From Tissierellales bacterium (lineage in GTDB: Bacteria; Bacillota; Clostridia; Tissierellales; Sedimentibacteraceae): a stretch of 64,000 nucleotides of DNA. Within the stretch, counting starts at the first letter, position 1; every line of letters begins with the position of its first letter. Shown here piece after piece: positions 1 to 64,000 of the stretch. The position numbers and the translations under genes were made by a program. The stretch spans positions 124,001-188,000 of the forward strand of contig JAHDQO010000001.1 in NCBI GenBank assembly GCA_018433765.1, in the 5' to 3' direction. Under the pieces are notes generated by a model that did no database searches, had not been told where the DNA came from, and worked only from the letters and a program-made list of their open reading frames with translations.

Positions 1-2
1 CT

Positions 3-191
3 GAGAAAATTGCAAGCAAAGGTAGAACTGCTATTAAACATTCAAAAGAGTCCATAAACAAAGGTATTGAAACTGATATTGAAACTGCAATATCTATAGA
101 AGAAAATCTTTTTGGATTATGTTTTTCAACTGAAGATCAAAAAGAAGGAATGGGAGCTTTTTTAGAGAAAAGAACACCTAATTTCAAGTAA
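3..191 (+). CDS. crt: Enoyl-CoA hydratase / 3-hydroxybutyryl-CoA dehydratase (crotonase), C-terminal part
   Basis: The reading frame is open from the window edge and gives 62 residues. The end (FSTEDQKEGMGAFLEKR then a terminal PNFK) is the usual C-terminus of short-chain crotonases, where this helix packs over the CoA site. The family interconverts crotonyl-CoA and 3-hydroxybutyryl-CoA. The next gene, 72 bp downstream on the same strand, is 3-hydroxybutyryl-CoA dehydrogenase, the usual clostridial crt-hbd order, which supports the call. The N-terminus and the oxyanion-hole region lie outside the window, so the exact paralogue cannot be settled. Confidence 0.85.
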   Translation, partial: EKIASKGRTAIKHSKESINKGIETDIETAISIEENLFGLCFSTEDQKEGMGAFLEKRTPNFK

Positions 192-263
192 GTAAAGTTG
201 AAAATTAAAAGTAAGGGTTAATACCTTTTACTTTTAAATAATTATATAATAAGGAGGTACAAA

Positions 264-1103
264 ATGAAAGTATTTATTCTAGGAGCTGGAACTATGGGTT
301 CTGGTATAGCTCAAGTATTTATTACAAAAGGTCACGAAGTAATATTGCGAGATATTAAAGAAGAATTCGTTGCAAAAGGTTCTGCAATGATTAAGAAAAA
401 TTTAGGAAGACTTGTTAAAAAAGAAAGAATTACTGAAGATGATGCAGCTGCTATAATGGATAGACTAACTACTACAACAGAAATGAAATTAGCTAAAGAT
501 GCAGACTTAGTAATTGAAGCTGCTGTAGAAAATATGGCAATAAAAAAAGATATTTTCAAAGAATTAGATGAAATATGTAAGAAAGACACAATTTTAGCAA
601 CAAACACTTCATCTTTATCAATAACAGAAGTTGCTAATGTAACAACTAGACCAGATAAAGTAATAGGTATGCATTTCTTTAATCCAGCACCTGTTATGGG
701 TCTTGTAGAAGTTATTAGAGGCTTTGTTACCTCAGACGAAACTTGTAAGAAAGTTATAGATATAGCAAAAGAATTAGGAAAAACTCCTGTAGAAGTAAAA
801 GAAGCTCCAGGATTTGTTGTAAATAGAATATTAGTTCCAATGATAAATGAAGCTGTAGGTATATTAGCAGATGATGTTGCTGCAGCAGAAGATATAGATC
901 AAGCTATGAAATTAGGTGCAAACCATCCTATAGGACCATTGGCTTTAGGAGATTTGATTGGTTTAGACGTATGCCTTGCAATTATGGAAGTTTTGTATAA
1001 TGAATATGGTGATACAAAATATAGACCTCATCCATTGTTAAGAAAGATGGTAAGAGCGGGCAAATTGGGAAGAAAAACAAAAGAAGGTTTCTACAAATAT
1101 TAA
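264..1103 (+). CDS. hbd: 3-hydroxybutyryl-CoA dehydrogenase
   Basis: A cytosolic NAD(P)-dependent enzyme that interconverts acetoacetyl-CoA and 3-hydroxybutyryl-CoA, for butyrate formation or fatty acid use. The 279-residue length is typical of single-domain bacterial Hbd. A Rossmann motif (GAGTMGSG) sits at residues 7-14, the catalytic His in [10 protein letters not shown] is residue 137, and the C-terminal dimer domain carries the [16 protein letters not shown] block. The ATG has an AAGGAGG site 7 bases upstream. It lies between a crotonase and a thiolase, but a terminator follows it, so the thiolase has its own transcript start. Confidence 0.96.
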
Positions 1104-1123
1104 TATTTAATTAGTATAAAACG

Positions 1124-1155
1124 AAAAGAAATCCTTAAATATTAAGGGTTTCTTT
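1124..1155 (+). terminator. Rho-independent terminator after hbd
   Basis: A 13-bp stem (AAAGAAATCCTTA pairing with TAAGGGTTTCTTT, one G-U pair) with a short AT loop follows the hbd stop by about 20 bases. The 3' arm is itself T-rich. Confidence 0.75.
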
Positions 1156-1219
1156 GTCATTTACTATAACGAGCATATTAAATATGTTAATAAAACTTAA
1201 AAAACAATTTGTTAAAATT

Positions 1220-1250
1220 TTAACATTCTTTTTGTTAATTGTAGTATAAT
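1220..1250 (+). promoter_or_regulatory. Possible thiolase promoter
   Basis: A perfect TATAAT lies about 80 bp before the thiolase start and after the hbd terminator. The best -35 is TTAACA with a rather long 19-bp spacer, so the assignment is tentative. Confidence 0.35.
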
Positions 1251-1332
1251 AATAAGGTAGTAAAAGATATGCATTAAAGATAAAGCATTAAAATTAACTA
1301 AAAAAATATATAGATATAAGGAGGTTTTAATT

Positions 1333-2511
1333 ATGAGAGATGTAGTAATTGTTTCAGCTGTAAGAACACCAGTTGGATCTTTTGGGGGTAAGTTATCTTC
1401 AGTATCAGCAGTTGATTTAGGTATTGCTGCAGCAAAAGAAGCAATGAAAAGAGCAGGTGTTAAGCCTGAACAGGTTCAAGAAGTTATTATGGGTAATGTT
1501 TTAGGTGCTGGTATTGGACAAAATGTTACTAGACAAGTATCTGTAGGATCAGGCATACCTGTTGAAGTTCCTTCTATGACTATTAATAAAGTATGCGGTT
1601 CAGGTTTAAGAAGTGTTAGTATAGCTTATCAATTCATTCAAAATGGCGATGCAGATATTATTCTTTGCGGTGGTACTGAAAGTATGAGCAATGCTCCTTA
1701 CTATGTTCCTAAAGCTAGATGGGGACAAAGAATGGGAGATGGTAAGCTAATTGATGGCATGGTGTATGATGGATTATATGATATCTTTAACAAATATCAT
1801 ATGGGAATTACTGCTGAAAATATAGCTGAACAGTGGAAAATTTCAAGAGAAGATCAAGATGCATTTTCTGCAGTAAGTCAAAACAGAGCAGAAGCTGCTC
1901 AAAAGTCAGGAAGATTTAAAGATGAAATAATTCCTGTTGAAATTCCTCAAAGAAAAGGAGATCCTATAGTTGTAGATACTGACGAATTTCCTAGACATGG
2001 GACAACAAAAGAGAAATTAGCTAAATTAAGACCTGCTTTTAAAAAAGGTGGTACAGTAACAGCAGGTAATGCTTCTGGAATAAATGACGGTGCAGCTGCT
2101 CTAGTTGTTATGAGCAAAGAAAAAGCAGACGAACTTGGACTAGAATATATAGCAGTAATAAAAGCTTATGCTTCAGCAGGTGTAGATCCTTCAATAATGG
2201 GTTATGGACCTGTTCCAGCTACTAAAAAAGTTTTGAAAAAAATAGGATGGACTGTTGATGACCTTGATTTAATAGAAGCAAATGAAGCATTTGCAGCTCA
2301 ATCATTAGCTGTTGTAAAAGATTTAGGATTAAATACAGATATAGTAAATGTTAACGGTGGAGCTATAGCTTTAGGTCATCCAATTGGAGCTTCTGGAGCA
2401 AGAATATTAGTAACATTGTTATATGAAATGATGAAGAGAGATTCTAAGAAAGGCCTTGCTACACTTTGCATAGGTGGTGGAATGGGAACTGCTTTATTAG
2501 TTGAAAGATAA
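1333..2511 (+). CDS. thlA: Acetyl-CoA acetyltransferase (thiolase)
   Basis: Cytosolic biosynthetic-type thiolase, 392 residues (usual 390-395), joining two acetyl-CoA into acetoacetyl-CoA or the reverse. The acyl-carrying Cys88 lies in NKVCGSGLR, His349 in GHPIGASG and Cys379 in CIGGGMG, so the active site is complete. The start has a strong AAGGAGG. With the crotonase and hbd just upstream it forms the C4-CoA module of butyrate-type clostridia, although terminator 1124-1155 separates it transcriptionally from hbd. No acyl-CoA dehydrogenase or ETF genes are seen downstream, so they would lie before the window or elsewhere. Confidence 0.96.
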
Positions 2512-2528
2512 CAAAAAATTTGAGAAAA

Positions 2529-2560
2529 ATGCGGAAAGTTAATACTTTCCGTATTTTTTT
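2529..2560 (+). terminator. Rho-independent terminator after thiolase
   Basis: An 11-bp stem (ATGCGGAAAGT pairing with ACTTTCCGTAT, one G-U pair) with a TAAT loop runs straight into seven T residues, 18 bases after the stop codon. Confidence 0.9.
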
Positions 2561-2656
2561 GATGAAATTTTTTTATTGCTAAAACATTTTAAAATATTTA
2601 TTATATAGTTATAGATAATTATAAATTACTAATATTTAATTGGGAGGCTGATTATT

Positions 2657-3478
2657 CTGAGAGTAAAAATAGGACTATGTCAAATGAAAATTGTTGATGA
2701 TAAAAAGGTAAATATAGAAAAAGCTGATAAAATGATATTAGATACAGTTAAAAGGGGTGCAAATTTTGTGTGCTTACCAGAAATTTTTAATTGTCCATAT
2801 GGCAATGAGTATTTTCCTAAATATGCAGAAAAAGAAGGTGAGCAAACATTTATTTTTCTTTCTGAAACTGCTAAAAAACATAAAATATATTTAATAGGTG
2901 GATCAATTCCCGAGCTTGATAATAATAAAATATATAATACTAGTTATGTATTTAATCCAAAAGGAGAATTGATAGGTAAACATAGAAAAGTGCATTTATT
3001 TGATATTGAAGTAGAAAATAAAATAAGATTTATGGAATCAGATGTTCTTTCAGCAGGAAATAACTTAACAGTTATAGATACAGAATATGGTAAAATAGGA
3101 GTAGCCATATGTTTTGATATTAGATTTGTTGAATGGTTTAGGCTTATGACGCTAAATGGAGCAAGATTAATATTTTTGCCTGCAGCTTTTAACATGATTA
3201 CAGGGCCGGTACATTGGGAACTTTCTTTTAGAGCCAGAGCTGTAGATAATCAAGTATTTATGGTAGGTTGTGCTCCTGCAAGAGAAAGTAATTTTTCATA
3301 TGTTTCATATGGAAATTCTGTCATTGTAAATCCTTGGGGTGAGACAGTTGCGAGACTTGATGAAAAAGAATCAACTATTGTTAGAGAAATAGATTTAGAT
3401 ATGGTAGAAAAAATTAGAGAACAAATTCCTATACTTAAAAATAGGAGAACAGATTTATACGAAATAAACAAAAAATAA
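2657..3478 (+). CDS. Nit2-like omega-amidase (nitrilase superfamily), probable CTG start
   Basis: Carbon-nitrogen hydrolase resembling omega-amidases that hydrolyse alpha-ketoglutaramate and related omega-amides. The Glu-Lys-Cys triad is visible: Glu42 in LPEIF, Lys111 in HRKVHLF and Cys152 in AICFDIRF. The first ATG (2684) would cut off the conserved first strand (RVKIGLCQM). In frame upstream there is no ATG, GTG or TTG. A GGGAGG site at 2642-2647 lies 9 bases before CTG 2657 and 6 before ATT 2654, so I place the start at CTG, giving 273 residues. Residue numbers then fall within one of those I recall for mammalian Nit2. It stands alone between two terminated units. Confidence 0.85.
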   Translation: MRVKIGLCQMKIVDDKKVNIEKADKMILDTVKRGANFVCLPEIFNCPYGNEYFPKYAEKEGEQTFIFLSETAKKHKIYLIGGSIPELDNNKIYNTSYVFNPKGELIGKHRKVHLFDIEVENKIRFMESDVLSAGNNLTVIDTEYGKIGVAICFDIRFVEWFRLMTLNGARLIFLPAAFNMITGPVHWELSFRARAVDNQVFMVGCAPARESNFSYVSYGNSVIVNPWGETVARLDEKESTIVREIDLDMVEKIREQIPILKNRRTDLYEINKK

Positions 3479-3639
3479 TCTTTAAATATGATATAATAAA
3501 AAGATAAAAGATAAATGAGCAACTATTTTAGATAAAAGTTAATGAATAAATTTTTTTACAAAATTTAAACTATGTTGAAAAGATAGTTGTTTAGTTGTAA
3601 GTTATTAAGATATAAGTTAGAAAAAACTAGGGAGAAAGT

Positions 3640-4335
3640 ATGAGTGAAATAAGAAGCATTATGATAGGATTAATCCTAATGGTTAAGAAATACACGTGCA
3701 TACCAATAAATCTTTATGCAGAACAAACTGAAGAAGATTATTACAATGGAATTACACTGCTTCCAGTTTTAGGAATTGCTATTGGTGTAATAATGTTTTT
3801 AATTTCAATACTTGGATATATATATAATAGATTTTTTATAAGCATCTTAATAGTTTTGTTTTATTGCATAATAACAAAATGTAATACTATAAAAGAATTA
3901 TCAATGGTAGTAAATAAAATTATTTATAAAAAAGATGATAATGTTAGCAATATAAGTGAAACAGTTAGCATAATTATTGCATTAATTTTTTACTTTGTGT
4001 TGTTTGGATTAGTTCCAAATTCGGCAGTACTAATAACTCCAATAGTTGGATTTAGTACACTTATAATCGCAGGTTCAACAATTAAATATTATGATAGTGT
4101 AACTAGTTATTATGATAACAAACAAAGGATAGTTGCTTTTTCAATAGTTTTTGCATCAGCAGTAATAGTAAATTACAAGCTAGTAATATCAATTTCTTTT
4201 ACACTTATAATAATCGGTCTAGCTTTAAATTATTTAAACAATTATATAAAAAAGGTATTATTTTTTCATGATGGATGTATAATAGAAATATCACAAATTA
4301 CTTTTTTAATATTAACTTATATTTTAAAAATATAA
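3640..4335 (+). CDS. CobS-like membrane protein, degenerate cobalamin synthase relative
   Basis: A 231-residue protein with about six hydrophobic segments. The start (ILMVKKYTCIPI, then LLPVLGIAIGVI) and the end (FHDGCIIEISQITFLIL) follow the pattern of CobS, adenosylcobinamide-GDP ribazoletransferase, an inner-membrane enzyme of B12 assembly. The Asp-rich motif of that family (DGLADT-like, about residue 60) is missing: here the region reads FYCIITKCNTIKEL. It ends 12 bp before a corrinoid adenosyltransferase gene, which fits a corrinoid link. It may be an inactive or repurposed relative; the assignment rests on overall pattern and neighbour. Confidence 0.5.
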   Translation: MSEIRSIMIGLILMVKKYTCIPINLYAEQTEEDYYNGITLLPVLGIAIGVIMFLISILGYIYNRFFISILIVLFYCIITKCNTIKELSMVVNKIIYKKDDNVSNISETVSIIIALIFYFVLFGLVPNSAVLITPIVGFSTLIIAGSTIKYYDSVTSYYDNKQRIVAFSIVFASAVIVNYKLVISISFTLIIIGLALNYLNNYIKKVLFFHDGCIIEISQITFLILTYILKI

Positions 4336-4347
4336 TAGGAGGAATAA

Positions 4348-4863
4348 ATGGATAAAGGATATATTCATGTTTATACAGGTAATGGTAAAGGTAAAACAAC
4401 AGCTGCATTTGGATTAGCAGTAAGAGCATTGTGCGCAGGAAAAAAAGTTTTTGTAGGTCAGTTCGTAAAAGATATGAAATATAATGAAACAAAATTAAAA
4501 GATTGTTTTGAAAATTTAGAAGTAAAACAATTCGGAAGAGGTTGCTTCATTTATAATAAACCTGAAGAAGAGGATATTCAATCGGCTAAACAAGGACTTG
4601 AAGAGTGTAAGTCAATACTTCAAAAAGGCGAATATGATCTTGTAATTCTTGATGAGCTTAATATAGCATTATATTTTAAATTACTAAAAGTAGAAGATGT
4701 AATTGAAGTTATAAAGAGCAAAGCCAGTCACGTTGAAGTTGTAATAACAGGAAGATATGCTCCCGATGAACTTATTATACTAGCAGATTTAGTAACAGAG
4801 ATGAAAGAAATAAAGCATTATTACAACAAAGGAGTAGAAGCTAGAGAAGGAATAGAAAGGTAA
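4348..4863 (+). CDS. cobO: Corrinoid adenosyltransferase (CobO/BtuR type)
   Basis: Transfers the adenosyl group of ATP to cob(I)alamin-type corrinoids, in the cytosol. At 171 residues it has the family length. The P-loop GNGKGKTTAAFG begins at residue 11, and the later blocks VGQFVKD, YDLVILDELNIAL and VVITGRYAPDELI are the standard CobO series. AGGAGG precedes the ATG, and the gene follows the CobS-like gene by 12 bp, probably on one transcript. No other B12 synthesis gene is near, which suggests salvage or a split pathway. Confidence 0.93.
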   Translation: MDKGYIHVYTGNGKGKTTAAFGLAVRALCAGKKVFVGQFVKDMKYNETKLKDCFENLEVKQFGRGCFIYNKPEEEDIQSAKQGLEECKSILQKGEYDLVILDELNIALYFKLLKVEDVIEVIKSKASHVEVVITGRYAPDELIILADLVTEMKEIKHYYNKGVEAREGIER

Positions 4864-5172
4864 AGATATGAATGGAGAAATTAGAATGAGCGAAGCAAAG
4901 CGTAGTCGAAAGATTTTGTGTTAAATAAAAAAATTTATTATGTCGGAAAGTAATTAATAAAAAAAGAAACAGATAATAAAAACAAGTAACTAATTAAAAT
5001 AAAAGTTAAAAATTATGGAAGCTTTACTTATGTAAAGCTTTATAAATTGAGAAATGAGAAACAAAACAATTATCAAAAATAATTTACGAATTTATGAGTA
5101 AATCTTCAATGTTACTAGTTACTAGTTACTCATCACTCGTTATTTTGCTAATCACTCGTTCACAGTTTCTAC
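4864..5172. repeat. Low-complexity intergenic segment with palindromic repeat copy
   Basis: No gene is seen between cobO and the convergent degV. Positions 5018-5040 hold a palindrome (GAAGCTTTACTTATGTAAAGC) that recurs at 7299-7319 and 7470-7491 and in altered form near 45120. The flanks hold AT-rich runs of the type ACTAGTTACTAGTTACTCATC, with a TTTACGAA...ATGAGTAAATC stretch shared with 45290-45312. Confidence 0.6.
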
Positions 5173-6021
5173 TTATTTTAGATAGTATCCAAAACCTACA
5201 GTACCTCTTCCACAGTGGCTTGAAATCACACAGCCTGTAGTATATTTTGAAAAAGTTTTAATTCCTGTTTTTGTTTCAATTTGTTTTTTTACTTGTTCCA
5301 TTTCTTCTTCATTACCTGATGCACACGCTATATGAAGCTCGTCCTTATAAATCCTATCTTTATCTTTTACCAATTCATTTATCATTAAATTTATTGCTTT
5401 GGATTTGCCACGTGTTTTTTTCCATACTTTTAAACCTTCAATAGACATATTAATAATAGGTTTTATATTAAGCATGCTTCCAAATATTTTTTCTACTGAA
5501 TTGCATCTTCCACCCATATGTATATAATCAAGAGTTTCAATAGCAAAAAAAAGTTTGTAATTAGGTACCATTTTTTCTATTATATTTACTATTTTATCAA
5601 TTGGAAACCCTTTCTTTACAAATTCATGGGCATATGTTATAAGACCACCTATTGCACCACAAAGATTTAATGAGTCAATAACTCTAACCGCTCCTTTAGG
5701 GAACTGCCTCGCAGCTAATTGAGCATTTTGAATAGTTGATGATAGTTTAGAAGATAATCCTATATAGATTATTTCTTTACCTTTATTAACAAATGGTTCA
5801 AAAGCTTTATAAAAATCTAAAGGTGATGGTGATGATGTTTTAGGAAGCGTGTTATATTTATCTACAAGATTAAACATCTCATCAGGCTTAATATCTACAC
5901 CATCTCTATAAGTCTTATTATTAAATGTTACCAATAACGGAACAATACCTACATCCATTTCTTTAATCTTATCAATAGGTAAATCACAGGTGCTGTCAGC
6001 AAATAGTTTTATATTGTCCAT
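5173..6021 (-). CDS. DegV family fatty-acid-binding protein
   Basis: A 282-residue DegV-fold protein. The family binds a single fatty acid; some members (FakB) present it to the kinase FakA for phosphorylation and membrane lipid synthesis. The start DNIKLFADSTCDLPIDKIKEMD, the TSSPSPLDFYKAFEP block and the ETLDYIHMGGRC block are diagnostic; the last contributes to the lipid pocket. A GGGAGGG site precedes the ATG on the minus strand. No fakA-like kinase is adjacent. A second, diverged DegV protein lies at 11372-12205. Confidence 0.93.
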   Translation of the reverse strand: MDNIKLFADSTCDLPIDKIKEMDVGIVPLLVTFNNKTYRDGVDIKPDEMFNLVDKYNTLPKTSSPSPLDFYKAFEPFVNKGKEIIYIGLSSKLSSTIQNAQLAARQFPKGAVRVIDSLNLCGAIGGLITYAHEFVKKGFPIDKIVNIIEKMVPNYKLFFAIETLDYIHMGGRCNSVEKIFGSMLNIKPIINMSIEGLKVWKKTRGKSKAINLMINELVKDKDRIYKDELHIACASGNEEEMEQVKKQIETKTGIKTFSKYTTGCVISSHCGRGTVGFGYYLK

Positions 6022-6205
6022 GGTAACCCTCCCAATGAGTTATTATTAAAATCTCATATATAGTATAGTACGTATAAATAAATTTGTAAACATTAATATA
6101 ATTTGATATAATAAAAAATACTAAACATGTTAATAAGAGTGACTTTCATATATATTAAATAATTTAATTATTCTTTTTTAAGCGTAGGGGAAGGAAGTTA
6201 TTAGT

Positions 6206-7237
6206 ATGAAGAAAAAAATAATCAATTTTGCTCTACTTATAGGTATTACTGCTTTTACATTACAACTTTTAGTAAGAGCATATTCAACAGAAGATATAAT
6301 AATGCTCAAACATAATACAGAAATAAAGTTTATACTATTAGGTGTAATGGCACTTATTATTAATTGGGTTTTAGAAGCTGTAATAATGAATGTGTTTGGA
6401 AATGCTGTAGAATTAAAAATTGGATTTTTAGGTTCACTTAAGTATACGCTTATAGGAAAATACTATAATCTTATTACTCCTTTTTATTCAGGAGGGCAGC
6501 CTGTACAGGCTTATTGCATGGCTAATGATGGGCACTCAATAAGTAAAACAACAACTGTACTTGTTAATAAATTTATGGTATTTCAGATTGTATTAAATAT
6601 ATACTCTCTATCCATGATTATATATAATTTTAATTTAATTATGTCTACAATGAAAACTGCAATACCTTTTGTTATTATTGGGTTAGTGCTAAATATAGGA
6701 ATGATAACACTTATAGCAGTTTTATTTTTCAATAAAAAAGTATTTGAAAAAATGATATATTGGGGAATAGGCATTGCATATAAAATAAAAGTTATAAAAG
6801 ATATAAAACATGTTAAAAATAAGGCTATTAGTTATTTTGAAGATTATTATACTAGTCTTAAAAATATGTGGAAAAATAAAATATTATTTGTAAAAACAGC
6901 TATATTAACAGCGTTAATGATGACAAGTTACTACTTTATAACATACTGTGTTTATCTTGCATTAAGTCTTAGAGATGCATCAGCATTTAATATAATGTCT
7001 ATGCAGGCCATTCTTAATATGGCAGTAGTCTTTATACCAACTCCAGGTACTGTCGGTGCATCGGAAGGTGGTTTCTATTTACTTTATAAGCACTACTTTG
7101 GAGGACAGCTAGTTGCATTTGCTATACTTGTATGGAGACTCATAGTATACTATTTAAATATTGCAGTGTGCGGTTGTGTAGCATTACTTGATTATATTGT
7201 AAGAAAGAGAAGAAAGAAAGTAATAATAAGCAACTGA
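6206..7237 (+). CDS. Lysylphosphatidylglycerol synthase-like integral membrane protein (UPF0104 family)
   Basis: A 343-residue polytopic protein with about eight membrane segments. Recognisable family blocks are GKYYNLITPFYSGGQPVQAYCM near residue 90 and PTPGTVGASEGGFYLLYK near residue 280, as in the membrane domain of MprF and in stand-alone flippase-like proteins. It lacks the cytosolic aminoacyl transferase domain of full MprF, so a transport or flipping role is more likely than lysyl transfer. Monocistronic, with GGAAGGA before the ATG, divergent from degV. Confidence 0.85.
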   Translation: MKKKIINFALLIGITAFTLQLLVRAYSTEDIIMLKHNTEIKFILLGVMALIINWVLEAVIMNVFGNAVELKIGFLGSLKYTLIGKYYNLITPFYSGGQPVQAYCMANDGHSISKTTTVLVNKFMVFQIVLNIYSLSMIIYNFNLIMSTMKTAIPFVIIGLVLNIGMITLIAVLFFNKKVFEKMIYWGIGIAYKIKVIKDIKHVKNKAISYFEDYYTSLKNMWKNKILFVKTAILTALMMTSYYFITYCVYLALSLRDASAFNIMSMQAILNMAVVFIPTPGTVGASEGGFYLLYKHYFGGQLVAFAILVWRLIVYYLNIAVCGCVALLDYIVRKRRKKVIISN

Positions 7238-7297
7238 TAATTCCAAAATGCAAAATTAGTTGAAATTTAAAATTCAAAATTTAAAAATTAAAATATT

Positions 7298-7492
7298 AAA
7301 GCTTTACTACGTAAAGCTTCAGATTGTTGACAAAGTCAACAAGATGACAGGTTTTTGAGAAACTTGAAGTTCGAGGCGTGCCGAAAGCGAGTAAGCGGAG
7401 CGTATATAGAAATACGTGAGCATTCTCGATTGAGGCAACAACGATGAAATTCGGGTTTGTCAATAGCCTGAAGCTTTACTACGTAAAGCTTC
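7298..7492. repeat. Structured 195-bp repeat element with palindromic ends
   Basis: Both ends carry the palindrome AAGCTTTACTACGTAAAGCTT (7299-7319 and 7471-7491). Just inside are imperfect inverted arms, CAGATTGTTGACAAA at the left and TTTGTCAATAGCCTG at the right. The interior is far more GC-rich than its surroundings and holds a CGTAT/ATACG hairpin. Related palindromes occur at 5018 and, altered, at 45118. It behaves like a small non-autonomous dispersed element or structured repeat; no ORF is present. It sits just before the trpS ribosome binding site. Confidence 0.65.
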
Positions 7493-7550
7493 CATTAACT
7501 ATCAACTATAAAATATCAATTATCAACTATATATACTAGGAGGAATAAAA

Positions 7551-8564
7551 ATGTCTGATAAAAAAATAATTTTTAGTGGAATACAGCCTTCAGGTTCTTT
7601 GACTTTAGGTAACTATCTTGGAGCATTAAAAAATTTCGTTAACCTTCAAGAAGAATACAATTGTTATTATTGTGTAGTAGACATGCATGCGATAACAGTA
7701 CCAAAAGAACCAAAAGAATTAAGAAAAAATACTTTGCAGGTACTTGCAAATTATATAGCAGTAGGACTTGATCCTGATAAATCTACATTATTTATTCAAT
7801 CACATGTTCCTGCACATGCAGAACTAGCTTGGATTTTAAACTGCTTTACATACTTCGGAGAACTTGGACGTATGACTCAATTTAAAGATAAATCTAAAAA
7901 AAATGAAGGAAACATTACAGTAGGATTATTTGATTATCCAGTTCTTATGGTAGCAGATATTTTATTATATCAAGCAGATCTTGTTCCAGTAGGAGAAGAT
8001 CAAAGACAGCACCTTGAAATTACTAGGGATATAGCTCAAAGATTTAATAACCGTTTTAGTCCAACATTTACAGTTCCAGAACCCTATATCCCAAAAGTTG
8101 GAGCAAAAATAATGAGTCTTCAAGACCCTACAATTAAAATGTCTAAATCGGATACAAACGAAAATAGTTTTATATTATTAAGTGACAGTCCTGATGATAT
8201 AAGAAGAAAATTTAAACGAGCTGTTACAGATTCTTTAGGTGTAGTAGCGATAAACGAAGAACAATTAGGAATAAAAAATCTGTTAGGTATTTATACTAAA
8301 ATAACAGGAGAAAAAATAGAAGACATAGTATCTAGATACGAAGGAAAAGGGTATGCAGAGTTTAAATCAGATGTAGCTGATTTAGTAATAGAAGAATTAA
8401 AGCCTATAAGAGAAAAATCAGAATATCTTCTTAAAAATAAAGATTATCTAGAAGAGATATATGCTAAAGGAGCACAAAAAGCAGAAAATGCAGCAAGAAA
8501 AACCCTTAGAAAAGTACAGAAAAAAGTAGGATTTATACCAAAAACCTTTAAAATACAACAATAA
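7551..8564 (+). CDS. trpS: Tryptophanyl-tRNA synthetase
   Basis: Class I aminoacyl-tRNA synthetase charging tRNA-Trp, cytosolic, 337 residues (usual about 330). The HIGH-equivalent lies in PSGSLTLGNYLGAL (residues 12-25) and the second ATP motif is KMSKSD near residue 196. The GEDQRQHLEITRDIAQRFN block is typical of bacterial TrpRS. A strong AGGAGG stands before the ATG. I looked for a T-box leader and saw none; the upstream region is occupied by a repeat element. A clear terminator follows. Confidence 0.97.
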   Translation: MSDKKIIFSGIQPSGSLTLGNYLGALKNFVNLQEEYNCYYCVVDMHAITVPKEPKELRKNTLQVLANYIAVGLDPDKSTLFIQSHVPAHAELAWILNCFTYFGELGRMTQFKDKSKKNEGNITVGLFDYPVLMVADILLYQADLVPVGEDQRQHLEITRDIAQRFNNRFSPTFTVPEPYIPKVGAKIMSLQDPTIKMSKSDTNENSFILLSDSPDDIRRKFKRAVTDSLGVVAINEEQLGIKNLLGIYTKITGEKIEDIVSRYEGKGYAEFKSDVADLVIEELKPIREKSEYLLKNKDYLEEIYAKGAQKAENAARKTLRKVQKKVGFIPKTFKIQQ

Positions 8565-8569
8565 TTATA

Positions 8570-8608
8570 AACCTCTAAATTTAATAATAAGATTTAGAGG
8601 TTTTTTTA
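8570..8608 (+). terminator. Rho-independent terminator after trpS
   Basis: The arms AACCTCTAAAT and ATTTAGAGGTT, separated by a short AT loop, are followed by a T-run. Confidence 0.9.
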
Positions 8609-8774
8609 TATACTAGCAAAGTTCTCCTCCTAGTATATAAAAAACGAGGATTGAAAAGGACGAGATGTCCTTGCCGTTAAGGGGGGTGCTCAATAAATAA
8701 GAATATCATTAATCACAATTTTTCATATAACAGCATAAGTTAATTATACTGAATATTTTGAAAGGAGCTGTTAT
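8607..8774. other. Unexplained structured segment between trpS and the permease
   Basis: The 15 bases 8625-8639 (TCCTCCTAGTATATA) are the exact reverse complement of the trpS ribosome-binding region 7530-7544, and they also pair locally with TATATACTAG at 8607-8616. A second small hairpin (GGAC-GAGAT-GTCC) and a G-rich run (AAGGGGGGTGCTC) follow near 8658-8692. It does not match a riboswitch class I can name. Confidence 0.4.
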
Positions 8775-10166
8775 ATGGGAATTGAGTTAAATATTCTTCA
8801 TTTTATTTATCTTATTTTTATTTTCTTAATACTTGGATTCATGATTCTTAGAAAAGATACATCGATGATATGCATACTTGGAATATTTGTACTTGGTCTA
8901 GCGGCATCATTGTCAATGACAAAATCAGTGACAGGTATATTTGATAGTTTAATTTTTGCTCTTCATGAATTAATGAGTACAGTACTTATAATATCAATTA
9001 TATCAGGAATGAGCAGAGTACTTATGAAAACAGGAGTTAATGAAGTCATGGTTAAACCATTCAAAAAAATAATAAAAACACCTACTTTAGCTTTTTGGAT
9101 TATAGGTTTCTTAATGATGGTTATATCATGGTTTTTCTGGCCGTCTCCTGCTGTGGCACTAATGGGAGCAGTGCTTTTACCAGCTGCATTAAGCGTTGGT
9201 CTTCCAGCAATTGGAGTTGCAGCAGCTATGAATCTGTTTGGTCATGGTATAGCACTATCTGGTGACTTTATTATACAAGGTGCCCCAAAACTTACAGCTG
9301 ATGCTGCGGGTTTAGCAGTTAGCGAAGTAATATCTGCAAGTATACCATTAGTAATTGTTATGGGTATAGTGACAACTGTTACAGCATTTATATTGTTAAA
9401 AAGAGATATGAAAAATGGAAAACTAAAAGCTGAACAAAGTGAAATGTATTATAATAACAATAGTAATATTGAGAAGCTAATTTCAGATAAATCAAAAAAA
9501 ATATCAGCAGTAATAATTCCACTATTATTTGTCTTAGATATAGTAGCTATGTCAGCATTTAATTTACAAGGAGGAGATGCAGCAGCACTCATCGGAGGAA
9601 CAGCAGTAATTATTTTAGTAGTATTGTCAATGATGGCTCACAAGAAAAAAGGCTTAGAAAAAATAACAGAATATTTAATAGAAGGATTTCAATTTGGATT
9701 TAAAATCTTTGGACCAGTAATACCAATAGCAGCATTTTTTTACTTAGGCGATTCTGCATTTAGTGCCATTTTCGGCTGTGGTCTTCCAGAAACATCTGCC
9801 GGCATAGTAAATGACCTTGGTGCAGCTTTAGCAAACTCAGTGCCTATAAATAAAAGCATAGGAGCAGGTACATTAACATTAGTAGGAGCTATTACAGGTC
9901 TTGACGGTTCAGGATTTTCAGGTATATCCCTTGCAGGTTCAGCAGCAAGCATTTTTTCTACAGCAATAGGGTATGGAACTGCTACATTGACTGCATTAGG
10001 TCAAATTGCAGCTATTTGGGTAGGCGGAGGAACACTTGTGCCATGGGCATTGCTTCCTGCAGCAGCAGTGTGTGGAATTAATCCTTTTGATCTTGCTAAA
10101 AGAAATTTGATTCCTGTTGTAATAGGATTGATAGTTACAACAATAGCAGCTATAATAATATTATAA
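8775..10166 (+). CDS. 12-TM permease of the ion transporter superfamily (GntP/CitM-like)
   Basis: A 463-residue, very hydrophobic protein with about twelve membrane segments in two halves. Each half has a Gly/Ala-rich re-entrant stretch (PSPAVALMGAVLLPAAL near 122; GLDGSGFSGISLAGSAAS near 375), the style of carboxylate/proton symporters of the GntP, CitMHS and Na+/H+ antiporter groups. The substrate cannot be read from sequence. AAAGGAG stands before the ATG. It is convergent with the prenyl synthase gene and shares its terminator. No catabolic partner gene is adjacent. Confidence 0.6.
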   Translation: MGIELNILHFIYLIFIFLILGFMILRKDTSMICILGIFVLGLAASLSMTKSVTGIFDSLIFALHELMSTVLIISIISGMSRVLMKTGVNEVMVKPFKKIIKTPTLAFWIIGFLMMVISWFFWPSPAVALMGAVLLPAALSVGLPAIGVAAAMNLFGHGIALSGDFIIQGAPKLTADAAGLAVSEVISASIPLVIVMGIVTTVTAFILLKRDMKNGKLKAEQSEMYYNNNSNIEKLISDKSKKISAVIIPLLFVLDIVAMSAFNLQGGDAAALIGGTAVIILVVLSMMAHKKKGLEKITEYLIEGFQFGFKIFGPVIPIAAFFYLGDSAFSAIFGCGLPETSAGIVNDLGAALANSVPINKSIGAGTLTLVGAITGLDGSGFSGISLAGSAASIFSTAIGYGTATLTALGQIAAIWVGGGTLVPWALLPAAAVCGINPFDLAKRNLIPVVIGLIVTTIAAIIIL

Positions 10167-10170
10167 AACA

Positions 10171-10204
10171 AAAAAGGCGGAAATATGTCTGAATTCCGCC
10201 TAGT
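10171..10204. terminator. Bidirectional terminator between permease and prenyl synthase
   Basis: The stem AGGCGGAA/TTCCGCCT (10175-10201) has an A-run on its left, so it is a strong intrinsic terminator for the minus-strand gene, whose stop codon overlaps the stem. It probably also limits read-through from the left. Confidence 0.8.
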
Positions 10205-11090
10205 ATTCCCTTGTAAGTAAAAAGTTTGCAAGGCCTTTTAAAAATTCAGCTCTGTTTTCAAAAATAGATAGACTTGCAATTGCCTCTTTAATTAGTTTTT
10301 CTTCTAAAAGTTTTGACTCTTCTAATCCTATTAAAGAAACATAAGTAGCCTTTTTATTTTCTTTATCACTGCCTATAGGTTTACCAAGTTTATCAGCATT
10401 TCCAATCACATCTAATATATCGTCTCTTACTTGAAAAGCAAGACCTAAATTTTCGGCATATGTTTCTATTGCCTTTTGTTCCTTTTGAGAAGCATTACCT
10501 AAAACTGCTCCTATAGACGCAGCTGCTTTTATAATAGCTCCTGTTTTAAGTTTATGCATATATCTTAGTGTATCTTGATCTACTATTTTTTCTTCGCAAA
10601 ACATGTCAACAACTTGTCCACCTATCATACCTTCTGTACCAGAAGCGTTAGACATTATACTTAGTGCTTTCAATATTAAAGAGTTATCTATGTTAAGCTT
10701 TAAAGATTCGTCAATAGATAATTCAAAAGCTTTATTAAGCAGGGCATCACCTGCTAGTATAGCTGTGGCCTCTCCATATTTCTTATGGTTAGAAAGTTTA
10801 CCTCGTCTGTAATCGTCATCATCCATACTAGGTAAGTCATCATGTATTAAAGAATATGTATGTATCATTTCTAAAGCACATGCAAAAGGCATAGCTTTTA
10901 AATAACTGCTGTCAAAAACTTCATAACATGATAGTAATAAAACTGGTCTTATCCTTTTACCCCCTGCAAAAACGCTGTAATTCATTGCATCATAAATTCT
11001 AAACTGCAAATTATCCTTTTTTTCTATATATTTTTCAAGATATTGTTCAACTTCTATTGATTTATTGCTTAATTTTTCTTTAAAATCCAT
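10200..11090 (-). CDS. ispA: Polyprenyl (farnesyl/geranylgeranyl) diphosphate synthase
   Basis: Condenses isopentenyl diphosphate with allylic diphosphates to C15-C20 chains for isoprenoid and quinone or undecaprenyl precursors. At 296 residues it is the usual size. The first Asp-rich motif is DDLPSMDDDD (near residue 85) and the second is DDILD near residue 220, with GGKRIRPVLLL and FQVRDDILD in the expected order. On the minus strand a TAGGAGA lies 12 bases before the ATG. No xseB or dxs gene is adjacent, unlike many Firmicutes. Confidence 0.94.
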   Translation of the reverse strand: MDFKEKLSNKSIEVEQYLEKYIEKKDNLQFRIYDAMNYSVFAGGKRIRPVLLLSCYEVFDSSYLKAMPFACALEMIHTYSLIHDDLPSMDDDDYRRGKLSNHKKYGEATAILAGDALLNKAFELSIDESLKLNIDNSLILKALSIMSNASGTEGMIGGQVVDMFCEEKIVDQDTLRYMHKLKTGAIIKAAASIGAVLGNASQKEQKAIETYAENLGLAFQVRDDILDVIGNADKLGKPIGSDKENKKATYVSLIGLEESKLLEEKLIKEAIASLSIFENRAEFLKGLANFLLTREY

Positions 11091-11214
11091 ATACTAATAT
11101 AGTCTCCTAATATTTTTTTATTTATATATTATATCATAAAGCATTTAGTTATTAAATAATTTACTAAATACAGATAATAAAATATAAAAAAATACTAAAA
11201 TAATATAATACATA

Positions 11215-11243
11215 TTGACAATACATAAAATTGGTAGTATAAC
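11215..11243 (+). promoter_or_regulatory. Sigma-A promoter before second degV
   Basis: TTGACA, a 17-bp spacer and TATAAC. A 17-bp palindrome (GTAGTTTT-T-AAAACTAC, 11252-11268) lies at the expected start of transcription and could be an operator. Confidence 0.65.
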
Positions 11244-11371
11244 TATATTAAGTAGTTTTTAAAACTACATAAAGCAAATTATGAGACGTGATAGATAAAA
11301 ATATAATAATTTATTGTTATATTGATAATTATTTGATATAATTAAACATTAAAATGAAAGGATATGAATTT

Positions 11372-12205
11372 ATGGAAAACAAAATAATAGTTGATAGTTG
11401 CTTTGATTTAAATGACAAAATTAGAAAACTAAATATCTTTGAAACAGTGCCTTTAAATATATTAATTGATGACCAAGAATTAATAGACAAAGGTTTAAAT
11501 ATAAAAAAACTACTTGTTAAGATGAAAAATAGTACAAAAGCAATAAAAACATCATGTCCATCACCTAATGATTTTTTACAAGCATATAAAAAGAATACAA
11601 CATCTTTTGTTGTAACACTTTCAAAAGAATTAAGTGGTTCATTTAATAGTGCTATGACAGCAGCTAAGATGTTAAAAGAAAGCTGTCCAGATAAATTTGT
11701 TCATGTATTTAATTCTAAAAGTGCTTCAGTTGGAGAAACACTTATAGGATTAAAGTTAAAACAGCTTATTGATCAAAATGTATCTAACAATGAAATTGTA
11801 AATAAAACAAATGAATATATATCAAAAATGAAAACCTTTTTCATATTAGAATCACTAGATAATCTAGTTAAAAATGGAAGAATGAGCAAAGTTAAAGCTC
11901 ATTTAGCGTCTATACTACATATTTATCCAATAATGGGCGAAAACGGTAACGGAGAAATAAAACTTGTAGAAAAAATAAGAGGCAATAAAAAAGCATTCAA
12001 TAGACTAGTAGATATAATAGGAGAAAGTGCAATAGATATGGAAAATAGAATATTAGGAATTGCACACTGCAATGCTTTGGAAAAAGCTGAAAAATTAAAA
12101 AGAGATGTAGAGGCCAAATATAATTTTAAGGATATAATTATAGTAAATACACGGGGAATTAGCAGTGTATATGCAAATGATGGAGGGATAGTAATAGCTT
12201 TTTAA
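11372..12205 (+). CDS. DegV family protein, second paralogue
   Basis: Fatty-acid-binding fold protein of about 277 residues. The start ENKIIVDSCFDLN, the TSCPSPNDFLQAYKK block and the ILESLDNLVKNGRMSK block match DegV. The usual acidic-Ser motif DSTCDL is DSCFDL here, and the sequence is clearly diverged from the copy at 5173-6021. I take ATG 11372 rather than 11354: GAAAGGA at 11356-11362 is 9 bases before it and would otherwise lie inside the gene. It is monocistronic, with a promoter and a terminator of its own. Confidence 0.88.
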   Translation: MENKIIVDSCFDLNDKIRKLNIFETVPLNILIDDQELIDKGLNIKKLLVKMKNSTKAIKTSCPSPNDFLQAYKKNTTSFVVTLSKELSGSFNSAMTAAKMLKESCPDKFVHVFNSKSASVGETLIGLKLKQLIDQNVSNNEIVNKTNEYISKMKTFFILESLDNLVKNGRMSKVKAHLASILHIYPIMGENGNGEIKLVEKIRGNKKAFNRLVDIIGESAIDMENRILGIAHCNALEKAEKLKRDVEAKYNFKDIIIVNTRGISSVYANDGGIVIAF

Positions 12206-12220
12206 TTATTGTTTGCTAAT

Positions 12221-12256
12221 AAAAACCCACTTTAATATAAAGAGGGTTTTTTTTAT
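12221..12256 (+). terminator. Rho-independent terminator after second degV
   Basis: The arms AAACCCACTTT and AAAGAGGGTTT (one mismatch) are followed by a run of eight T. Confidence 0.88.
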
Positions 12257-12365
12257 TTTCCTTTTAATAATCTCATTACTTTATCTTCTGACTTATATGT
12301 ATAATTTACATTTAAACAGTACTTTATTCATTTTTCAAAATTAGATTTTATGGTTTCGACATAAT

Positions 12366-12394
12366 TTGCAAGACCTTTTTCTTTGATATATAAT
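12366..12394 (+). promoter_or_regulatory. Sigma-A promoter before cysteine desulfidase-like gene
   Basis: TTGCAA, a 17-bp spacer and TATAAT, about 95 bp before the start codon. Confidence 0.6.
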
Positions 12395-12490
12395 TAGGCA
12401 GCACAATAATTTATCAAAGTATAAATTACTACTAGACTTTAGAAGTATATAAGTCATTAGTCTAATAACATTAAAAAAGGAGTAATTAAA

Positions 12491-13786
12491 ATGGATGATA
12501 GAAATAAGCAGAAAATAATAGAACTATTAAGGGAAGAAATGGGACCAGCTTTAGGAGTAACAGAGCCAGCAGCTATTGCATTAGCAACATCTACAGCATA
12601 CAAAGCTGTTGGTGGTGATTTGAAAAAGATTAATGTATTAATAGATCCCGGAGTTTATAAAAATGGATTTTCATGTGCAATTCCAGGTACAAATGAAATG
12701 GGGAATGAAATGGCAGCACTGCTTGGTGTAATAGCAGGTGACTCATCATTAGGATTAAAAGTTTTAAGCAATGTTACTAATGAAGACGTCAAAGAAGCTA
12801 AGAAACTATATGATGAAAAAACAGCAACGATAGATATAAAAAAAGGTGTTACAAACATATTAATTGATGCTGCTGTAGAGACAAGTAGAGGAATAGGAAG
12901 AGCGGTTATTAAGGACAAGCATACAAACATTGAATTAATCGAAGCTAATGGTGAAATTATACATCAATCAAAATGCAGTCAAGATAAAAAAGAAGAGAAA
13001 GAATTTGATTTAAAAGGATTTAAAGTTAATGATTTTATTGAATTTATTGAAAATGTTAATTTTGATGATATCAATTTTATTTTAGACGCAGTTAAAATGA
13101 ATAAAGAACTTGCAAAAGCAGGTATGAACGGTTCAGGCATGGGATTAGGAAAAGCACTAGCCGAATTAGTAAAAGAAAATAGATTAAATGATGATATAGT
13201 AACATATTCACAAATATTAACTGGTTATGCAGTAGATGCACGTATGGGAGGAATGCCTAAACCTGCAATGACTATTAGTGGCAGTGGTGATCACGGTATT
13301 ATTTCAACTATGCCACTCATAGCAATAGCAGAAAGAGAAAATATTGATGAAAAAAGATTAGCTAAGTCTATAGCATTGAGCTATTTAATTACTATTTATA
13401 TAAAGGAACATTCTGGTAGATTGTCTGCGTTTTGTGGATGTGCAGTTGCGGCAGGAACAGGAGTAAGTGCAGGTATTGTTTATTTGTTAGGCGGCAGTTA
13501 CAAACAAATCAGTTATACTATCAACAATATGGCATGTAATATTACAGGAATAATTTGTGATGGTGGCAATTTTGGCTGCTCTTTCAAAGCTATTACTGCC
13601 GCAAGTGCTGCTGTTCAGTCAGCTTTATTTGCGTTGAAAGATGTTTATATTCCAAATGATAGTGGTATTGTTGGAAATACACCAGAAGAAACAATGCAAA
13701 ACATGGGCAAAATAGCTTCACCAGGAATGCTGCATACTGATAATGTAATTCTAGATGTTATGCTAGAAAGACATAATTTAAAATAA
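12491..13786 (+). CDS. L-cysteine desulfidase family protein (UPF0597/CyuA-like)
   Basis: A 431-residue iron-sulfur lyase of the serine dehydratase alpha-chain fold. Relatives break L-cysteine into pyruvate, ammonia and sulfide. The start (LLREEMGPALGVTEPAAIALA) is typical of the YhaM/CyuA group. Candidate cluster cysteines lie in the second half: AFCGCAVAAGTGVSAG, NMACNITGIICDGG and NFGCSFKAI. AAAGGAG precedes the ATG, and the gene has its own promoter. No cyuP-like transporter or cyuR-like regulator is next to it. Serine or another beta-substituted amino acid cannot be excluded as substrate. Confidence 0.85.
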   Translation: MDDRNKQKIIELLREEMGPALGVTEPAAIALATSTAYKAVGGDLKKINVLIDPGVYKNGFSCAIPGTNEMGNEMAALLGVIAGDSSLGLKVLSNVTNEDVKEAKKLYDEKTATIDIKKGVTNILIDAAVETSRGIGRAVIKDKHTNIELIEANGEIIHQSKCSQDKKEEKEFDLKGFKVNDFIEFIENVNFDDINFILDAVKMNKELAKAGMNGSGMGLGKALAELVKENRLNDDIVTYSQILTGYAVDARMGGMPKPAMTISGSGDHGIISTMPLIAIAERENIDEKRLAKSIALSYLITIYIKEHSGRLSAFCGCAVAAGTGVSAGIVYLLGGSYKQISYTINNMACNITGIICDGGNFGCSFKAITAASAAVQSALFALKDVYIPNDSGIVGNTPEETMQNMGKIASPGMLHTDNVILDVMLERHNLK

Positions 13787-13931
13787 TTTAGCGGTTTGTT
13801 AAATAAAAGTCTATAAAAAGATTTTAGCTCTGAAAGTTTATATAGGATTTTTGACTAAGGGTTGAGTATAAATATCAAAATTAAATTTGTATAATTTATT
13901 TAATGTTTTAGTATATTAATCTTTACCAATA

Positions 13932-13965
13932 AAGCCATGAAAATTGTAGTAATTTTCATGGCTTA
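13932..13965. other. Strong hairpin without T-run
   Basis: A perfect 14-bp inverted repeat (AAGCCATGAAAATT and its complement) with a 5-base loop lies in the 219-bp gap after the desulfidase gene. No T-tract follows on either strand, so it is more an RNA-stabilising or attenuating hairpin than a standard terminator. Confidence 0.6.
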
Positions 13966-14005
13966 AAACTAATAAATTATAATAGAAATTTTAAGGTGGT
14001 TTTAT

Positions 14006-14203
14006 ATGAATACAGCTAAAGAAATATTATTTAATCTTATTGAGGGAATATCAGAAAATGAAATATCTGAGGTTATAGATTTTATAGGATACTTAAAATT
14101 AAAGAGAGAGAAAGAATTGTTTACTGATTTGCAAAAATCAAGTGAGAGTAGTTTGAACTTTTGGAATAATGACATAGATGATGAGGTATGGAATAATGTA
14201 TAA
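14006..14203 (+). CDS. Small antitoxin-like protein (DUF2281-like)
   Basis: A 65-residue acidic protein starting NTAKEILFNLIEGISENEISEVIDFIGYLKLK, the pattern of short antitoxins of the VapB/DUF2281 type found before PemK/MazF toxins. There is no clear DNA-binding motif at this length. AAGGTGG lies before the ATG. A MazF-like reading frame follows directly but has lost a normal start, so the antitoxin may now be unopposed. Confidence 0.6.
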   Translation: MNTAKEILFNLIEGISENEISEVIDFIGYLKLKREKELFTDLQKSSESSLNFWNNDIDDEVWNNV

Positions 14204-14206
14204 GCA

Positions 14207-14531
14207 ATGAGACATATTACTTATACCTATTCTTTTTAGTGACTTAATATCAAGTGAGAAAAGACCTGTTTTAGTATTATCTAATTATCAATATAACTGT
14301 AAAACTGAAGATATAGTTGTTGCAGTTATAACTTCTAATTTAAATGTTAAAGAGTACTCAATCCAATTTACTAATAAGGACTTAATAGAAGGTGAACTTA
14401 AAGTAACTTCTTGTATAAGAACAGACAAAATTTATACTTTATCTAAATATATAGTAATTAAAAAATTTGGAAGTGTTAATAAAGAAATAGTTAATAGTGT
14501 TAAAGATAAGATTAATTATCTATTCAGATAA
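14207..14531 (+). pseudogene. PemK/MazF-like endoribonuclease toxin, frameshifted near its start
   Basis: From 14211 the frame reads DILLIPILFSDLISSEKR, then PVLVLSNYQYNCKTEDIVVAV, and later KVTSCIRTDKIYTLSKYIVIKKFG: the SH3-like PemK/MazF fold. A stop codon stands immediately before it in this frame. The only nearby ATG (14207) is in another frame and ends after ten residues. A one-base change in the first codons therefore seems to have broken the gene, unless ATA or ATT initiates it. The body of about 106 residues is otherwise intact. It lies 3 bp after the antitoxin gene, as in type II toxin-antitoxin operons. Confidence 0.7.
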
Positions 14532-14684
14532 TAAATAATATACTTATATTCTAAACAATAAAAAGTTGTTAAAAAGAGAGCAAATGCATTATAACATGAG
14601 ATAATAAAGATTGAGATGTTTATAATAAAAATAACAGGGTATATATTAAAAAAATAATAAGCAGAAGCATCGAGGAGGAGAAAG

Positions 14685-15497
14685 ATGGATATAAGTATGA
14701 ATGACATGTTATTTGCTTTTGGGCTTACTCTGTTTGCAGGTTTATCTACAGGTATTGGAAGTGCATTAGCCTTTTTTACAAAACAAACTAATAAAAAATT
14801 TTTATCTGCAGCTTTAGGATTCTCTGCTGGAGTAATGATATATGTTTCTATGATTGAGATATTTGCTAAAGCAAGAGATTCCTTAGAAATTGTATATGGA
14901 GCAACAAAAGGCTATTGGGTAACAACTATTGCTTTTTTTGCGGGAATTGCATTAATTGCAGTAATTGATAGGTTTGTTCCAAATGCTGAAAATCCACATG
15001 AAATAAGAGATGTTAAAGAAATGAAAAATTCCGAAGGTGATGAATCATCTTTATTAAGAATGGGGTTATTTTCAGCTTTAGCTATAGCTATTCATAATTT
15101 TCCAGAAGGATTGGCAACCTTTACTGGTGCATTACAAGAACCAACCCTAGGTATAAGTATAGCAGTGGCTATAGCAATTCACAATATACCTGAGGGTATT
15201 GCAGTTTCAGTTCCTATTTATTTTGCTACTGGCGATAGAAAAAAAGCTTTTTTATATTCATTTTTATCAGGGTTATCCGAACCAATAGGTGCTTTATTAG
15301 GTTATTTTCTTTTAATGAGATTTGTTAATGATGCAATGTTTGGAATTGTTTTTGCTAGTGTTGCTGGAATTATGGTTTATATATCTTTAGACGAATTACT
15401 ACCAACAGCTGAAAAATATGGAGAGCATCATATTGCTATTTATGGTCTTATATTAGGAATGGTAGTAATGGCTCTAAGCTTGTTACTGTTTGCATAA
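14685..15497 (+). CDS. zupT: ZIP family zinc transporter (ZupT-like)
   Basis: Inner-membrane importer of Zn2+ and other divalent metals, 270 residues with eight predicted membrane segments. The metal-site motifs [10 protein letters not shown] and [12 protein letters not shown] lie in the fourth and fifth helices (around residues 134 and 163), as in ZupT. The loop between helices 3 and 4 (about residues 100-125) is acidic and lacks the His-rich run of many ZIPs. GAGGAGG precedes the ATG. A terminator follows, shared with the convergent GNAT gene. Confidence 0.93.
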
Positions 15498-15506
15498 TAA
15501 TATATT

Positions 15507-15537
15507 AAGTCTTCTCAATTTGAGCAGGCTTTTTTTA
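15507..15537. terminator. Terminator between zupT and the convergent GNAT gene
   Basis: The stem AAGTCT-T-CTCA / TGAG-C-AGGCTT (one mismatch, one G-U) with a short loop is followed by T residues on the plus strand. Confidence 0.7.
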
Positions 15538-16356
15538 TATCATGAATTTAATATTGCATATTTTCCCAGTTTCAATATATCCTATATTTGTATATACTTT
15601 ATTTGATATAATATTTGAATCATCTGCATACAGCATAGGAGTAAACTTTTCATTTAGTAGTTTCTGACTTAAATTTGCAACTAATGTACTGGCATATCCT
15701 TTATTTCTTTCTTCATCAGGTGTATATACATTATTAATTCTCCCGTGCCTTTTTGATTTATGAGCAATATTAGCCATAGATACTATTTTGTTATTTAATT
15801 CTAATAAATATGTATTCCCAGATGAAACTGATCTTTTGGCTCCTTCTAGTTGACATTTTACCGAAACATCTATTCCGAAACTATCTTTAATAAAACCTTT
15901 AGTGAATTTTGCAATAATATCTACATGATTTATATTACTTATTATCATCTTGCCGTGATTTTTATATGTAGGAATGACTTTCGGACAATAATATGCTATC
16001 ATTTCCATATCTATTTGATAATCATTAGACTTATTTATCAAAAACTTATCTGCTAGTTTTTGTATATATTTTTTATATCCTGAAATACTAGGAACTTGTC
16101 TATCCTTCAAAATTTCATATAATTCACATACACTTTTATTTACGTAATTATCATTCATATTGGGATTAATCCATATCCACATTTGTCTGCCTTCATTTTG
16201 TGCTGCTATAAGGTTTTTATCCGTAGATTGAATAACAAAAGCATTTTCATCTTCTACTATCCTGTGTATTAGGTTGAAATCTACTTCATAATTGAGGAAC
16301 TCTGAATTGTCAATGTCTAGTTCATCTGCATGAATTACTTGTAACATATTTTTCAC
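15535..16356 (-). CDS. GNAT family N-acetyltransferase
   Basis: A 273-residue protein with the acetyl-CoA-binding GNAT domain in its last third: RINNVYTPDEERNKGYAS holds the motif A pattern (R-x-x-G-x-A) around residue 205-220, and it ends in the typical beta6-beta7 strands (YTNIGYIETGKICN). The first ~140 residues are a poorly conserved extension that may be a degenerate first GNAT-like fold. The substrate is unknown. AAAAGGAG precedes the ATG on the minus strand. Confidence 0.82.
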   Translation of the reverse strand: MKNMLQVIHADELDIDNSEFLNYEVDFNLIHRIVEDENAFVIQSTDKNLIAAQNEGRQMWIWINPNMNDNYVNKSVCELYEILKDRQVPSISGYKKYIQKLADKFLINKSNDYQIDMEMIAYYCPKVIPTYKNHGKMIISNINHVDIIAKFTKGFIKDSFGIDVSVKCQLEGAKRSVSSGNTYLLELNNKIVSMANIAHKSKRHGRINNVYTPDEERNKGYASTLVANLSQKLLNEKFTPMLYADDSNIISNKVYTNIGYIETGKICNIKFMI

Positions 16357-16507
16357 TCCTTTTAGTTTCTTTAGAATAGATACTACATAGTTTTTAGAAT
16401 ATTATAGCAGTATTTAGCAGCATTTGCAATATATAGTTGAATGAGAGAATTTATTATGATAATATGAATAATATAGATGTAGAAAGTTAGTTGAAAGGAA
16501 GACAATA

Positions 16508-16722
16508 ATGAGTACAAGAGGTGCTTTTTCAATAATTTTTAATAATGAAAAGGATAAAGTTTTACTTGTGAAACTATTCCAATATGGAACTTGCCGAGAG
16601 GACATTCTATTAAAGGTGATTATTTAATAAAGAAAACATTATATAAGTCAAAGTGTTTAAGAAAAATTCTCAAAAAACTAAGCAAAGTTAATAATTATGG
16701 CGATTGTAAAACTAAACGGTAA
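16508..16722 (+). pseudogene. Nudix hydrolase remnant
   Basis: Frame 1 reads STRGAFSIIFNNEKDKVLLVK, the first strands of a Nudix domain. The continuation IPIWNLPRGHSIKGD, matching the start of the Nudix box, is in another frame from about 16573. The box itself (GxxxxxExxxxREUxEExG) is not kept, and the rest is unrecognisable. A small deletion plus decay seems likely. GAAAGGA precedes the ATG. Confidence 0.6.
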
Positions 16723-16752
16723 TACTATTAAGATTTTAATAAGGAGAAGCAT

Positions 16753-17646
16753 GTGAAAAGATTTCTAATAGGTCAATTTGATAAGTTTGATATAAATAGG
16801 CAAGATAGAGATTTTAGAGATTATTTTTTTGGAATTGAAATTAATCAAATGGAGTCTTTTGCTGAATTGCAAAAATTAAAGAAAAATATTAAGGAAAGAA
16901 ATTTGAATATAGGTATTCATTTTCCACTACTAAAGAATCAATGGAGAGCAAGAGATCCACAATATCTTTCTAAAGATAATACAACTTATAAAGAATCAAT
17001 AAATTACATGGAAAATGAATTTCAAAGAGCTGAAGAATTTAATCCAGATTATATTTTACTTCACTATCCAAAACCAGTTATTCTAGATAATAATGTTAAT
17101 TGGTCATTTTGGAGATTTTGTGATGATACTGAATATTATTATGAATCTGAAATTTCATACGAGTTCTTCAAAGACAAAAGCAGAAACTTTTTTAAAATAT
17201 TTTCTGAGCAAGGTGAAAAATATAATTTTACTCCTCTTTTAGAATTAGATGGATTAAACAAATATGTATACAATACTAATTTGATTGAAAACTTATTGGA
17301 AGAATATACGAATATTAAAATATGTCTTGATTTTGGTAGAATACACTTACAAGATTGTATTGATGATAATTTTATTTGGCAAGATATAGTTAGAAAGTTT
17401 GCTAGATATACTTATTTAGTACATTTATGGAATGTTAAGATTGATACAAATATTTCAAATTCACATTATCCAGCATTGAAATCTTTAAAGGTAGAAGATG
17501 GTTGGGGAGATATGGAGCAATATTTTAAAACTTTAAATGAAATTAATAATAATTATAAAGTATTGTTTGAGCATAAATCTCATTTGATAAGTGATGAAGA
17601 ATTAGAAGAATGCTATCAATGGATTGGAGAGTTGATTAATCTATAA
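16753..17646 (+). CDS. Sugar phosphate isomerase/epimerase-like TIM-barrel protein
   Basis: A 297-residue protein with the AP-endonuclease-2 / xylose isomerase-like barrel pattern: IGIHFPLLK, DYILLHYPKP, TPLLELDGL, IKICLDFGRIHL, YLVHLWNVK and YKVLFEHKSHL supply the strand-end His, Glu, Asp and His ligands expected of a metal site. The GTG start at 16753 has AAGGAGA 5 bases upstream; the ATG two bases earlier is out of frame. It stands between two decayed genes. Substrate unknown; endonuclease IV activity is unlikely because the usual metal-site set is incomplete. Confidence 0.75.
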   Translation: MKRFLIGQFDKFDINRQDRDFRDYFFGIEINQMESFAELQKLKKNIKERNLNIGIHFPLLKNQWRARDPQYLSKDNTTYKESINYMENEFQRAEEFNPDYILLHYPKPVILDNNVNWSFWRFCDDTEYYYESEISYEFFKDKSRNFFKIFSEQGEKYNFTPLLELDGLNKYVYNTNLIENLLEEYTNIKICLDFGRIHLQDCIDDNFIWQDIVRKFARYTYLVHLWNVKIDTNISNSHYPALKSLKVEDGWGDMEQYFKTLNEINNNYKVLFEHKSHLISDEELEECYQWIGELINL

Positions 17647-17714
17647 ATGATTTAAAATAGGATATTGTATTTTAAAGAATAAGCACCAATACAATAAAAT
17701 AAGGAGTATAAGTA

Positions 17715-17771
17715 ATGAAAATTAGAGTAATTCTTATAGATTCAGGTAGAGTGTTTTTTAGATTAAGTTGA
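17715..17771 (+). pseudogene. HAD-like hydrolase N-terminal remnant
   Basis: Eighteen codons (KIRVILIDSGRVFFRLS) resemble the first strand of HAD hydrolases, with DSG in place of the DxD nucleophile motif. They are preceded by AAGGAG and end at a stop. The rest of the gene is gone, and a terminator follows 25 bases later. Confidence 0.4.
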
Positions 17772-17797
17772 AATATAACTAAAGAGTTTTAAAGAAA

Positions 17798-17829
17798 TAG
17801 AGAGCTATTATGGCTCTCTTCCTTTTTTT
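17798..17829 (+). terminator. Rho-independent terminator
   Basis: The stem AGAGAGC/GCTCTCT with a 7-base loop is followed by CC and seven T. A similar hairpin lies at 25001-25022 beside the intact copy of the XRE gene, so it is probably part of the same duplicated segment. Confidence 0.8.
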
Positions 17830-17959
17830 AACGGTTTAGTTATTATAGTCTGCAAAAGCTTCATAAGTTGTGTAAGTAGTCCTTGTACACCTATATAATT
17901 TGCATATTTTGTGATAAATTAAATTCTTTTCTTTATAATCTAAGATATTCACTAATCAT
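17830..17959 (-). pseudogene. Decayed copy of the XRE regulator
   Basis: Aligns by eye with the intact XRE gene at 25060-25455. The stretches AGTTATTATAGTCTGCAAAAG, GTGTAAGTAG.CCTTG.ACACC and TTAAATTCTTTTCTT.ATAATC are shared, but about 165 bp of the middle is missing and small indels break the frame. The former start codon would be at 17957-17959. The divergent promoter and operators upstream are preserved, so the neighbouring M20 operon could now be controlled in trans by the surviving regulator. Confidence 0.8.
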
Positions 17960-18009
17960 ATATACATTTCTTTCACAAAAAAAGTTTCCATAATAAACAG
18001 AAAAACATA

Positions 18010-18038
18010 TTGACAAAGCTCCTAAAGGAAACTATAAT
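18010..18038 (+). promoter_or_regulatory. Consensus sigma-A promoter of the first M20-transporter operon
   Basis: A perfect TTGACA, a 17-bp spacer and a perfect TATAAT. The spacer contains half of a paired operator. The same promoter with one spacer change occurs at 25495-25523. The untranslated leader is about 300 bases. Confidence 0.85.
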
Positions 18039-18062
18039 CTAAATTAAGTTCCTAAAGGAAAC
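18019..18062 (+). promoter_or_regulatory. Paired operator (XRE-type) over the promoter
   Basis: Two near-identical sites, CTCCTAAAGGAAAC (in the -35/-10 spacer) and TTCCTAAAGGAAAC (just past the start of transcription), are centred 30 bp apart, about three helical turns. Inverted arms are TTCC/GGAA. The second module has the same arrangement at 25504-25547. Confidence 0.7.
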
Positions 18063-18084
18063 ATTATAAAAAATGTACTAAACT

Positions 18085-18098
18085 TATATCCGGATATA
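18085..18098. promoter_or_regulatory. Palindrome in conserved leader
   Basis: TATATCCGGATATA is a perfect 14-bp palindrome, followed by AAACAAGTTATGCATCCAG. The same block lies in the leader of the second module (25573 onward). Possible second regulator site or mRNA element. Confidence 0.5.
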
Positions 18099-18345
18099 AA
18101 CAAGTTATGCATCCAGTTTAAATAAAGACAAACGATAAAAACATTATAATAAATCTTTACAAGTGTTACAAGCAGTAGCATGGTAATTTGTATTAATTAT
18201 TTTAATCAGAAAATATAAAAATGAACTAGGTCTTTTAAATTTAAGAAGATTTTAATTGCTTTAGTCGTAATTACAGTAGAAGTATATAGCAATAGAATAG
18301 TTGGAAAGATGTAACTTGAATACATAGTATAAGGAGGTTAATTTT

Positions 18346-19455
18346 ATGGAAGAAAAATTACTAAATGAAATGTATGTTTTAGAAACTTTTGAATATCTTC
18401 ATGGAATACCTGAAATAGGTGGAAAAGAATATAAAACATCAAAATTTATAAAAAAAGAATTAATAAAATTTGGTTATACAATTGATTATGATGAATCTAA
18501 AACTTGGGTTATAGCTGAAAAAGATAGTGGCATTGATGGACCAACTCTTGTAATAAGAGCTGACATGGATGCTCTTGAATTTATAGAAGGTGAAAAAATC
18601 AAATACATTCATGCATGTGGACATGATGCAAATTCTTCAATGGTACTTGCAGTTGCGAAAGAATATAGTAAAAAAGATATTAAAAGAGGTAAATTAATTT
18701 TTTTGTTTCAGCCTGATGAAGAAAATGGAAAAGGTGCAAAGATGATTATTAAAACTTCTAAATTAAATGAAGTAGATGAAATAGTTGGTATTCACCTAAG
18801 ACCTATTCAAGAGGCAGTGTTTGGCGAAGCAACACCAGCTTTATGTCATGGTGCATCAGTAACGATAGATGTTTCTATAAAAGGTGTCCCTTCACATGCT
18901 GCAAGACCACACCTAGGCGTAAATGCAGTAGATGCAGGGGCAATGGTAGTATTGGCTATAAATTCTATAAGAGTAGATCCGAGAGTATCTAGTTCAGCAA
19001 AAGTTACTAAATTTATATCTAGCGGGAAAGCATCAAATATAATTCCGGATAGAGTAGAATTAGCAATTGATGTAAGAGCACAAAATAATAATGTTATGGA
19101 TGAACTTATAAAAAAAATAAAAGATGCTGTTAAGAATTCAGCTATTAATAATGGAAGTGACGTTGAAATTAATATAGGTAGTATTTTACCAGCAGCAGAT
19201 TACGATGAAGGTTTGGTAAATATTGCAAAATCTTCAATTGAAGAGGTTTTGGGTAAATCACTTCCACCTATTTTAACGCCCGGAGGAGAAGATTTTCATA
19301 ATTACCCTAAATATTTAAACGTTAAAACTGCATATATCGGATTAGGTGCAGATTTAATTCCTGGACTTCACAATCCAAATGTAAAGTTTAATAAACAAGC
19401 ATTAATGTATGGACAAAGGATATTAAGTAAAATTGTTGAAAAAAGATTAGGGTAA
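18346..19455 (+). CDS. M20 family metallo-amidohydrolase/peptidase
   Basis: A 369-residue zinc-dependent amidohydrolase of the M20D type, releasing amino acids from N-acyl or peptide conjugates in the cytosol. The metal-binding sequence runs IRADMDAL (near 71), HACGHDANSSM (His about residue 88), FQPDEENGKGAKMII (catalytic Glu near 125) and GIHLRP, and a dimerisation domain carries PSHAARPHLGVNAVDA. An AAGGAGG lies before the ATG. The YfcC-like transporter gene starts 47 bp later, so uptake and hydrolysis of one conjugate are probably coupled. Only about a third identical by eye to the M20 enzyme at 25659. Confidence 0.92.
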   Translation: MEEKLLNEMYVLETFEYLHGIPEIGGKEYKTSKFIKKELIKFGYTIDYDESKTWVIAEKDSGIDGPTLVIRADMDALEFIEGEKIKYIHACGHDANSSMVLAVAKEYSKKDIKRGKLIFLFQPDEENGKGAKMIIKTSKLNEVDEIVGIHLRPIQEAVFGEATPALCHGASVTIDVSIKGVPSHAARPHLGVNAVDAGAMVVLAINSIRVDPRVSSSAKVTKFISSGKASNIIPDRVELAIDVRAQNNNVMDELIKKIKDAVKNSAINNGSDVEINIGSILPAADYDEGLVNIAKSSIEEVLGKSLPPILTPGGEDFHNYPKYLNVKTAYIGLGADLIPGLHNPNVKFNKQALMYGQRILSKIVEKRLG

Positions 19456-19502
19456 ATTAAAGAGGTAATTCTGAGAGACTATTTATATATGAGGAGGACT
19501 AT

Positions 19503-20933
19503 ATGAACAGTAATACTTTAAAAAAACCAGATTCTAATAAAGTGATAAGAGAAAAAAAGAGATTTAAAGTTCCAAATACTTATACGCTTATTGTGTTATT
19601 TGTTATAATAGCAGTTGCATTAACTTATATAATACCTGCTGGACAATATGAAATGGTTAAAGATGCTACAACGGGAAAAACACTTATTGATCCAAATTCT
19701 TTTAATTTTGTAGAACGTTCACCTGTTGGTGTTATGGGATTTTTATTATCTATTGTAAATGGTATGATTGGAGCTGCAAAAATAATATTTTCAGTTTTCT
19801 TGGTTGGCGGATGTTTTCAAATTATTAACGATACTGGTGCTATTGATGAAGCAATTAATTTGTCTATTAACAAGCTAGAGAAAAAAGCATTACTTGTAAT
19901 ACCAATAATAATGACTGTAATGTCTGTATTAGGTGCACTTGGAATAATTGCAAACGCTGTCATTGCTTTTATACCCATAGGTGTAATGCTTGCTAAGAAA
20001 CTTAAACTTGATCCTGTAGCTGGTATTGCTATCATGTATCTTGGTGCATACTCTGGTTTTACAACATCCCCAATGAACCCTTTTAATGTTGTATTAGGAC
20101 AAACAATTGCAGATGTACCACTTATGTCAGGATTTGTATATAGATCTTTGATATGGGCAGTTATCTTTGTAGTAACAGTGTGGTATTTAATTAGATATTC
20201 AAGAAAATTGAAGTCTAATATTAAAAATAGCGTATTGGATAATATTGAATGGATGGAACCATCAGAGACTGTTAAAACAACAAGCTCTTTTAACTGGAGG
20301 CATTGTCTTGTACTTTTTGTATTAATAGCTGGTTTTGTAGTTTATGCATATGGTTCATTTAAATTGGATTGGGGAATTAATCATCTAGGTGCTGTAATGA
20401 TTGCAGCTGCATTAATTAGTGGAATAATAGGTCGAATGCATCCTGATGACATGTCTACATCTTTCATTTCTGGCTGTAAAAACATGGTGTATGGAGCTTT
20501 AGTTATTGGATTTGCGAAAGCAATTACAATAGTGCTTACTGATGGTAATATAATTCACTCAATTATATATTATATGTCAATTCCGTTAAGTAAAGTTGGG
20601 TCAACCTTTGCTGGAGTATTTATGTTTTATATAAATCTAATATTCAACTTCTTTGTACCGTCAGGATCAGGTCAAGCAATGGTAGTTATGCCTTTGATGG
20701 CACCAATGGCAGATGTTGTAGGTGTAAGTAGACAAATTGCTATTTTAGCTTATCAATTCGGTGATGGTTTTTCTAATACTATAATTCCAACATCAGGTGT
20801 GCTTATGGCTGTAATTGGAGTTGCTAAGGTACCATATGAGAAATGGCTAAAATTTATGCTTCCATTATTTGGAATATGGGTAGCAATAGGTTCTATTGCT
20901 ATTATTATTGGAACTTTAATTGGCTGGAGTTAG
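19503..20933 (+). CDS. YfcC family transporter (DcuC-like superfamily)
   Basis: A 476-residue membrane protein with about twelve helices. The N-terminal KVPNTYTLIVLFVIIAVALT, the PAGQYE loop and the paired Gly/Pro-rich stretches (YLGAYSGFTTSPMNPFNVV near 180; FFVPSGSGQAMVVMPLMAP near 385) are those of the YfcC/DcuC group. The substrate is probably a short peptide or acyl-amino acid handled by the M20 hydrolase encoded 47 bp upstream. GAGGAGG precedes the ATG, and a strong terminator closes the operon. Confidence 0.88.
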   Translation: MNSNTLKKPDSNKVIREKKRFKVPNTYTLIVLFVIIAVALTYIIPAGQYEMVKDATTGKTLIDPNSFNFVERSPVGVMGFLLSIVNGMIGAAKIIFSVFLVGGCFQIINDTGAIDEAINLSINKLEKKALLVIPIIMTVMSVLGALGIIANAVIAFIPIGVMLAKKLKLDPVAGIAIMYLGAYSGFTTSPMNPFNVVLGQTIADVPLMSGFVYRSLIWAVIFVVTVWYLIRYSRKLKSNIKNSVLDNIEWMEPSETVKTTSSFNWRHCLVLFVLIAGFVVYAYGSFKLDWGINHLGAVMIAAALISGIIGRMHPDDMSTSFISGCKNMVYGALVIGFAKAITIVLTDGNIIHSIIYYMSIPLSKVGSTFAGVFMFYINLIFNFFVPSGSGQAMVVMPLMAPMADVVGVSRQIAILAYQFGDGFSNTIIPTSGVLMAVIGVAKVPYEKWLKFMLPLFGIWVAIGSIAIIIGTLIGWS

Positions 20934-20958
20934 TCAAGAAACTAAATCTTTATAAAAC

Positions 20959-20995
20959 TAAAACCCTCTAAACAATATGTAAAGAGGGTTTTTAT
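20959..20995 (+). terminator. Terminator of first M20-transporter operon
   Basis: The stem AAACCCTCT/AGAGGGTTT with an AT-rich loop is followed by TTT. Nearly the same terminator ends the second module (28517-28552) and recurs at 35097-35134. Confidence 0.88.
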
Positions 20996-21167
20996 GTATG
21001 TTATTTTGAGATTAAACTATATCATATTTTAGATTTTTGTCTGTACTAGATGAATACACCATATTAAAATATGTCTTGATTATACCACTCAAGATTGAAG
21101 AATAAATGAAAACATTATAGATAAAATAGTTAAAAATCTAAATATATATAAACAAAATATAATTATG

Positions 21168-21196
21168 TTGACAAATATAGCTAAAATTTTTATAAT
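21168..21196 (+). promoter_or_regulatory. Consensus sigma-A promoter of the ABC exporter operon
   Basis: A perfect TTGACA, a 17-bp spacer and a perfect TATAAT, about 70 bp before the first ABC gene. The segment 20996-21167 holds no gene I can see. Confidence 0.8.
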
Positions 21197-21267
21197 ACAA
21201 TAGAAGATAAATGTGAAAAGTATAAAATAATGTTTAAGTGATATTTAAGAAAGATGCAGGATATATC

Positions 21268-23100
21268 ATGAGAAAAATAACTACATATACTGTAAAAAAT
21301 AATGTGTTATATATTATAAAGAGTATTTGGACTTTTGATAGAATACTATTTTTTGCTATGTGTCTTAGAATTCCAATATTAATAATGTTGTCTTTTGGGA
21401 TGAGCTATTTACCTAAATTGGTAATTGAATCTTTAACTAGTAATTTACAAGTACAGGATATGGTTGTTAAGGTTGGATTTTTTGTGCTGTTTATGGTATT
21501 AGTTAACATTATTGAGAAATGGACATTAGGAAATGTAACTTGGCGAGCATCTAATATAAGATTTAAATTTGCTGATAAGGTATTCTCTAAATTAATGGAT
21601 GGAGATTATGAAATAATGGAAAAGGAAAGTACGAGAGTATTATTAAAGAAAGCTGAGTATGCTACATATCCGAGAAGAGGGATTGATGGAATTATTAATA
21701 ATACTGTTCAGCTAACTACAGACTTTATTGGTTTTCTGGTGTTTAGTAGTATGATTATAATTATAATTAACCCTATAATAGTACTGCTTATTATTAGTAT
21801 GAATTTTTTAACTTATTACTTAATATGTCGAGCTAGAAATTATGAATATAGCAAACAAAATGACATAGCTAAGATAGATAGAAAAATCCGCTATTTAGTA
21901 AATAAATCAAAAGAATATGAAGCAGGAAAAGATATAAGATTATATAAAATATATGAATGGTTTAAAGTGAGTATGCAAAATTATATAACATCACGCATAA
22001 ACATTGCAAAAAAGATAAAAGCGAAATGGTATTTAAGTAATGTTGTAGATGGAATGTTAACATTAGTTAGAGATGGTATTGTTTTTATAGTTTTAATACG
22101 TATGGTATTAAATAATGAAATGGAGATAGCTGACTTTATATTATATATTGGACTAATAAAAAGTTTATCGAGTTGGATATCAGGTATACTTAATAATTTA
22201 AGTAAATTAAATAAAAATAGCATGGACATTTGTGTGTTGAGGACATTTCTTAATTTAAAAGATTGTTTAAAAAGGGATGATGGTATTTCCACTCAAGATT
22301 ATAATGTAACGAATACTTATGAGGTAGAATTTCGCAATGTAATCTTCCGTTATCCGGGAACAAAGAAAGATACAATTAAAAATATGAATTTAAAAATTAA
22401 TAAAGGAGAAAAACTTGCTGTAGTAGGTATTAATGGTGCTGGAAAGTCTACATTAGTAAAATTGTTAAGCGGTTTATATCATACGACTTCAGGAGAGATT
22501 TTAGTTAATGGAATACCAATAAATGATTATAACAGAGATGAGTACTACCTATTAATTGGAGCAGTTTTTCAAGAAATTAAATTTATGCCTATTTCATTAG
22601 CGGGAAATGTAGCTATGGTTTCAGAAGAACAGATTGATAGAAAAAAGGTTATGAATTGTATCATTAAAGCAGGTTTAAAGAAAAAAATAGAATTGTTACC
22701 CAAAGGTATTGACTCGATGATGCTGAAAGAAATAAACGATAATGCTGAAGATTTTTCTGGTGGCGAAAAACAGAAAATCATTTTAGCAAGAGCCTTGTAT
22801 AAAAATGCACCAATTCTTATATTAGATGAGCCTACAGCAGCTATGGACCCTATTGCAGAAAGCCAATTATATGAAAAATACAGTGAATTAACTAAAGGTA
22901 AAACATCAATTTTCATATCACATCGATTATCAAGTACAAAGTTTTGTGACAGGATTGTTCTCTTAGAAGATGGACAAATAAAAGAGATTGGGACACATGA
23001 AGAACTAATGGAGCAAAAGTCAAAATATGCCAATATGTTTGAAATACAAAGTCACTATTATAAACATGATAACATGGAGGTAAAAAGTGATGATAAATAA
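21268..23100 (+). CDS. ABC exporter, fused permease-ATPase (subunit 1)
   Basis: About 610 residues: six membrane helices in the first ~310, then an ATPase with Walker A GINGAGKST, signature FSGGEKQKI and Walker B ILILDEP followed by TAAMDP, and the switch His in FISHRL. The ATG at 21268 has GCAGGA in front; a GTG at 21238 has no ribosome site. The Walker B Glu is present, so this half should hydrolyse ATP. It overlaps the next ABC gene by about 11 bp, pointing to a heterodimer. Substrate is unknown; drug, lipid or peptide export are all possible, and no precursor peptide gene was found. Confidence 0.9.
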   Translation: MRKITTYTVKNNVLYIIKSIWTFDRILFFAMCLRIPILIMLSFGMSYLPKLVIESLTSNLQVQDMVVKVGFFVLFMVLVNIIEKWTLGNVTWRASNIRFKFADKVFSKLMDGDYEIMEKESTRVLLKKAEYATYPRRGIDGIINNTVQLTTDFIGFLVFSSMIIIIINPIIVLLIISMNFLTYYLICRARNYEYSKQNDIAKIDRKIRYLVNKSKEYEAGKDIRLYKIYEWFKVSMQNYITSRINIAKKIKAKWYLSNVVDGMLTLVRDGIVFIVLIRMVLNNEMEIADFILYIGLIKSLSSWISGILNNLSKLNKNSMDICVLRTFLNLKDCLKRDDGISTQDYNVTNTYEVEFRNVIFRYPGTKKDTIKNMNLKINKGEKLAVVGINGAGKSTLVKLLSGLYHTTSGEILVNGIPINDYNRDEYYLLIGAVFQEIKFMPISLAGNVAMVSEEQIDRKKVMNCIIKAGLKKKIELLPKGIDSMMLKEINDNAEDFSGGEKQKIILARALYKNAPILILDEPTAAMDPIAESQLYEKYSELTKGKTSIFISHRLSSTKFCDRIVLLEDGQIKEIGTHEELMEQKSKYANMFEIQSHYYKHDNMEVKSDDK

Positions 23101-24937
23101 ACAAGAAATAAGAATATTAGTTCAAGGACTAAAAATGATTACTCAACAACAAAAATGGATACTTCCAATTAGTGGATTGAATGCAATAATTACCAGCTCA
23201 TCACCGTTTTTTTCATTATATATGACAGCTCTTATTATTGATGAGCTAGCTTACGCTAAAAGACTTAATTGGCTGTTTTTTTATGTAATTCTAACAATAG
23301 TGGTTCAGCTTGTATTACATTTAGTAACTTGCGGATTAACCAGAATTATGGAAATAAAAGAGGAAATCTTAAGCAAACAACAAGATGAAATATTAATGAA
23401 TAAAGCAATAGACATGGATTATGAACAACTTTGTGACCCTAAGATTGGAAACTTGAGAAGGAATTTAGAAGAGATTAATACAATACATGGTGGAGGATTG
23501 TGTAATCTTCTTAAACAATATGAGAGTATAATTTTGAATATAAGTACCATTATCATGACAACCTATTTTACCATTTCACTGTTTATGGCATATGCAAATA
23601 ATCAAGTTAGTGGAGAAAAAGGATGGATTTCATTTTTCTTAATGTTTGGTAGTTTCTTTTTAATGTTTACTGCAGCAATAAGTTTAATCAAGAGAAACAG
23701 TAAGAAATTAGAAGAAAGGCAATTTGAGCAGCTTAATCAATTTGTATTATATAATAGACTGTGGTCGTATTATAGTAATGAATACCTAGACACAAATCAA
23801 GCAGGTAAAGACATAAAGATTTATAATCAGAAACATTTAATTGAAGAAGTATTTAACAAGCAAAGAGATATAAAAAGTACTTTTATAAATAAAGTAGCGG
23901 GATATAATGGGTATTTTAATGGTATAAATGCAGGAATATTATTATTAGTGTATGGATTTATATACATTTTTACTTGCATACAAGCAATAAACGGAATAAT
24001 TAGTATAGGAGATATAGTAAAATATGCAGGTAGTATAAACCGATTTATAGGAGGAGTTACTGCATTAATTATAGCTGAAGAAAAAGTTAAAAAAAATAAT
24101 AAATATATAGAATTATTAATAGAATATTTAAATATTCCACAAAAAAAAGAAAAAGGTGCTAAGAAGATAAGAAATGATATAGGTGGTTCTTACAGAATAG
24201 AATTTCGGAATGTCTCATTTCATTACCCTGAATCAAAACAATATGCAATTAAAAATCTTTCCGTTTCTATTAATGAAGGAGAGCATTTAGCTATTGTTGG
24301 AATGAATGGTTCAGGAAAGACAACCTTTATTAAGTTACTATGTAGACTTTACAATCCTACAGCAGGTAAAATTTTATTAAACGGAGTCAATATTACAGAA
24401 TACGAGAAAAAGGAATATTTTAAATTATTATCAGTAGTATTTCAAGATTACAAACTTTTTCCAATGTCAATAGGACAAAATATAAGTGGAACATTAAAAT
24501 TTAATAGTGAGAAAGCAAAAATAAGCTTAAGAAAGGCAGGATTAGGCAAAAAACTTTGTGAACTGCAACAAGGAGTTGATTCAATATTAAATAGAGAATA
24601 TGAAACAAAAGGTATTGAGCTATCCGGTGGAGAATCACAAAAATTAGCAATGGCTAGGGCTTTGTATAAAGATGCACCAATTGTTATACTAGATGAACCT
24701 ACTGCAGCTTTAGATCCTATAGCTGAATATGATATATATACACGTTTTAATGATTTTGTTAATGAAAAGACAGCTATTTATATATCACATAGGTTATCTA
24801 GTTGTAGATTTTGTGATTGCATTTTGGTTTTTGATGAAGGTAAAATTATTCAAGCAGGAAAACACAATATGCTTCTAAAGGATGAAGGTGGTTTGTATCA
24901 AAGGTTATGGCAGGCACAATCGCAGCATTATTTTTAA
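23090..24937 (+). CDS. ABC exporter, fused permease-ATPase (subunit 2)
   Basis: About 615 residues with the same layout: six membrane helices, then Walker A GMNGSGKTT, signature LSGGESQKL, Walker B IVILDEPTAALDP and switch His in YISHRL, all intact. I use ATG 23090, 9 bases after GGAGG; GTG 23087 is also possible. Overlap with subunit 1 implies translational coupling. A short piece of an almost identical gene (AIDMDYEQLCDPKIGNL region, 23408-23457) is found in the mosaic ORF at 34729-34965, so a second copy once existed or donated DNA there. Confidence 0.9.
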   Translation: MINKQEIRILVQGLKMITQQQKWILPISGLNAIITSSSPFFSLYMTALIIDELAYAKRLNWLFFYVILTIVVQLVLHLVTCGLTRIMEIKEEILSKQQDEILMNKAIDMDYEQLCDPKIGNLRRNLEEINTIHGGGLCNLLKQYESIILNISTIIMTTYFTISLFMAYANNQVSGEKGWISFFLMFGSFFLMFTAAISLIKRNSKKLEERQFEQLNQFVLYNRLWSYYSNEYLDTNQAGKDIKIYNQKHLIEEVFNKQRDIKSTFINKVAGYNGYFNGINAGILLLVYGFIYIFTCIQAINGIISIGDIVKYAGSINRFIGGVTALIIAEEKVKKNNKYIELLIEYLNIPQKKEKGAKKIRNDIGGSYRIEFRNVSFHYPESKQYAIKNLSVSINEGEHLAIVGMNGSGKTTFIKLLCRLYNPTAGKILLNGVNITEYEKKEYFKLLSVVFQDYKLFPMSIGQNISGTLKFNSEKAKISLRKAGLGKKLCELQQGVDSILNREYETKGIELSGGESQKLAMARALYKDAPIVILDEPTAALDPIAEYDIYTRFNDFVNEKTAIYISHRLSSCRFCDCILVFDEGKIIQAGKHNMLLKDEGGLYQRLWQAQSQHYF

Positions 24938-25000
24938 ATTAGTAAATAGCTTTGCTAAATGGATTCATCATATTAAGGATATGTGAGATTACTCGAAATG

Positions 25001-25022
25001 GAGAGCCATAAAAGGCTCTTTT
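25001..25022. terminator. Hairpin terminator between ABC exporter and XRE gene
   Basis: The stem AGAGCC/GGCTCT with an ATAAAA loop and a following TTTT serves the exporter operon. It resembles the terminator at 17798-17829. Confidence 0.75.
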
Positions 25023-25059
25023 CATGAATTAGAAACGTAACAATCTAGATTTTTTATAT

Positions 25060-25455
25060 TTAGTTTGAAGTATTCTTATTTTTATTTAATTTTTTATTTC
25101 TTTTCATTTTCTGAAATTCAATATAATCTAACAAATCTTCCTTTTCTTTAACAGTCCAGTTATTATAGTCTGCAAAAGCAGTTTGAATATCTTTGTCAAA
25201 TAAAACATTTGTTGATTCATTATTTTCTGTAGTATTTAATTTGCATGGTAAATCTTTAATATCAGTTACACCTAACAAATAATCAGTTGACACATTAAAA
25301 AATCTAGATAATCTAATCAACTGTTCATAGGGCGGCTTTTTTTTACCACTTTCATAATTTGTGTAAGTAGCCCTTGCAACACCTATATAACTTGCAACTT
25401 TATTTTGTGTCACATTAAATTCTTTTCTTAATAATCTAAGACGTTCATTAATCAT
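25060..25455 (-). CDS. XRE family transcriptional regulator
   Basis: A 131-residue regulator. The N-terminal Cro/CI helix-turn-helix spans residues 3-60 (RLRLLRKEFNVTQNKVASYI, then YTNYESGKKKPP and STDYLLG). The C-terminus (WTVKEKEDLLDYIEFQKMK, then a Lys/Asn-rich tail) is short, with no protease or ligand domain recognisable. It is divergent from the second M20-transporter operon, whose promoter carries paired TTCC/GGAA sites, and it very likely represses that operon and the related one at 18346. The minus-strand ribosome site is AAAGGAA. Confidence 0.9.
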   Translation of the reverse strand: MINERLRLLRKEFNVTQNKVASYIGVARATYTNYESGKKKPPYEQLIRLSRFFNVSTDYLLGVTDIKDLPCKLNTTENNESTNVLFDKDIQTAFADYNNWTVKEKEDLLDYIEFQKMKRNKKLNKNKNTSN

Positions 25456-25494
25456 ATATACATTTCCTTTACAAAAAAGTTTCTCAAAAACATC

Positions 25495-25523
25495 TTGACA
25501 AAGCTCCTGAAGGAAACTATAAT
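25495..25523 (+). promoter_or_regulatory. Consensus sigma-A promoter of the second M20-transporter operon
   Basis: A perfect TTGACA, a 17-bp spacer and a perfect TATAAT; the spacer differs from that at 18016-18032 by one base. Confidence 0.85.
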
Positions 25524-25547
25524 TTAGATAAGGTTTCCGAAAGGAAC
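25504..25547 (+). promoter_or_regulatory. Paired operator over the second promoter
   Basis: CTCCTGAAGGAAAC in the spacer and TTTCCGAAAGGAAC just past the start site, centred 31 bp apart. The TTCC/GGAA arms are conserved with 18019-18062 while the centre bases vary, as expected of a protein site. Confidence 0.7.
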
Positions 25548-25572
25548 ATTACAAAATAATGCATTAAGATTT

Positions 25573-25582
25573 TATCCGGATA
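25573..25582. promoter_or_regulatory. Palindrome in conserved leader, second copy
   Basis: TATCCGGATA followed by TAAACAAATTATGCATCCAG, matching the leader block at 18085-18116. Conservation here, in untranslated RNA, is as high as in the promoter. Confidence 0.5.
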
Positions 25583-25658
25583 TAAACAAATTATGCATCC
25601 AGCCAAAATAATGAATTTGTCAATCAAACATTAAAGACATTATAACAAATTCTCAAAA

Positions 25659-26918
25659 GTGTTACAAGCAGTAACGTTGGATTTATCATGCTTTAAGAAG
25701 GAGGAAATCGATATAGAGAACATAGAAATTAAGAATTTAATAACTAAATTAGTAAATAATTATAAAGATATAGTTATTGGGTACAGAAGAGATATACATA
25801 TGTATCCAGAACTTGGACATAATGAAGTAAAAACATCTAAAAAAGTTGAAGATATATTAATTGATTTAGGGTATGAAGTAACTACAAATGTTGGTAAAAC
25901 AGGAGTAGTTGGATTACTTAAAGGGAAAAAACTAGGCAGGACTATTGCAATAAGAGCAGATATGGATGCTCTACCAATTACAGAAAATACAAATTTAGCG
26001 TTTAAATCTAAAAATGATGGTGTTATGCATGCTTGTGGTCATGATGTACATACAGCTATTTTACTAGGTGTTGCGCATATATTAATGGATTTAAAAGATG
26101 TTATAACAGGAAATATTAAATTAATTTTTCAACCCTCAGAAGAAACAAGTCCTAATGGCGGAGCAAAAGGGATGATAGAAGATGGAGTATTACAAAATCC
26201 AAAAGTTGATTTAATGTTAGGATTACACGTTTGGCCTTCTATAGAAACAGGTAAAGTAGGCATAAAATTTGGTACTATGTCAGCTAGTTCTGACAGAATT
26301 AAAATTGTTGTCAGAGGTAAGAATTCTCATGCTTCAACTCCTGAACTTGGAGTGGATGCTGGGGTAATTTCTGCTGAAATTTTGCTTGCACTTCAAACTA
26401 TAGTATCAAGAAATATTAGTTCTTTAGATTCATGTGTAATTTCAATAGGAAAAATCAATGGTGGGAATGCATACAATGTGGTACCCGATGAAATTGTTCT
26501 AGATGGGACAGTAAGAACATTAGATGAACAGATAAGAAAAATGATTCCTGTAAAAATAGAAAATTTAATATCAGGCATAACAAAAGCAATGGATGGAAGT
26601 TACGAATTCAATTATCTTTATGGATATCCATCTGTAGTAAATGATAAAGAAATAACTAAAACTGTAATAAATAGTATTAATGAATCTATAGGAAATAAAA
26701 ACTTATATGAAATAGAAAAGACTAATCTTAGTGGAGAGGACTTTGGATTTTTTGCTAAGGAAGTTCCTTCAACATTCTTTTATGTAGGGTGCTGTTCTCC
26801 GGATACACCAAATGATAAAAGATTTCCTCTGCATAATCCAAATTTAGTTATTGATGAAAATGCAATAACTGTAGGACTTATAGTAATGCTGAATTCAATT
26901 ATTGACTTGATGAAGTAA
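25659..26918 (+). CDS. M20 family amidohydrolase (AbgB/hippurate hydrolase-like)
   Basis: Zinc-dependent amidohydrolase, up to 419 residues, with IRADMDALPI, HACGHDVHTAILLG, FQPSEETSPNGGAKGMI (catalytic Glu) and GLHVWPS metal-site blocks, and LSGEDFGFFAKEVP near the end. The start is uncertain. GTG 25659 has no ribosome site and lies in DNA that is conserved with the untranslated leader of the other module. AAGGAGG at 25698-25704 stands 8 bases before ATA 25713, which would give ENIEIKNLITK as the N-terminus. The AbgT transporter gene follows by 24 bp, so p-aminobenzoyl-glutamate or similar acyl amino acids are likely substrates. Confidence 0.9.
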   Translation: MLQAVTLDLSCFKKEEIDIENIEIKNLITKLVNNYKDIVIGYRRDIHMYPELGHNEVKTSKKVEDILIDLGYEVTTNVGKTGVVGLLKGKKLGRTIAIRADMDALPITENTNLAFKSKNDGVMHACGHDVHTAILLGVAHILMDLKDVITGNIKLIFQPSEETSPNGGAKGMIEDGVLQNPKVDLMLGLHVWPSIETGKVGIKFGTMSASSDRIKIVVRGKNSHASTPELGVDAGVISAEILLALQTIVSRNISSLDSCVISIGKINGGNAYNVVPDEIVLDGTVRTLDEQIRKMIPVKIENLISGITKAMDGSYEFNYLYGYPSVVNDKEITKTVINSINESIGNKNLYEIEKTNLSGEDFGFFAKEVPSTFFYVGCCSPDTPNDKRFPLHNPNLVIDENAITVGLIVMLNSIIDLMK

Positions 26919-26942
26919 AAATTGAATCAATAGGAGTAGACT

Positions 26943-28490
26943 ATGAATAGTAATATTTCAATAAAAAATAATAAAAGTAAAAAAAAAGGTATTGCTCGTT
27001 TCCTAGATTGGGTAGAACGTGTAGGAAACAAGTTACCTCATCCATTTACATTATTTGTTTATCTTGTTTTATTTGTAATAATCATTTCTTTTATAATATC
27101 AAGATTTGGTATTCAAGTTAAACATCCTGTAAATGATGAAATTATTATAGTTAAAAACTTATTAAGTGTAGAAGGATTAAAATACATATTATTAAATCTC
27201 ATTAGTAATTTTGTTGAGTTTAAACCTTTAGGTCTTGTTCTTACAATGATGATAGGAATTGGACTTGCCGAACAAACAGGACTTATGTCAGCATTTATGA
27301 GAAAGTTTATTCTTGGTGCTTCTGAGAAACTTCTCATAATGTCTATATTCTTAATCGGCATTTGCGGCAACATTGCCTCTGATGCAGCAGTTATCATCGT
27401 ACCACCTCTTGCAGGAGCTATTTTTTACAGTGTAAAAAAGAATCCTTTGGTAGGAATCGCTGCTGGCTATGCTGCCGCTTGTGCTGGATTTACTGCAAAC
27501 CTTATTGTTGCAGGAACTGATGCACTTTTAGCGGGAATAACCGAAGAAGCTGCACACATAGTAGATGAAACAGTTACAGTGTCACCTTTAGTAAACTATT
27601 ATTTTATGTTTGTTTCAACTTTAGTTCTTACTGTCATAGGAGCTTGGATAACTACTAAATATGTAGAAAAACAAGCTGGACCTTATACTGTAACTGATAA
27701 GACGATTGAAAATGAAGAAGATTATAAAATGAAAGAGAATGAAAAAAAAGGATTAAAAATAGCAGGAAAAGTAACACTAATTTATTGGGGAATAATACTA
27801 TTGGCGTTGATACCAAAAACTTCACCCCTTAGAAATCCTGATGGTGGGTTAATTCCATCAACATTTATCAGTTCTATAGTTCCATTTATTTTGTTCTGGT
27901 TTATAGCTATTGGTATAGCTTATGGAAAGAAAAGTGGAAGTATAAAAACTGATGCTGATATACCAAGGTTAATGGGTAAAGCAATGGAAGGTATGGCAGG
28001 CTATATAGTACTTGTATTTGTAATTTCACAATTTGTAAGCTACTTTAACTGGACAAATCTAGGACTTGTTATAGCCATCTCCCTAGGGAATTTACTAAAA
28101 GCTGCAAACTTTACTGGATTTGGTATGATTGTATGTGTTATTTTAATTACAATGTTTATTAATCTTTTTATTGGTAGCGGATCAGCAAAATGGGCTTTAT
28201 TAGCGCCTGTATTTGTTCCTATGTTCTTAATGCTAGGATATTCTCCTGCATTTGCTCAACTTGCTTATAGGGTTGGAGATTCTGCTACAAATGCAATAAC
28301 GCCATTGTTTCCGTATTTTCCAATACTTATAGGATTTATGAAAAAATATGATGATAATTTAGGGATGGGAACAGCAATGTCTTATCTTATGCCGTATACA
28401 ATAGGATTTGGGTTAGTATGGATAATTATGATGGCTGTATGGTTTTATTTAAAACTTCCATTAGGCCCTGGAGCAAATGTGTTTTTATAA
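26943..28490 (+). CDS. abgT: AbgT family transporter
   Basis: A 515-residue inner-membrane transporter of the AbgT family (p-aminobenzoyl-glutamate uptake, or drug efflux in some members). The N-terminal WVERVGNKLPHPFTLFVYL, ASDAAVIIVPPLAGAIF and YAAACAGFTANL blocks, and the late GSGSAKWALLAPVFVPM and GDSATNAITPLFPYFP blocks, are diagnostic. It follows the M20 hydrolase by 24 bp, an abgB-abgT-like arrangement. Its last ~150 bp are duplicated, with stop codons, at 34919-35070 beyond the next operon. Confidence 0.95.
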   Translation: MNSNISIKNNKSKKKGIARFLDWVERVGNKLPHPFTLFVYLVLFVIIISFIISRFGIQVKHPVNDEIIIVKNLLSVEGLKYILLNLISNFVEFKPLGLVLTMMIGIGLAEQTGLMSAFMRKFILGASEKLLIMSIFLIGICGNIASDAAVIIVPPLAGAIFYSVKKNPLVGIAAGYAAACAGFTANLIVAGTDALLAGITEEAAHIVDETVTVSPLVNYYFMFVSTLVLTVIGAWITTKYVEKQAGPYTVTDKTIENEEDYKMKENEKKGLKIAGKVTLIYWGIILLALIPKTSPLRNPDGGLIPSTFISSIVPFILFWFIAIGIAYGKKSGSIKTDADIPRLMGKAMEGMAGYIVLVFVISQFVSYFNWTNLGLVIAISLGNLLKAANFTGFGMIVCVILITMFINLFIGSGSAKWALLAPVFVPMFLMLGYSPAFAQLAYRVGDSATNAITPLFPYFPILIGFMKKYDDNLGMGTAMSYLMPYTIGFGLVWIIMMAVWFYLKLPLGPGANVFL

Positions 28491-28516
28491 TAAATTGCTA
28501 ATATTTCTACAAAACT

Positions 28517-28552
28517 AAAACCCTCTATGTAACTATGTAAAGAGGGTTTTAT
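28517..28552 (+). terminator. Terminator after abgT
   Basis: The stem AAAACCCTCT/AGAGGGTTTT has a loop containing the direct repeat CTATGTAACTATGTAA. The same hairpin is at 35097-35134. Confidence 0.9.
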
Positions 28553-28563
28553 ATTTTATTTTT

Positions 28564-28694
28564 GATTCTCTTCTATATAACTTTTATTTGCACAATAACA
28601 TGTATAAGCAATATAACCAGCTTCCTTTCCAACCGATGCAACAATGTACCCTTTACCTTCTGTCTCTAGCATAGATGCAGTTGGCTCAAAAAGT
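28564..28694 (-). pseudogene. Fragment of NMT1-type binding-protein gene
   Basis: 131 bp matching 35446-35576 in the intact gene 35138-36136 with two mismatches. It has neither start nor end of the gene and is a relic of the duplication around the ABC operon. Confidence 0.88.
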
Positions 28695-28770
28695 CAAGAG
28701 GGATACAATTCAATATTTTTTAATAATGATGTTAATGTTGATATTAGTTTGAATAAAATTATTAACATAC

Positions 28771-28799
28771 TTGTTAAATATTACACATGTTGATATAAT
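28771..28799 (+). promoter_or_regulatory. Sigma-A promoter of the importer/efflux hybrid operon
   Basis: TTGTTA, a 17-bp spacer and a perfect TATAAT, about 200 bp before the first gene. The gap between 28800 and 28999 holds no visible gene. Confidence 0.65.
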
Positions 28800-28999
28800 A
28801 TTGGTAAATATAGATAAGCAAACACATGAAGTATATTTCCATTAAATAATTGATACAGAAAAAATAAATGAAAAAGATTATTTTATGAACATTATAAAAC
28901 AATTTTAAAAGTTTTTAATAATTAGAGACTGAAACAATGTAAACAGATTGTAGAGGTAGTTGCTATTGCTCTATAAAACATAATATGAGGAGTGATTTT

Positions 29000-30313
29000 A
29001 TGAGAAAAATTTTAATAATATTAATTATAATAACGCTGCTAATCAGTATAGTGGTAGGATGTACAGGAGAAAATAGCAATATAGTTAATACAGATGATCA
29101 AAGCCCTTTAACTATGTATGTTAATGAATATGATGGCTCTATGATTTATCATATAGAAAATTATAATAAAGAAATAGAATTTGGAAATATAGAAGGATTG
29201 CCTATAGAGGTAATTGAGTATACATATGAAGATAGCGAAATAATTTTTAATGAAATAAGTAATAATTTTTTAATTAATCAAGGTCCTGATTTAATATATA
29301 TAGATTATCTTTTTTCTAATTATATGGATATTAATAAAGTAGCAGAACAGCATATTTTTTATGATTTAGAAAATATGGTGAAAAAAAGCGAGATATTTCA
29401 AAATAATGAACTAAATAATAAAGTTTTAGATGCAGGTATAATTAATGATAATAGATGTTTTATTCCAATCTCATATAAAGTTCCATACTTTATATCTACT
29501 ACAAAAAACATTGAGAATATGTATAATAAACAAATAGATTATTTGCAATTTGAAGATATTTATAAAGTTATTGAAACTATCAATTCAAATAGCTATTTAA
29601 TACCAGATTTGTTTAGTTTATATCAATACCAATTTATAGATTTAACAAATGATGAAAGCTATATTAAAGATATTGAAATCTTCAAAGAGTTTTTTGAGTA
29701 CTACAAAATAGAATATAATAAAGTATTAAAATCAATGGAAAGTTTAGGAGGAGACTTATTTAAATATTTATGTGATGAAACATATATGTTTATGGGAAGT
29801 GATGGACTTTCGTGTAATTGTGGTGACTTTCATATAATTTATTGGCTTTATGAAGAAATTAAACTTTGTGGACTGGAACCGGTTTTACTAAATATGCCTA
29901 CAGATGATAATGTTATAAATTTACATATTGATAAAGCAGTAGCAATAAATAATAATAGCAATAAAAAAGAAGCAGCATTTAAGTTTATTGAATATATGCT
30001 TAGCGAAACGGTTCAAGTAAACGAAATAGAATCTATTGCAATACCGGTAAATAATAATGCATATAAAATTAGAAAACAAAATTTTTTAGATAATAGTTAT
30101 GATGAACCATACAAAGAACCTATAGATGAAAAATTTGCACAAAAGTTTCTTGATATGATAGAAAGTGCTGAACCTATTCCAATGCAGCATAGTATATATT
30201 ATATAATGCAAAATGTTATCACACCTATAGATGATTTTTTAAATGGTAAAATTAGCATAGACGAAGCAATATTGCAAATAGAAAGCAGAATGAAATTATA
30301 TCTAAGTGAGTAA
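29000..30313 (+). CDS. Extracellular solute-binding lipoprotein (CUT1-like)
   Basis: A 437-residue secreted lipoprotein. A signal peptide (RKILIILIIITLLISIVVG) ends at the lipobox Cys in VVGCTGE. The mature part has the layout of family 1 solute-binding proteins, with AVAINNNSNKKEAAFKFIEYML near residue 310 as the best-kept block. ATG 29000 is chosen because AGGAG lies 7-8 bases before it; the ATG at 28985 precedes that site. The sequence is very Asn/Ile/Glu-rich and diverged, so the ligand is unknown. It opens an operon with two permeases, an HlyD-like adaptor and a MacB-like protein. Confidence 0.8.
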   Translation: MRKILIILIIITLLISIVVGCTGENSNIVNTDDQSPLTMYVNEYDGSMIYHIENYNKEIEFGNIEGLPIEVIEYTYEDSEIIFNEISNNFLINQGPDLIYIDYLFSNYMDINKVAEQHIFYDLENMVKKSEIFQNNELNNKVLDAGIINDNRCFIPISYKVPYFISTTKNIENMYNKQIDYLQFEDIYKVIETINSNSYLIPDLFSLYQYQFIDLTNDESYIKDIEIFKEFFEYYKIEYNKVLKSMESLGGDLFKYLCDETYMFMGSDGLSCNCGDFHIIYWLYEEIKLCGLEPVLLNMPTDDNVINLHIDKAVAINNNSNKKEAAFKFIEYMLSETVQVNEIESIAIPVNNNAYKIRKQNFLDNSYDEPYKEPIDEKFAQKFLDMIESAEPIPMQHSIYYIMQNVITPIDDFLNGKISIDEAILQIESRMKLYLSE

Positions 30314-30340
30314 AATCTAAATATAGACAGGGGGATAAAT

Positions 30341-31198
30341 GTGAAAAACAAAAGAAGAACACATATAAAAGCTTATCTACTAATCCTGCCATTTATGGCG
30401 GGGTTTACACTGTTTTACTTTGCTCCGTACGTACTATCCCTAGGTCTAAGCTTTACCCAAGGTGTAGGCAATCGTGCATTTGTAGGGTTAAACAACTATA
30501 TATTATTATTTCAAAGCGAAGCCTTTATACTAGCAAGTAAAAATACATTAATATTTACATTTACAGCAATACCCCTAATGCTAATAATATCCTTATTACT
30601 AGCACTATACCTAAACGAGAAACTAAGAAAAATAGAGCTGTACAGAAGTATATTTATAATGCCTCTAGTACTACCAACAGCATCAATAATACTCTTTTGG
30701 CAAATAATGTTTGAAGACAATGGCATAACAAACTTTATACTCAACACAATAGGATTAAACGAAGTACAATTTCTAAACAGTAACTATGCAATGCTGGTAG
30801 TAGTACTAATATATATATGGAAATACATGGGCTATAGTATAGTATTATTTATGTCGGGACTAAACAGTATAAACAGAGAATACTATGAAAATGCAGAAAT
30901 AGATGGAGCAACAAAAATAATGAGCTTTAGAAAAATAACACTACCACTACTAAAACCAGCAACATTTTTAGTAATAATACTATCATTTATAAACTCACTA
31001 AGAATATTTAGAGAAGTATACCTACTATCAGGCTCATACCCTCACGAAAGTATATATATGCTACAGCACTTTATGAACAATAACTTTAAAAAGCTAAACT
31101 ATGCAAGACTTACAAGTGCATCAACATTACTTAGTATAATAATAATTGGCATAATAGTATTTCTGTATATGCGCCAAAGAAAGGCGGATGTAAACTGA
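30341..31198 (+). CDS. ABC importer permease (MalF/UgpA type)
   Basis: A 285-residue inner-membrane permease with six helices of the CUT1 sugar-import type. The cytoplasmic EAA loop, YYENAEIDGATKIMSFRKITLPLL (about residues 185-208), fits the ATPase docking consensus EAAxxDGAxxxxxFxxixlP. The GTG start has AGGGGGA before it. Leu codons here are dominated by CTA, unlike the TTA-rich neighbours outside the operon, suggesting recent acquisition. It overlaps the next permease by one base (TGATG). Confidence 0.92.
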   Translation: MKNKRRTHIKAYLLILPFMAGFTLFYFAPYVLSLGLSFTQGVGNRAFVGLNNYILLFQSEAFILASKNTLIFTFTAIPLMLIISLLLALYLNEKLRKIELYRSIFIMPLVLPTASIILFWQIMFEDNGITNFILNTIGLNEVQFLNSNYAMLVVVLIYIWKYMGYSIVLFMSGLNSINREYYENAEIDGATKIMSFRKITLPLLKPATFLVIILSFINSLRIFREVYLLSGSYPHESIYMLQHFMNNNFKKLNYARLTSASTLLSIIIIGIIVFLYMRQRKADVN

Positions 31199-32037
31199 TG
31201 AAAAAGAAACTAAGAGTAACAACAAAATACATAATAATATCACTAATATCACTTGTTGTTTTAATGCCATTTATAGTTATGATAACAAACTCATTTATGC
31301 AAACACAAGAAATCATAGCTAATTACTCTACGCAAAGCGGTGAATATCAGAAACTATCCTTAATACCGACACAAGTAACACTAAATCAATACTACAATGT
31401 ATTCTTTAGACAGTCCGATTATATCAGACAATTTTGGAATTCAGTTATACTGACATTTCCATCAGTAATAATACAGATAATAATATCCTTTATGGCAGCA
31501 TATGCACTGGCAAAAATTAAATTTCCCGGAAGAAACATAATATTTATAATAATATTAATAATAATGCTATTACCAATACAAGTAACTCTAGTACCAAACT
31601 TTATGGTGCTAAACCTATTAAACCTAACTAACAAACAAATAGGAATAATTCTAATAAATATATTTTCACCACTTGCAATATGTCTATTAAGACAATACTT
31701 AATGTATATACCCGATGAAACAATAGAAGCAGCAAAAATAGACGGAGCAGGACAGTTGCACATAATATTTAGAATAATACTACCACAAGCAAAAGGAGGA
31801 ATAGCAGCAGTAGCAATACTATCATTTATAGATAGCTGGAATATGGTAGAACAACCGCTAATACTTCTTAATGACACAATGAAACAGCCTTTGTCTGTAC
31901 TTATGACAAGCTATAATTATTCAAATATTGGTGTAGCCTTTGCAGCAGGAGTAGTATTTATGATCCCGGCACTAATAATATTCTTATTAGGACAAGAATA
32001 TATAGTAGAAGGAATAAAACTATATAGGAGTAAATAA
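31198..32037 (+). CDS. ABC importer permease (MalG/UgpE type)
   Basis: A 279-residue partner permease. The EAA loop reads TIEAAKIDGAGQLHIIFRIILP near residue 182, and the family's C-terminal QEYIVEGIKLYRSK is present (the usual pattern is Q.y.v.Gl..GavKG; the last Gly pair is reduced here). Translationally coupled to the first permease through ATGA overlap. With the binding protein it should form an importer core, but no complete ATPase gene is present in the operon, so an ATPase encoded elsewhere would be needed. Confidence 0.92.
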   Translation: MKKKLRVTTKYIIISLISLVVLMPFIVMITNSFMQTQEIIANYSTQSGEYQKLSLIPTQVTLNQYYNVFFRQSDYIRQFWNSVILTFPSVIIQIIISFMAAYALAKIKFPGRNIIFIIILIIMLLPIQVTLVPNFMVLNLLNLTNKQIGIILINIFSPLAICLLRQYLMYIPDETIEAAKIDGAGQLHIIFRIILPQAKGGIAAVAILSFIDSWNMVEQPLILLNDTMKQPLSVLMTSYNYSNIGVAFAAGVVFMIPALIIFLLGQEYIVEGIKLYRSK

Positions 32038-32039
32038 AA

Positions 32040-33386
32040 ATGGAAGATAAACAAATTATGCAAAACATAAAAAAAATAATAATAAAATTTGCAATAGTAT
32101 TTTTTATAGTAATGCTAGTATTACTATTCTTTTCAAAAACTGTAGAAACAATGCTAAAGCCTATGGTTACAACCTGTAAACCTGAAACCAAAGCAATAAG
32201 AGATACATATGAATTCAAAGCACTGGTAAACTATGAAAGCACAAAGAAAGCATATCCTGAATTTAACTACTTTATAGAAGAAGTCCTAATAGAAGAAAAC
32301 CAAAACATAGAACAAGGTATACCAATAGCAAAACTAAGAGATATAGATGTAAAAAAAGGCAGAAATGAATTAGAACAAGCTATATCTAACATAGAAACCA
32401 ATATATCAAATATAGAAAGGTCACTATACCAATCAGAAGACCAAGAAGACATAGCACATAAAGAAAAACAACTTGAAATAGAAAGAAAAAACCTAGAATC
32501 CAAACAAAAAGAATTAGAACTACATTTAGATATAATAGATGAAAATAATAATATATATTCACCCGTAGATGCTGAAAGAATCAAAAGAGAGCTTGAACAA
32601 GCTGTATTTGCATTAGAAACCAATATATATAATATAGAAAAGTCGCTATACCAAATAGAAACACAAGAAGATAGAGCACAAAAAGAAAAGCAGCTAAAAA
32701 TAGAAAGACAAAATTTAGAAATAAAACAAGAAGAATTGGAATTATATTTATCCATAATAGATGAAGGCAACAACCTATTATCAAGAGTTGATGGAATGGC
32801 AGTAAACATTATGTTTGCAGATCAAAACTATACAAATATTACAACTCCAATGTTTGAATATATAGACGAAACAATAGATGCAGCAATAATATGGGATATG
32901 TCGGCAGATAATAGAAAAAAATATAATATGGAAAGCGAACTTAGATTAGACTATATATATTATGAGGATAATGGAGAAGGAAGTACGATAGAAAAAAATG
33001 GTATAGCAGAACTATCTATAGACAACATAAAATACAATGCAGAAAATGGAAAATACACATACACAGTACTATTAAACACTCAAAAGCATGAAGCTATAAT
33101 AGCATCACCAAACATAAATGCAACCATATCAACAGATCCGATAATGTTAGAAAATGCAATACCAATAAGTACTATACATGATGACCCGGAAGAGGACGGT
33201 AAAATAATATATGTAGTAAGAGAAGACATACATACAAAAGAGTTAATAGTAAGAAAAGTACCAATAATTATAAAAGAAAAATATGGGATGTATGCAAGCG
33301 TTGATTATTCATTTTCATACAATGAATCTATAGTGTTAACAACAAGTAAGGACCTTAATAACAATATGAAGGTTAGGTTAAGATGA
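32040..33386 (+). CDS. HlyD-like membrane fusion protein with duplicated coiled coil
   Basis: A 448-residue protein with one N-terminal membrane helix (about residues 12-31). The two halves of a lipoyl-like domain (FIEEVLIEENQNIEQGIPIA near 78, and LLSRVDGMAVNIMF near 246) are split by a long coiled coil, followed by barrel domains: the layout of HlyD/MacA-type adaptors. The coil contains an internal duplication: residues 108-171 and 182-245 align at an offset of 74, both reading LEQA....ETNI.NIE.SLYQ. Adaptors of this type normally serve efflux pumps, so its place behind importer permeases is odd. It starts 2 bp after the permease stop codon. Confidence 0.82.
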   Translation: MEDKQIMQNIKKIIIKFAIVFFIVMLVLLFFSKTVETMLKPMVTTCKPETKAIRDTYEFKALVNYESTKKAYPEFNYFIEEVLIEENQNIEQGIPIAKLRDIDVKKGRNELEQAISNIETNISNIERSLYQSEDQEDIAHKEKQLEIERKNLESKQKELELHLDIIDENNNIYSPVDAERIKRELEQAVFALETNIYNIEKSLYQIETQEDRAQKEKQLKIERQNLEIKQEELELYLSIIDEGNNLLSRVDGMAVNIMFADQNYTNITTPMFEYIDETIDAAIIWDMSADNRKKYNMESELRLDYIYYEDNGEGSTIEKNGIAELSIDNIKYNAENGKYTYTVLLNTQKHEAIIASPNINATISTDPIMLENAIPISTIHDDPEEDGKIIYVVREDIHTKELIVRKVPIIIKEKYGMYASVDYSFSYNESIVLTTSKDLNNNMKVRLR

Positions 33387-34732
33387 GAGAAAAAACAAAA
33401 GTAAAAAGAAACTTATATATACTTCTAACTATATTTATAGCTTTAATAGCTATATTGTTTTACGTTGATAATACAGGACATAAAGGAATACCACAAATAT
33501 ATGAAATAAGAGAGACTAACATTAGTGGAGGATTCTTTACATTTAAAGAATACGAAGACCTTAAGATATCAACCAACAGTGTATATAGAGAAGTAACAGC
33601 AAATATAGTATTTAACGAACAAAATATATCTAATACAAGAGTAGTTTTAACAAATGAAAATTTTGGTGATTTATATAACCTTGACTTTGTTTCAGGTGAG
33701 TTTTTTAATAGAGAAATGCGACAAACCGGAGAACAATATGCAGTAATTTCCGAAAATACAGCCTTAAAACTATTCCTACGAGTAAACCCAATAGGAGAAA
33801 CAATATACATCAATAACTACTCATACACTATAATAGGAGTATACAAAAGTAACAATTCATTTTGGTCAAGCCTTAATCAAGACAACTACGAAAGGATATA
33901 TATTCCATATACAAGTTATCCGGACAATTCAGCTATAAAAGTTGATGTAATCACACTTGCAAATAATGATAACCTATATGCAAACATTGATAAAATAATA
34001 GTTGAATATCCACAATATGTATATAACCTTAATAAAATTAATTATATAGAAAAATATAACTACTCAACACAATTTGTGCCGATTTTTTACACGATAATAA
34101 AGATATTGCTAATAGTACTAATAATAAAATTGATATACAATTGCGGTAAGGTATTTATATATAAAATGATAAAGCAAAAAGATGAGGGATACTTTATGCA
34201 GCTATTAAAACTAAATTTAAAAGAACTAATAATAGCAAGTGCTACATTAATTGTCGGCAGTATAACCATATTTTTTATAGCAAAGACAATGGAATTTCCG
34301 GTAGTAATTTCAGATGGATTTATGCCAGATGAAAGACTATTTGATATAAAACATTATATGGATAAAACAGTAGAATTTTTTAAAACACAAAATACTGTAA
34401 ATTTATCGGCAAATAAATATCATTATCTACTGGTAAATAAGACTTTTTTGGCAGAAGCAGTACTGTCTATACTTATATATCCGGTAATGTTTTTAATGTT
34501 TAAAAATATAAAAAAAGTTGTTAATAATGATATAACCAACAGTATAGAGTTGCTATTATATACTATTTTAATTTTTATTGGAGTAGTTATATTAAAAACA
34601 GCAGTGATACAAGATTTTAATACACTATACCTTAGAATAATTATAGCCTTTGTTATAGATGAGATTATATATATGGGTTATATTATATATAATTCAACAA
34701 TTACTAAGAAAATGCGAGGTGAGAAAATATAG
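33383..34732 (+). CDS. MacB-like protein with periplasmic core domain, no ATPase
   Basis: A 449-residue membrane protein. After a first helix (about 10-28) comes a MacB-type extracytoplasmic domain (about 40-215), with the telling blocks LDFVSGEFFNREM, QYAVISENTALKLF and PIGETIYINNYSYTIIGVYK. Four or five further helices follow (near 230, 280, 365, 395, 420), but the usual FtsX order is not clear. It overlaps the adaptor gene by 4 bp (ATGA) and probably works with it as a MacA/MacB-like pair. It lacks an ATPase, and the ATPase gene that follows is broken. Confidence 0.72.
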   Translation: MREKTKVKRNLYILLTIFIALIAILFYVDNTGHKGIPQIYEIRETNISGGFFTFKEYEDLKISTNSVYREVTANIVFNEQNISNTRVVLTNENFGDLYNLDFVSGEFFNREMRQTGEQYAVISENTALKLFLRVNPIGETIYINNYSYTIIGVYKSNNSFWSSLNQDNYERIYIPYTSYPDNSAIKVDVITLANNDNLYANIDKIIVEYPQYVYNLNKINYIEKYNYSTQFVPIFYTIIKILLIVLIIKLIYNCGKVFIYKMIKQKDEGYFMQLLKLNLKELIIASATLIVGSITIFFIAKTMEFPVVISDGFMPDERLFDIKHYMDKTVEFFKTQNTVNLSANKYHYLLVNKTFLAEAVLSILIYPVMFLMFKNIKKVVNNDITNSIELLLYTILIFIGVVILKTAVIQDFNTLYLRIIIAFVIDEIIYMGYIIYNSTITKKMRGEKI

Positions 34733-34965
34733 CAAATCTAACACTAAAAAAAGTAAAAAAGACATTTCCAAACTGGGTAGAGACAGTAAAGGACTTTACA
34801 ATGGAAATAAAAGATAAAGAATTTAAGGACGATCTTGATAAACTACGAAGAACTGGAAGAATGTTTAAAGCGTTAGACATGAATTATGAACAGCTTTGCA
34901 ACCCTAAGATTGGAAACTTGAAAAAATATGATGATAATTTAGGGATGGGAACAGCAATGTCTTAA
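34729..34965 (+). pseudogene. Three-part mosaic ORF: truncated UgpC/MalK-like ATPase fused to ABC-exporter and AbgT fragments
   Basis: From ATA 34729 (overlapping the previous stop, with AGGTGAG in front) the frame reads ANLTLKKVKKTFPNWVETVK, the N-terminus of UgpC/MsmK-type importer ATPases, up to about residue 30. It then changes to KALDMNYEQLCNPKIGNL, matching the ABC exporter encoded at 23408-23457. It then continues as KKYDDNLGMGTAMS from the AbgT C-terminus and stops. No Walker motif remains. This is a recombination scar. Confidence 0.85.
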
Positions 34966-35576
34966 CTAATGCCGTATACAATAGGATTTGGGTTAGTATT
35001 GATAATTATGATGGCTGTATGGTTTTATTTAAATCTTCCATTAGGCTAGGGAGCAAATGTGTTTTTATAATAAACTGTTAATAGATTTTAACAAAACTAA
35101 AACCCTCTATGTAACTATGTAAAGAGGGTTTTATATTTTATTTTACAGTTTCAACTGCTTTTTCAGCAAAATCAGTGGATACTACTTTGTCATAAGGAGC
35201 TCTTTCATCAAGTTCTCCAGCAAGTTCAATAATCTCCATTAAATGATTATATCCTTCTTCCGTCAAAACAGGATCGGGTCTCCAAGTATCTTGATCTTTA
35301 TATCTTTGAACAACAGTAGTTAAAAGTTCAATATCACTGTCCAAAAATTGAGGCATTATTACTTCAGCAACTTCTCTTGCCGAGTGTTCTTGAACCCAAA
35401 GCATACCTTTGTAGATTGCATTTGTAAAGTCTTGAATAATCTCAGGATTCTCTTCTATATAACTTTTATTTGCACAATAACATGTATAAGGAATATAACC
35501 AGCTTCCTTTCCAACCGATGCAACAATGTACCCTTTACCTTCTGTCTCTAGCATAGATGCAGTTGGCTCGAAAAGT
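34919..35576 (+). repeat. Right copy of the duplicated segment flanking the ABC operon
   Basis: 34919-35070 repeats the abgT end with base changes that introduce TAA and TAG codons. 35097-35134 repeats its terminator, and 35446-35576 is the binding-protein segment also present at 28564-28694. The left copy keeps the intact abgT, the right copy keeps the intact binding-protein gene, as expected if DNA entered between two copies of a duplicated junction. Confidence 0.88.
35097..35134. terminator. Terminator copy, shared by the convergent binding-protein gene
   Basis: The stem AAAACCCTCT/AGAGGGTTTT lies a few bases from the minus-strand stop codon at 35138. The A-run on its left gives a T-tract for the minus-strand transcript. 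Confidence 0.8.
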
Positions 35577-36136
35577 GTTGTATAATCACCTTCTCCACTT
35601 GTAAATGAACCAGCCATCATGGCAAATTGTATGTCTGTTCTAACTTCTATATCTTTGCCTGGAATTAATCCATTGTTTTTTAATATGTATTCAAGAGTCA
35701 TCTCAGGAACTCCGCCTTTTCTTCCGCCAAGTATTGATTTATTTCTCATTTTCTCAAAAGTAAATTCGTTGTCTATCTCTCTTCCAACAATGAAAGAACC
35801 ATCTTTTTGAGTAAGTTGAGCAAAGTTAACAGCATAGTCCTCTTTACCTTGGTTATATACATATACAGATGCTTCAGGACCCATGAATCCAATATCTGCT
35901 TGACCGCTAAGAAGTGCTGTCATGCTTTTATCAGCACCAGCACCATTAGTCAGTTCAATATTAATGTCAACTTCCTCAAAAAATCCTTTCTCAATAGCAA
36001 CATACTGTGGTGCATAGAAAACAGAGTGAGTTACTTCAACTAATCTTACATCTCTTGATTTTTCTTTTTCGCATCCAACACAAACTACTGCTATTATAAG
36101 TACAATAACTAGAAACAAAACAAAAACTTTCTTCAT
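35138..36136 (-). CDS. NMT1/SsuA-type ABC substrate-binding lipoprotein
   Basis: A 332-residue secreted lipoprotein. The signal peptide KKVFVLFLVIVLIIAVV ends at the lipobox Cys in CVGCEKE. The mature protein has the NMT1 fold blocks VFYAPQYVAIEKGFFEEVDI, TALLSGQADIGFMGPEASVY and FTNAIYKGMLWVQ, as in binding proteins for thiamine-precursor pyrimidines, taurine, nitrate or riboflavin. A start at 36136 is supported by AGGGGGT just upstream; an upstream ATG would add a non-signal stretch. No permease or ATPase gene is adjacent. A pyrimidine or purine ligand would fit the catabolic cluster 4 kb away, but that is inference. Confidence 0.85.
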   Translation of the reverse strand: MKKVFVLFLVIVLIIAVVCVGCEKEKSRDVRLVEVTHSVFYAPQYVAIEKGFFEEVDINIELTNGAGADKSMTALLSGQADIGFMGPEASVYVYNQGKEDYAVNFAQLTQKDGSFIVGREIDNEFTFEKMRNKSILGGRKGGVPEMTLEYILKNNGLIPGKDIEVRTDIQFAMMAGSFTSGEGDYTTLFEPTASMLETEGKGYIVASVGKEAGYIPYTCYCANKSYIEENPEIIQDFTNAIYKGMLWVQEHSAREVAEVIMPQFLDSDIELLTTVVQRYKDQDTWRPDPVLTEEGYNHLMEIIELAGELDERAPYDKVVSTDFAEKAVETVK

Positions 36137-36479
36137 AAAATACCCCCTAAAAAAATACTTTATTATTATATTCAAGATATTATAAAAGGTGAATAGGTAT
36201 AATTGAAATGGCATAATAAACTGTATTTAAACCAAAATATGTAGAATAGTTAAAAGTTTTGTTTTATTTCCAAAATTGTGGATAAACATAGAAAGTAAAT
36301 TACTAATGAAGCAAAAGTAGGTGCTGTTTTTGAAGTAAATAATAAGGTATTAGCAAGAATATTGTAATAAATAGTTTAATATGATAAAATATGACAAGAA
36401 GTTTTCAGCTTAAAGGGATTAGTATACTATACAGCAAACTTATCCCTTTTATGTAGTTATATTAAGGAGATATTTAATA
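36137..36479. other. Intergenic region before the merR gene
   Basis: No gene is recognisable; 36302-36366 holds a short frame (NEAKVGAVFEVNNKVLARIL) that looks like a relic. A hairpin (AAAGGGA/TCCCTTT, 36412-36449) followed by a T lies just before the merR ribosome site and encloses the perfect palindrome TAGTATACTA (36420-36429), a possible autoregulatory site. Confidence 0.45.
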
Positions 36480-37259
36480 ATGTATACAATAGGTCAAATA
36501 GCTAATATATTAGGAATTTCCAGAGATAAATTAAGGTATTATGAAGAAAAAGGTATTTTGATACCAGCGCAAAATAAAGATAATAATTATAGACAATATG
36601 ATCTTAAAGATATAGATACTGTATTGGCAATAGAATTCTATAGGTCATTAGATTTAGAATTTAAAAATATTAAAAAGCTACATAAAAAAAGCAACATAAA
36701 AGATATTGAATGTGTTTTAAATGATAAATATAATCAGGTAATAGAGGAAATAGAAAGATTAAATACAATAGTGAATAGAATAGAAAAAGCTAAAAAAGGA
36801 TGTGATGATATAAAAAAATGTTTAAATAAATTTATAATTAAACCAATGGCTCCTATAGAAATATTAGGCGAGATATCAAATTCTAGAGCATATAATGAAT
36901 TTGATGTTATACATAAAAATAGGAATAACGATGTAGCTATAATAAAAAGCTTAAAAAGATATATTAAATTCAATGACGAGCAAATAGAATCTAGCAAAAT
37001 GTTTGTTACAAAAGATATAGACTCAGGTAATATTGAAAAAAGTAATAATATATTGGAATATGAAAAATGTTTATACACCATTGTTGAAGATGATGCAGCT
37101 ACTGAAGGTATCATGCAAAAAACATATGAGCAGTCTCTGGAATGGATTCATAACAATAATTATAAATATGAAGGAATAGCTATTTTAAGTATGCTTTTAA
37201 TTGAATTTCATGAAGGTAGGGCAAAATCATATTTGGAAGTTTATATACCAATTAAATAA
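36480..37259 (+). CDS. MerR family transcriptional regulator
   Basis: A 259-residue protein. Residues 1-70 are the MerR winged helix (YTIGQIANILGISRDKLRYY, then EEKGILIP and YRQYDLKDI), then a dimerisation helix (near 75-115), and a C-terminal domain of about 140 residues rich in helices that resembles no ligand domain I can name. No metal-binding Cys pair of the MerR/ZntR type is present, so an organic effector is more likely. The CPBP gene follows by 80 bp and could be its target. Confidence 0.88.
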   Translation: MYTIGQIANILGISRDKLRYYEEKGILIPAQNKDNNYRQYDLKDIDTVLAIEFYRSLDLEFKNIKKLHKKSNIKDIECVLNDKYNQVIEEIERLNTIVNRIEKAKKGCDDIKKCLNKFIIKPMAPIEILGEISNSRAYNEFDVIHKNRNNDVAIIKSLKRYIKFNDEQIESSKMFVTKDIDSGNIEKSNNILEYEKCLYTIVEDDAATEGIMQKTYEQSLEWIHNNNYKYEGIAILSMLLIEFHEGRAKSYLEVYIPIK

Positions 37260-37339
37260 TACTATTATTTTTATATTGACCTTAGTATTATCCCATAGTT
37301 TAGAATTAAAATGAAACTAAATTATGGGAGGTATAAAGT

Positions 37340-38059
37340 ATGAATGAAGAAAAGGAAATTAGGAGTATATGGAAACTTATTATACTTCATTTGGTTCCAG
37401 GTATAGTATTAAGTATAATTTATTTGTTTTTATTGAAAAAAGGAAATATGACAGAATATCCAAGAATAGTTTTACTAGGATTAGCAGTTATTTTTGCTCA
37501 GATACCTATACTTGGTTATTTATTTTATGTAGCAAGAAAAGAAGAGGGAAGTTTTAATATATTTAAAATACTAGGATTGAAAAATAAATTGAAGATAAAA
37601 GAGTATATATTTTATGCTTTTACGCTTCTTATGATATCTGGTATACTTATGATGTGTTCTAAGCCACTTTCAAATTTAATGCTAAATACTGTATTTAGCT
37701 GGATTCCAAATTGGTTCAATTATGTTCAAGACATGAGTCAATTTAGTAGATATTATATAATAATTACTTTAGCAGTTAGTTTTTTTATCTTTACTATAAT
37801 AGGACCAATAATCGAGGAGTTTTATTTCAGAGGATTTTTACTAGCTCGTATGAAATGGATGGGAAAATACAGTGTTTTATTAAATGTAATATTATTTGCA
37901 ATTTATCATTTCTGGTCACCTTGGCTTATTGTAGCAAGAGTTATATCATGTTTACCAGTGTTTTACTGGGTATATAAAAAGGATTCATTAAAATTATCTA
38001 TATTAGTACATTGTTTATTAAATTTTACAGATGTAGTATCTTTAATGATGTTATTATAA
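37340..38059 (+). CDS. CPBP family intramembrane metalloprotease-like protein
   Basis: A 239-residue protein with about seven membrane helices. The family motifs are present: EEFYFRGFLLAR (EExxxR, motif 1, near residue 157), then FAIYHFWSP (motif 2 His) and VHCLLNF near the end (motif 3 His), so the putative metal site is complete. Relatives include Abi/CAAX-protease homologues tied to bacteriocin immunity and prenyl-protein processing. GGGAGG precedes the ATG. Its likely regulator is the MerR protein encoded upstream. Confidence 0.9.
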   Translation: MNEEKEIRSIWKLIILHLVPGIVLSIIYLFLLKKGNMTEYPRIVLLGLAVIFAQIPILGYLFYVARKEEGSFNIFKILGLKNKLKIKEYIFYAFTLLMISGILMMCSKPLSNLMLNTVFSWIPNWFNYVQDMSQFSRYYIIITLAVSFFIFTIIGPIIEEFYFRGFLLARMKWMGKYSVLLNVILFAIYHFWSPWLIVARVISCLPVFYWVYKKDSLKLSILVHCLLNFTDVVSLMMLL

Positions 38060-38100
38060 CCGTATATCTAAATACTTTGTTAATCATAAATTAAACATTA

Positions 38101-38132
38101 AAAAAACAGAGAATAAAAAATCTCTGTTTTCT
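38101..38132. terminator. Bidirectional terminator between CPBP and pucR genes
   Basis: The stem AAAACAGAGA/TCTCTGTTTT has A- and T-runs on both sides. It serves both convergent genes. Confidence 0.85.
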
Positions 38133-38150
38133 CTATTTTAAATAACAAAA

Positions 38151-39845
38151 TCAAACTAAATGATTATTGCTTAACATATCATATATTTTAATAGAAATTT
38201 CTAGACTTAGTTTATCATCGTAATTATCAAAATTAACACCTGTAATTTCTTTAATCCTGTTCATTCTATATGTAATTGTATTGTAATGAGTATACATTTT
38301 TTCTGAAACTTTTTTTAAATTCCTTCCGCACTCAAAATATTTTCTTAGAGTTTCAACTAAGTTAGTACCTTTTCGTTTATCATACTCTACCAAAGGTTCT
38401 AAACTTTCTTTATAAAACTCCTGCAGCTCAGGTTTAAGATAATCATATGATAATATCCTGTATATGCCCAAATCATCATAATGGATCGGTTTAGAGTTCA
38501 TTTTGTCCTTAGAATATTCTACAGCTCTGTTTGCTTCTTTATAACTTTTACATATTCTAGCTGTTTCATTATAACATCTTCCAATGCCCATAGATATATT
38601 GACATTTACAGATTCTTTATTAATATTAATAAATATATCTTTACAAAAGTTCATTATTTTATTTTTATAGTTATTAATTCCTGATTTTAAACCATATAGT
38701 ATTATTAATCTATCACTTTTATTACCATATATAACATTACCATCCATATACTTTATTAACCTATTAATTATATTTAAAAGCTTTACATTTAAATACTGCA
38801 AATATGTGTCGTTGTATGAAGTGTAATTTTTTGAGTGATTAAAGTTTTCTAATGCAATCACAATTACAGCATAACTAAACTCTGGATTAAAACCAAAATA
38901 TGAAGCTCTTTCCAATGCTTTATTATGTCTAGTTTCATCACTTGAAAATAAATCTTCTAAAAATTCTATCTTATATTTACTTTCAATTTCAAAGATAGAT
39001 AGTCTTTTTACTAGATCTAATGCGACTATAGAAGTAGATGCTTCAATAACAGTAAGTTCAATAGCAGTCATAGGCTTCTTGTCTTCCCATATGTACATAA
39101 ATCCATAATTAGTGTTCTTAGTATAAATAGGTATTTTGATTCTTTCAATATTCTTTCCATTAATCACATCTGTTTCTTTATTATTAATATCATAACTATA
39201 CTTAGTATAGCTAAAATAAATATTTTCTTTTTTATCTCTTTCTTTATATAAAATTTGCTGAATTTGTACTCGTATTGAATCATCACAGTAAATAATATTA
39301 GAACCAAAAATATTTTCTACTATTGCAAATGAATTACCTATACTTTCATGAATGGCATATCCAATTTGTTCGAGATTACCGCCTTTAAGCATTACATTTA
39401 TTAAAGTATTGTGCATATTATCAATTTTATAAATGAGCTTAATTTGTTTGTCGATTATTTCAGTTAAAGCAGGCATCATTATTTCAGAATGTGATACTTT
39501 TTGGGGTATTTCTATAAGTGGAAAATCCAATTTATCAGCTGTATCCAGTATATATTTAGGAACCTCTTTTATGTATCTTTTAGTCTTAATTCCTATTCCT
39601 GTTATATGTTTGTTATTTAACTGCTTTATAAGTTCATCTAGCTTGCTTATATCATCTTTAATAGAATAAGCAGTTGTAATCAAAAATTCTCCGCTGCCAA
39701 CCCAATTAATAATATCAGGTACTTCCATAACATTAACCTTATATATTCTTCTATCTAAGCCTCCTTCTCCTGCTAATACTTTAGCTTGTTTCATAACTTC
39801 TAAACTTAATAACTCCTTTACTGTAATACCTGAAGATTTCAACAT
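38151..39845 (-). CDS. pucR: PucR family transcriptional regulator
   Basis: A 564-residue regulator. The N-terminal PucR domain (GITVKELLSLEVMKQAKVLA, then NVMEVPDI, GEFLITTAYSI) covers residues 1-125; a central GGDEF-like/CdaR-type region spans about 290-420; and a C-terminal HTH_30 (VETLRKYFECGRNLKKVSEK, then HYNTITYRMNRIKEITG) covers 495-560. Homologues control purine and other nucleobase catabolism. The start at 39845 has GGTGG upstream; five upstream codons were excluded. It is divergent from the AllH-F-G-like operon, and a 46-bp block shared by two promoters nearby is a candidate target. Confidence 0.92.
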   Translation of the reverse strand: MLKSSGITVKELLSLEVMKQAKVLAGEGGLDRRIYKVNVMEVPDIINWVGSGEFLITTAYSIKDDISKLDELIKQLNNKHITGIGIKTKRYIKEVPKYILDTADKLDFPLIEIPQKVSHSEIMMPALTEIIDKQIKLIYKIDNMHNTLINVMLKGGNLEQIGYAIHESIGNSFAIVENIFGSNIIYCDDSIRVQIQQILYKERDKKENIYFSYTKYSYDINNKETDVINGKNIERIKIPIYTKNTNYGFMYIWEDKKPMTAIELTVIEASTSIVALDLVKRLSIFEIESKYKIEFLEDLFSSDETRHNKALERASYFGFNPEFSYAVIVIALENFNHSKNYTSYNDTYLQYLNVKLLNIINRLIKYMDGNVIYGNKSDRLIILYGLKSGINNYKNKIMNFCKDIFININKESVNVNISMGIGRCYNETARICKSYKEANRAVEYSKDKMNSKPIHYDDLGIYRILSYDYLKPELQEFYKESLEPLVEYDKRKGTNLVETLRKYFECGRNLKKVSEKMYTHYNTITYRMNRIKEITGVNFDNYDDKLSLEISIKIYDMLSNNHLV

Positions 39846-40184
39846 ATTTACACCACCCATTTATTATTATTTTACTTTGCATGTTTGTAAAGCTTAAATA
39901 AATATTCTTTCCTTTCCCCTAAATACATAAAAAATCTCCATTTTATATCTATAATTCTATATTTTGAAACATCTTACTAATATTATATACTTGCATTTAT
40001 TTAAATACAAACTCTATCAGATTAAATATTTATGTACTGTGTAGATTAATAAATAATCTCATTTTGTGAAGTTATTACAAAATAGTCTGCTTAATCTTGT
40101 TAACTATTAATAGAGATTATTATTTAGTGATGATGTATGCTATATATGTAGATAAAATCAATGTATCAAAGAGGACTTGATAAT
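39846..40184. other. Divergent regulatory region between pucR and the carbamoyltransferase operon
   Basis: Holds no gene. It contains the conserved block at 40062-40107 and AT-rich DNA with candidate -10 elements for both directions, none with a convincing -35 partner. Confidence 0.6.
40062..40107 (+). promoter_or_regulatory. Conserved 46-bp operator/promoter block, copy 1
   Basis: Begins TTTTGTGAAGTTATTACAAA, an inverted repeat TTTTGT/ACAAAA, and ends TAATCTTGTTAACTAT. It matches 46599-46644 at 38 of 46 positions, with the mismatches grouped in the middle spacer. It lies about 80 bp before the first gene of the operon. The most likely binder is the adjacent PucR protein; TTGTTA could serve as -35. 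Confidence 0.7.
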
Positions 40185-41156
40185 ATGACTGCATTACAAA
40201 TATGTAGCAAATTAAGAAGTGAAATAGATAATAATCAGGTTAAATATGGATATATATTTTCAGTTTTTAAAAATGCATGTAATATCATTTCAAATAATAA
40301 TGAACTAATAACTTTTCTATTATCTGAAAAAAATATAGGCCCAATGGCAATCTCAATGAGCGGTATAGATAGTATTTTAAATTTAGGATTAAAAAAAAAT
40401 GAAGAAGTTATATTTAACAAAAACAGTATCTCAATAAGTAAAAGTAATTTTAAATTAGATTTATCAGAAGTATCGATATGGGATATAAAACCATGTTTTG
40501 AATACAAGAAAGCTAATGAACAGGATTTAAAAAGAAAGGTACAAAAATTTGAAGAACTGTTACTTAAATATGGAGAAAAACAGGGAATGGGGTATCTCGT
40601 ATTATCAATAAAAGATTATATTAATGATTTAGATACATTTGATAAGAAGAGTATATCATTAAATTCTAATTATAGTTTCATAATAGATAATTTTTTAGAG
40701 TTTCTTAAAAATGTAATCAGCAGTGATTTTGATAATGTAGAAAAGTCTGCTAAAAAAATAATAGGATTTGGACCGGGATTAACTCCATCTATGGATGATT
40801 TTATTACAGGATTAATGGTTTCTTTAATATACTTATGTCATTATTTTGAGCTTGATATGGAAAAAACATATAAATTCAATAGAATGATTATTGGTTCTAT
40901 AAAAAATAGAACTACATTAATAAGCGAATCAATGCTAGTGCATGCTTGCAATGGATATGTAATGGAAAGTTTAAGAACTTGCATTGTTTCATTGTTATCT
41001 GATACAAGTGAAAAAGACATGAGTAAAAAAATTATTGATGTAATATCGTTTGGCAGTACTTCTGGAACTGATATGCTTTATGGAGTGTATATAGGAAGTA
41101 AAATAATGATTAATAAAAAAATTGGAGGTGGTTTTAAAAATGATAATAAACACTGA
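40185..41156 (+). CDS. allH: DUF2877/AllH-like subunit of an oxamate-type carbamoyltransferase
   Basis: A 323-residue protein of the DUF2877 family (YlbF of the E. coli allantoin region). The conserved block IIGFGPGLTPSMDDFITGLM sits near residue 200, and SFGSTSGTDMLYGVYIG near the C-terminus. As I recall, allF-allG-allH were assigned to oxamate carbamoyltransferase, which turns oxalurate and phosphate into oxamate and carbamoyl phosphate. I place the start at ATG 40185 with AAGAGGA 9 bases upstream. The FdrA gene overlaps its end by 17 bp. Diverged from E. coli, so the ureido substrate may differ. Confidence 0.8.
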   Translation: MTALQICSKLRSEIDNNQVKYGYIFSVFKNACNIISNNNELITFLLSEKNIGPMAISMSGIDSILNLGLKKNEEVIFNKNSISISKSNFKLDLSEVSIWDIKPCFEYKKANEQDLKRKVQKFEELLLKYGEKQGMGYLVLSIKDYINDLDTFDKKSISLNSNYSFIIDNFLEFLKNVISSDFDNVEKSAKKIIGFGPGLTPSMDDFITGLMVSLIYLCHYFELDMEKTYKFNRMIIGSIKNRTTLISESMLVHACNGYVMESLRTCIVSLLSDTSEKDMSKKIIDVISFGSTSGTDMLYGVYIGSKIMINKKIGGGFKNDNKH

Positions 41157-42696
41157 AATTAAAAAAAATACTTATTATGATTCAGTAACCTTAATGCTCA
41201 TTTCAAAGGAAATAAAGAAAATTGATGGAGTAAAAGAAGCATTAGTGGGAATGGGTACTGATTTAAATAAAGAGCTGGCAGTGAACCTTAATATTTCAAC
41301 AGATGAAATACAAGAGCTAGGTGTAAATGACTTTTTTATATCTGTACTATCAGAGAGTGCTGTAGATATGAATGAGATTATAAAAAAAGTAAATGAATTA
41401 TTAACACAGAGAAAGGGTGATACAGCTTCTGATTATATGCCGCCTACTATAGATTCTGCTCTTAAGCATCAGCCAGAATCAAACATAGCATTAATATCAG
41501 TTCCGGGTAAATATGCAGCAGAAGAAGCAAAAAAAGCTCTGGAAAACAATCTTCATGTAATGCTTTTTAGTGATAATGTAACTATTGAAGAGGAAAAAGA
41601 ATTAAAAGAAATGGCTAATGAAAAAGGATTGTTGATGATGGGACCTGACTGCGGTACTTCAATAATAAACAATGTACCATTAGCTTTTGCAAATGTAGTT
41701 AGAAAGGGCAGTATAGGAGTAGTTGGAGCTTCAGGAACTGGTACACAGGAGGTTACAGTTATAATTGATAAGCTTGGCGCTGGTGTATCTCAAGTAATAG
41801 GTACTGGTGGAAGAGACTTAAGAAGTGAAATTGGCGGTATTACAATGATTCAAGGAATTGAAGCACTTATAAATGATCCTAACACTAAAGTTATAGTTCT
41901 AATTTCAAAACCTCCAGCTCAAGATGTAGCTGAAAAGGTATTAAAGGCTATACATGATTCATTAAAACCTGTTGTAGTTGATTTCATTGGTGGAGATGAC
42001 AAATTAATTAAAAAATACGGAGCATATCCATGTAAGTCATTAGAAGATGCCGCATATAAAGCTGTTTCATTAGCAAGAGGAGAAGAAGTAAAAGATTTTG
42101 AAGGATTTACAAAAAGTGATGATGAGATAAATGCAATAATAGAAGAGCATGTAAGCAAATTCAGTAAAGAACAAAAATATCTTAGAGCTTTATATACTGG
42201 AGGTACATTAGCTGATGAGGCTATGAAACTTTTAAGCGGCAATATAGATGGAATCTACTCCAATATTCCATTGAGTCCAGAATATAAACTTACAGATATT
42301 AAAAAAAGTATTAAGAATACTTGTATAGATTTAGGAGATGATGAGTTCACTGTAGGAAAACCTCATCCAATGATTGATCCTATTGCTAGAACTGAGCGTA
42401 TAGTAGAAGAAGCAAATGATGATGAAGTTGCAGTCATCTTGATGGACTTTGTATTGGGTTATGGTTCTCATGAAGACCCTGTAGGTGAAATGCTGCCTTC
42501 AATAAATAAAGTAAAAAAAATAATGATTAAAAAGGGTAAACATTTATGTATTGTAGGTTCTATATGTGGTACTGATAAAGATTACCAGAACTTAAAAGAT
42601 TCTAAGCGTAAACTTGAAGAAGCTGGAGTAGTGGTTATGCCGTCAAATGCTCAAGCAGTAAAATTAGTAGCTAAGATATTAGAAAAGATTCAATAA
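41140..42696 (+). CDS. fdrA: FdrA/AllF-like acyl-CoA synthetase-fold subunit
   Basis: A 518-residue protein with the fold of the succinyl-CoA synthetase alpha and beta parts. GPDCGTSIINNVPLAFANVV and GVVGASGTGTQEVTVIIDKL (about residues 165-205) form the nucleotide/CoA-like Rossmann region, and HPMIDPIARTERIVEEAND near 405 holds the phospho-His-type motif of the ligase family. ATG 41140, with GGAGGTGG about 10 bases upstream, is preferred over TTG 41122, which overlaps that site. It ends about 35 residues shorter than I recall for E. coli FdrA; a separate 56-residue ORF with an FdrA/YlbE-like sequence follows. It probably acts with AllH and AllG as one complex. Confidence 0.88.
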   Translation: MIINTEIKKNTYYDSVTLMLISKEIKKIDGVKEALVGMGTDLNKELAVNLNISTDEIQELGVNDFFISVLSESAVDMNEIIKKVNELLTQRKGDTASDYMPPTIDSALKHQPESNIALISVPGKYAAEEAKKALENNLHVMLFSDNVTIEEEKELKEMANEKGLLMMGPDCGTSIINNVPLAFANVVRKGSIGVVGASGTGTQEVTVIIDKLGAGVSQVIGTGGRDLRSEIGGITMIQGIEALINDPNTKVIVLISKPPAQDVAEKVLKAIHDSLKPVVVDFIGGDDKLIKKYGAYPCKSLEDAAYKAVSLARGEEVKDFEGFTKSDDEINAIIEEHVSKFSKEQKYLRALYTGGTLADEAMKLLSGNIDGIYSNIPLSPEYKLTDIKKSIKNTCIDLGDDEFTVGKPHPMIDPIARTERIVEEANDDEVAVILMDFVLGYGSHEDPVGEMLPSINKVKKIMIKKGKHLCIVGSICGTDKDYQNLKDSKRKLEEAGVVVMPSNAQAVKLVAKILEKIQ

Positions 42697-42714
42697 TAAT
42701 CGGAGGTGGCTGAA

Positions 42715-42885
42715 GTGAATAAGATAAATGATTTATTCAATGAAGAATTGAAGGTCATAAATATAGGGTTAGAATCTTTTTACAAAGATTTAAAAGATCA
42801 AGATATAAAAACTATACATGTTAAATGGAGACCTACAGCTGGTGGTAATAAAAAAATTGCTTCTTTATTATCAAAATTGAAGTAA
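42715..42885 (+). CDS. Small FdrA/YlbE-associated protein (56 aa)
   Basis: The GTG start has CGGAGGTGG in front. The product begins NKINDLFNEELKVINIGLES and contains KTIHVKWRPTAGGNKKI. This VINIGLESFY...WRPxAGGN pattern is, in my memory of the family, part of the start of larger YlbE/FdrA-type proteins, so here the segment seems to be a free-standing subunit. It lies 18 bp after fdrA and 27 bp before allG, surely in the same operon. Confidence 0.75.
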   Translation: MNKINDLFNEELKVINIGLESFYKDLKDQDIKTIHVKWRPTAGGNKKIASLLSKLK

Positions 42886-42912
42886 AAATAATTAAATTAA
42901 GGAGCTGATAAT

Positions 42913-44169
42913 ATGATTCAAGAAAAAATTGCTAAAGCAAATGAGGAAGCTATTGAGAGAGTTTTAAATGCTCAGCCAACTTTATTAGCAATAGGTAAGG
43001 CAGAAAAAGATATTCCTGGAATGACTAAAAAGACTGTATTACATGCAGGGCCGCCTATTACATGGGAGAATATGAGCGGGCCATTAAAAGGAGCAGTTAT
43101 AGGAGGATTAATCTATGAAGGTTTAGCTAGAGATGAGAAAGAAGCAGTAGAGTTAGCAAAGTCAGGAGAGATTATTTTTGATTCATGCCATCATCATAGT
43201 GCAGTAGGTCCAATGGCAGGAGTAGTAACAGCTTCTATGCCTGTATGGGTTCTAGAAAATAAGACTTTTGGAAACAAATCATATTGTACATTAAATGAAG
43301 GACTAGGAAAAGTTTTGCGTTATGGTGCTTACAGCCAAGAAGTTATTGATAGACTTAAGTGGATGGAGAATGTTCTAGCACCAGTACTAAAAGTTGCATT
43401 AGAACTTTCAGGACCAATTGATTTAAAAACAATGATTGCTCAAGTTGTTCAAATGGGAGACGAAGGGCATAACAGAAATAAAGCTGGAACATCTCTATTA
43501 ATTAGAGAATTAGCACCATATATTGTTAAAACTCAATTTACATTAGATGAAAAATCAGAAGTTCTAAAGTTTATGCATAGTAATGACCATTTCTTCTTGA
43601 ATTTAACTATGCCAGCTTGTAAATGTACTATGGATCCAGCTGGAGGAATTAAGTACAGTACTTTAGTATATACAATGGCTAGGAATGGTACTGAGTTTGG
43701 TATAAGAGTATCAGGACTAGGTGATAGATGGTTTACAGCACCTGCTGAAATAATAGATGGCTTATATTTCCCAGGTTATACTACTAAAGATGCTAATCCT
43801 GATATTGGAGACAGCTGTATAACTGAAACCACAGGTATTGGCGGCTTTGCAATGGCAGCAGCTATTCCTATAGTTCAGTTTGTGGGAGGAACTCCAAAAG
43901 ATGCATTGAACTATACAACTCAGATGTATGAAATAACTCTTAGTGAAAACAATGCATATAAAGTTCCAGCATTAAACTTTAGAGGAACTCCAACAGGTAT
44001 TGATATTCAGAAAGTTTTAGAGACAGGAATATTACCAATAATAAATACCGGTATTGCACACAAAAATCCAGGCGTAGGTCAAGTAGGTGCAGGTTTAGTA
44101 CATCCACCACAAAAATGTTTTGAAGATGCACTAGAAGCTTTTGTAGAAGATATTGAAAAAACGAATTAA
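42913..44169 (+). CDS. allG: DUF1116/AllG (YlbE)-like carbamoyltransferase subunit
   Basis: A 418-residue cytosolic protein of the YlbE/DUF1116 family. Recognisable blocks are VLHAGPPITWENMSGPLKGA (residues 38-57), FDSCHHHSAVGPMAGV (near 95), GDEGHNRNKAGTSLL (near 190) and KNPGVGQVGAGLVHPP near the C-terminus. Its His-rich segment may supply active-site residues. In the assigned E. coli system this protein acts with AllF and AllH to make carbamoyl phosphate; a carbamate kinase would then yield ATP, but none is encoded in this window. Confidence 0.88.
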   Translation: MIQEKIAKANEEAIERVLNAQPTLLAIGKAEKDIPGMTKKTVLHAGPPITWENMSGPLKGAVIGGLIYEGLARDEKEAVELAKSGEIIFDSCHHHSAVGPMAGVVTASMPVWVLENKTFGNKSYCTLNEGLGKVLRYGAYSQEVIDRLKWMENVLAPVLKVALELSGPIDLKTMIAQVVQMGDEGHNRNKAGTSLLIRELAPYIVKTQFTLDEKSEVLKFMHSNDHFFLNLTMPACKCTMDPAGGIKYSTLVYTMARNGTEFGIRVSGLGDRWFTAPAEIIDGLYFPGYTTKDANPDIGDSCITETTGIGGFAMAAAIPIVQFVGGTPKDALNYTTQMYEITLSENNAYKVPALNFRGTPTGIDIQKVLETGILPIINTGIAHKNPGVGQVGAGLVHPPQKCFEDALEAFVEDIEKTN

Positions 44170-44193
44170 AATAAAAAGTTAGGAGGTATTGAT

Positions 44194-45084
44194 GTGAAAG
44201 AGCATATAGCTGCATGTGTTCAAATAGCCATAGAACATAATAATATAAAAAATAATATTGATAAAGTATGTCACTGGTTAAAGAAGGCTGCTAAAGAGTA
44301 TGAAGCTGAGCTAATAGTATTTCCTGAAACAATCACAACTGGCTTTACTCCTAACATGGATATAAATGAATTTTATGAAATGCTGGAACCAGTACCGGGT
44401 AATCATACAAAAGATGTACAAAAACTAGCTAAAGAATTAGGCGTACACGTCATTTATCCGTTATATGAGAGAGGAAAAGAATACGGCACAATATTAAATA
44501 GTTCTTTATTAATAGATGATAATGGAGAAGTATTAGGTAATTACAGAAAAACTCATCCTTTCCCAACTGAAAGAAAAGAAGGAGGAGGATGGACTACTCC
44601 TGGTAAAGAAACAGTAGTAGTTAATACTAAGCTTGGTAAAATAGGAATGATTATCTGCTATGATGGAGATTTCCCAGAGCTTAGCAGAGTTCTTGCATTA
44701 AATGGAGCAGAAATTATTACTCGTCCTTCAGCTTTATTAAGAAGTTATGAAATATGGGAAATAACTAATAAGGCTAGAGCCTATGATAATCATGTGTATG
44801 TTTTAGCAGCTAATTCCGTTGGATCAGATGCAGGAAACAATTATTATTTTGGTCACAGTATGATAGTAAGTCCGATTGCTCAAACATTAGCATTAGCAAG
44901 AGGTGCTGAAGAAATAATAGCAGCTAAGCTGGATCCTAATCCTATAAAATATGTTAGCTATGGTACTAAAACACCAATGATATTTGACCATATTGAAGAT
45001 AGAAATGTAGGAGTATACGGAGATATTCTAAAAGAAGGAAAAAGTAGTTTTGAACCTTCACAAAGAATCATGTATAAAAAATAA
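44194..45084 (+). CDS. Carbon-nitrogen hydrolase (nitrilase superfamily amidase)
   Basis: A 296-residue amidase with the full triad: Glu45 in VFPETITTGF, Lys119 in YRKTHPFPTER and Cys155 in IICYDGDFPE. The ICYDGDFPE form and the length resemble aliphatic or carbamoyl amidases rather than nitrile hydrolases. GTG start with AGGAGG in front, 24 bp after allG. In the proposed route it would hydrolyse the amide left after carbamoyl transfer (malonamate, or oxamate in the alternative) to acid and ammonia. The paralogue at 2657 is a distinct Nit2-type enzyme. Confidence 0.88.
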   Translation: MKEHIAACVQIAIEHNNIKNNIDKVCHWLKKAAKEYEAELIVFPETITTGFTPNMDINEFYEMLEPVPGNHTKDVQKLAKELGVHVIYPLYERGKEYGTILNSSLLIDDNGEVLGNYRKTHPFPTERKEGGGWTTPGKETVVVNTKLGKIGMIICYDGDFPELSRVLALNGAEIITRPSALLRSYEIWEITNKARAYDNHVYVLAANSVGSDAGNNYYFGHSMIVSPIAQTLALARGAEEIIAAKLDPNPIKYVSYGTKTPMIFDHIEDRNVGVYGDILKEGKSSFEPSQRIMYKK

Positions 45085-45373
45085 GATAAAAGTTAAAAGT
45101 GAAAAGTTTAAAGTTATGGAAGTTTTACTACGTAAAACACCAAATTAAAAATAATATAAGGTACTTCGACTAACATTCAGGATGACTCGATATCTTCCTT
45201 CTGGGTTTAGTAAGTAAGTGGCTAATACCAAACAGCACTCTGATTGCGATAAACACGAAATTGAAAATTTATATAAAATAAATAAGTAAGATTTACGAAG
45301 AATGAGTAAATCAACATTTAACTATCAACTATACACTATTAACTATCAACTATTATTGGTGGGGGTGATTATT
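45085..45373. repeat. Degenerate repeat-derived intergenic segment
   Basis: Contains an altered copy of the palindrome (GGAAGTTTTACTACGTAAAAC, 45119-45139), a GC-richer unstructured stretch (45162-45255) and direct repeats of AACTATCAACTAT (45318-45352), also seen at 7495-7530. No gene is seen. It separates the CoA-transferase from the upstream genes but carries no clear terminator. Confidence 0.55.
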
Positions 45374-46561
45374 ATGAGCATGGCATTAGAAAATGTTAAG
45401 GTTCTTGATTTAACAAGAGTTTTAGCTGGGCCTTATGCTACTATGATTTTAGCAGATTTAGGAGCAGAAGTTATTAAGATAGAGATACCTGTAAAGGGTG
45501 ATGATTCTAGACATTTTGGGCCGTATATAAAAGGAGAAAGTGCTTATTTTATAAGTTTAAATAGAAATAAAAAAAGTATTACCTTAAATTTAAAGAAACC
45601 TAAGGGTAAAGAAGTATTACTAGAAATGATAAAAGAGGTTGACGTAGTTGTAGAAAATTTTAGACCGGGTACTATGGAGAAATTAGGTCTGGGATACGAA
45701 ACATTAAAAAAAGTAAATTCTAAAATAATATATGCGGCTTCATCAGGGTTTGGACATACAGGCCCGTATAGTAAAAGACCTGCTTATGATGCTGTAGTGC
45801 AGGCTATGGGTGGAATAATGAGCATAACAGGAGAAAAGGATGGAAAATTTACTAGAGTAGGAACTTCTGTTGGAGATATAGTAGCAGGATTGTTTACTAC
45901 GATAGGTATTCTATCAGCTTTAATAAACAGAGATATTACAGGAGAAGGTCAAAAGGTTGATGTAGCTATGCTTGACTGTCAGGTAGCCATACTAGAGAAT
46001 GCTATTGCAAGGTATGTAGTAAGTGGCGAAGTTCCTAAACCTCTTGGTAACAGGCATACATCAATAGTTCCTTTCGAACCTTTTGAAACAAAAGATGGAG
46101 AAATAATGATAGCGGTAGGAAATGATGTACTTTGGGTTAAATTTTGCAAGGAAATAAGGATTGAAGAATTAATAGACAGTCCAAAATTCAAGACTAATCC
46201 ACTTAGAAATGAAAATTATGAAGAGTTAAGACCAATAATAGCTGAGAAAATGAAAAATAGAACTACAAAGGAATGGCAGAATATCTTTGATGATGCTGGA
46301 ATTCCAAGTGGCCCAATTAATACTGTAGATAAAGTGTTAGAAAATCAACAAGTTATTGCTAGAGACATGATAGTAGAATTAAATCATCCTGTTGCAGGCA
46401 AACTTAAAGTTCCGGGTGTTCCTATAAAAATGAGTAAAACTCCGGGATGTATAAGAAGACCAGCCCCATTATTAGGACAGCATACAGATGAAATCCTACA
46501 ACAGTTACTAAGATATGATAAAGTACAAATTGATAAATTAAGAAATGCAGATATTTTTTAA
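45374..46561 (+). CDS. Class III (CaiB/BaiF) CoA-transferase
   Basis: A 395-residue formyl-CoA transferase-like enzyme that moves CoA between carboxylic acids through an aspartyl-CoA anhydride. Blocks: KVLDLTRVLAGPYATMILAD, GAEVIKIE, DDSRHFGPY, LNLKKPKGKEV and AASSGFGHTGPYSKRPAYD. The catalytic Asp168 is in SVGDIVAGL, matching Asp169 of oxalate CoA-transferase. I start at ATG 45374, 7 bases after GGTGGGGG; an upstream ATG lies in repeat DNA. In the proposed pathway it would activate malonate (or oxalate). It is 289 bp from the upstream operon and ends before a new promoter region. Confidence 0.9.
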   Translation: MSMALENVKVLDLTRVLAGPYATMILADLGAEVIKIEIPVKGDDSRHFGPYIKGESAYFISLNRNKKSITLNLKKPKGKEVLLEMIKEVDVVVENFRPGTMEKLGLGYETLKKVNSKIIYAASSGFGHTGPYSKRPAYDAVVQAMGGIMSITGEKDGKFTRVGTSVGDIVAGLFTTIGILSALINRDITGEGQKVDVAMLDCQVAILENAIARYVVSGEVPKPLGNRHTSIVPFEPFETKDGEIMIAVGNDVLWVKFCKEIRIEELIDSPKFKTNPLRNENYEELRPIIAEKMKNRTTKEWQNIFDDAGIPSGPINTVDKVLENQQVIARDMIVELNHPVAGKLKVPGVPIKMSKTPGCIRRPAPLLGQHTDEILQQLLRYDKVQIDKLRNADIF

Positions 46562-46908
46562 CTTTATTAATTATTCAGAGTAGTTCTATTGTCTAGCAGT
46601 TTGTGAAATTATTACAAAACAATTTTCATAATCTTGTTAACTATCTCCAAAGTAAATTTTCTATTGATGGTGTATTATGTATTTAATTATAAAATATAAT
46701 TTATTTTCCAAATCATAGATATATTATCTTATATAAAAATCTAAAAATTAACTTTAGCAATTTATATTCAAAAAAGCTTATCTAAAATTTAAAAATTAAT
46801 TCATAAATAAGTTCTTATTAAATTATTCTACATACAAACATTTTATTTTTATCAAAACATTTAAGAGCCTTAAATTCAAAGTAAAAATCATAATAGGAGG
46901 AGATTTTA
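46562..46908. other. Regulatory region before the cyclase-xdh operon
   Basis: No gene. It holds the second copy of the conserved block at 46599-46644; the rest is AT-rich, with no clear terminator for the CoA-transferase gene. Confidence 0.6.
46599..46644 (+). promoter_or_regulatory. Conserved 46-bp operator/promoter block, copy 2
   Basis: Begins GTTTGTGAAATTATTACAAA and ends TAATCTTGTTAACTAT, matching 40062-40107 at 38 of 46 positions. It lies about 265 bp before the cyclase gene, giving a long leader if transcription starts nearby. It ties the two halves of the catabolic cluster to one regulator. Confidence 0.7.
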
Positions 46909-47700
46909 ATGTTAAGTAATTGGAAAAATGTAAAAATGTACGATTTAACTCAAAAACTTAGTCATTTAACACCACCATGGCCAACATATGAGCCATTACA
47001 AATCAAATTTTTTAAAAGATTATCACCAAATGGAGCTAACGGGCAATTGATTACTACTTCAAACCATGTGGGAACTCACTTAGATGGTCCAATGCATTTT
47101 GACACATCAGGTGGAGATATAGCATCTTTACCATTAGAAAAATTAGTAGCACCTGGTGTAATAGCAGACATATCAGATATTGCCGAAGATTATGGAATTT
47201 ATACTCCGAAGGATATTATGGATAGAGCCGAAGTTAAAAAAGGTGACATATTAATTATAAATACTGGATATCACAAATACGGTTGGGACCAGCCAGAAGC
47301 AGATGAAAGAAGATATATGCTTAGACATCCCGGCCCATCAATGGATTTTGTGGATTGGGTAAAAGAAATGGAAATAAAATGGATAGGCGTTGACTGCGGT
47401 TCAGCTGATCATCCTATGAATACAAAAATTAGAGATTGGGAACCGGGAGAAGCAGTAAAAGCTGATGAATACTTAAAGAATAAATATGGAAAAGGGCTAG
47501 ATGAAATTTACCATTGGCCTAATACATATCAAGCAATGCACGTACAAGTATTTCCAAAACCTTATGAAATAATCCATGCAGAAAATTTAGGTGGAGATAT
47601 AGATAAGTTATCAGGAAAAAGAGTAATAATAGGATGTTTCCCATGGAGATTTGAAGGTGGGGAATCTAGTATTTGTAGAATAGTCGCTTTTGATGAATAA
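46909..47700 (+). CDS. Cyclase family metal-dependent hydrolase
   Basis: A 263-residue protein of the cyclase/kynurenine formamidase/isatin hydrolase family. The metal motif HVGTHLDGPMHF supplies His53, His57, Asp59 and His63. A second block, GVDCGSADHPMNT, lies near residue 163. Relatives hydrolyse amide bonds, including the cyclic amide of isatin, which makes ring opening of a heterocycle such as barbiturate plausible here. AGGAGGAG precedes the ATG. The xanthine-dehydrogenase-type genes follow 32 bp later, so both probably act on one substrate. Confidence 0.88.
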   Translation: MLSNWKNVKMYDLTQKLSHLTPPWPTYEPLQIKFFKRLSPNGANGQLITTSNHVGTHLDGPMHFDTSGGDIASLPLEKLVAPGVIADISDIAEDYGIYTPKDIMDRAEVKKGDILIINTGYHKYGWDQPEADERRYMLRHPGPSMDFVDWVKEMEIKWIGVDCGSADHPMNTKIRDWEPGEAVKADEYLKNKYGKGLDEIYHWPNTYQAMHVQVFPKPYEIIHAENLGGDIDKLSGKRVIIGCFPWRFEGGESSICRIVAFDE

Positions 47701-47732
47701 AAAATTATTTTAAGCTAGTAAGGAGGTTAATT

Positions 47733-48563
47733 ATGAATTCAGTTGAATATTATAGTCCAACATCATTGAAGGAAGCTCTAAATTTACTAGCGGCTTACGG
47801 AGAAGAAGCATCTATATTAAATGGAGGAACAGATTTAATTGTTCGGATGAGAGAAGGTCAATCTAAACCGAAAGTTATTGTTGATATTAAGAAAATTGAT
47901 GAACTTCACAAGATAGAAATAGAAGATAATTATGTCTTTATTGGTGCATGTGTGCATTTAAATGATTTGGGAAAACATCAATACATTATAGAAAAATATC
48001 CATTCTTAGCTAAAGCTGCTTTATCCATAGGATCAAATCAGGTAAGAAATAGAGCAACATGTATTGGAAACATCTGCAATGCGTCTCCTTTAGCTGATAC
48101 AGCAACACCTCTGCTTTCATTAAATGCTGATGTTCACATTTATAGTGAAAATGGCTTAAGAACAGTACCGTTGAATCAATTCTTTGTATTTGTTAGAAAG
48201 ACTATTTTAAAGCAGGATGAAATTGTTACAGGCATTTCATTTGAAGATGATGATAGTATTTTAGGTGTTTTTTACAAAATGTCTAGAAGAAAAGAAGTAG
48301 ATTTATCAACAGTTTGTTCTACGGTTATTAAGTCTAATAAAGGTTATTTTGTAAGTTATGGAGCAGTAGCACCTACACCAGTTCGATTGTATAAAACAGA
48401 ATCATTTTTAAATGAAAACACTTTATCGCAAGAAACTATTAAGGAAGCGTGCATGATAGCATCTCAAGAAGTGTCGCCAATAAGTGATATAAGAGCAACT
48501 GAAAAATATAGAAGAGAAATAGTTGAAGTTACGTTGCAAAATTCACTTTTAGAGTGGCTTTAG
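47733..48563 (+). CDS. xdhB: Molybdenum hydroxylase, FAD-binding subunit
   Basis: A 276-residue medium subunit of a xanthine dehydrogenase-family enzyme, passing electrons from the iron-sulfur subunit to its acceptor. FAD-binding blocks: ILNGGTDLIVRMREG (about residues 30-44) and IGSNQVRNRATCIGNICNAS (about 100-119), then SPLADTATPLL. It lacks the flavin-adjacent [4Fe-4S] insert of benzoyl-CoA reductase-type homologues. AAGGAGG precedes the ATG. Subunit order FAD, Fe-S, Mo is that of CO dehydrogenase/nicotinate dehydrogenase-like operons. Confidence 0.93.
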   Translation: MNSVEYYSPTSLKEALNLLAAYGEEASILNGGTDLIVRMREGQSKPKVIVDIKKIDELHKIEIEDNYVFIGACVHLNDLGKHQYIIEKYPFLAKAALSIGSNQVRNRATCIGNICNASPLADTATPLLSLNADVHIYSENGLRTVPLNQFFVFVRKTILKQDEIVTGISFEDDDSILGVFYKMSRRKEVDLSTVCSTVIKSNKGYFVSYGAVAPTPVRLYKTESFLNENTLSQETIKEACMIASQEVSPISDIRATEKYRREIVEVTLQNSLLEWL

Positions 48564-48576
48564 GAGGATTAATAAT

Positions 48577-49047
48577 ATGAAAAAAACAATTAATTTTATA
48601 TTAAACGGAGAGCCTGTAGAGCATGCTGTAGATACAAATAAAACTCTCTTAAAAATGTTAAGAGAGGATTTTGATTTAACGGGTACTAAAGAAGGCTGTG
48701 GTGCAGGTGAATGCGGCGCATGCACCGTAATAATGGATGGTAAAGCTGTAAATTCATGCCTTGTGTTAGCTGTTGAATCAGAAGGTAAAGACATTTTAAC
48801 TATTGAGGGTCTAACAGTTAATGGAGAGCTAGACCCTCTTCAAACATCATTCGTTGAAAATGCAGCTTTGCAGTGCGGCTATTGTACACCGGGAATGATT
48901 ATGACAGCTAAAGCAATGCTAAATGAAAATCCAAATCCTTCACTTGATGAAATAAAAGAAGGTATTAGCGGAAATCTATGCCGCTGTACAGGATATAAAA
49001 AGATTATAGAAGCAATCCATAGTGTTGCTGAGCAAAATAATTCATAG
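48577..49047 (+). CDS. xdhC: Molybdenum hydroxylase, [2Fe-2S] subunit
   Basis: A 156-residue small subunit with both clusters complete. Plant-ferredoxin-type cysteines are 41, 46, 49 and 61 (EGCGAGECGACTV to NSCL), and the all-helical C-terminal cluster uses 100, 103, 135 and 137 (QCGYCTPGM and LCRCTGY). It carries electrons from the molybdenum centre to FAD. GGAGG precedes the ATG, 13 bp after the FAD subunit gene and 12 bp before the catalytic subunit gene. Confidence 0.96.
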   Translation: MKKTINFILNGEPVEHAVDTNKTLLKMLREDFDLTGTKEGCGAGECGACTVIMDGKAVNSCLVLAVESEGKDILTIEGLTVNGELDPLQTSFVENAALQCGYCTPGMIMTAKAMLNENPNPSLDEIKEGISGNLCRCTGYKKIIEAIHSVAEQNNS

Positions 49048-49059
49048 GAGGTAGAATCC

Positions 49060-51369
49060 TTGAAATATGTTGGAAAAAGCGTAAAAAGAGTTGATGGTAT
49101 TAAAAAGGTAACAGGGTCTTTAAAATATGTTGACGATATTAAACTATCTAAAATGCTTTACGCAGCTGTTAAAAGAAGTCCGTATGCTCACGCCAATATT
49201 GTAAACATAAATATAGAAAGAGCTAAAGCTTTAAAAGGTGTTAAAGACATTATTACAGGAGATCTTTTTACTAAAAGAGCTGGACTTTATTTAGAAGATA
49301 AGAATTTTTTAGCAGTTGGAAAAGCAAGATATAATGGAGAAGCAGTAGCAGCAGTTTGTGCAGAAACTGAAGAAATAGCACAGGAAGCTGTAAATCTTAT
49401 AGAAGTTGAATATGAAGTATTACCTGCCGTAACAAATGCTAAAGATGGTATGAAGAAAAATGCACCTTTAGTACATCCTGATTTGGGCGATTATAAATGT
49501 GCACCAGTATTTTTCCCTGAGCCGGGTACTAATATTTCTAATCACTATAAGCAGAGAAAAGGAGATGCACCAAAAGCATTTGAAGAAGCATATTATGTTA
49601 TTGAAAATACATTCTATGTTCCACATGTACAGCACGTTCCGATAGAACCACATACAGCTATTGCTCAAATGGATGCTGATGGTTGTTTAACTGTTTGGTC
49701 ATCTTGTCAGTCACCATATGCTGTTAGGCAGTCGTTATCAGTTGCATTTGATATACCTCTCAATAAACTTCGTGTCATTTCACCAGCTGTTGGCGGCGGT
49801 TTTGGTTCAAAGGCTGGAACGACATTAGAAGGAATCATCATTCCTTTAGCAATGCGTTTGCGGGGAAGACCTATAAAACTAACTTATACACGTGAAGACG
49901 AATTTCAAAATGCATATGTACGACAAGGGCTTCACTCAAAAATAAAGACAGCTGTTAATAAAGAGGGTAAGATTACAGCTGTTCAAAATGAGTTTATTTG
50001 GGATGGAGGTGCATATACAGAATATGGTGTAAATATTGCTAAAGCTGCAGGTTATGCATCTACAGGACCATATGATATTGATAATGTATGGACAGATTCT
50101 TATTGTGTGTATACAAATCATCCAGTAGGCGGACCTTATAGAGGGTTTGGTATGTGTGAAATACATTTTTGTATTGAGCAGAATTTGGACATTGTTGCAG
50201 AAGAAATAGGCTTAACACCATATGAGATAAGAAAAATTAATGGAATGAAGCCGGGAGGCACTACCGGTACTGGAGAATTAGTAACTCAATCGGGATTGAT
50301 GGAATGTCTAGAACAAGTTTCTGCTGACATTAAGATAAACGAAAAAAGCAAATTATCTTCATCGAAAAAAGTTCGTGGTAAAGGAATTGCCTGCGGCTGG
50401 AAATCACCATCAATGCCTAATGATGCTGGTTCTTCTGCCATAATTAAATTAAATGAAGATGGAACAGCTCATTTACTAGTTAGTGCTCAAGATATCGGAC
50501 AGGGCTCTGATACAGTCATGACGCAGATTGCTGCAGAGGTATTATCAATTTCACCTGACAAAATTACAATTAGAACAGGTGATACTGATTGTACACCATA
50601 CGAATGGCAGACAGTTGCATCAAGAATTACATACTCAGCAGGACGTGCAGTATACGAAGCATGTCAAGATGCAAAGAGCCAGCTTTTAGAATTATCCCAA
50701 ATTAAACTTGGTATTTATGAAAGAGATTTAAAATTAAAAGATGGTTATGTTGTTTCTAAAATTTATCCAGATAAAAAAATAGCTATTGCTGATTTAGCAT
50801 TAGGGTTAACCTTTGATGATGGCTCAGGAATACATGGACCTATTATTGGCAGAGGGTCATTTATACCACCTAACATAAGAAATGCTGACAAGCATACAGG
50901 TTTAGGAGAACATCCAGTCGCATATTGGACATATGGTGTTCAAGGTGTTGAAGTTGAAGTAGATATAGAAACTGGTGAAACAAAAGTTTTAAAGGTTGCT
51001 TCATGCTTTGATGTAGGTAAAGTTATAAATCCTCAATTAATAGAAGGTCAAGTTGAAGGAGCTATTTTGCAAGGTATGGGAACAGCACTATTAGAGGAGC
51101 TTATGCTTAAAGACGGCAAAGTTATGAATCCATCTTTTGTAGATTATAAGATTCCAACGTCTGGTGATATACCTGAAATGATTATTAAATTCGTAGAAAA
51201 TCCAGAAGAAACTGGGCCTTTTGGTGCAAGAGGCGTTGCAGAACCTGCAATGGTACCAACTGCTCCAGCTATTGCGAATGCCATTTATGATGCAACTGGT
51301 ATTCGTCTAAATACAATGCCTATGACTGCTGAAAAAATACTATCAGCAATCAAAGCAAAAGAAATTTGA
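49060..51369 (+). CDS. xdhA: Molybdenum hydroxylase, molybdopterin catalytic subunit
   Basis: A 769-residue large subunit that hydroxylates a carbon next to ring nitrogen using water. Cofactor blocks: VGGGFGSKAGTTLEG (near 245), GPYRGFGMCEIHF (near 360), AQDIGQGSDTVMTQIAAE (near 480). The base Glu728 is in GARGVAEPAMVPTAP. Substrate-channel residues differ from textbook xanthine dehydrogenase as far as I can judge, so xanthine is not assured; uracil or another N-heterocycle fits the neighbours. TTG start with TAGGAGG 8 bases upstream. Confidence 0.92.
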   Translation: MKYVGKSVKRVDGIKKVTGSLKYVDDIKLSKMLYAAVKRSPYAHANIVNINIERAKALKGVKDIITGDLFTKRAGLYLEDKNFLAVGKARYNGEAVAAVCAETEEIAQEAVNLIEVEYEVLPAVTNAKDGMKKNAPLVHPDLGDYKCAPVFFPEPGTNISNHYKQRKGDAPKAFEEAYYVIENTFYVPHVQHVPIEPHTAIAQMDADGCLTVWSSCQSPYAVRQSLSVAFDIPLNKLRVISPAVGGGFGSKAGTTLEGIIIPLAMRLRGRPIKLTYTREDEFQNAYVRQGLHSKIKTAVNKEGKITAVQNEFIWDGGAYTEYGVNIAKAAGYASTGPYDIDNVWTDSYCVYTNHPVGGPYRGFGMCEIHFCIEQNLDIVAEEIGLTPYEIRKINGMKPGGTTGTGELVTQSGLMECLEQVSADIKINEKSKLSSSKKVRGKGIACGWKSPSMPNDAGSSAIIKLNEDGTAHLLVSAQDIGQGSDTVMTQIAAEVLSISPDKITIRTGDTDCTPYEWQTVASRITYSAGRAVYEACQDAKSQLLELSQIKLGIYERDLKLKDGYVVSKIYPDKKIAIADLALGLTFDDGSGIHGPIIGRGSFIPPNIRNADKHTGLGEHPVAYWTYGVQGVEVEVDIETGETKVLKVASCFDVGKVINPQLIEGQVEGAILQGMGTALLEELMLKDGKVMNPSFVDYKIPTSGDIPEMIIKFVENPEETGPFGARGVAEPAMVPTAPAIANAIYDATGIRLNTMPMTAEKILSAIKAKEI

Positions 51370-51408
51370 CGAGAATAAGCATCATATTTATCTAAGAGGA
51401 GGGTATAT

Positions 51409-52629
51409 ATGGAATCAGAAAAAAGTATTACAGCTATTAGAGACGCCTCACAATTAGGAAAGCCTAAAATGCTAATACTTGGCTTGCAGCATACATTTAC
51501 AATGTTTGGTGCAACCGTATTAGTACCTATCGTAACAGGTCTAGATGTTTCAGTCGCATTATTCTTAGCAGGAATAGGAACATTAATTTTTCATTTAATT
51601 ACTAGAGGAAAGGTACCAGCTTTTTTGGGTTCATCATTTGCATTTATAGCTCCAATTTTAGCAGTTGCTGAATCGCACGGATTAGAATTTGCAAGAGGCG
51701 GAATTTTTGTAGCAGGTATAGTATATTTGATTCTTGCTGTTTTAATACAGATATTCGGTACTGAAAAAGTAATCAGATTCTTTCCACCAGTAGTTACAGG
51801 ACCTATCATTATCGTAATAGGTTTTAAACTAGCTCCAACTGCAATTCAAATGGCTTCTTCTGACTGGCTGCTTGCAGTTATTGCACTTATTATTGTAATA
51901 GCAGTTAGTGTATATACAAAAGGATTCTTAAAGATTATACCAGTTATTGTAGCATTATTTGCAACATATATAATTGCAGTAATTTTAGGAAGAGTTGATT
52001 TTACAGAAGTTAGTCAGGCAAAGATGCTTGGATTACCTGCATTTTCTTTTGCAAAATTTGAATTAAGTGCTATTTTAACTGTAGCACCAATTGCATTAGC
52101 TACTATGATAGAACACGTTGGTGATGTAATTGCTATAGGTGCAACTGTTGAAAAGGACTTTATAAAAGACCCGGGTTTAAGCAAAACATTATTAGGTGAT
52201 GGTATTGCTACATCTATTTCTGCACTTTTTGGTGGACCTGCAAACACTACTTATTCTGAAAATATTGGAGTATTAGCACTTACAAAGGTTTGGGATCCAA
52301 AAATTATGAGAATTGCAGCAGTATTTGCAATTGCACTAGGTTTAATTCCTAAACTCGGTGCTTTAATTTCTACTATACCTGATGCAATTATTGGCGGTGT
52401 ATCAATAATTTTATTCGGTATGATCGCAGCAGTAGGTAAGAGAACACTTGTTGAAAATAAAGTAAATCTAAATAAGTCTAGAAACCTTATTATAACTGCT
52501 GTAATAGGCGTATTAGGCCTAGGTGGTGCGGCATTGAATTTCAATATAGGAACTATTTCTGTAAATATTGAAGGAATGGCTTTAGCTGCTATAGTAGGAG
52601 TTATATTGAATATTATTTTACCAGAATAA
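51409..52629 (+). CDS. uraA: UraA-like nucleobase:cation symporter-2 permease
   Basis: A 406-residue membrane transporter of the NCS2 family with 14 helices. The start LILGLQHTFTMFGATVLVPI, the segment VPAFLGSSFAFIAP near residue 70 and the NAT signature region (LFGGPANTTYSENIGVLALT, about 265-284) are present. The Q-H and TYSENIG forms resemble uracil permeases more than the xanthine/urate members. GAGGAGGG precedes the ATG. It follows the molybdenum hydroxylase genes by 39 bp, and a terminator closes the unit. Confidence 0.93.
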   Translation: MESEKSITAIRDASQLGKPKMLILGLQHTFTMFGATVLVPIVTGLDVSVALFLAGIGTLIFHLITRGKVPAFLGSSFAFIAPILAVAESHGLEFARGGIFVAGIVYLILAVLIQIFGTEKVIRFFPPVVTGPIIIVIGFKLAPTAIQMASSDWLLAVIALIIVIAVSVYTKGFLKIIPVIVALFATYIIAVILGRVDFTEVSQAKMLGLPAFSFAKFELSAILTVAPIALATMIEHVGDVIAIGATVEKDFIKDPGLSKTLLGDGIATSISALFGGPANTTYSENIGVLALTKVWDPKIMRIAAVFAIALGLIPKLGALISTIPDAIIGGVSIILFGMIAAVGKRTLVENKVNLNKSRNLIITAVIGVLGLGGAALNFNIGTISVNIEGMALAAIVGVILNIILPE

Positions 52630-52650
52630 TATATTTGTTTTAGTAATTAC

Positions 52651-52690
52651 TAAATCGGCAAAAGTCCTCTTCTTTTGCCGATTAATTTTA
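52651..52690 (+). terminator. Terminator after uraA-like gene
   Basis: A perfect 12-bp stem (AATCGGCAAAAG and its complement) with a 7-base loop is followed by AATTTTA. Strong hairpin, weak T-run. Confidence 0.8.
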
Positions 52691-52752
52691 TATAGAAAAT
52701 TATACGAAGTTTTCGTGATATGAAGTTTCCAATATAATAGGAGGATAATAAT

Positions 52753-53988
52753 ATGGATTTAATAATTAAAAATGCTAAATTAAGAGAAAATAATTATCTT
52801 ATAGATATTGGTATAAAGAATGGAATAATTGTAGATTTAAATAAAGAAATTAAGAATGAAAGTGTTGAAGTGATTAATGCATGCGGAAAATTAACAATAC
52901 CAGCATTTATAGATCCTCATATTCATTTAGATAAAGCTTTAATGAACGAAAATGTTAGAGCAAATGAATCAGGTACATTAGAGGAAGCCATTGAAATATT
53001 ATGGGATAAAAAAGCAAACTATACTATAGAAGATATTGTTAGTAGAGCAGGCGAAATAATGAAACAAGCTTTAATTAATGGTACAACAAGAATGAGGAGT
53101 CATGCTGATGTTGATACTATTGGGGGTCTTGTTCCTGTAGAAGGTCTTATAAAGGCTAAGAAGCTGTATTCGGATTTGGTAGATTTAGAAATAGTTGCAT
53201 TTCCGCAAGAAGGAATACTTAAGAATCCGGGTTGTGAAAAATTGATGTATAAATCTATGGAAATGGGCTGCGATTTAGTAGGCGGAATGCCTGCTAATGA
53301 GCTTACACCAGAAGATAGTATAGCTCATGTAAAAATAGTGTTTGATATAGCACAAAAATTTGATGCCAACATAGATATGCATGTTGACGAAACTGACGAT
53401 CCTTTTTACAAAACTTTAGAAATGGTTGCAGATGAAACATTAAAGAGAGGTTATCAAGGAAAGGTTACAGCTGGACACACTTGTGCCTTATCAGCCTATG
53501 ATGATCACTATGCCCAATATGTAATGGATAAGGTTAAAAAGGCAGAAATTAATATTATTACCAATCCTGTAACAAATTTAATGCTGCAGGGTAGATTAGA
53601 TAAGCAGCCTATTAGGAGAGGGTTGACTAGGGTAAAAGAATTATTAAGCAGAGGAATTAATATGGCATATGGACAGGATTGTATTAAAGATACCTTCTAT
53701 CCATTTGGAAGAGCAGATATGCTCGAGGTAGGACTTATAACAGCTCATGCAGCTCATATGAGTATACCTTATGAAATAAGAACTGTATTTAACATGCCCC
53801 TTGAAAATTCAGCAAAAATCTTAGAGTTAGATGATTACGGAATAAGTGAAGGTAAAAGGGCTGATATAGTTGTGTTAGATGCTGATAATGAGATTGATGC
53901 AATAAGAACTCAAGCTGATAGATTATTTGTTATAAGAAAAGGAAAAATCATGGCAAGTACAAAAAGGGAGGTTATTGTTAATTTTTAA
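52753..53988 (+). CDS. Cytosine deaminase-like amidohydrolase
   Basis: A 411-residue metal-dependent amidohydrolase of the CodA/AtzC type. Metal ligands: His56 and His58 in DPHIHLDK, the His in NIDMHVDETDD (about residue 216), the His in TAGHTCALS and Asp in AYGQDCIKD (about 315). The HVDETDD motif, with Glu after the third His region, is that of cytosine deaminase, releasing ammonia from cytosine to give uracil. N-substituted triazine or creatinine-type substrates are possible. A terminator separates it from uraA, but it lies 123 bp downstream on the same strand. Confidence 0.88.
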   Translation: MDLIIKNAKLRENNYLIDIGIKNGIIVDLNKEIKNESVEVINACGKLTIPAFIDPHIHLDKALMNENVRANESGTLEEAIEILWDKKANYTIEDIVSRAGEIMKQALINGTTRMRSHADVDTIGGLVPVEGLIKAKKLYSDLVDLEIVAFPQEGILKNPGCEKLMYKSMEMGCDLVGGMPANELTPEDSIAHVKIVFDIAQKFDANIDMHVDETDDPFYKTLEMVADETLKRGYQGKVTAGHTCALSAYDDHYAQYVMDKVKKAEINIITNPVTNLMLQGRLDKQPIRRGLTRVKELLSRGINMAYGQDCIKDTFYPFGRADMLEVGLITAHAAHMSIPYEIRTVFNMPLENSAKILELDDYGISEGKRADIVVLDADNEIDAIRTQADRLFVIRKGKIMASTKREVIVNF

Positions 53989-54006
53989 TAAAAGTAATAA
54001 AATTAT

Positions 54007-54037
54007 AAAAAGCAGAGAGAGAAAAAACTCTGCTTTT
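54007..54037. terminator. Terminator after amidohydrolase gene
   Basis: The stem AAAAGCAGAG/CTCTGCTTTT has a GAGAAAAAA-type loop, with A- and T-runs on both sides, so it serves the convergent gene too. Confidence 0.85.
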
Positions 54038-54068
54038 ATGTATTAGAAAGTTCTTCTTAGCAACTTTA

Positions 54069-54452
54069 TTAAACTCGTGTTAAGCTATACACATCAAAAT
54101 AAACATTTCTTACCTTGAAAGAAGGTGGACTAGTATAACGCAATCTAAATTTATCATAACCTGTATATCTTTTAGGACAAAAATATGGGTGTTCTAAGAA
54201 TAACCTTTCATCACTTACCCAGAGAGGTACGTCTAATTCACTTAGCAATAACTTGTATTCAATTATTGCAGAAGCTATGGTAAGAAATATAAGTTCATCT
54301 TCATTACATAAATCTAAATTAATAGGATTGTTATACAGTTCTTTCATAAATCCTTCATTCTTAAATTTTAAGTATTCTAATAATTGACTTAATGCTAAAT
54401 TTTCATTCTTATAATCATATAATTCCTTTAAATATTTATTACCAATTATCAT
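54069..54452 (-). CDS. Unknown protein, partner of a broken nucleotidyltransferase gene
   Basis: A 127-residue soluble protein (IIGNKYLKELYDYKNENLAL at the start; LWVSDERLFLEHPYFCPKRY near 80) with no motif I can identify. Its start overlaps the end of the DUF6036-like remnant by 14 bp, so the two were once co-translated. It may be the second component of a small toxin-antitoxin-like or accessory pair. It appears intact, while its partner is not. Confidence 0.55.
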   Translation of the reverse strand: MIIGNKYLKELYDYKNENLALSQLLEYLKFKNEGFMKELYNNPINLDLCNEDELIFLTIASAIIEYKLLLSELDVPLWVSDERLFLEHPYFCPKRYTGYDKFRLRYTSPPSFKVRNVYFDVYSLTRV

Positions 54453-54825
54453 ATCCTAGATCCTTTCCTAAATAATGTATAAATATTTCTTGCCTCTGTC
54501 CTTTTACTATCTTCTTCGGTACATATTCATATACTATTTCTAATAGTTCTTTTTTACTTTTTATATTTAAATCCTTACAAAGTATATATGCGTCATAAAA
54601 GTCATTTGAAGGTTCTGATCTTGCAGACATTACCTTCATAGCTTCTTTCTAAATCAAAACTTTTCCCTACGTCATTTAGTATATTTTCAAATATTTTGAA
54701 ATTGTCTTTACTAAAAATACAGTCGATATCTTTAGTTGCAGGACGTCCATCATAAAGTAAATTCATGATAGAACCTCCATATACAGTTATTTCTATCTAA
54801 ATATTTACTATTCATATTATTTACA
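54439..54825 (-). pseudogene. DUF6036-like nucleotidyltransferase, broken by frameshifts
   Basis: Three consecutive frames together give a recognisable protein: NSKYLDRN, then TVYGGSIMNLLYDGRPATKD, IDCIFSKDNFKIF (the nucleotidyltransferase core with D-x-D), then KVMSARSEPSNDFYDAYILC and KSKKELLEIVYEYVPKK. At least two frame changes separate these parts. The family includes AbiEii-like toxins and antitoxin-type nucleotidyltransferases. Confidence 0.7.
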
Positions 54826-55125
54826 CCTTTTCTAAATCGTTTTATACTTATATTATACCTGTTGTTATTATTAAGTTCAACTAAATAAAAGCTTTAAGAA
54901 AAAGGTGTTTTCAATATATATAGTTAGTAGTATTTTTGCATATCAAAAGATAACGAATAATGTAGAAGTGTAAAAAAGTTTGGAAATATATAGTTGAATA
55001 TGAAAATCTATAATGATATTATATAAAGTAAAGCTTTATTTTTATAGTATTTATAATAAAATATCTTAAAGTTAATAGCTGTTAATGTGATATAGCAAAA
55101 CACAATAATTTAAGTGGAGAAAGAC
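54826..55125. other. AT-rich gap before the broken propeller-like gene
   Basis: I see no gene and no clear promoter with both elements. A segment AATATATAGTTGAATATGA (near 54985) resembles one at 16429-16445. Confidence 0.4.
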
Positions 55126-56329
55126 ATGAATTTAATTGATTTAAGAAATTTTGAGTATGAGTTAAATAAAATAATTTTATTTGAAAATAGTGAGTTTATT
55201 TTTAGCAATACAGAATGCGAAGATGGAGTTTTTAAAAGGTATTTTTATAAATATGACATGAATAATAAACATATAAATAAGATAAATAAAATAGGTATAG
55301 ATACTTGTGAGACTGCTTGCTATAATGATTGCATTTTTAATAACTATATATATACTAACTCATATAAAGTACAGGGTGATGAGGCAGAAACTTCTATTTA
55401 TAAGGTTAGTCTTATAAATGGAGAAATAGACAGACTATATACTATACATAAAGAAGTAAGTGTTATTTTTTTGAGTGAGAGATATGTAGTTTTAAGAGGT
55501 ACCAATTTTGAAATTGATGAAGAACATTCTGATATATATAAAGATATTTATGGTGAGTATGACTATGCTATTTTATGCGATTTAACAGATAAAAAAGAAT
55601 ATGAAATAAGAGATAAAAGAATTATTTTAGGAATTAGAGATTACTTTATTCCTTACATTGTTAAGGGCAGAAGATATATAGTTTTTGAAGAAGCTTATAT
55701 GGAAGATTGGGAACTTGAAGAGATGTTTATCCAAGAAATTAATAAAGAAAATATTTATAGAAATGGCTATAGGAAGTATTAATATTATATCTCTAGACAC
55801 ATTTGCCGAATCTATAAAAAGTAATTATGAAGCAATTCCATTTAATCAAATTCATAAGACAGAACTTAATGCATGGACAAGATATTTTAGCATGGATGAT
55901 ATAAATATTTATTATAGAGTAAAAGATTTCGATAGCAAAATTCAATGTATATACTCAATTAACAAGAAAACACTAGAAAAAAAGCTGTTGAAGTCTATAC
56001 AGATGGATAATAGTAAATTTTCATATTCAAATAATTTAATATGGTATGATATGAAAAATTTAAAAATATATCAAATTAAAATCATAGATGATAGGATAAA
56101 GCAGGTTAAAGAGATTTTTGATGAAGATTTTGTTTATCAATATGATGAATTGAAGGAAGATTTCGAAGGGGTAATTAATAACTATTTTATAACGAGTTTT
56201 TGGACAGAAGACAATAATGGAGATGATTTTAAGAGTTTTGTTAAAATAAGAGATATTAAAAATAAAGCTACAGATATTTACGAAGGTGTATGTATGATAA
56301 TTAAAGATACCATAATATTATTCAAATAG
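55126..56329 (+). pseudogene. Unknown ~400-residue protein split by a frameshift
   Basis: The first frame (55126-55782) reads NLIDLRNFEYELNKIILFEN and ends after ENIYRNGYRKY. The second frame, overlapping from about 55760, continues AIGSINIISLDTFAESIKSN to 56329. Both parts are rich in short alternating strands with aromatic and acidic residues (YYRVKDFDSKIQCIYSI), like a beta-propeller. One indel near 55760 would restore a single product. ATG 55126 has GGAGA 5-6 bases upstream. No family recognised. A sequencing error cannot be ruled out. Confidence 0.55.
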
Positions 56330-56400
56330 TTATTTAGGTTAGTATAAAATCACAATGGATACGAGTAATGTCAACGGTTGCGTATTTGATTACCTTCTAA

Positions 56401-56667
56401 ATTAAAGATTGGGTTCCTATAGCATGTCATATTGGATATGATATCTCTCCTAAAAATAGAAGAAAAGGATACGGTAAAATTATATTAAAATTAGGTTTGG
56501 AAAGAGCAAAGCTAATTGGATTGAAAAAGGTATTAGTGACTTGCCAAGTTGATAATCAAGGATATATAACTATTATTGAAACAAATAATGGTGTTTTTGA
56601 GTCAGAAATTTTAGATACATTAACTAATAAGTTGCTAAAAAGATATTGGATAGAATTAGACGATTAA
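56401..56667 (+). pseudogene. GNAT acetyltransferase C-terminal remnant
   Basis: An open frame without a start gives CHIGYDISPKNRRKGYGKI then LKLGLERAKLIGLKKVLVTC, the acetyl-CoA-binding motif A (RRKGYG) and following helix of a GNAT domain. The N-terminal third is lost: a stop codon stands directly before it, and 56330-56400 is unrecognisable. The end (LLKRYWIELDD) looks native. Confidence 0.7.
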
Positions 56668-56682
56668 GGAGTTGAAGTAATT

Positions 56683-57288
56683 ATGAAAAAAAGAAAAGAA
56701 AAAGGTATTATAAGAGAGGTATTAGAATGGTGTTTATGTATTTGTGCAGCTTTTGTAATAGTATCATTTCTTAATAGCGAGGTATACGCATTAACTGAAG
56801 TACAGCAATGTTCTATGGAGAATACATTGTTTGAGGGAGAAAAATTATATGTAGACAAGATTGCATATCATTTTAGTGAGCCTAAAGCTGGTGACATTAT
56901 TATATTTCTTCAAAATGAAATAAATGAAGGCTTTTATGATAGAATTTTAAACGTAGTAGAAGATATGAAAATGAAGTTTGATGGTGAAAAGCGTAGAAAT
57001 AGATTTGTTAAGAGAGTAATAGGAGTTCCAGGTGATAAAATTAACATTAAAGATGAAAAAGTATATATAAATAATAAACTATTAAATGAAACATACATTA
57101 AAGGTAATACAATTAAAAGAACATTAGAATATCCTGTTATTGTACCAGAAGGAAAACTTTTTGTGATGGGAGATAATAGAGAAAATAGTAATGATAGTAG
57201 ATCATTCGGTTTAGTAGATAAAAAGAGTGTTGAAGGTAAAGTAATATATAGACTTTGGCCAATAAATAGATTAGGAAGTTTAGAATAG
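56683..57288 (+). CDS. lepB: Signal peptidase I
   Basis: A 201-residue membrane-bound serine protease cleaving signal peptides of secreted proteins. One N-terminal anchor (about residues 15-32) is followed by the catalytic Ser44 in CSMENTLF, Lys110 in FVKRVIGVPGDKI and the GDNRENSNDSRSFG box (about 165-178). The Ser box usually reads SMxPT; here it is SMENT. AAGGAG precedes the ATG. The nitroreductase gene follows closely. Clostridia often carry several lepB genes, so this may be an accessory copy. Confidence 0.94.
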   Translation: MKKRKEKGIIREVLEWCLCICAAFVIVSFLNSEVYALTEVQQCSMENTLFEGEKLYVDKIAYHFSEPKAGDIIIFLQNEINEGFYDRILNVVEDMKMKFDGEKRRNRFVKRVIGVPGDKINIKDEKVYINNKLLNETYIKGNTIKRTLEYPVIVPEGKLFVMGDNRENSNDSRSFGLVDKKSVEGKVIYRLWPINRLGSLE

Positions 57289-57308
57289 TTTAAAGGATGT
57301 GTCAATAT

Positions 57309-58130
57309 ATGCAAAAGTTCAAAACATATTTAGAAAAACCTTTAAAAGGAATAACAGTTATTGAACTTCCATTCAATGCTGCTGAAATTTTCAATATAAA
57401 AAAAGGAACAATTAGAGTATATGGTAAAATCAATGGAATAGATTACAGAAACAAGCTTATTTCAAGAGGTAATGGAAAATATGTAATGAGTGTAGATAAA
57501 AAGATGCAGAAAAGAATAGGTTTTTGCGGAGATAAAATTGAAATTGAGATAAGCATGCAACTTGATGAGTCAGCTATGTATGGTTCAGGAGACCGTACGA
57601 GTATAAAAAGCGAGTCATGTAATGTTGATGTTTTAACAGCCATTAAATCAAGACGAAGTATAAGGGTGTTTACATCAAAAGATGTGGAAAAATCAAAAAT
57701 AGAAACTATTCTTGAAGCAGGTTTTTGTGCACCTAATGCAAAAGGAAAGAGACCGTGGCATTTTCTTGTAACAAAAAATAAGGATTTTTTATCAAAGATA
57801 GCAGATAGCAATAACCATAAATCATTTAATACAGCAAATTGCTGTATTATAGTTTGCGGAGATAAGAACATGGAGGGAATAAATGAGTTCTTGCTAGAGG
57901 ACTGCTCTACTTCAGCTCAAAATATTTTACTTGCTGCTCAAGGCTTAGGATTAGGAGCTGTATGGTGTGGTTTATTAAAGACATGTTCAAGATATAAATA
58001 CATACTTGACTACTTTAATGTTCCAAACAAAATTATTCCTATTGCAGTAATTGCATTAGGTTATCCTGCTGAAAAAAAAGAAAATACTCCAAGATATGAT
58101 GGAACTAAAGTTCATTGGGAAGTATGGTAG
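57309..58130 (+). CDS. DUF1905-nitroreductase fusion protein
   Basis: A 273-residue two-domain protein. Residues 1-90 (FKTYLEKPLKGITVIELPFN, then NIKKGTIRVYGKINGIDYR) are a DUF1905-like small beta-barrel. Residues about 110-273 are a nitroreductase (AIKSRRSIRVFTSKDVEKSK, APNAKGKRPWHFLV, AAQGLGLGAVWCGLL, ALGYPAEKK), an FMN enzyme reducing nitro or quinone compounds with NAD(P)H. The fusion is unusual. ATG 57309 is used, with AAAGGA 11 bases upstream; ATG 57297 overlaps that site. Only 20 bp from lepB. Confidence 0.85.
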   Translation: MQKFKTYLEKPLKGITVIELPFNAAEIFNIKKGTIRVYGKINGIDYRNKLISRGNGKYVMSVDKKMQKRIGFCGDKIEIEISMQLDESAMYGSGDRTSIKSESCNVDVLTAIKSRRSIRVFTSKDVEKSKIETILEAGFCAPNAKGKRPWHFLVTKNKDFLSKIADSNNHKSFNTANCCIIVCGDKNMEGINEFLLEDCSTSAQNILLAAQGLGLGAVWCGLLKTCSRYKYILDYFNVPNKIIPIAVIALGYPAEKKENTPRYDGTKVHWEVW

Positions 58131-58229
58131 ATAACACATAGAAAATTATACATTAGTTTAAAAAAAGAACTTATGTAATTATTTATATAATATTAGTAAT
58201 AAAAAACAGATATTTTTTTGGAGGTTAAT

Positions 58230-58745
58230 GTGAAAAAAATAATATTATCTATTTGTTTTGCTGCAATATTATTACAAGGCTGTTCAGCTAAAACAAATGA
58301 CAGTGTAGAGTACAATAAGCAAATACAATTATTAGAGGAAAAAATAGATTTTTTGGAAAAGAAAGTTGAGAATTATGAAGAAGCTGATAACAAATTTTCA
58401 ATACTAAGTAATTTATCTTTAGAATTTGTTAGAGCACATACTACAGGAGATATTGATAAGCTTAAGTCACTTATTTCAGATGACATAACCTTACTAGAAA
58501 AGGATAATGAAATATATAGAGTTTGTGGAGAAGATATAACTTATACCTTGTATGACGAAAGTAGACAAACTAAATATTTAGATATGGTAGTTCAAGGTTA
58601 TGCTTATGATCAGCAAAATGAAACTTATCATATTAATATATCTGAATTTTATGAAGGGAATTTTGCAGGCGGATATTTTTTAAATCTTACTTATAAAAAA
58701 TTTAACGATGGCTGGAAAGTAATAAATTTTGAACTTGATATTTAA
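58230..58745 (+). CDS. Small lipoprotein with coiled coil and NTF2-like tail
   Basis: A 171-residue lipoprotein. The GTG start (GGAGG 5 bases upstream) leads into signal KKIILSICFAAILLQ and the lipobox Cys in LQGCSAK. Then follow a short coiled coil (QIQLLEEKIDFLEKKVENYE) and a C-terminal domain (about 65-171: SNLSLEFVRAHTTGDIDKLK ... GWKVINFELDI) with the strand/helix pattern of NTF2-like/DUF4829-type domains. The role is unknown; it is secreted and anchored to the membrane. Confidence 0.78.
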   Translation: MKKIILSICFAAILLQGCSAKTNDSVEYNKQIQLLEEKIDFLEKKVENYEEADNKFSILSNLSLEFVRAHTTGDIDKLKSLISDDITLLEKDNEIYRVCGEDITYTLYDESRQTKYLDMVVQGYAYDQQNETYHINISEFYEGNFAGGYFLNLTYKKFNDGWKVINFELDI

Positions 58746-58877
58746 ATATTTTAATTCACTAAAATTAAAGTTTATTTAAAAGCATGGTAGTTAAAATTCA
58801 AAGCATTAGCAAGCATAAATATGCAAAAAAGAATGATAACAGGTTATTCTTAAAAACTACAGATAGATTTTAAACTT

Positions 58878-59045
58878 ATGTCATGTCCAGATTTAGAATA
58901 TCCTTTACTATTAGAAATTGAGAAATCTGCTAAAACGTTAGATGCAGCATATAATAAAGAATTAATTTTAAAAAAATTTATAGACAGATATAATTTAGAT
59001 AATCGAATCATATATAAAGAAACGCCATATTTATTAAAAACGTAG
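58878..59045 (+). CDS. Hypothetical 55-aa protein, probably a gene fragment
   Basis: An ATG frame reading SCPDLEYPLLLEIEKSAKTL then RIIYKETPYLLKT. It has no ribosome site and no recognised family. It lies in a 343-bp gap that otherwise contains nothing I can identify, and may be the end of a lost gene. Confidence 0.3.
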   Translation: MSCPDLEYPLLLEIEKSAKTLDAAYNKELILKKFIDRYNLDNRIIYKETPYLLKT

Positions 59046-59088
59046 ATATACTAAAATAGATTTATAAATTATACATTATAGACTGGAA

Positions 59089-59847
59089 GTGAATATTATA
59101 TTAGAAAAAGGATTTTATCAATATATACGTTCAATAAGAATTGATAAAAGTAATGTTTCTGCTGAATATTATCCATTTTGTTTAAAATCTGTACAAGAGT
59201 TAAATGAATTAGAATTAAATCCTAATGTTACATTTATTGTTGGAGAAAATGGAAGCGGAAAATCAACTTTACTAGAAGCAATAGCTGTTGCTTTTGGATT
59301 TAACCCTGAGGGCGGCAGTAAAAATTTCAACTTTAATACTCAAGAAACTCATTCAAACTTGTCAAAATCATTGAGATTAACAAAAGGTGTAAAAAAACCT
59401 AATGATGGTTATTTTTTGAGAGCAGAAAGTTTTTATAATGTAGCATCAAACATTGATCAATTAGATAAAGAAGGATTTTCACCTCCTTTAATAGATTCAT
59501 ATGGCGGCATATCTCTTCACAAACAATCACATGGCGAGTCTTTTATGTCATTATTAATTCATAGGTTTGGAGGTAAAGGATTGTATATTTTAGATGAGCC
59601 TGAAGCAGCCTTATCACCGACAAGACAACTAGCTTTATTAAGGAGACTTCACGAATTAGTTACAGATGATTCGCAGTTTATTATAGCAACACACTCACCA
59701 ATAATTATGAGTTATCCAAATGCAACCATTTATAGTGTTGATGATAATTATAAAATACTTAAATATGAAGAAACAGAGCACTTTAAGATAACAAAGGACT
59801 TTATGGACAATCCAGTAAGAATGCTAAAATATATAATGGAAGATTAA
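59089..59847 (+). CDS. AAA family ATPase (ABC-type, COG3910-like)
   Basis: A 252-residue soluble ATPase. Walker A is GENGSGKSTLLEA (near residue 52), the signature-like region is GISLHKQSHGESFM, Walker B is LYILDEPEAALSP (about 166) and the switch His is in IIATHSPIIM. Compact AAA proteins like this act in DNA repair, phage defence or antibiotic response; no partner gene gives a clue here. The GTG at 59089 sits inside the GGAAG ribosome site; ATT 59095 or ATA 59098 would have proper spacing, so the true start may be non-AUG. Confidence 0.85.
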   Translation: MNIILEKGFYQYIRSIRIDKSNVSAEYYPFCLKSVQELNELELNPNVTFIVGENGSGKSTLLEAIAVAFGFNPEGGSKNFNFNTQETHSNLSKSLRLTKGVKKPNDGYFLRAESFYNVASNIDQLDKEGFSPPLIDSYGGISLHKQSHGESFMSLLIHRFGGKGLYILDEPEAALSPTRQLALLRRLHELVTDDSQFIIATHSPIIMSYPNATIYSVDDNYKILKYEETEHFKITKDFMDNPVRMLKYIMED

Positions 59848-59916
59848 AATTAATAATAATATGCATTGACTAAAATAAGCAATAGTAAAACAATATTCGG
59901 AGGATAAGTTTGTATT

Positions 59917-60954
59917 ATGAAAAAAGTAAAAAAATTAAAAAAGGGTTCTAACATAGCGGTTATATCACCTTCTAATGGATTACCAAGCTTATTTCCACAA
60001 ATATATGAACTTGGTTTAAAGAATTTAGAAGAAATATTTGGATTTAATATTATAGAATTACCTTCAGCTAGAATGTCAGTAGAAGAACTATATAAAAATC
60101 CAAAATTACGTGCAGATGATATTAATAGAGCGTTTAAAGATGACAGTATTGATGGGATAATATGTTCAATTGGCGGTTACGAATCAGTTAGAATACTTGA
60201 ATATTTAGATGTAAATATTATTAAAAATAATCCAAAGTTTATTATGGGATTTTCAGATGCTACAACATTTTTAACATACTTTAACAAACTAGGTTTAGTA
60301 ACTTTTTACGGACCTTCTGTAATGGCAGGCTTAGCTCAATTGAGAAATTTACCCTTAAAGTATACAAAGCATTTAGAAGATATTCTTATAAACAATGTTA
60401 TTCCATATAAATATACTCCGTATAATAGTTGGACAGAAGGCTATAAAGATTGGTCTAATTCTAATACTATTGGTCAATGTACAGAGTTTACAGTTAATGA
60501 AGATGGGTACGAGTTTTTGCTTGGAAAAGATGAATGTGAAGGTGAGTTATGGGGAGGATGTATAGAAGTACTTGAATTTTTAAAAGGTACTAAATATTGG
60601 CCTGACACAGATTTTTGGAATAATAAAATAATTTTTCTAGAAACATCTGAAGATAAACCGACTCCAATGAACGTAGGAGAAATGTTAAGAAATTATGGAA
60701 TTCAAGGAATTCTAAACAAGATAAAGGGATTAATCGTTGCAAGACCTAAAGATTATACTAAAGAAGAAAAGGCTGAACTTAAAAAAATAATTACTGATAT
60801 TTTGACAATCGAATTTAATATTAATAATATACCAGTAGTTTTCAATATGGATTTTGGACATACAGACCCTAAGGTAATATTACCGATTGGTTGTAAAGTT
60901 AAAATTATACCAACAAACAAAGAAATTATTCTTGTAGAAAGTCCTTTTTTGTAA
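59917..60954 (+). CDS. S66 family LD-carboxypeptidase-like protein (MccF-like)
   Basis: A 345-residue serine peptidase of family S66. Blocks: IAVISPSNGLPSLFPQIYEL, SIGGYESVRILEYLD and IMGFSDATTFLTYFNKLG (the nucleophile Ser in GFSD), then WGGCIEVLEFLKGTKYW, FLETSEDKPTP (Glu) and FNMDFGHTDPK (His). This is a complete Ser-Glu-His set. The family cleaves LD-bonds of murein tripeptides or detoxifies microcin C-type compounds. CGGAGG lies rather far (about 13 bases) upstream of the ATG. Confidence 0.92.
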   Translation: MKKVKKLKKGSNIAVISPSNGLPSLFPQIYELGLKNLEEIFGFNIIELPSARMSVEELYKNPKLRADDINRAFKDDSIDGIICSIGGYESVRILEYLDVNIIKNNPKFIMGFSDATTFLTYFNKLGLVTFYGPSVMAGLAQLRNLPLKYTKHLEDILINNVIPYKYTPYNSWTEGYKDWSNSNTIGQCTEFTVNEDGYEFLLGKDECEGELWGGCIEVLEFLKGTKYWPDTDFWNNKIIFLETSEDKPTPMNVGEMLRNYGIQGILNKIKGLIVARPKDYTKEEKAELKKIITDILTIEFNINNIPVVFNMDFGHTDPKVILPIGCKVKIIPTNKEIILVESPFL

Positions 60955-61127
60955 ACTTAAAGAAAATAGATAAATATATTTTGATTAGTTTTATATAAAA
61001 ATTATGAAATTCAGTTCTTTATTAGGATTATTATAAAGTACTATATTACAAAAATATTTTAGTTTTGACATGTAGAATTTAGCAATAAAATTATATTATA
61101 TATTAAAATATGAAAGGAGTAATAACT

Positions 61128-61514
61128 TTGAAAGCAAAAATAAGTCTTGTTACAATTTGGACAAATAATATTGATAAGATGAAGAAATTTTACAATGATA
61201 TACTAGGTTTTAAAATTAAAAACGACTTAGGTAATTATGTTGAATTTGATAACGATGGAGTAAGATTTGCAATTTGTATGAGAGATGTAATGTATGATTA
61301 CAGTGAAGAATATTATAAGCAAGTGAACGGACAAGTATTAGAATTAGCATTTCCTTGCTCTAGTGCACTAGATGTTGATAAAACATATTCTGATTTAGTT
61401 GAGAAAGGTGTGAGTTTTATACATGAACCACAAAATATGCCTTGGAACCAAAGATCTGCTTTATTTTCTGATCCTGATGGAAATATACATGAAATTTTTG
61501 CAGAATTATTGTGA
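61128..61514 (+). CDS. VOC/glyoxalase family protein
   Basis: A 128-residue vicinal-oxygen-chelate protein of two beta-alpha-beta3 units: KISLVTIWTNNIDKMKKFYN starts the first, LELAFPCSSALDVDKTYSDL the second, and it ends RSALFSDPDGNIHEIFAEL with the Glu metal ligand. Members include dioxygenases, fosfomycin or bleomycin resistance proteins. TTG 61128 is used, because AAAGGAG at 61113-61119 is 8 bases before it and would lie inside a product starting at ATG 61110. Confidence 0.85.
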   Translation: MKAKISLVTIWTNNIDKMKKFYNDILGFKIKNDLGNYVEFDNDGVRFAICMRDVMYDYSEEYYKQVNGQVLELAFPCSSALDVDKTYSDLVEKGVSFIHEPQNMPWNQRSALFSDPDGNIHEIFAELL

Positions 61515-61599
61515 TATATAATTTTAAGTACTATTTTTTAACATATCATGAAAAAATACTATCCAATATATAATAATAATACTTAGAAAACCGATAATA

Positions 61600-61630
61600 G
61601 AAAACAGTTTTAATTTAAGCTGTTTTTTTT
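61600..61630 (+). terminator. Terminator after VOC gene
   Basis: The stem AAACAG/CTGTTT with an AT loop is followed by a long T-run. Confidence 0.75.
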
Positions 61631-61656
61631 ATATTATCATAAAATTATAAAAACAC

Positions 61657-61685
61657 TTGACAAAATATGTATAATGTAATAGCAT
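61657..61685 (+). promoter_or_regulatory. Possible promoter of the DUF6530-like gene
   Basis: A perfect TTGACA with a 17-bp spacer to a poor TAGCAT. Activator help or an alternative -10 is possible. An operator-like array follows directly. Confidence 0.4.
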
Positions 61686-61694
61686 TATATTGGG

Positions 61695-61733
61695 TTTAGT
61701 AATTTACTAAATTACTAAACTACTAAATTAGTA
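61695..61733 (+). promoter_or_regulatory. Array of overlapping TTTAGTAA/TTACTAAA operators
   Basis: The perfect palindrome TTTAGTAA-T-TTACTAAA (61695-61711) is followed by a third TTACTAAA-like half-site and a second palindrome TACTAA-A-TTAGTA (61721-61733). The array lies at the expected start of transcription and ends at the ribosome site, a typical repressor position. Confidence 0.6.
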
Positions 61734-61746
61734 AAGAGGAATTAAA

Positions 61747-62226
61747 ATGAAAATACCTACTACATTAAAACATAAACCTGTTATTATATCTGAAAATTAT
61801 GAAAATGTTGATGGAAGATATGCATATGATACCGATGCTAAAGGTCTTTCATTAGGACTGGCACAGTGGAACGATAGAGGAAAGGTTGAGATATCAGCTA
61901 AAGTATGGAGACATACAGGTGGAAAATGGTCTAGACAATCTGAAGAATTACCACTTCATCGTGTGCTAGATTTATCAATCCTTATATGCAAAACCATGGA
62001 ACATTTTCAAGAAGCTTATCGCTTTGAAAATTTATACGATGCAGATAAACCTAGTATTGATCGAGTACCTTTACAAGGTGATGCTATGAGCGTAGAAGTA
62101 TGTACTGACAATGCTAAAATTAATGATGACATTAAACTTTTTAATCAAGTTTTAAGTGACGATGGTGAATTGATAGCAGAAAGGTTAAAAATGTTAGGTG
62201 GAATATTGAGAAAATTAGGTTATTAG
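61747..62226 (+). CDS. DUF6530-like protein
   Basis: A 159-residue soluble protein of a conserved Firmicute family I recall as DUF6530: KIPTTLKHKPVIISENYEN, GLSLGLAQWNDRGKVEISAK, VWRHTGGKWSRQSEELPLHR and a C-terminal LIAERLKMLGGILRKLGY. No enzyme motif is evident; the function is unknown. AAAGAGGA precedes the ATG. The promoter carries an operator array, so it appears to be tightly regulated. A GIY-YIG-like remnant follows. Confidence 0.75.
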   Translation: MKIPTTLKHKPVIISENYENVDGRYAYDTDAKGLSLGLAQWNDRGKVEISAKVWRHTGGKWSRQSEELPLHRVLDLSILICKTMEHFQEAYRFENLYDADKPSIDRVPLQGDAMSVEVCTDNAKINDDIKLFNQVLSDDGELIAERLKMLGGILRKLGY

Positions 62227-62294
62227 AAACAAAACAAGAATTAAAAGAGATTTATAAGCAGATGAAATCTGATATGGGTGTAATTGCTAAATAA
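62223..62294 (+). pseudogene. GIY-YIG-like protein N-terminal remnant
   Basis: A short frame LETKQELKEIYKQMKSDMGV then a stop. It resembles the start of small GIY-YIG family proteins of Firmicutes (KQMKPDMGVF pattern). No catalytic part remains. Confidence 0.4.
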
Positions 62295-62310
62295 TTAGAA
62301 AAATGCAAAT

Positions 62311-62342
62311 AAAAAGAGAGCATGTTACTCTCTCTTTTTATT
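62311..62342 (+). terminator. Terminator after DUF6530-like gene
   Basis: The stem AAAAGAGAG/CTCTCTTTT with a CATGTTA-type loop and a following T-run. The gap 62343-62543 holds nothing else visible. Confidence 0.85.
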
Positions 62343-62543
62343 ATTTTAATATTGTTAATAATATATGATATAACTACTTGAACTGGTAATATTATTCATT
62401 TAAATGTAATTGAAGTAATAGACTTTATTACTATATTTGTAAAGATATAAAATGAGTTTAAGATTATGTTTTGAAATGTAAATTTATACATAATAACATA
62501 ATTATGATATAATAAATTATTATAAAATTAGAGGTTTAATATA

Positions 62544-63458
62544 ATGTATAAAAAAATTGATGAAATTTTAGGCTCAAATAAATGTAATATAATTAAAGTA
62601 ATAGATAAAGGTTGGTCAAATGACAAGAAATATTATATAGAGACAAACAATGGAAAACGACTATTACTTCGTATTTCTGATATATCACACTTTGAAAAAA
62701 AGAAGCAAGAATATGAAGCAGTAAAAAAACTAGATGATTTTGATATATTAATGTCAAGACCAATTGATTTTGGTGCTTGTAATGATGGTAAGGAAGTTTA
62801 CTCTTTACTTACATGGATTGATGGTAATAATGCTGAAGAAATTCTTCCAACATTAAGTAATGAAGAACAATATAAACTTGGGCTTAAAGCAGGTAAAGTA
62901 TTGAGAAAAATTCATCAAATTTCTCCACTTGAAGATCAAATACCATGGGAAGAGCGTTTTAATTGTAAAATTGATAGAAATATAAAAGCTTATCAAACTT
63001 GTGAAATAAAATTTAAAGATGCTGATAAGATTATAAGCTATATTAATAATAATAGATATTTATTAAAAAATCGCCAGCAATCATTTCAACATGGTGATTA
63101 TCATGTTGGAAATATGATAGTTTCACGGAATGGAGAAATAGGAATAATTGATTTTAATAGATTAGATTACGGTGATCCTTGGGAAGAATTTAATAGAATA
63201 ACTTGGTGTGCAGATGTCAGTAAATTATTTGCTTCTGGACGTATTAATGGTTATTTTAATGGTGATGTTCCAGATTCATTTTTTAAATTAATGGCATTAT
63301 ATATTGGCAGTAATCAACTTTCATCAGTCCCTTGGGCAATTAAGTTTGGACAAACACAAGTCGATATAATGATAGAGCAAGCTCAGAAAATTATTAAAAG
63401 TTATAATGGGTTTCAAACATATATACCAAATTGGTATGTACCAAACTACAATGATTAG
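62544..63458 (+). CDS. Aminoglycoside phosphotransferase family kinase
   Basis: A 304-residue protein kinase-like phosphotransferase. N-lobe: KVIDKGWSNDKKYYIETNNG and KRLLLRIS (ATP-binding Lys). C-lobe: the catalytic loop QHGDYHVGNMIV (Asp about residue 189) and the metal motif GIIDFNRLDYGDPWEEF (Asp about 207). Family members phosphorylate aminoglycosides, macrolides, choline, fructosamine or other small molecules, so resistance is only one option. AGAGG stands upstream of the ATG. No linked resistance genes. Confidence 0.88.
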   Translation: MYKKIDEILGSNKCNIIKVIDKGWSNDKKYYIETNNGKRLLLRISDISHFEKKKQEYEAVKKLDDFDILMSRPIDFGACNDGKEVYSLLTWIDGNNAEEILPTLSNEEQYKLGLKAGKVLRKIHQISPLEDQIPWEERFNCKIDRNIKAYQTCEIKFKDADKIISYINNNRYLLKNRQQSFQHGDYHVGNMIVSRNGEIGIIDFNRLDYGDPWEEFNRITWCADVSKLFASGRINGYFNGDVPDSFFKLMALYIGSNQLSSVPWAIKFGQTQVDIMIEQAQKIIKSYNGFQTYIPNWYVPNYND

Positions 63459-63544
63459 GTATATAGTTAATATTAAAAAAATTGCTAATACTTTTTTGTA
63501 CAGAAAAAATAAATAGTATTATTGAAGATGGAGGTGTTTAAGAA

Positions 63545-64000
63545 ATGATAGCTAGAGAGAAGTTATTTAGATACAATAAAATTTATGATCATAAAGGTAG
63601 CGAAAAATTATTTATAGATGCTATGAAAGAGTCTTTAGAGCATCATAGTCAACATTGTGAATTTTATAATAAATTACTAACTAATTATAATTTTAATATT
63701 GAAAATATAAAAAACGAAAGTGATTTAGCTAGTATTCCAGCTATTCCATCGCATTTCTTTAAATATCATGAAGTGATTAGTGGAAATCGAGAAGATATAG
63801 AATTACATGCAACATCTTCGGGTACTTTGGGACAAAAAAGCCAGATTTTTTTGGACAAGAGTTCATTAGAAATTGGAACTAAAATGATAATTAAAGCAAT
63901 GAAGTATCACAAATTTATTTCAATAATACCTACTAATTATTTGCTTTTAGGCTTTGAACCAAAAGAGGGAAATGAAATGGGAAATGTTAAAGTACTTACA
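63545..64000 (+). CDS. LuxE/acyl-protein synthetase-like adenylating enzyme, N-terminal part
   Basis: Starts at ATG 63545 with GGAGG about 13 bases upstream and runs off the window (152 codons seen). IPAIPSHFFKYHEVISGN and ATSSGTLGQKSQIFLD (near residue 95, the phosphate-binding loop of the adenylate-forming superfamily) match LuxE and phenylacetate-CoA ligase relatives. Such proteins adenylate a fatty or aromatic acid and often sit with an acyl reductase (LuxC-like) and carrier protein. Those would be downstream of the window. Confidence 0.8.
   Translation, partial: MIAREKLFRYNKIYDHKGSEKLFIDAMKESLEHHSQHCEFYNKLLTNYNFNIENIKNESDLASIPAIPSHFFKYHEVISGNREDIELHATSSGTLGQKSQIFLDKSSLEIGTKMIIKAMKYHKFISIIPTNYLLLGFEPKEGNEMGNVKVLT

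Follow-up and report, generated by a model that had tools for sequence, protein, structure and literature searches.

On balance, the gene cluster described here seems to allow an anaerobe to break down a pyrimidine of the uracil type (uracil itself, perhaps thymine) by oxidation while conserving energy. It lies in the window, the whole 64,000-nt stretch of DNA that was analysed, and all positions are given in the numbering of that window. A preliminary description of the DNA had proposed this route, and we find it to be the best explanation of the locus. What we observed are gene families, their conserved linkage, their shared occurrence and residue patterns, from which we infer every substrate and reaction. 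To our knowledge, anaerobic pyrimidine breakdown is known only as the reductive route, and we know of no gene assigned to the first enzyme of the oxidative one. An anaerobic oxidative pyrimidine route was not found in the literature searched, a coverage that leaves out most subscription journals. The oxidative route is described in few bacteria (PMC3758960). If our reading is true, the cluster would provide candidate genes for O2-free uracil oxidation as well as a new barbiturate hydrolase. It would also add a second substrate to that of AllFGH, the carbamoyl-phosphate-forming enzyme with genes described in 2024 (PMC11326118).

The core of the locus is a one-strand unit (+, 40161-52629) that encodes AllH, AllF and AllG together, a C-N hydrolase, a class III CoA-transferase, a PF04199 Cyclase, a three-subunit Mo hydroxylase and a UraA-type permease. 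Divergent from the cluster lies the gene of a PucR-family regulator (38151..39860, - strand; Pfam PucR 1.3e-34, HTH_30, GGDEF_2). Behind the permease gene, a terminator-like 12-pair stem (52653..52683, +), taken from a consensus scan alone with 7 such sites against 5.6 expected, precedes the gene of a cytosine-deaminase-like amidohydrolase (52753..53988, +; 404 bits, below the 438 cut-off). We regard the latter gene as peripheral, since the stem splits it off from the permease and a homologue occurs in 3 of 80 related loci. Its protein carries Cys and Phe at the positions aligned to what we take to be Asp314 and Trp319 of CodA. CodA-type residues are thus absent, and the protein need not act on cytosine. 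Every family named in the preliminary description was found in its place by Pfam or NCBIfam profile matches. Allantoin genes, a purine set and carbamate kinase were not found in the window when ORFs of at least 90 aa were compared by blastp with 36 reference proteins from the all, yah and yge genes of E. coli.

In the proposed route, whose genes are all on the + strand, the base would be imported by the UraA-type permease (51409..52629; Xan_ur_permease 3.1e-95), for which the best specific NCBIfam model is uracil permease (378 bits, below the 477 cut-off). The putative uracil/thymine hydroxylase consists of a FAD subunit (47733..48563; Pfam FAD_binding_5, CO_deh_flav_C), a 2Fe-2S subunit (48577..49047; Pfam Fer2_2, Fer2) and a large Mo subunit (49060..51369; Pfam MoCoBD_1/2). 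It would oxygenate C6, converting uracil into barbiturate and thymine into 5-methylbarbiturate. The barbiturate ring may be opened by the Cyclase-family metallohydrolase (46909..47700; 263 aa; Pfam Cyclase 1.1e-35) to give ureidomalonate (3-oxo-3-ureidopropanoate), from which the AllFGH-type complex would produce carbamoyl phosphate and malonamate by phosphorolysis. This complex is encoded by the genes for AllH (DUF2877; 40161..41156; Pfam AllH 1.1e-25), AllF/FdrA (41122..42696; NCBIfam FdrA 510 bits, above the 433 cut-off) and AllG (DUF1116; 42913..44169; Pfam AllG 1.1e-104); the true start of AllF is probably some codons inside the called ORF (41122, TTG). The C-N hydrolase (44194..45084; Pfam CN_hydrolase 1.5e-52), a candidate amidase, would turn malonamate into malonate, and the class III CoA-transferase (45302..46561; Pfam CoA_transf_3 5.8e-135), a candidate malonate CoA-transferase, would form malonyl-CoA, which would become acetyl-CoA upon loss of CO2. 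The predicted balance is uracil + 4 H2O -> acetic acid + 2 CO2 + 2 NH3 + H2, and thymine would give propionate.

ATP would be made from carbamoyl phosphate by a carbamate kinase encoded outside the locus. Three carbamate kinases above cut-off are found elsewhere in the host genome, two of them among the genes of the purine set that follows the window on the contig. Taken as a whole, the earlier uracil/AllFGH interpretation is partly supported: the gene linkage without allantoin genes, the residues of the Mo subunit and permease and the decarboxylase genes of some relatives speak for it, and it needs revision in two respects, the reliance on kinases outside the locus in this genome and the variable end of the route. 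PreA of the reductive pathway was not found above its cut-off in the host genome (best match 258.6 bits against 335).

We compared 80 named related loci, 44 of which are under 20 kb owing to contig ends, so that absences in these 44 mean little. The gene after AllG encodes Cyclase in 64 of the 80, a frequency that places the arrangement far beyond chance; elsewhere it encodes a CoA-transferase (7), an unlabelled protein (3) or a GNAT-fold protein (1), or the contig ends (5). Cyclase is present in 72/80 related loci and in all 36 of at least 20 kb. Homologues of the CoA-transferase (50/80), nucleobase permease (49/80), Mo hydroxylase (48/80), PucR regulator (39/80), an amidase of either family (23/80) and carbamate kinase (10/80) were also found. 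As points against the uracil reading, the Mo hydroxylase is missing from six of the 36 loci of at least 20 kb and a UraA-like permease from six. The two loci from Anaerotruncus (L035, L042) have neither, though they contain decarboxylase evidence. The preliminary description had stated that allantoin genes found consistently in homologous clusters would speak against it; such genes occur in 0/80 related loci.

A survey of family co-occurrence, also suggested there, covered 391 genomes: 13 of them have a close Cyclase, and it is these 13 that have the cluster's AllG type. This set omits one weak Cyclase match (G411, 33%), with which the table becomes 13, 0, 1, 377. The Mo subunit at an identity of at least 44% occurs in 11 of the 13 carrier genomes against 0 of the 378 others; at E up to 1e-150, the numbers are 12/13 and 5/378. 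Neither a close Cyclase nor the Mo subunit is present in 11 genomes with other AllG types. The cluster type occurs in Clostridia, spirochaetes and one gut species; among its cultured carriers are Clostridium magnum DSM 2767, Maledivibacter halophilus, Alkaliphilus transvaalensis and Fusibacter tunisiensis.

The three Cyclase-linked subunits belong to the same protein families as the oxamic transcarbamylase AllFGH of E. coli, which together with carbamate kinase serves anaerobic allantoin use. The AllF product is 46% identical to E. coli YahF and 37% to FdrA, and acylurea phosphorolysis, giving carbamoyl phosphate and then ATP, would be expected in both systems. Unlike the E. coli enzyme, the cluster's AllG falls into a separate clade, and its usual partners are Cyclase and Mo hydroxylase. 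In a tree built by a quick method, the cluster's type forms a clade of 84 rows (support 95), and allantoin-linked AllG forms a separate group (support 99) without Cyclase. The window copy (L001) and ORFs under 330 aa were omitted from the tree, exact duplicates were removed with two identical pairs kept, and ORFs over 520 aa were trimmed to the last 480 residues. Thirteen AllG positions are unlike those in four allantoin-type sequences, some being bulkier in the allantoin-type comparison (G185 to F, A315 to I, T361 to L) and some smaller. A larger AllG pocket was considered on the basis of these positions and dropped as evidence, as the mixed sizes and only four allantoin-type sequences gave it no clear support.

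The Cyclase is the sole PF04199 match in the host genome. Its metal residues H53, H57, D59 and H63 are identical in 92/92 rows (78 distinct), and its HVGTHLDGPMH segment fits the isatin hydrolase metal motif HxG[T/A]HxDxPxH, in which the Pro is variable in relatives. The structure model is nearest to isatin hydrolases (Z 17.5-18.3). The Cyclase shares its fold and metal motif with two other PF04199 enzymes, isatin hydrolase and the kynurenine formamidase of bacteria, whereas its identity to them is 17-22% and the GLQC/GLAS isatin motif (PMC6117287) is absent from the window protein. That the nearest fold is isatin hydrolase, a cyclic amidohydrolase, is an indirect clue, drawn from a model, that favours a uracil-type ring. 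The barbiturase family PF09663 had no match in 20 AllG-bearing genomes; this null proves nothing, because no control genome matched either.

The oxidative pyrimidine pathway of aerobic actinobacteria employs uracil/thymine dehydrogenase, barbiturase and ureidomalonase. The same intermediates, barbiturate, ureidomalonate and malonate (PMC3758960), are proposed for the cluster. In contrast to that pathway, the ring would be opened by a Cyclase of family PF04199 and not by an AtzD/TrzD-family barbiturase, and ureidomalonate would be phosphorolysed instead of being hydrolysed to malonate and urea.

The permease and the Mo subunit provide further clues to the substrate; the residue counts cover Mo subunits longer than 650 aa and permeases of at least 330 aa. 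In the window permease, E235 and E284 match Glu241 and Glu290, the UraA residues that form hydrogen bonds with uracil (PMC5539350). The second glutamate place is Glu in 47/49 related-locus permeases and Gln in E. coli XanQ and UacT. As a point against uracil, UraA His245 is replaced by Asp in the window permease (EHVGD versus EHVGH). The Mo hydroxylase resembles XdhABC and the selenium-dependent purine hydroxylases in its three-subunit Mo/2Fe-2S/FAD composition, but its Mo subunit is 31% identical to E. coli XdhA and has Ala at the xanthine-type Glu place. This residue, Ala252, aligns with Glu of the host's purine-cluster enzyme. The column contains Ala 44, Gly 1 and Ser 1 among 46 Mo-subunit rows, and E. 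coli XdhA and XdhD have Gln there. A substrate-binding Arg of xanthine dehydrogenase is present in 46/46 rows. We take the two columns to be Glu802 and Arg880 of the bovine enzyme. In a docking paper, Glu802 is an inhibitor-binding residue (PMC8348919). As indirect clues, the permease glutamates and the Ala in the Mo subunit favour a uracil-type ring.

A purine or purine-derived cluster, with the Mo enzyme as a xanthine-type dehydrogenase and the Cyclase opening a purine breakdown product, is unlikely in our opinion. PucR regulators take their name from purine catabolism, and YqeB/XdhC-like maturation genes (30-56% to E. coli YqeB) occur in 22/80 loci; Clostridioides difficile requires YqeB to use xanthine and urate (PMC11448449). 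Purine-type permeases also occur, in 2/49 cases and in haloarchaeal clusters. However, the second UraA glutamate is kept in the other 47 permeases, allantoin genes are absent from the related loci, homologues of YgfK or SsnA were found in 0/85, and purine genes form a set of their own in the host, with a Mo enzyme that bears the xanthine-type Glu. This set lies on the contig of the cluster, 20-60 kb past the window end, so the earlier remark that a selenium-dependent purine set is missing applies to the window and not to the contig.

Candidates for the amidase and CoA-transferase expected at the end of the uracil route are both encoded, but they represent one of several ends among relatives. 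The CoA-transferase stays below the cut-off of each specific model and is as similar to oxalate-type as to glutarate-type enzymes, a point against the uracil route; one of its best models is CoA:oxalate CoA-transferase (360 bits, below the 522 cut-off). In 14 relatives, a GNAT/Cys-less thiolase/OB-fold set takes its place. The structure model of a 230-aa protein matches the GNAT fold; this protein had no PDB match by profile search at E up to 1, and none was found in 391 genomes by a search that had no positive control. Methylmalonyl-CoA-decarboxylase-type genes lie near AllG in 8/80 loci from about four lineages. In L035, L042, L051, L061 and L062, they are nearby and in the orientation of AllG; they are divergent in L055 and L057, and 6 kb off in L032. 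The decarboxylase alpha proteins reach 848 and 790 bits, below the 999 cut-off, and such genes fit a malonyl- or methylmalonyl-CoA product. For oxalyl-CoA decarboxylase, the host has two matches only (214 and 204 bits), far below the 739 cut-off that one control genome passes. Together with the decarboxylase-type genes, this favours a C3 product.

The latter results bear on an oxalurate route, to which we assign a low probability. Here, a five-membered ring would be converted via parabanate, by the Mo enzyme and Cyclase, into oxalurate; AllFGH would form oxamate and carbamoyl phosphate, followed by oxalate and oxalyl-CoA. E. coli AllFGH acts on oxalurate (PMC11326118), and the CoA:oxalate CoA-transferase score points in the same direction. 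Against this stand the UraA-type permease, the oxalyl-CoA decarboxylase result in the host and the malonyl/methylmalonyl-CoA-type decarboxylases that some relatives carry instead. Among the reference proteins, E. coli Gcl was the one relative of oxalyl-CoA decarboxylase, and none of the 80 loci encodes a homologue of it, which also speaks against the route. Moreover, we know of no natural source of parabanate. Least probable is that another N-heterocycle (hydantoin, creatinine, pterin or another substituted pyrimidine) is degraded through the same kind of phosphorolysis. The Cyclase, the amidase and the CoA-transferase all belong to broad families, and the deaminase-like protein may act on something other than cytosine, but AllFGH chemistry would need an acylurea, which ring opening of hydantoin or creatinine would not produce, and the permease residues favour uracil.

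Building on the oxidative breakdown of a uracil-type pyrimidine, we speculate on a wider reading, which as a joint claim is doubtful. It would be a fermentation not yet described, which uses uracil, thymine and possibly 5-methylcytosine, with a new type of Mo hydroxylase forming (5-methyl)barbiturate, the Cyclase as a new barbiturate hydrolase class and an AllFGH relative that phosphorolyses (methyl)ureidomalonate to carbamoyl phosphate. In some lineages, a Na+-pumping malonyl-/methylmalonyl-CoA decarboxylase might add a second energy step. In Clostridium and some others, the GNAT/Cys-less thiolase/OB-fold set might turn malonamate directly into acetyl-CoA, CO2 and ammonia, sparing a thioester, and haloarchaea might use the same front end with hydrolysis, without AllFGH. 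Haloarchaeal Cyclase relatives occur with Mo hydroxylase in 9/11 loci and with cytosine deaminase in 2/11, which speaks for the uracil reading of the cluster itself. These haloarchaeal clusters could also be purine clusters, since genes for a purine-type permease and for a protein resembling dihydropyrimidinase or allantoinase are present as well.

Relatives of the cluster's proteins also occur on plasmids. Two of 391 records with Mo-subunit relatives were examined, from Rhizobium (38%) and Rhodococcus (36%), and no Cyclase, AllFGH or nucleobase permease was found nearby. AllG is found in 192 plasmid records, one of which was examined. Cyclase is found in 20, and among the 12 examined, a Rhodococcus ruber Cyclase (42%) adjoins a ring-hydroxylating dioxygenase.

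A PucR regulator gene lies on the minus strand at 38151–39860 of the window. Genes for AllH, AllF, AllG, a C-N hydrolase, a class III CoA-transferase and a hydrolase of the PF04199 family (Cyclase) follow on the plus strand in this order, and after Cyclase come the FAD, 2Fe-2S and Mo subunits of a Mo hydroxylase, a UraA-type permease and a cytosine-deaminase-like gene. All these families had been named in the preliminary description and are present; the permease, the deaminase-like protein and the CoA-transferase score below the cut-offs of their specific NCBIfam models. From Cyclase to the permease the intergenic gaps measure 12 to 39 bases, and wider gaps follow AllF (216 bases), the C-N hydrolase (217) and the CoA-transferase (347). 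At 52653–52683 a 12-pair terminator-like stem precedes the cytosine-deaminase-like gene and suggests that this gene is a separate unit, the region holding 7 such sites against 5.6 expected. Upstream in the window (1333–3478), a weakly thiolase-like gene (22%) adjoins a C-N-hydrolase-like gene (31%).

Searched against one genome per species, the window AllG has 466 relatives; the 80 best were retained with up to 10 kb per side, and all were examined. Gene labels came from blastp at 1e-8, with the window genes, 36 from E. coli and a selection from the loci themselves as references. Among these best 80 of 466, Cyclase occurs in 72 loci and is the next gene after AllG in 64; the 8 loci lacking it span only 4 to 13 kb, cut by contig ends. 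Any Mo hydroxylase subunit was found in 48/80, the UraA-like permease in 49, the CoA-transferase in 50, PucR in 39, an amidase of either family in 23, carbamate kinase in 10 and the cytosine-deaminase-like gene in 3; the same search found allantoin genes and Gcl-like genes in 0/80. Loci of at least 20 kb (n = 36) carry Cyclase in every case, and Mo hydroxylase and UraA-like permease in 30 each; the stretch is without Mo hydroxylase in L019, L035, L042, L048, L068 and L077, and without the permease in L023, L030, L035, L042, L048 and L051. By record title, the carriers are Clostridia, many spirochaetes and a few others, with the gut species Anaerotruncus colihominis among them. A Lachnospiraceae variant (L077) joins AllHFG-Cyclase to GuaD-like, cytosine-deaminase-like, carbamate kinase and orotidine-phosphate decarboxylase genes.

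A tree of 105 AllG rows, built by a quick method and showing long branches, places the window AllG in a clade of 84 with support 95; the 4 members of its sister group come with a Cyclase of about 45% identity. E. coli AllG and three clostridial AllG proteins encoded among allantoin genes form another group (support 99), and E. coli YahG stands apart from both types. As judged from these sequences, the locus is distinct from the allantoin system. AllG is present in 24 of 391 genomes of the class, 13 of them with the window type or its sister. A close Cyclase (at least 46% identity) occurs in the same 13 genomes, G109 and G204 having fragments only. For the Mo subunit, a threshold of 44% identity gives 11/13 against 0/378 others, AllG lying on a different contig in 6 of the 11, and E ≤1e-150 gives 12/13 against 5/378. 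Genomes with another type of AllG (n = 11) have neither close Cyclase nor Mo subunit. Fisher values are 1.5e-24 and 1.1e-19, with kinship ignored and the host's own genome in the sample.

Four loci (L134, L135, L136, L140) combine the sister AllG type with a 44–46% Cyclase, a C-N hydrolase in 2/4 and a XanQ-like permease in 3/4 (Gln type in the two read), and Mo hydroxylase is absent from the stretch. This system may handle a ring that needs no oxidation; the four genomes additionally carry window-type AllG or Cyclase genes. More remote AllG/AllF relatives (L142–L149, 32–44% identity) have other neighbourhoods. On a Peptoclostridium acidaminophilum plasmid (L164), AllHFG accompanies carbamate kinase, a cysteine hydrolase and two xanthine-annotated permeases, with no Cyclase, possibly another acylurea route.

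A uracil-type route through barbiturate and ureidomalonate to malonamate and carbamoyl phosphate would give every gene a step, the same reading as in the preliminary description. We hold it with moderate confidence, because linkage and co-occurrence are strong and the substrate evidence is indirect. Uracil is reported to be held in UraA by Glu241 and Glu290 (PMC5539350); both are retained in the window permease (E235, E284), and His245 is replaced by Asp. At the second Glu position, permeases of at least 330 residues from the 80 loci have Glu in 47/49 and Gln in 2/49; Gln is also the residue in E. coli XanQ and UacT.

In the Mo subunit, the residue after GGGFGxK is Ala in 44, Gly in 1 and Ser in 1 of 46 cluster-linked rows above 650 residues (some genes twice), and the RGFG-motif Arg is retained in 46/46. 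After GGGFGxK, the other Mo enzyme of the host, which belongs to its purine cluster, carries Glu, and Gln is found in E. coli XdhA and XdhD. We take this position to be bovine Glu802. A docking study of xanthine oxidase names Glu802 among the residues that bind inhibitor (PMC8348919).

The four metal residues of Cyclase are invariant in 92/92 rows (78 distinct). Its predicted model (mean pLDDT 82.7) is closest to isatin hydrolases (Z 17.5–18.3, rmsd 3.1–3.3, 223–226 aligned), described as cyclic amidohydrolases (PMC6117287). For this model the lead is small, because a cyclase-phosphotriesterase (Z 16.7) and kynurenine formamidases (15.8–16.3) score close; unlike isatin hydrolase, the window Cyclase lacks the GLQC/GLAS signature. 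We infer that AllFGH would require an acylurea, as opening of barbiturate would give and opening of hydantoin or dihydrouracil would not. In E. coli, oxalurate is the reported substrate of AllFGH (PMC11326118). Nitrifiers reportedly carry allFGHK next to biuret genes (PMC12625717), which we read as a hint that the family may accept several acylureas.

Neighbouring genes bear on the carbon product. In the loci of A. colihominis and a sister species (L035, L042), one row of CoA-transferase, amidase and methylmalonyl-CoA-decarboxylase alpha-type genes precedes PucR and AllHFG, with neither Mo hydroxylase nor permease within the stretch. In spirochaetes (L051, L061), alpha, OadG-like, biotin carrier and Na+-pump beta genes lie between Mo hydroxylase and AllF. 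Such decarboxylase-type genes occur in 8/80 loci, in about four lineages on the tree, being divergent in L055 and L057 and 6 kb distant in L032. Two alpha proteins scanned reach 848 and 790 bits, below the 999 cut-off, and the L051 beta exceeds its own. These neighbours would fit a malonyl- or methylmalonyl-CoA product. Outside the locus, the host carries a single full-length gene for a Na+-pump beta subunit, plus two pieces at contig ends. Oxalyl-CoA decarboxylase has only two matches in the host (214 and 204 bits against a 739 cut-off), and one control genome passes.

In 14/80 loci (L036, L040, L043–L046, L048–L050, L073, L074, L076, L079, L080) a thiolase-like protein stands in place of a CoA-transferase of the window's type, as a possible second end of the pathway, and the two never occur together. 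Its companions are an OB-fold protein (13/14) and a 230-residue protein (12/14), all three being labelled in 11/14; the 230-residue protein has a GNAT fold (predicted model pLDDT 82.3, best Z 12.6). The thiolase-like protein lacks the nucleophile Cys and carries Asn for the second Cys in 14/14 (15 rows, one protein twice), and the GHP histidine is retained. We guess from this gene set at CoA-dependent malonamate cleavage and decarboxylation.

As to ATP from carbamate kinase, proposed in the preliminary description, three such kinases in the host genome score above the cut-off, and none lies in the locus. Two of the three, C13:220112 and C13:233712, share the window's contig and lie among purine genes. 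That purine set (G000:C13, 208001–248000; L151, L152), 20–60 kb past the window end, comprises, as matched by blastp to E. coli, YgeX, YgeY, YgeW, HyuA, SsnA, YgfK, a GuaD-like protein, the Mo enzyme and the two kinases.

Close Cyclase relatives also occur on haloarchaeal plasmids (L162, L167–L177), mostly with Mo hydroxylase and nucleobase permeases. A Cyclase relative is encoded in 20 plasmid records, among which 11 haloarchaeal places (47–51% identity) were examined; the stretches viewed contain no AllFGH. Mo hydroxylase lies within about 20 kb in 9/11 (two found on a wider look), with a dihydropyrimidinase/allantoinase-like amidohydrolase in 8/11, class III CoA-transferase in 5/11 and cytosine deaminase in 2/11. 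These gene neighbourhoods support a nucleobase role for Cyclase and Mo hydroxylase, and leave the base undecided, because identity in the Mo subunit is only about 26% and a purine-type permease is also carried. At one place, an OB-fold gene adjoins a thiolase-like gene whose product lacks the active Cys. The L162 deaminase has Ser at what we take to be CodA position 314.
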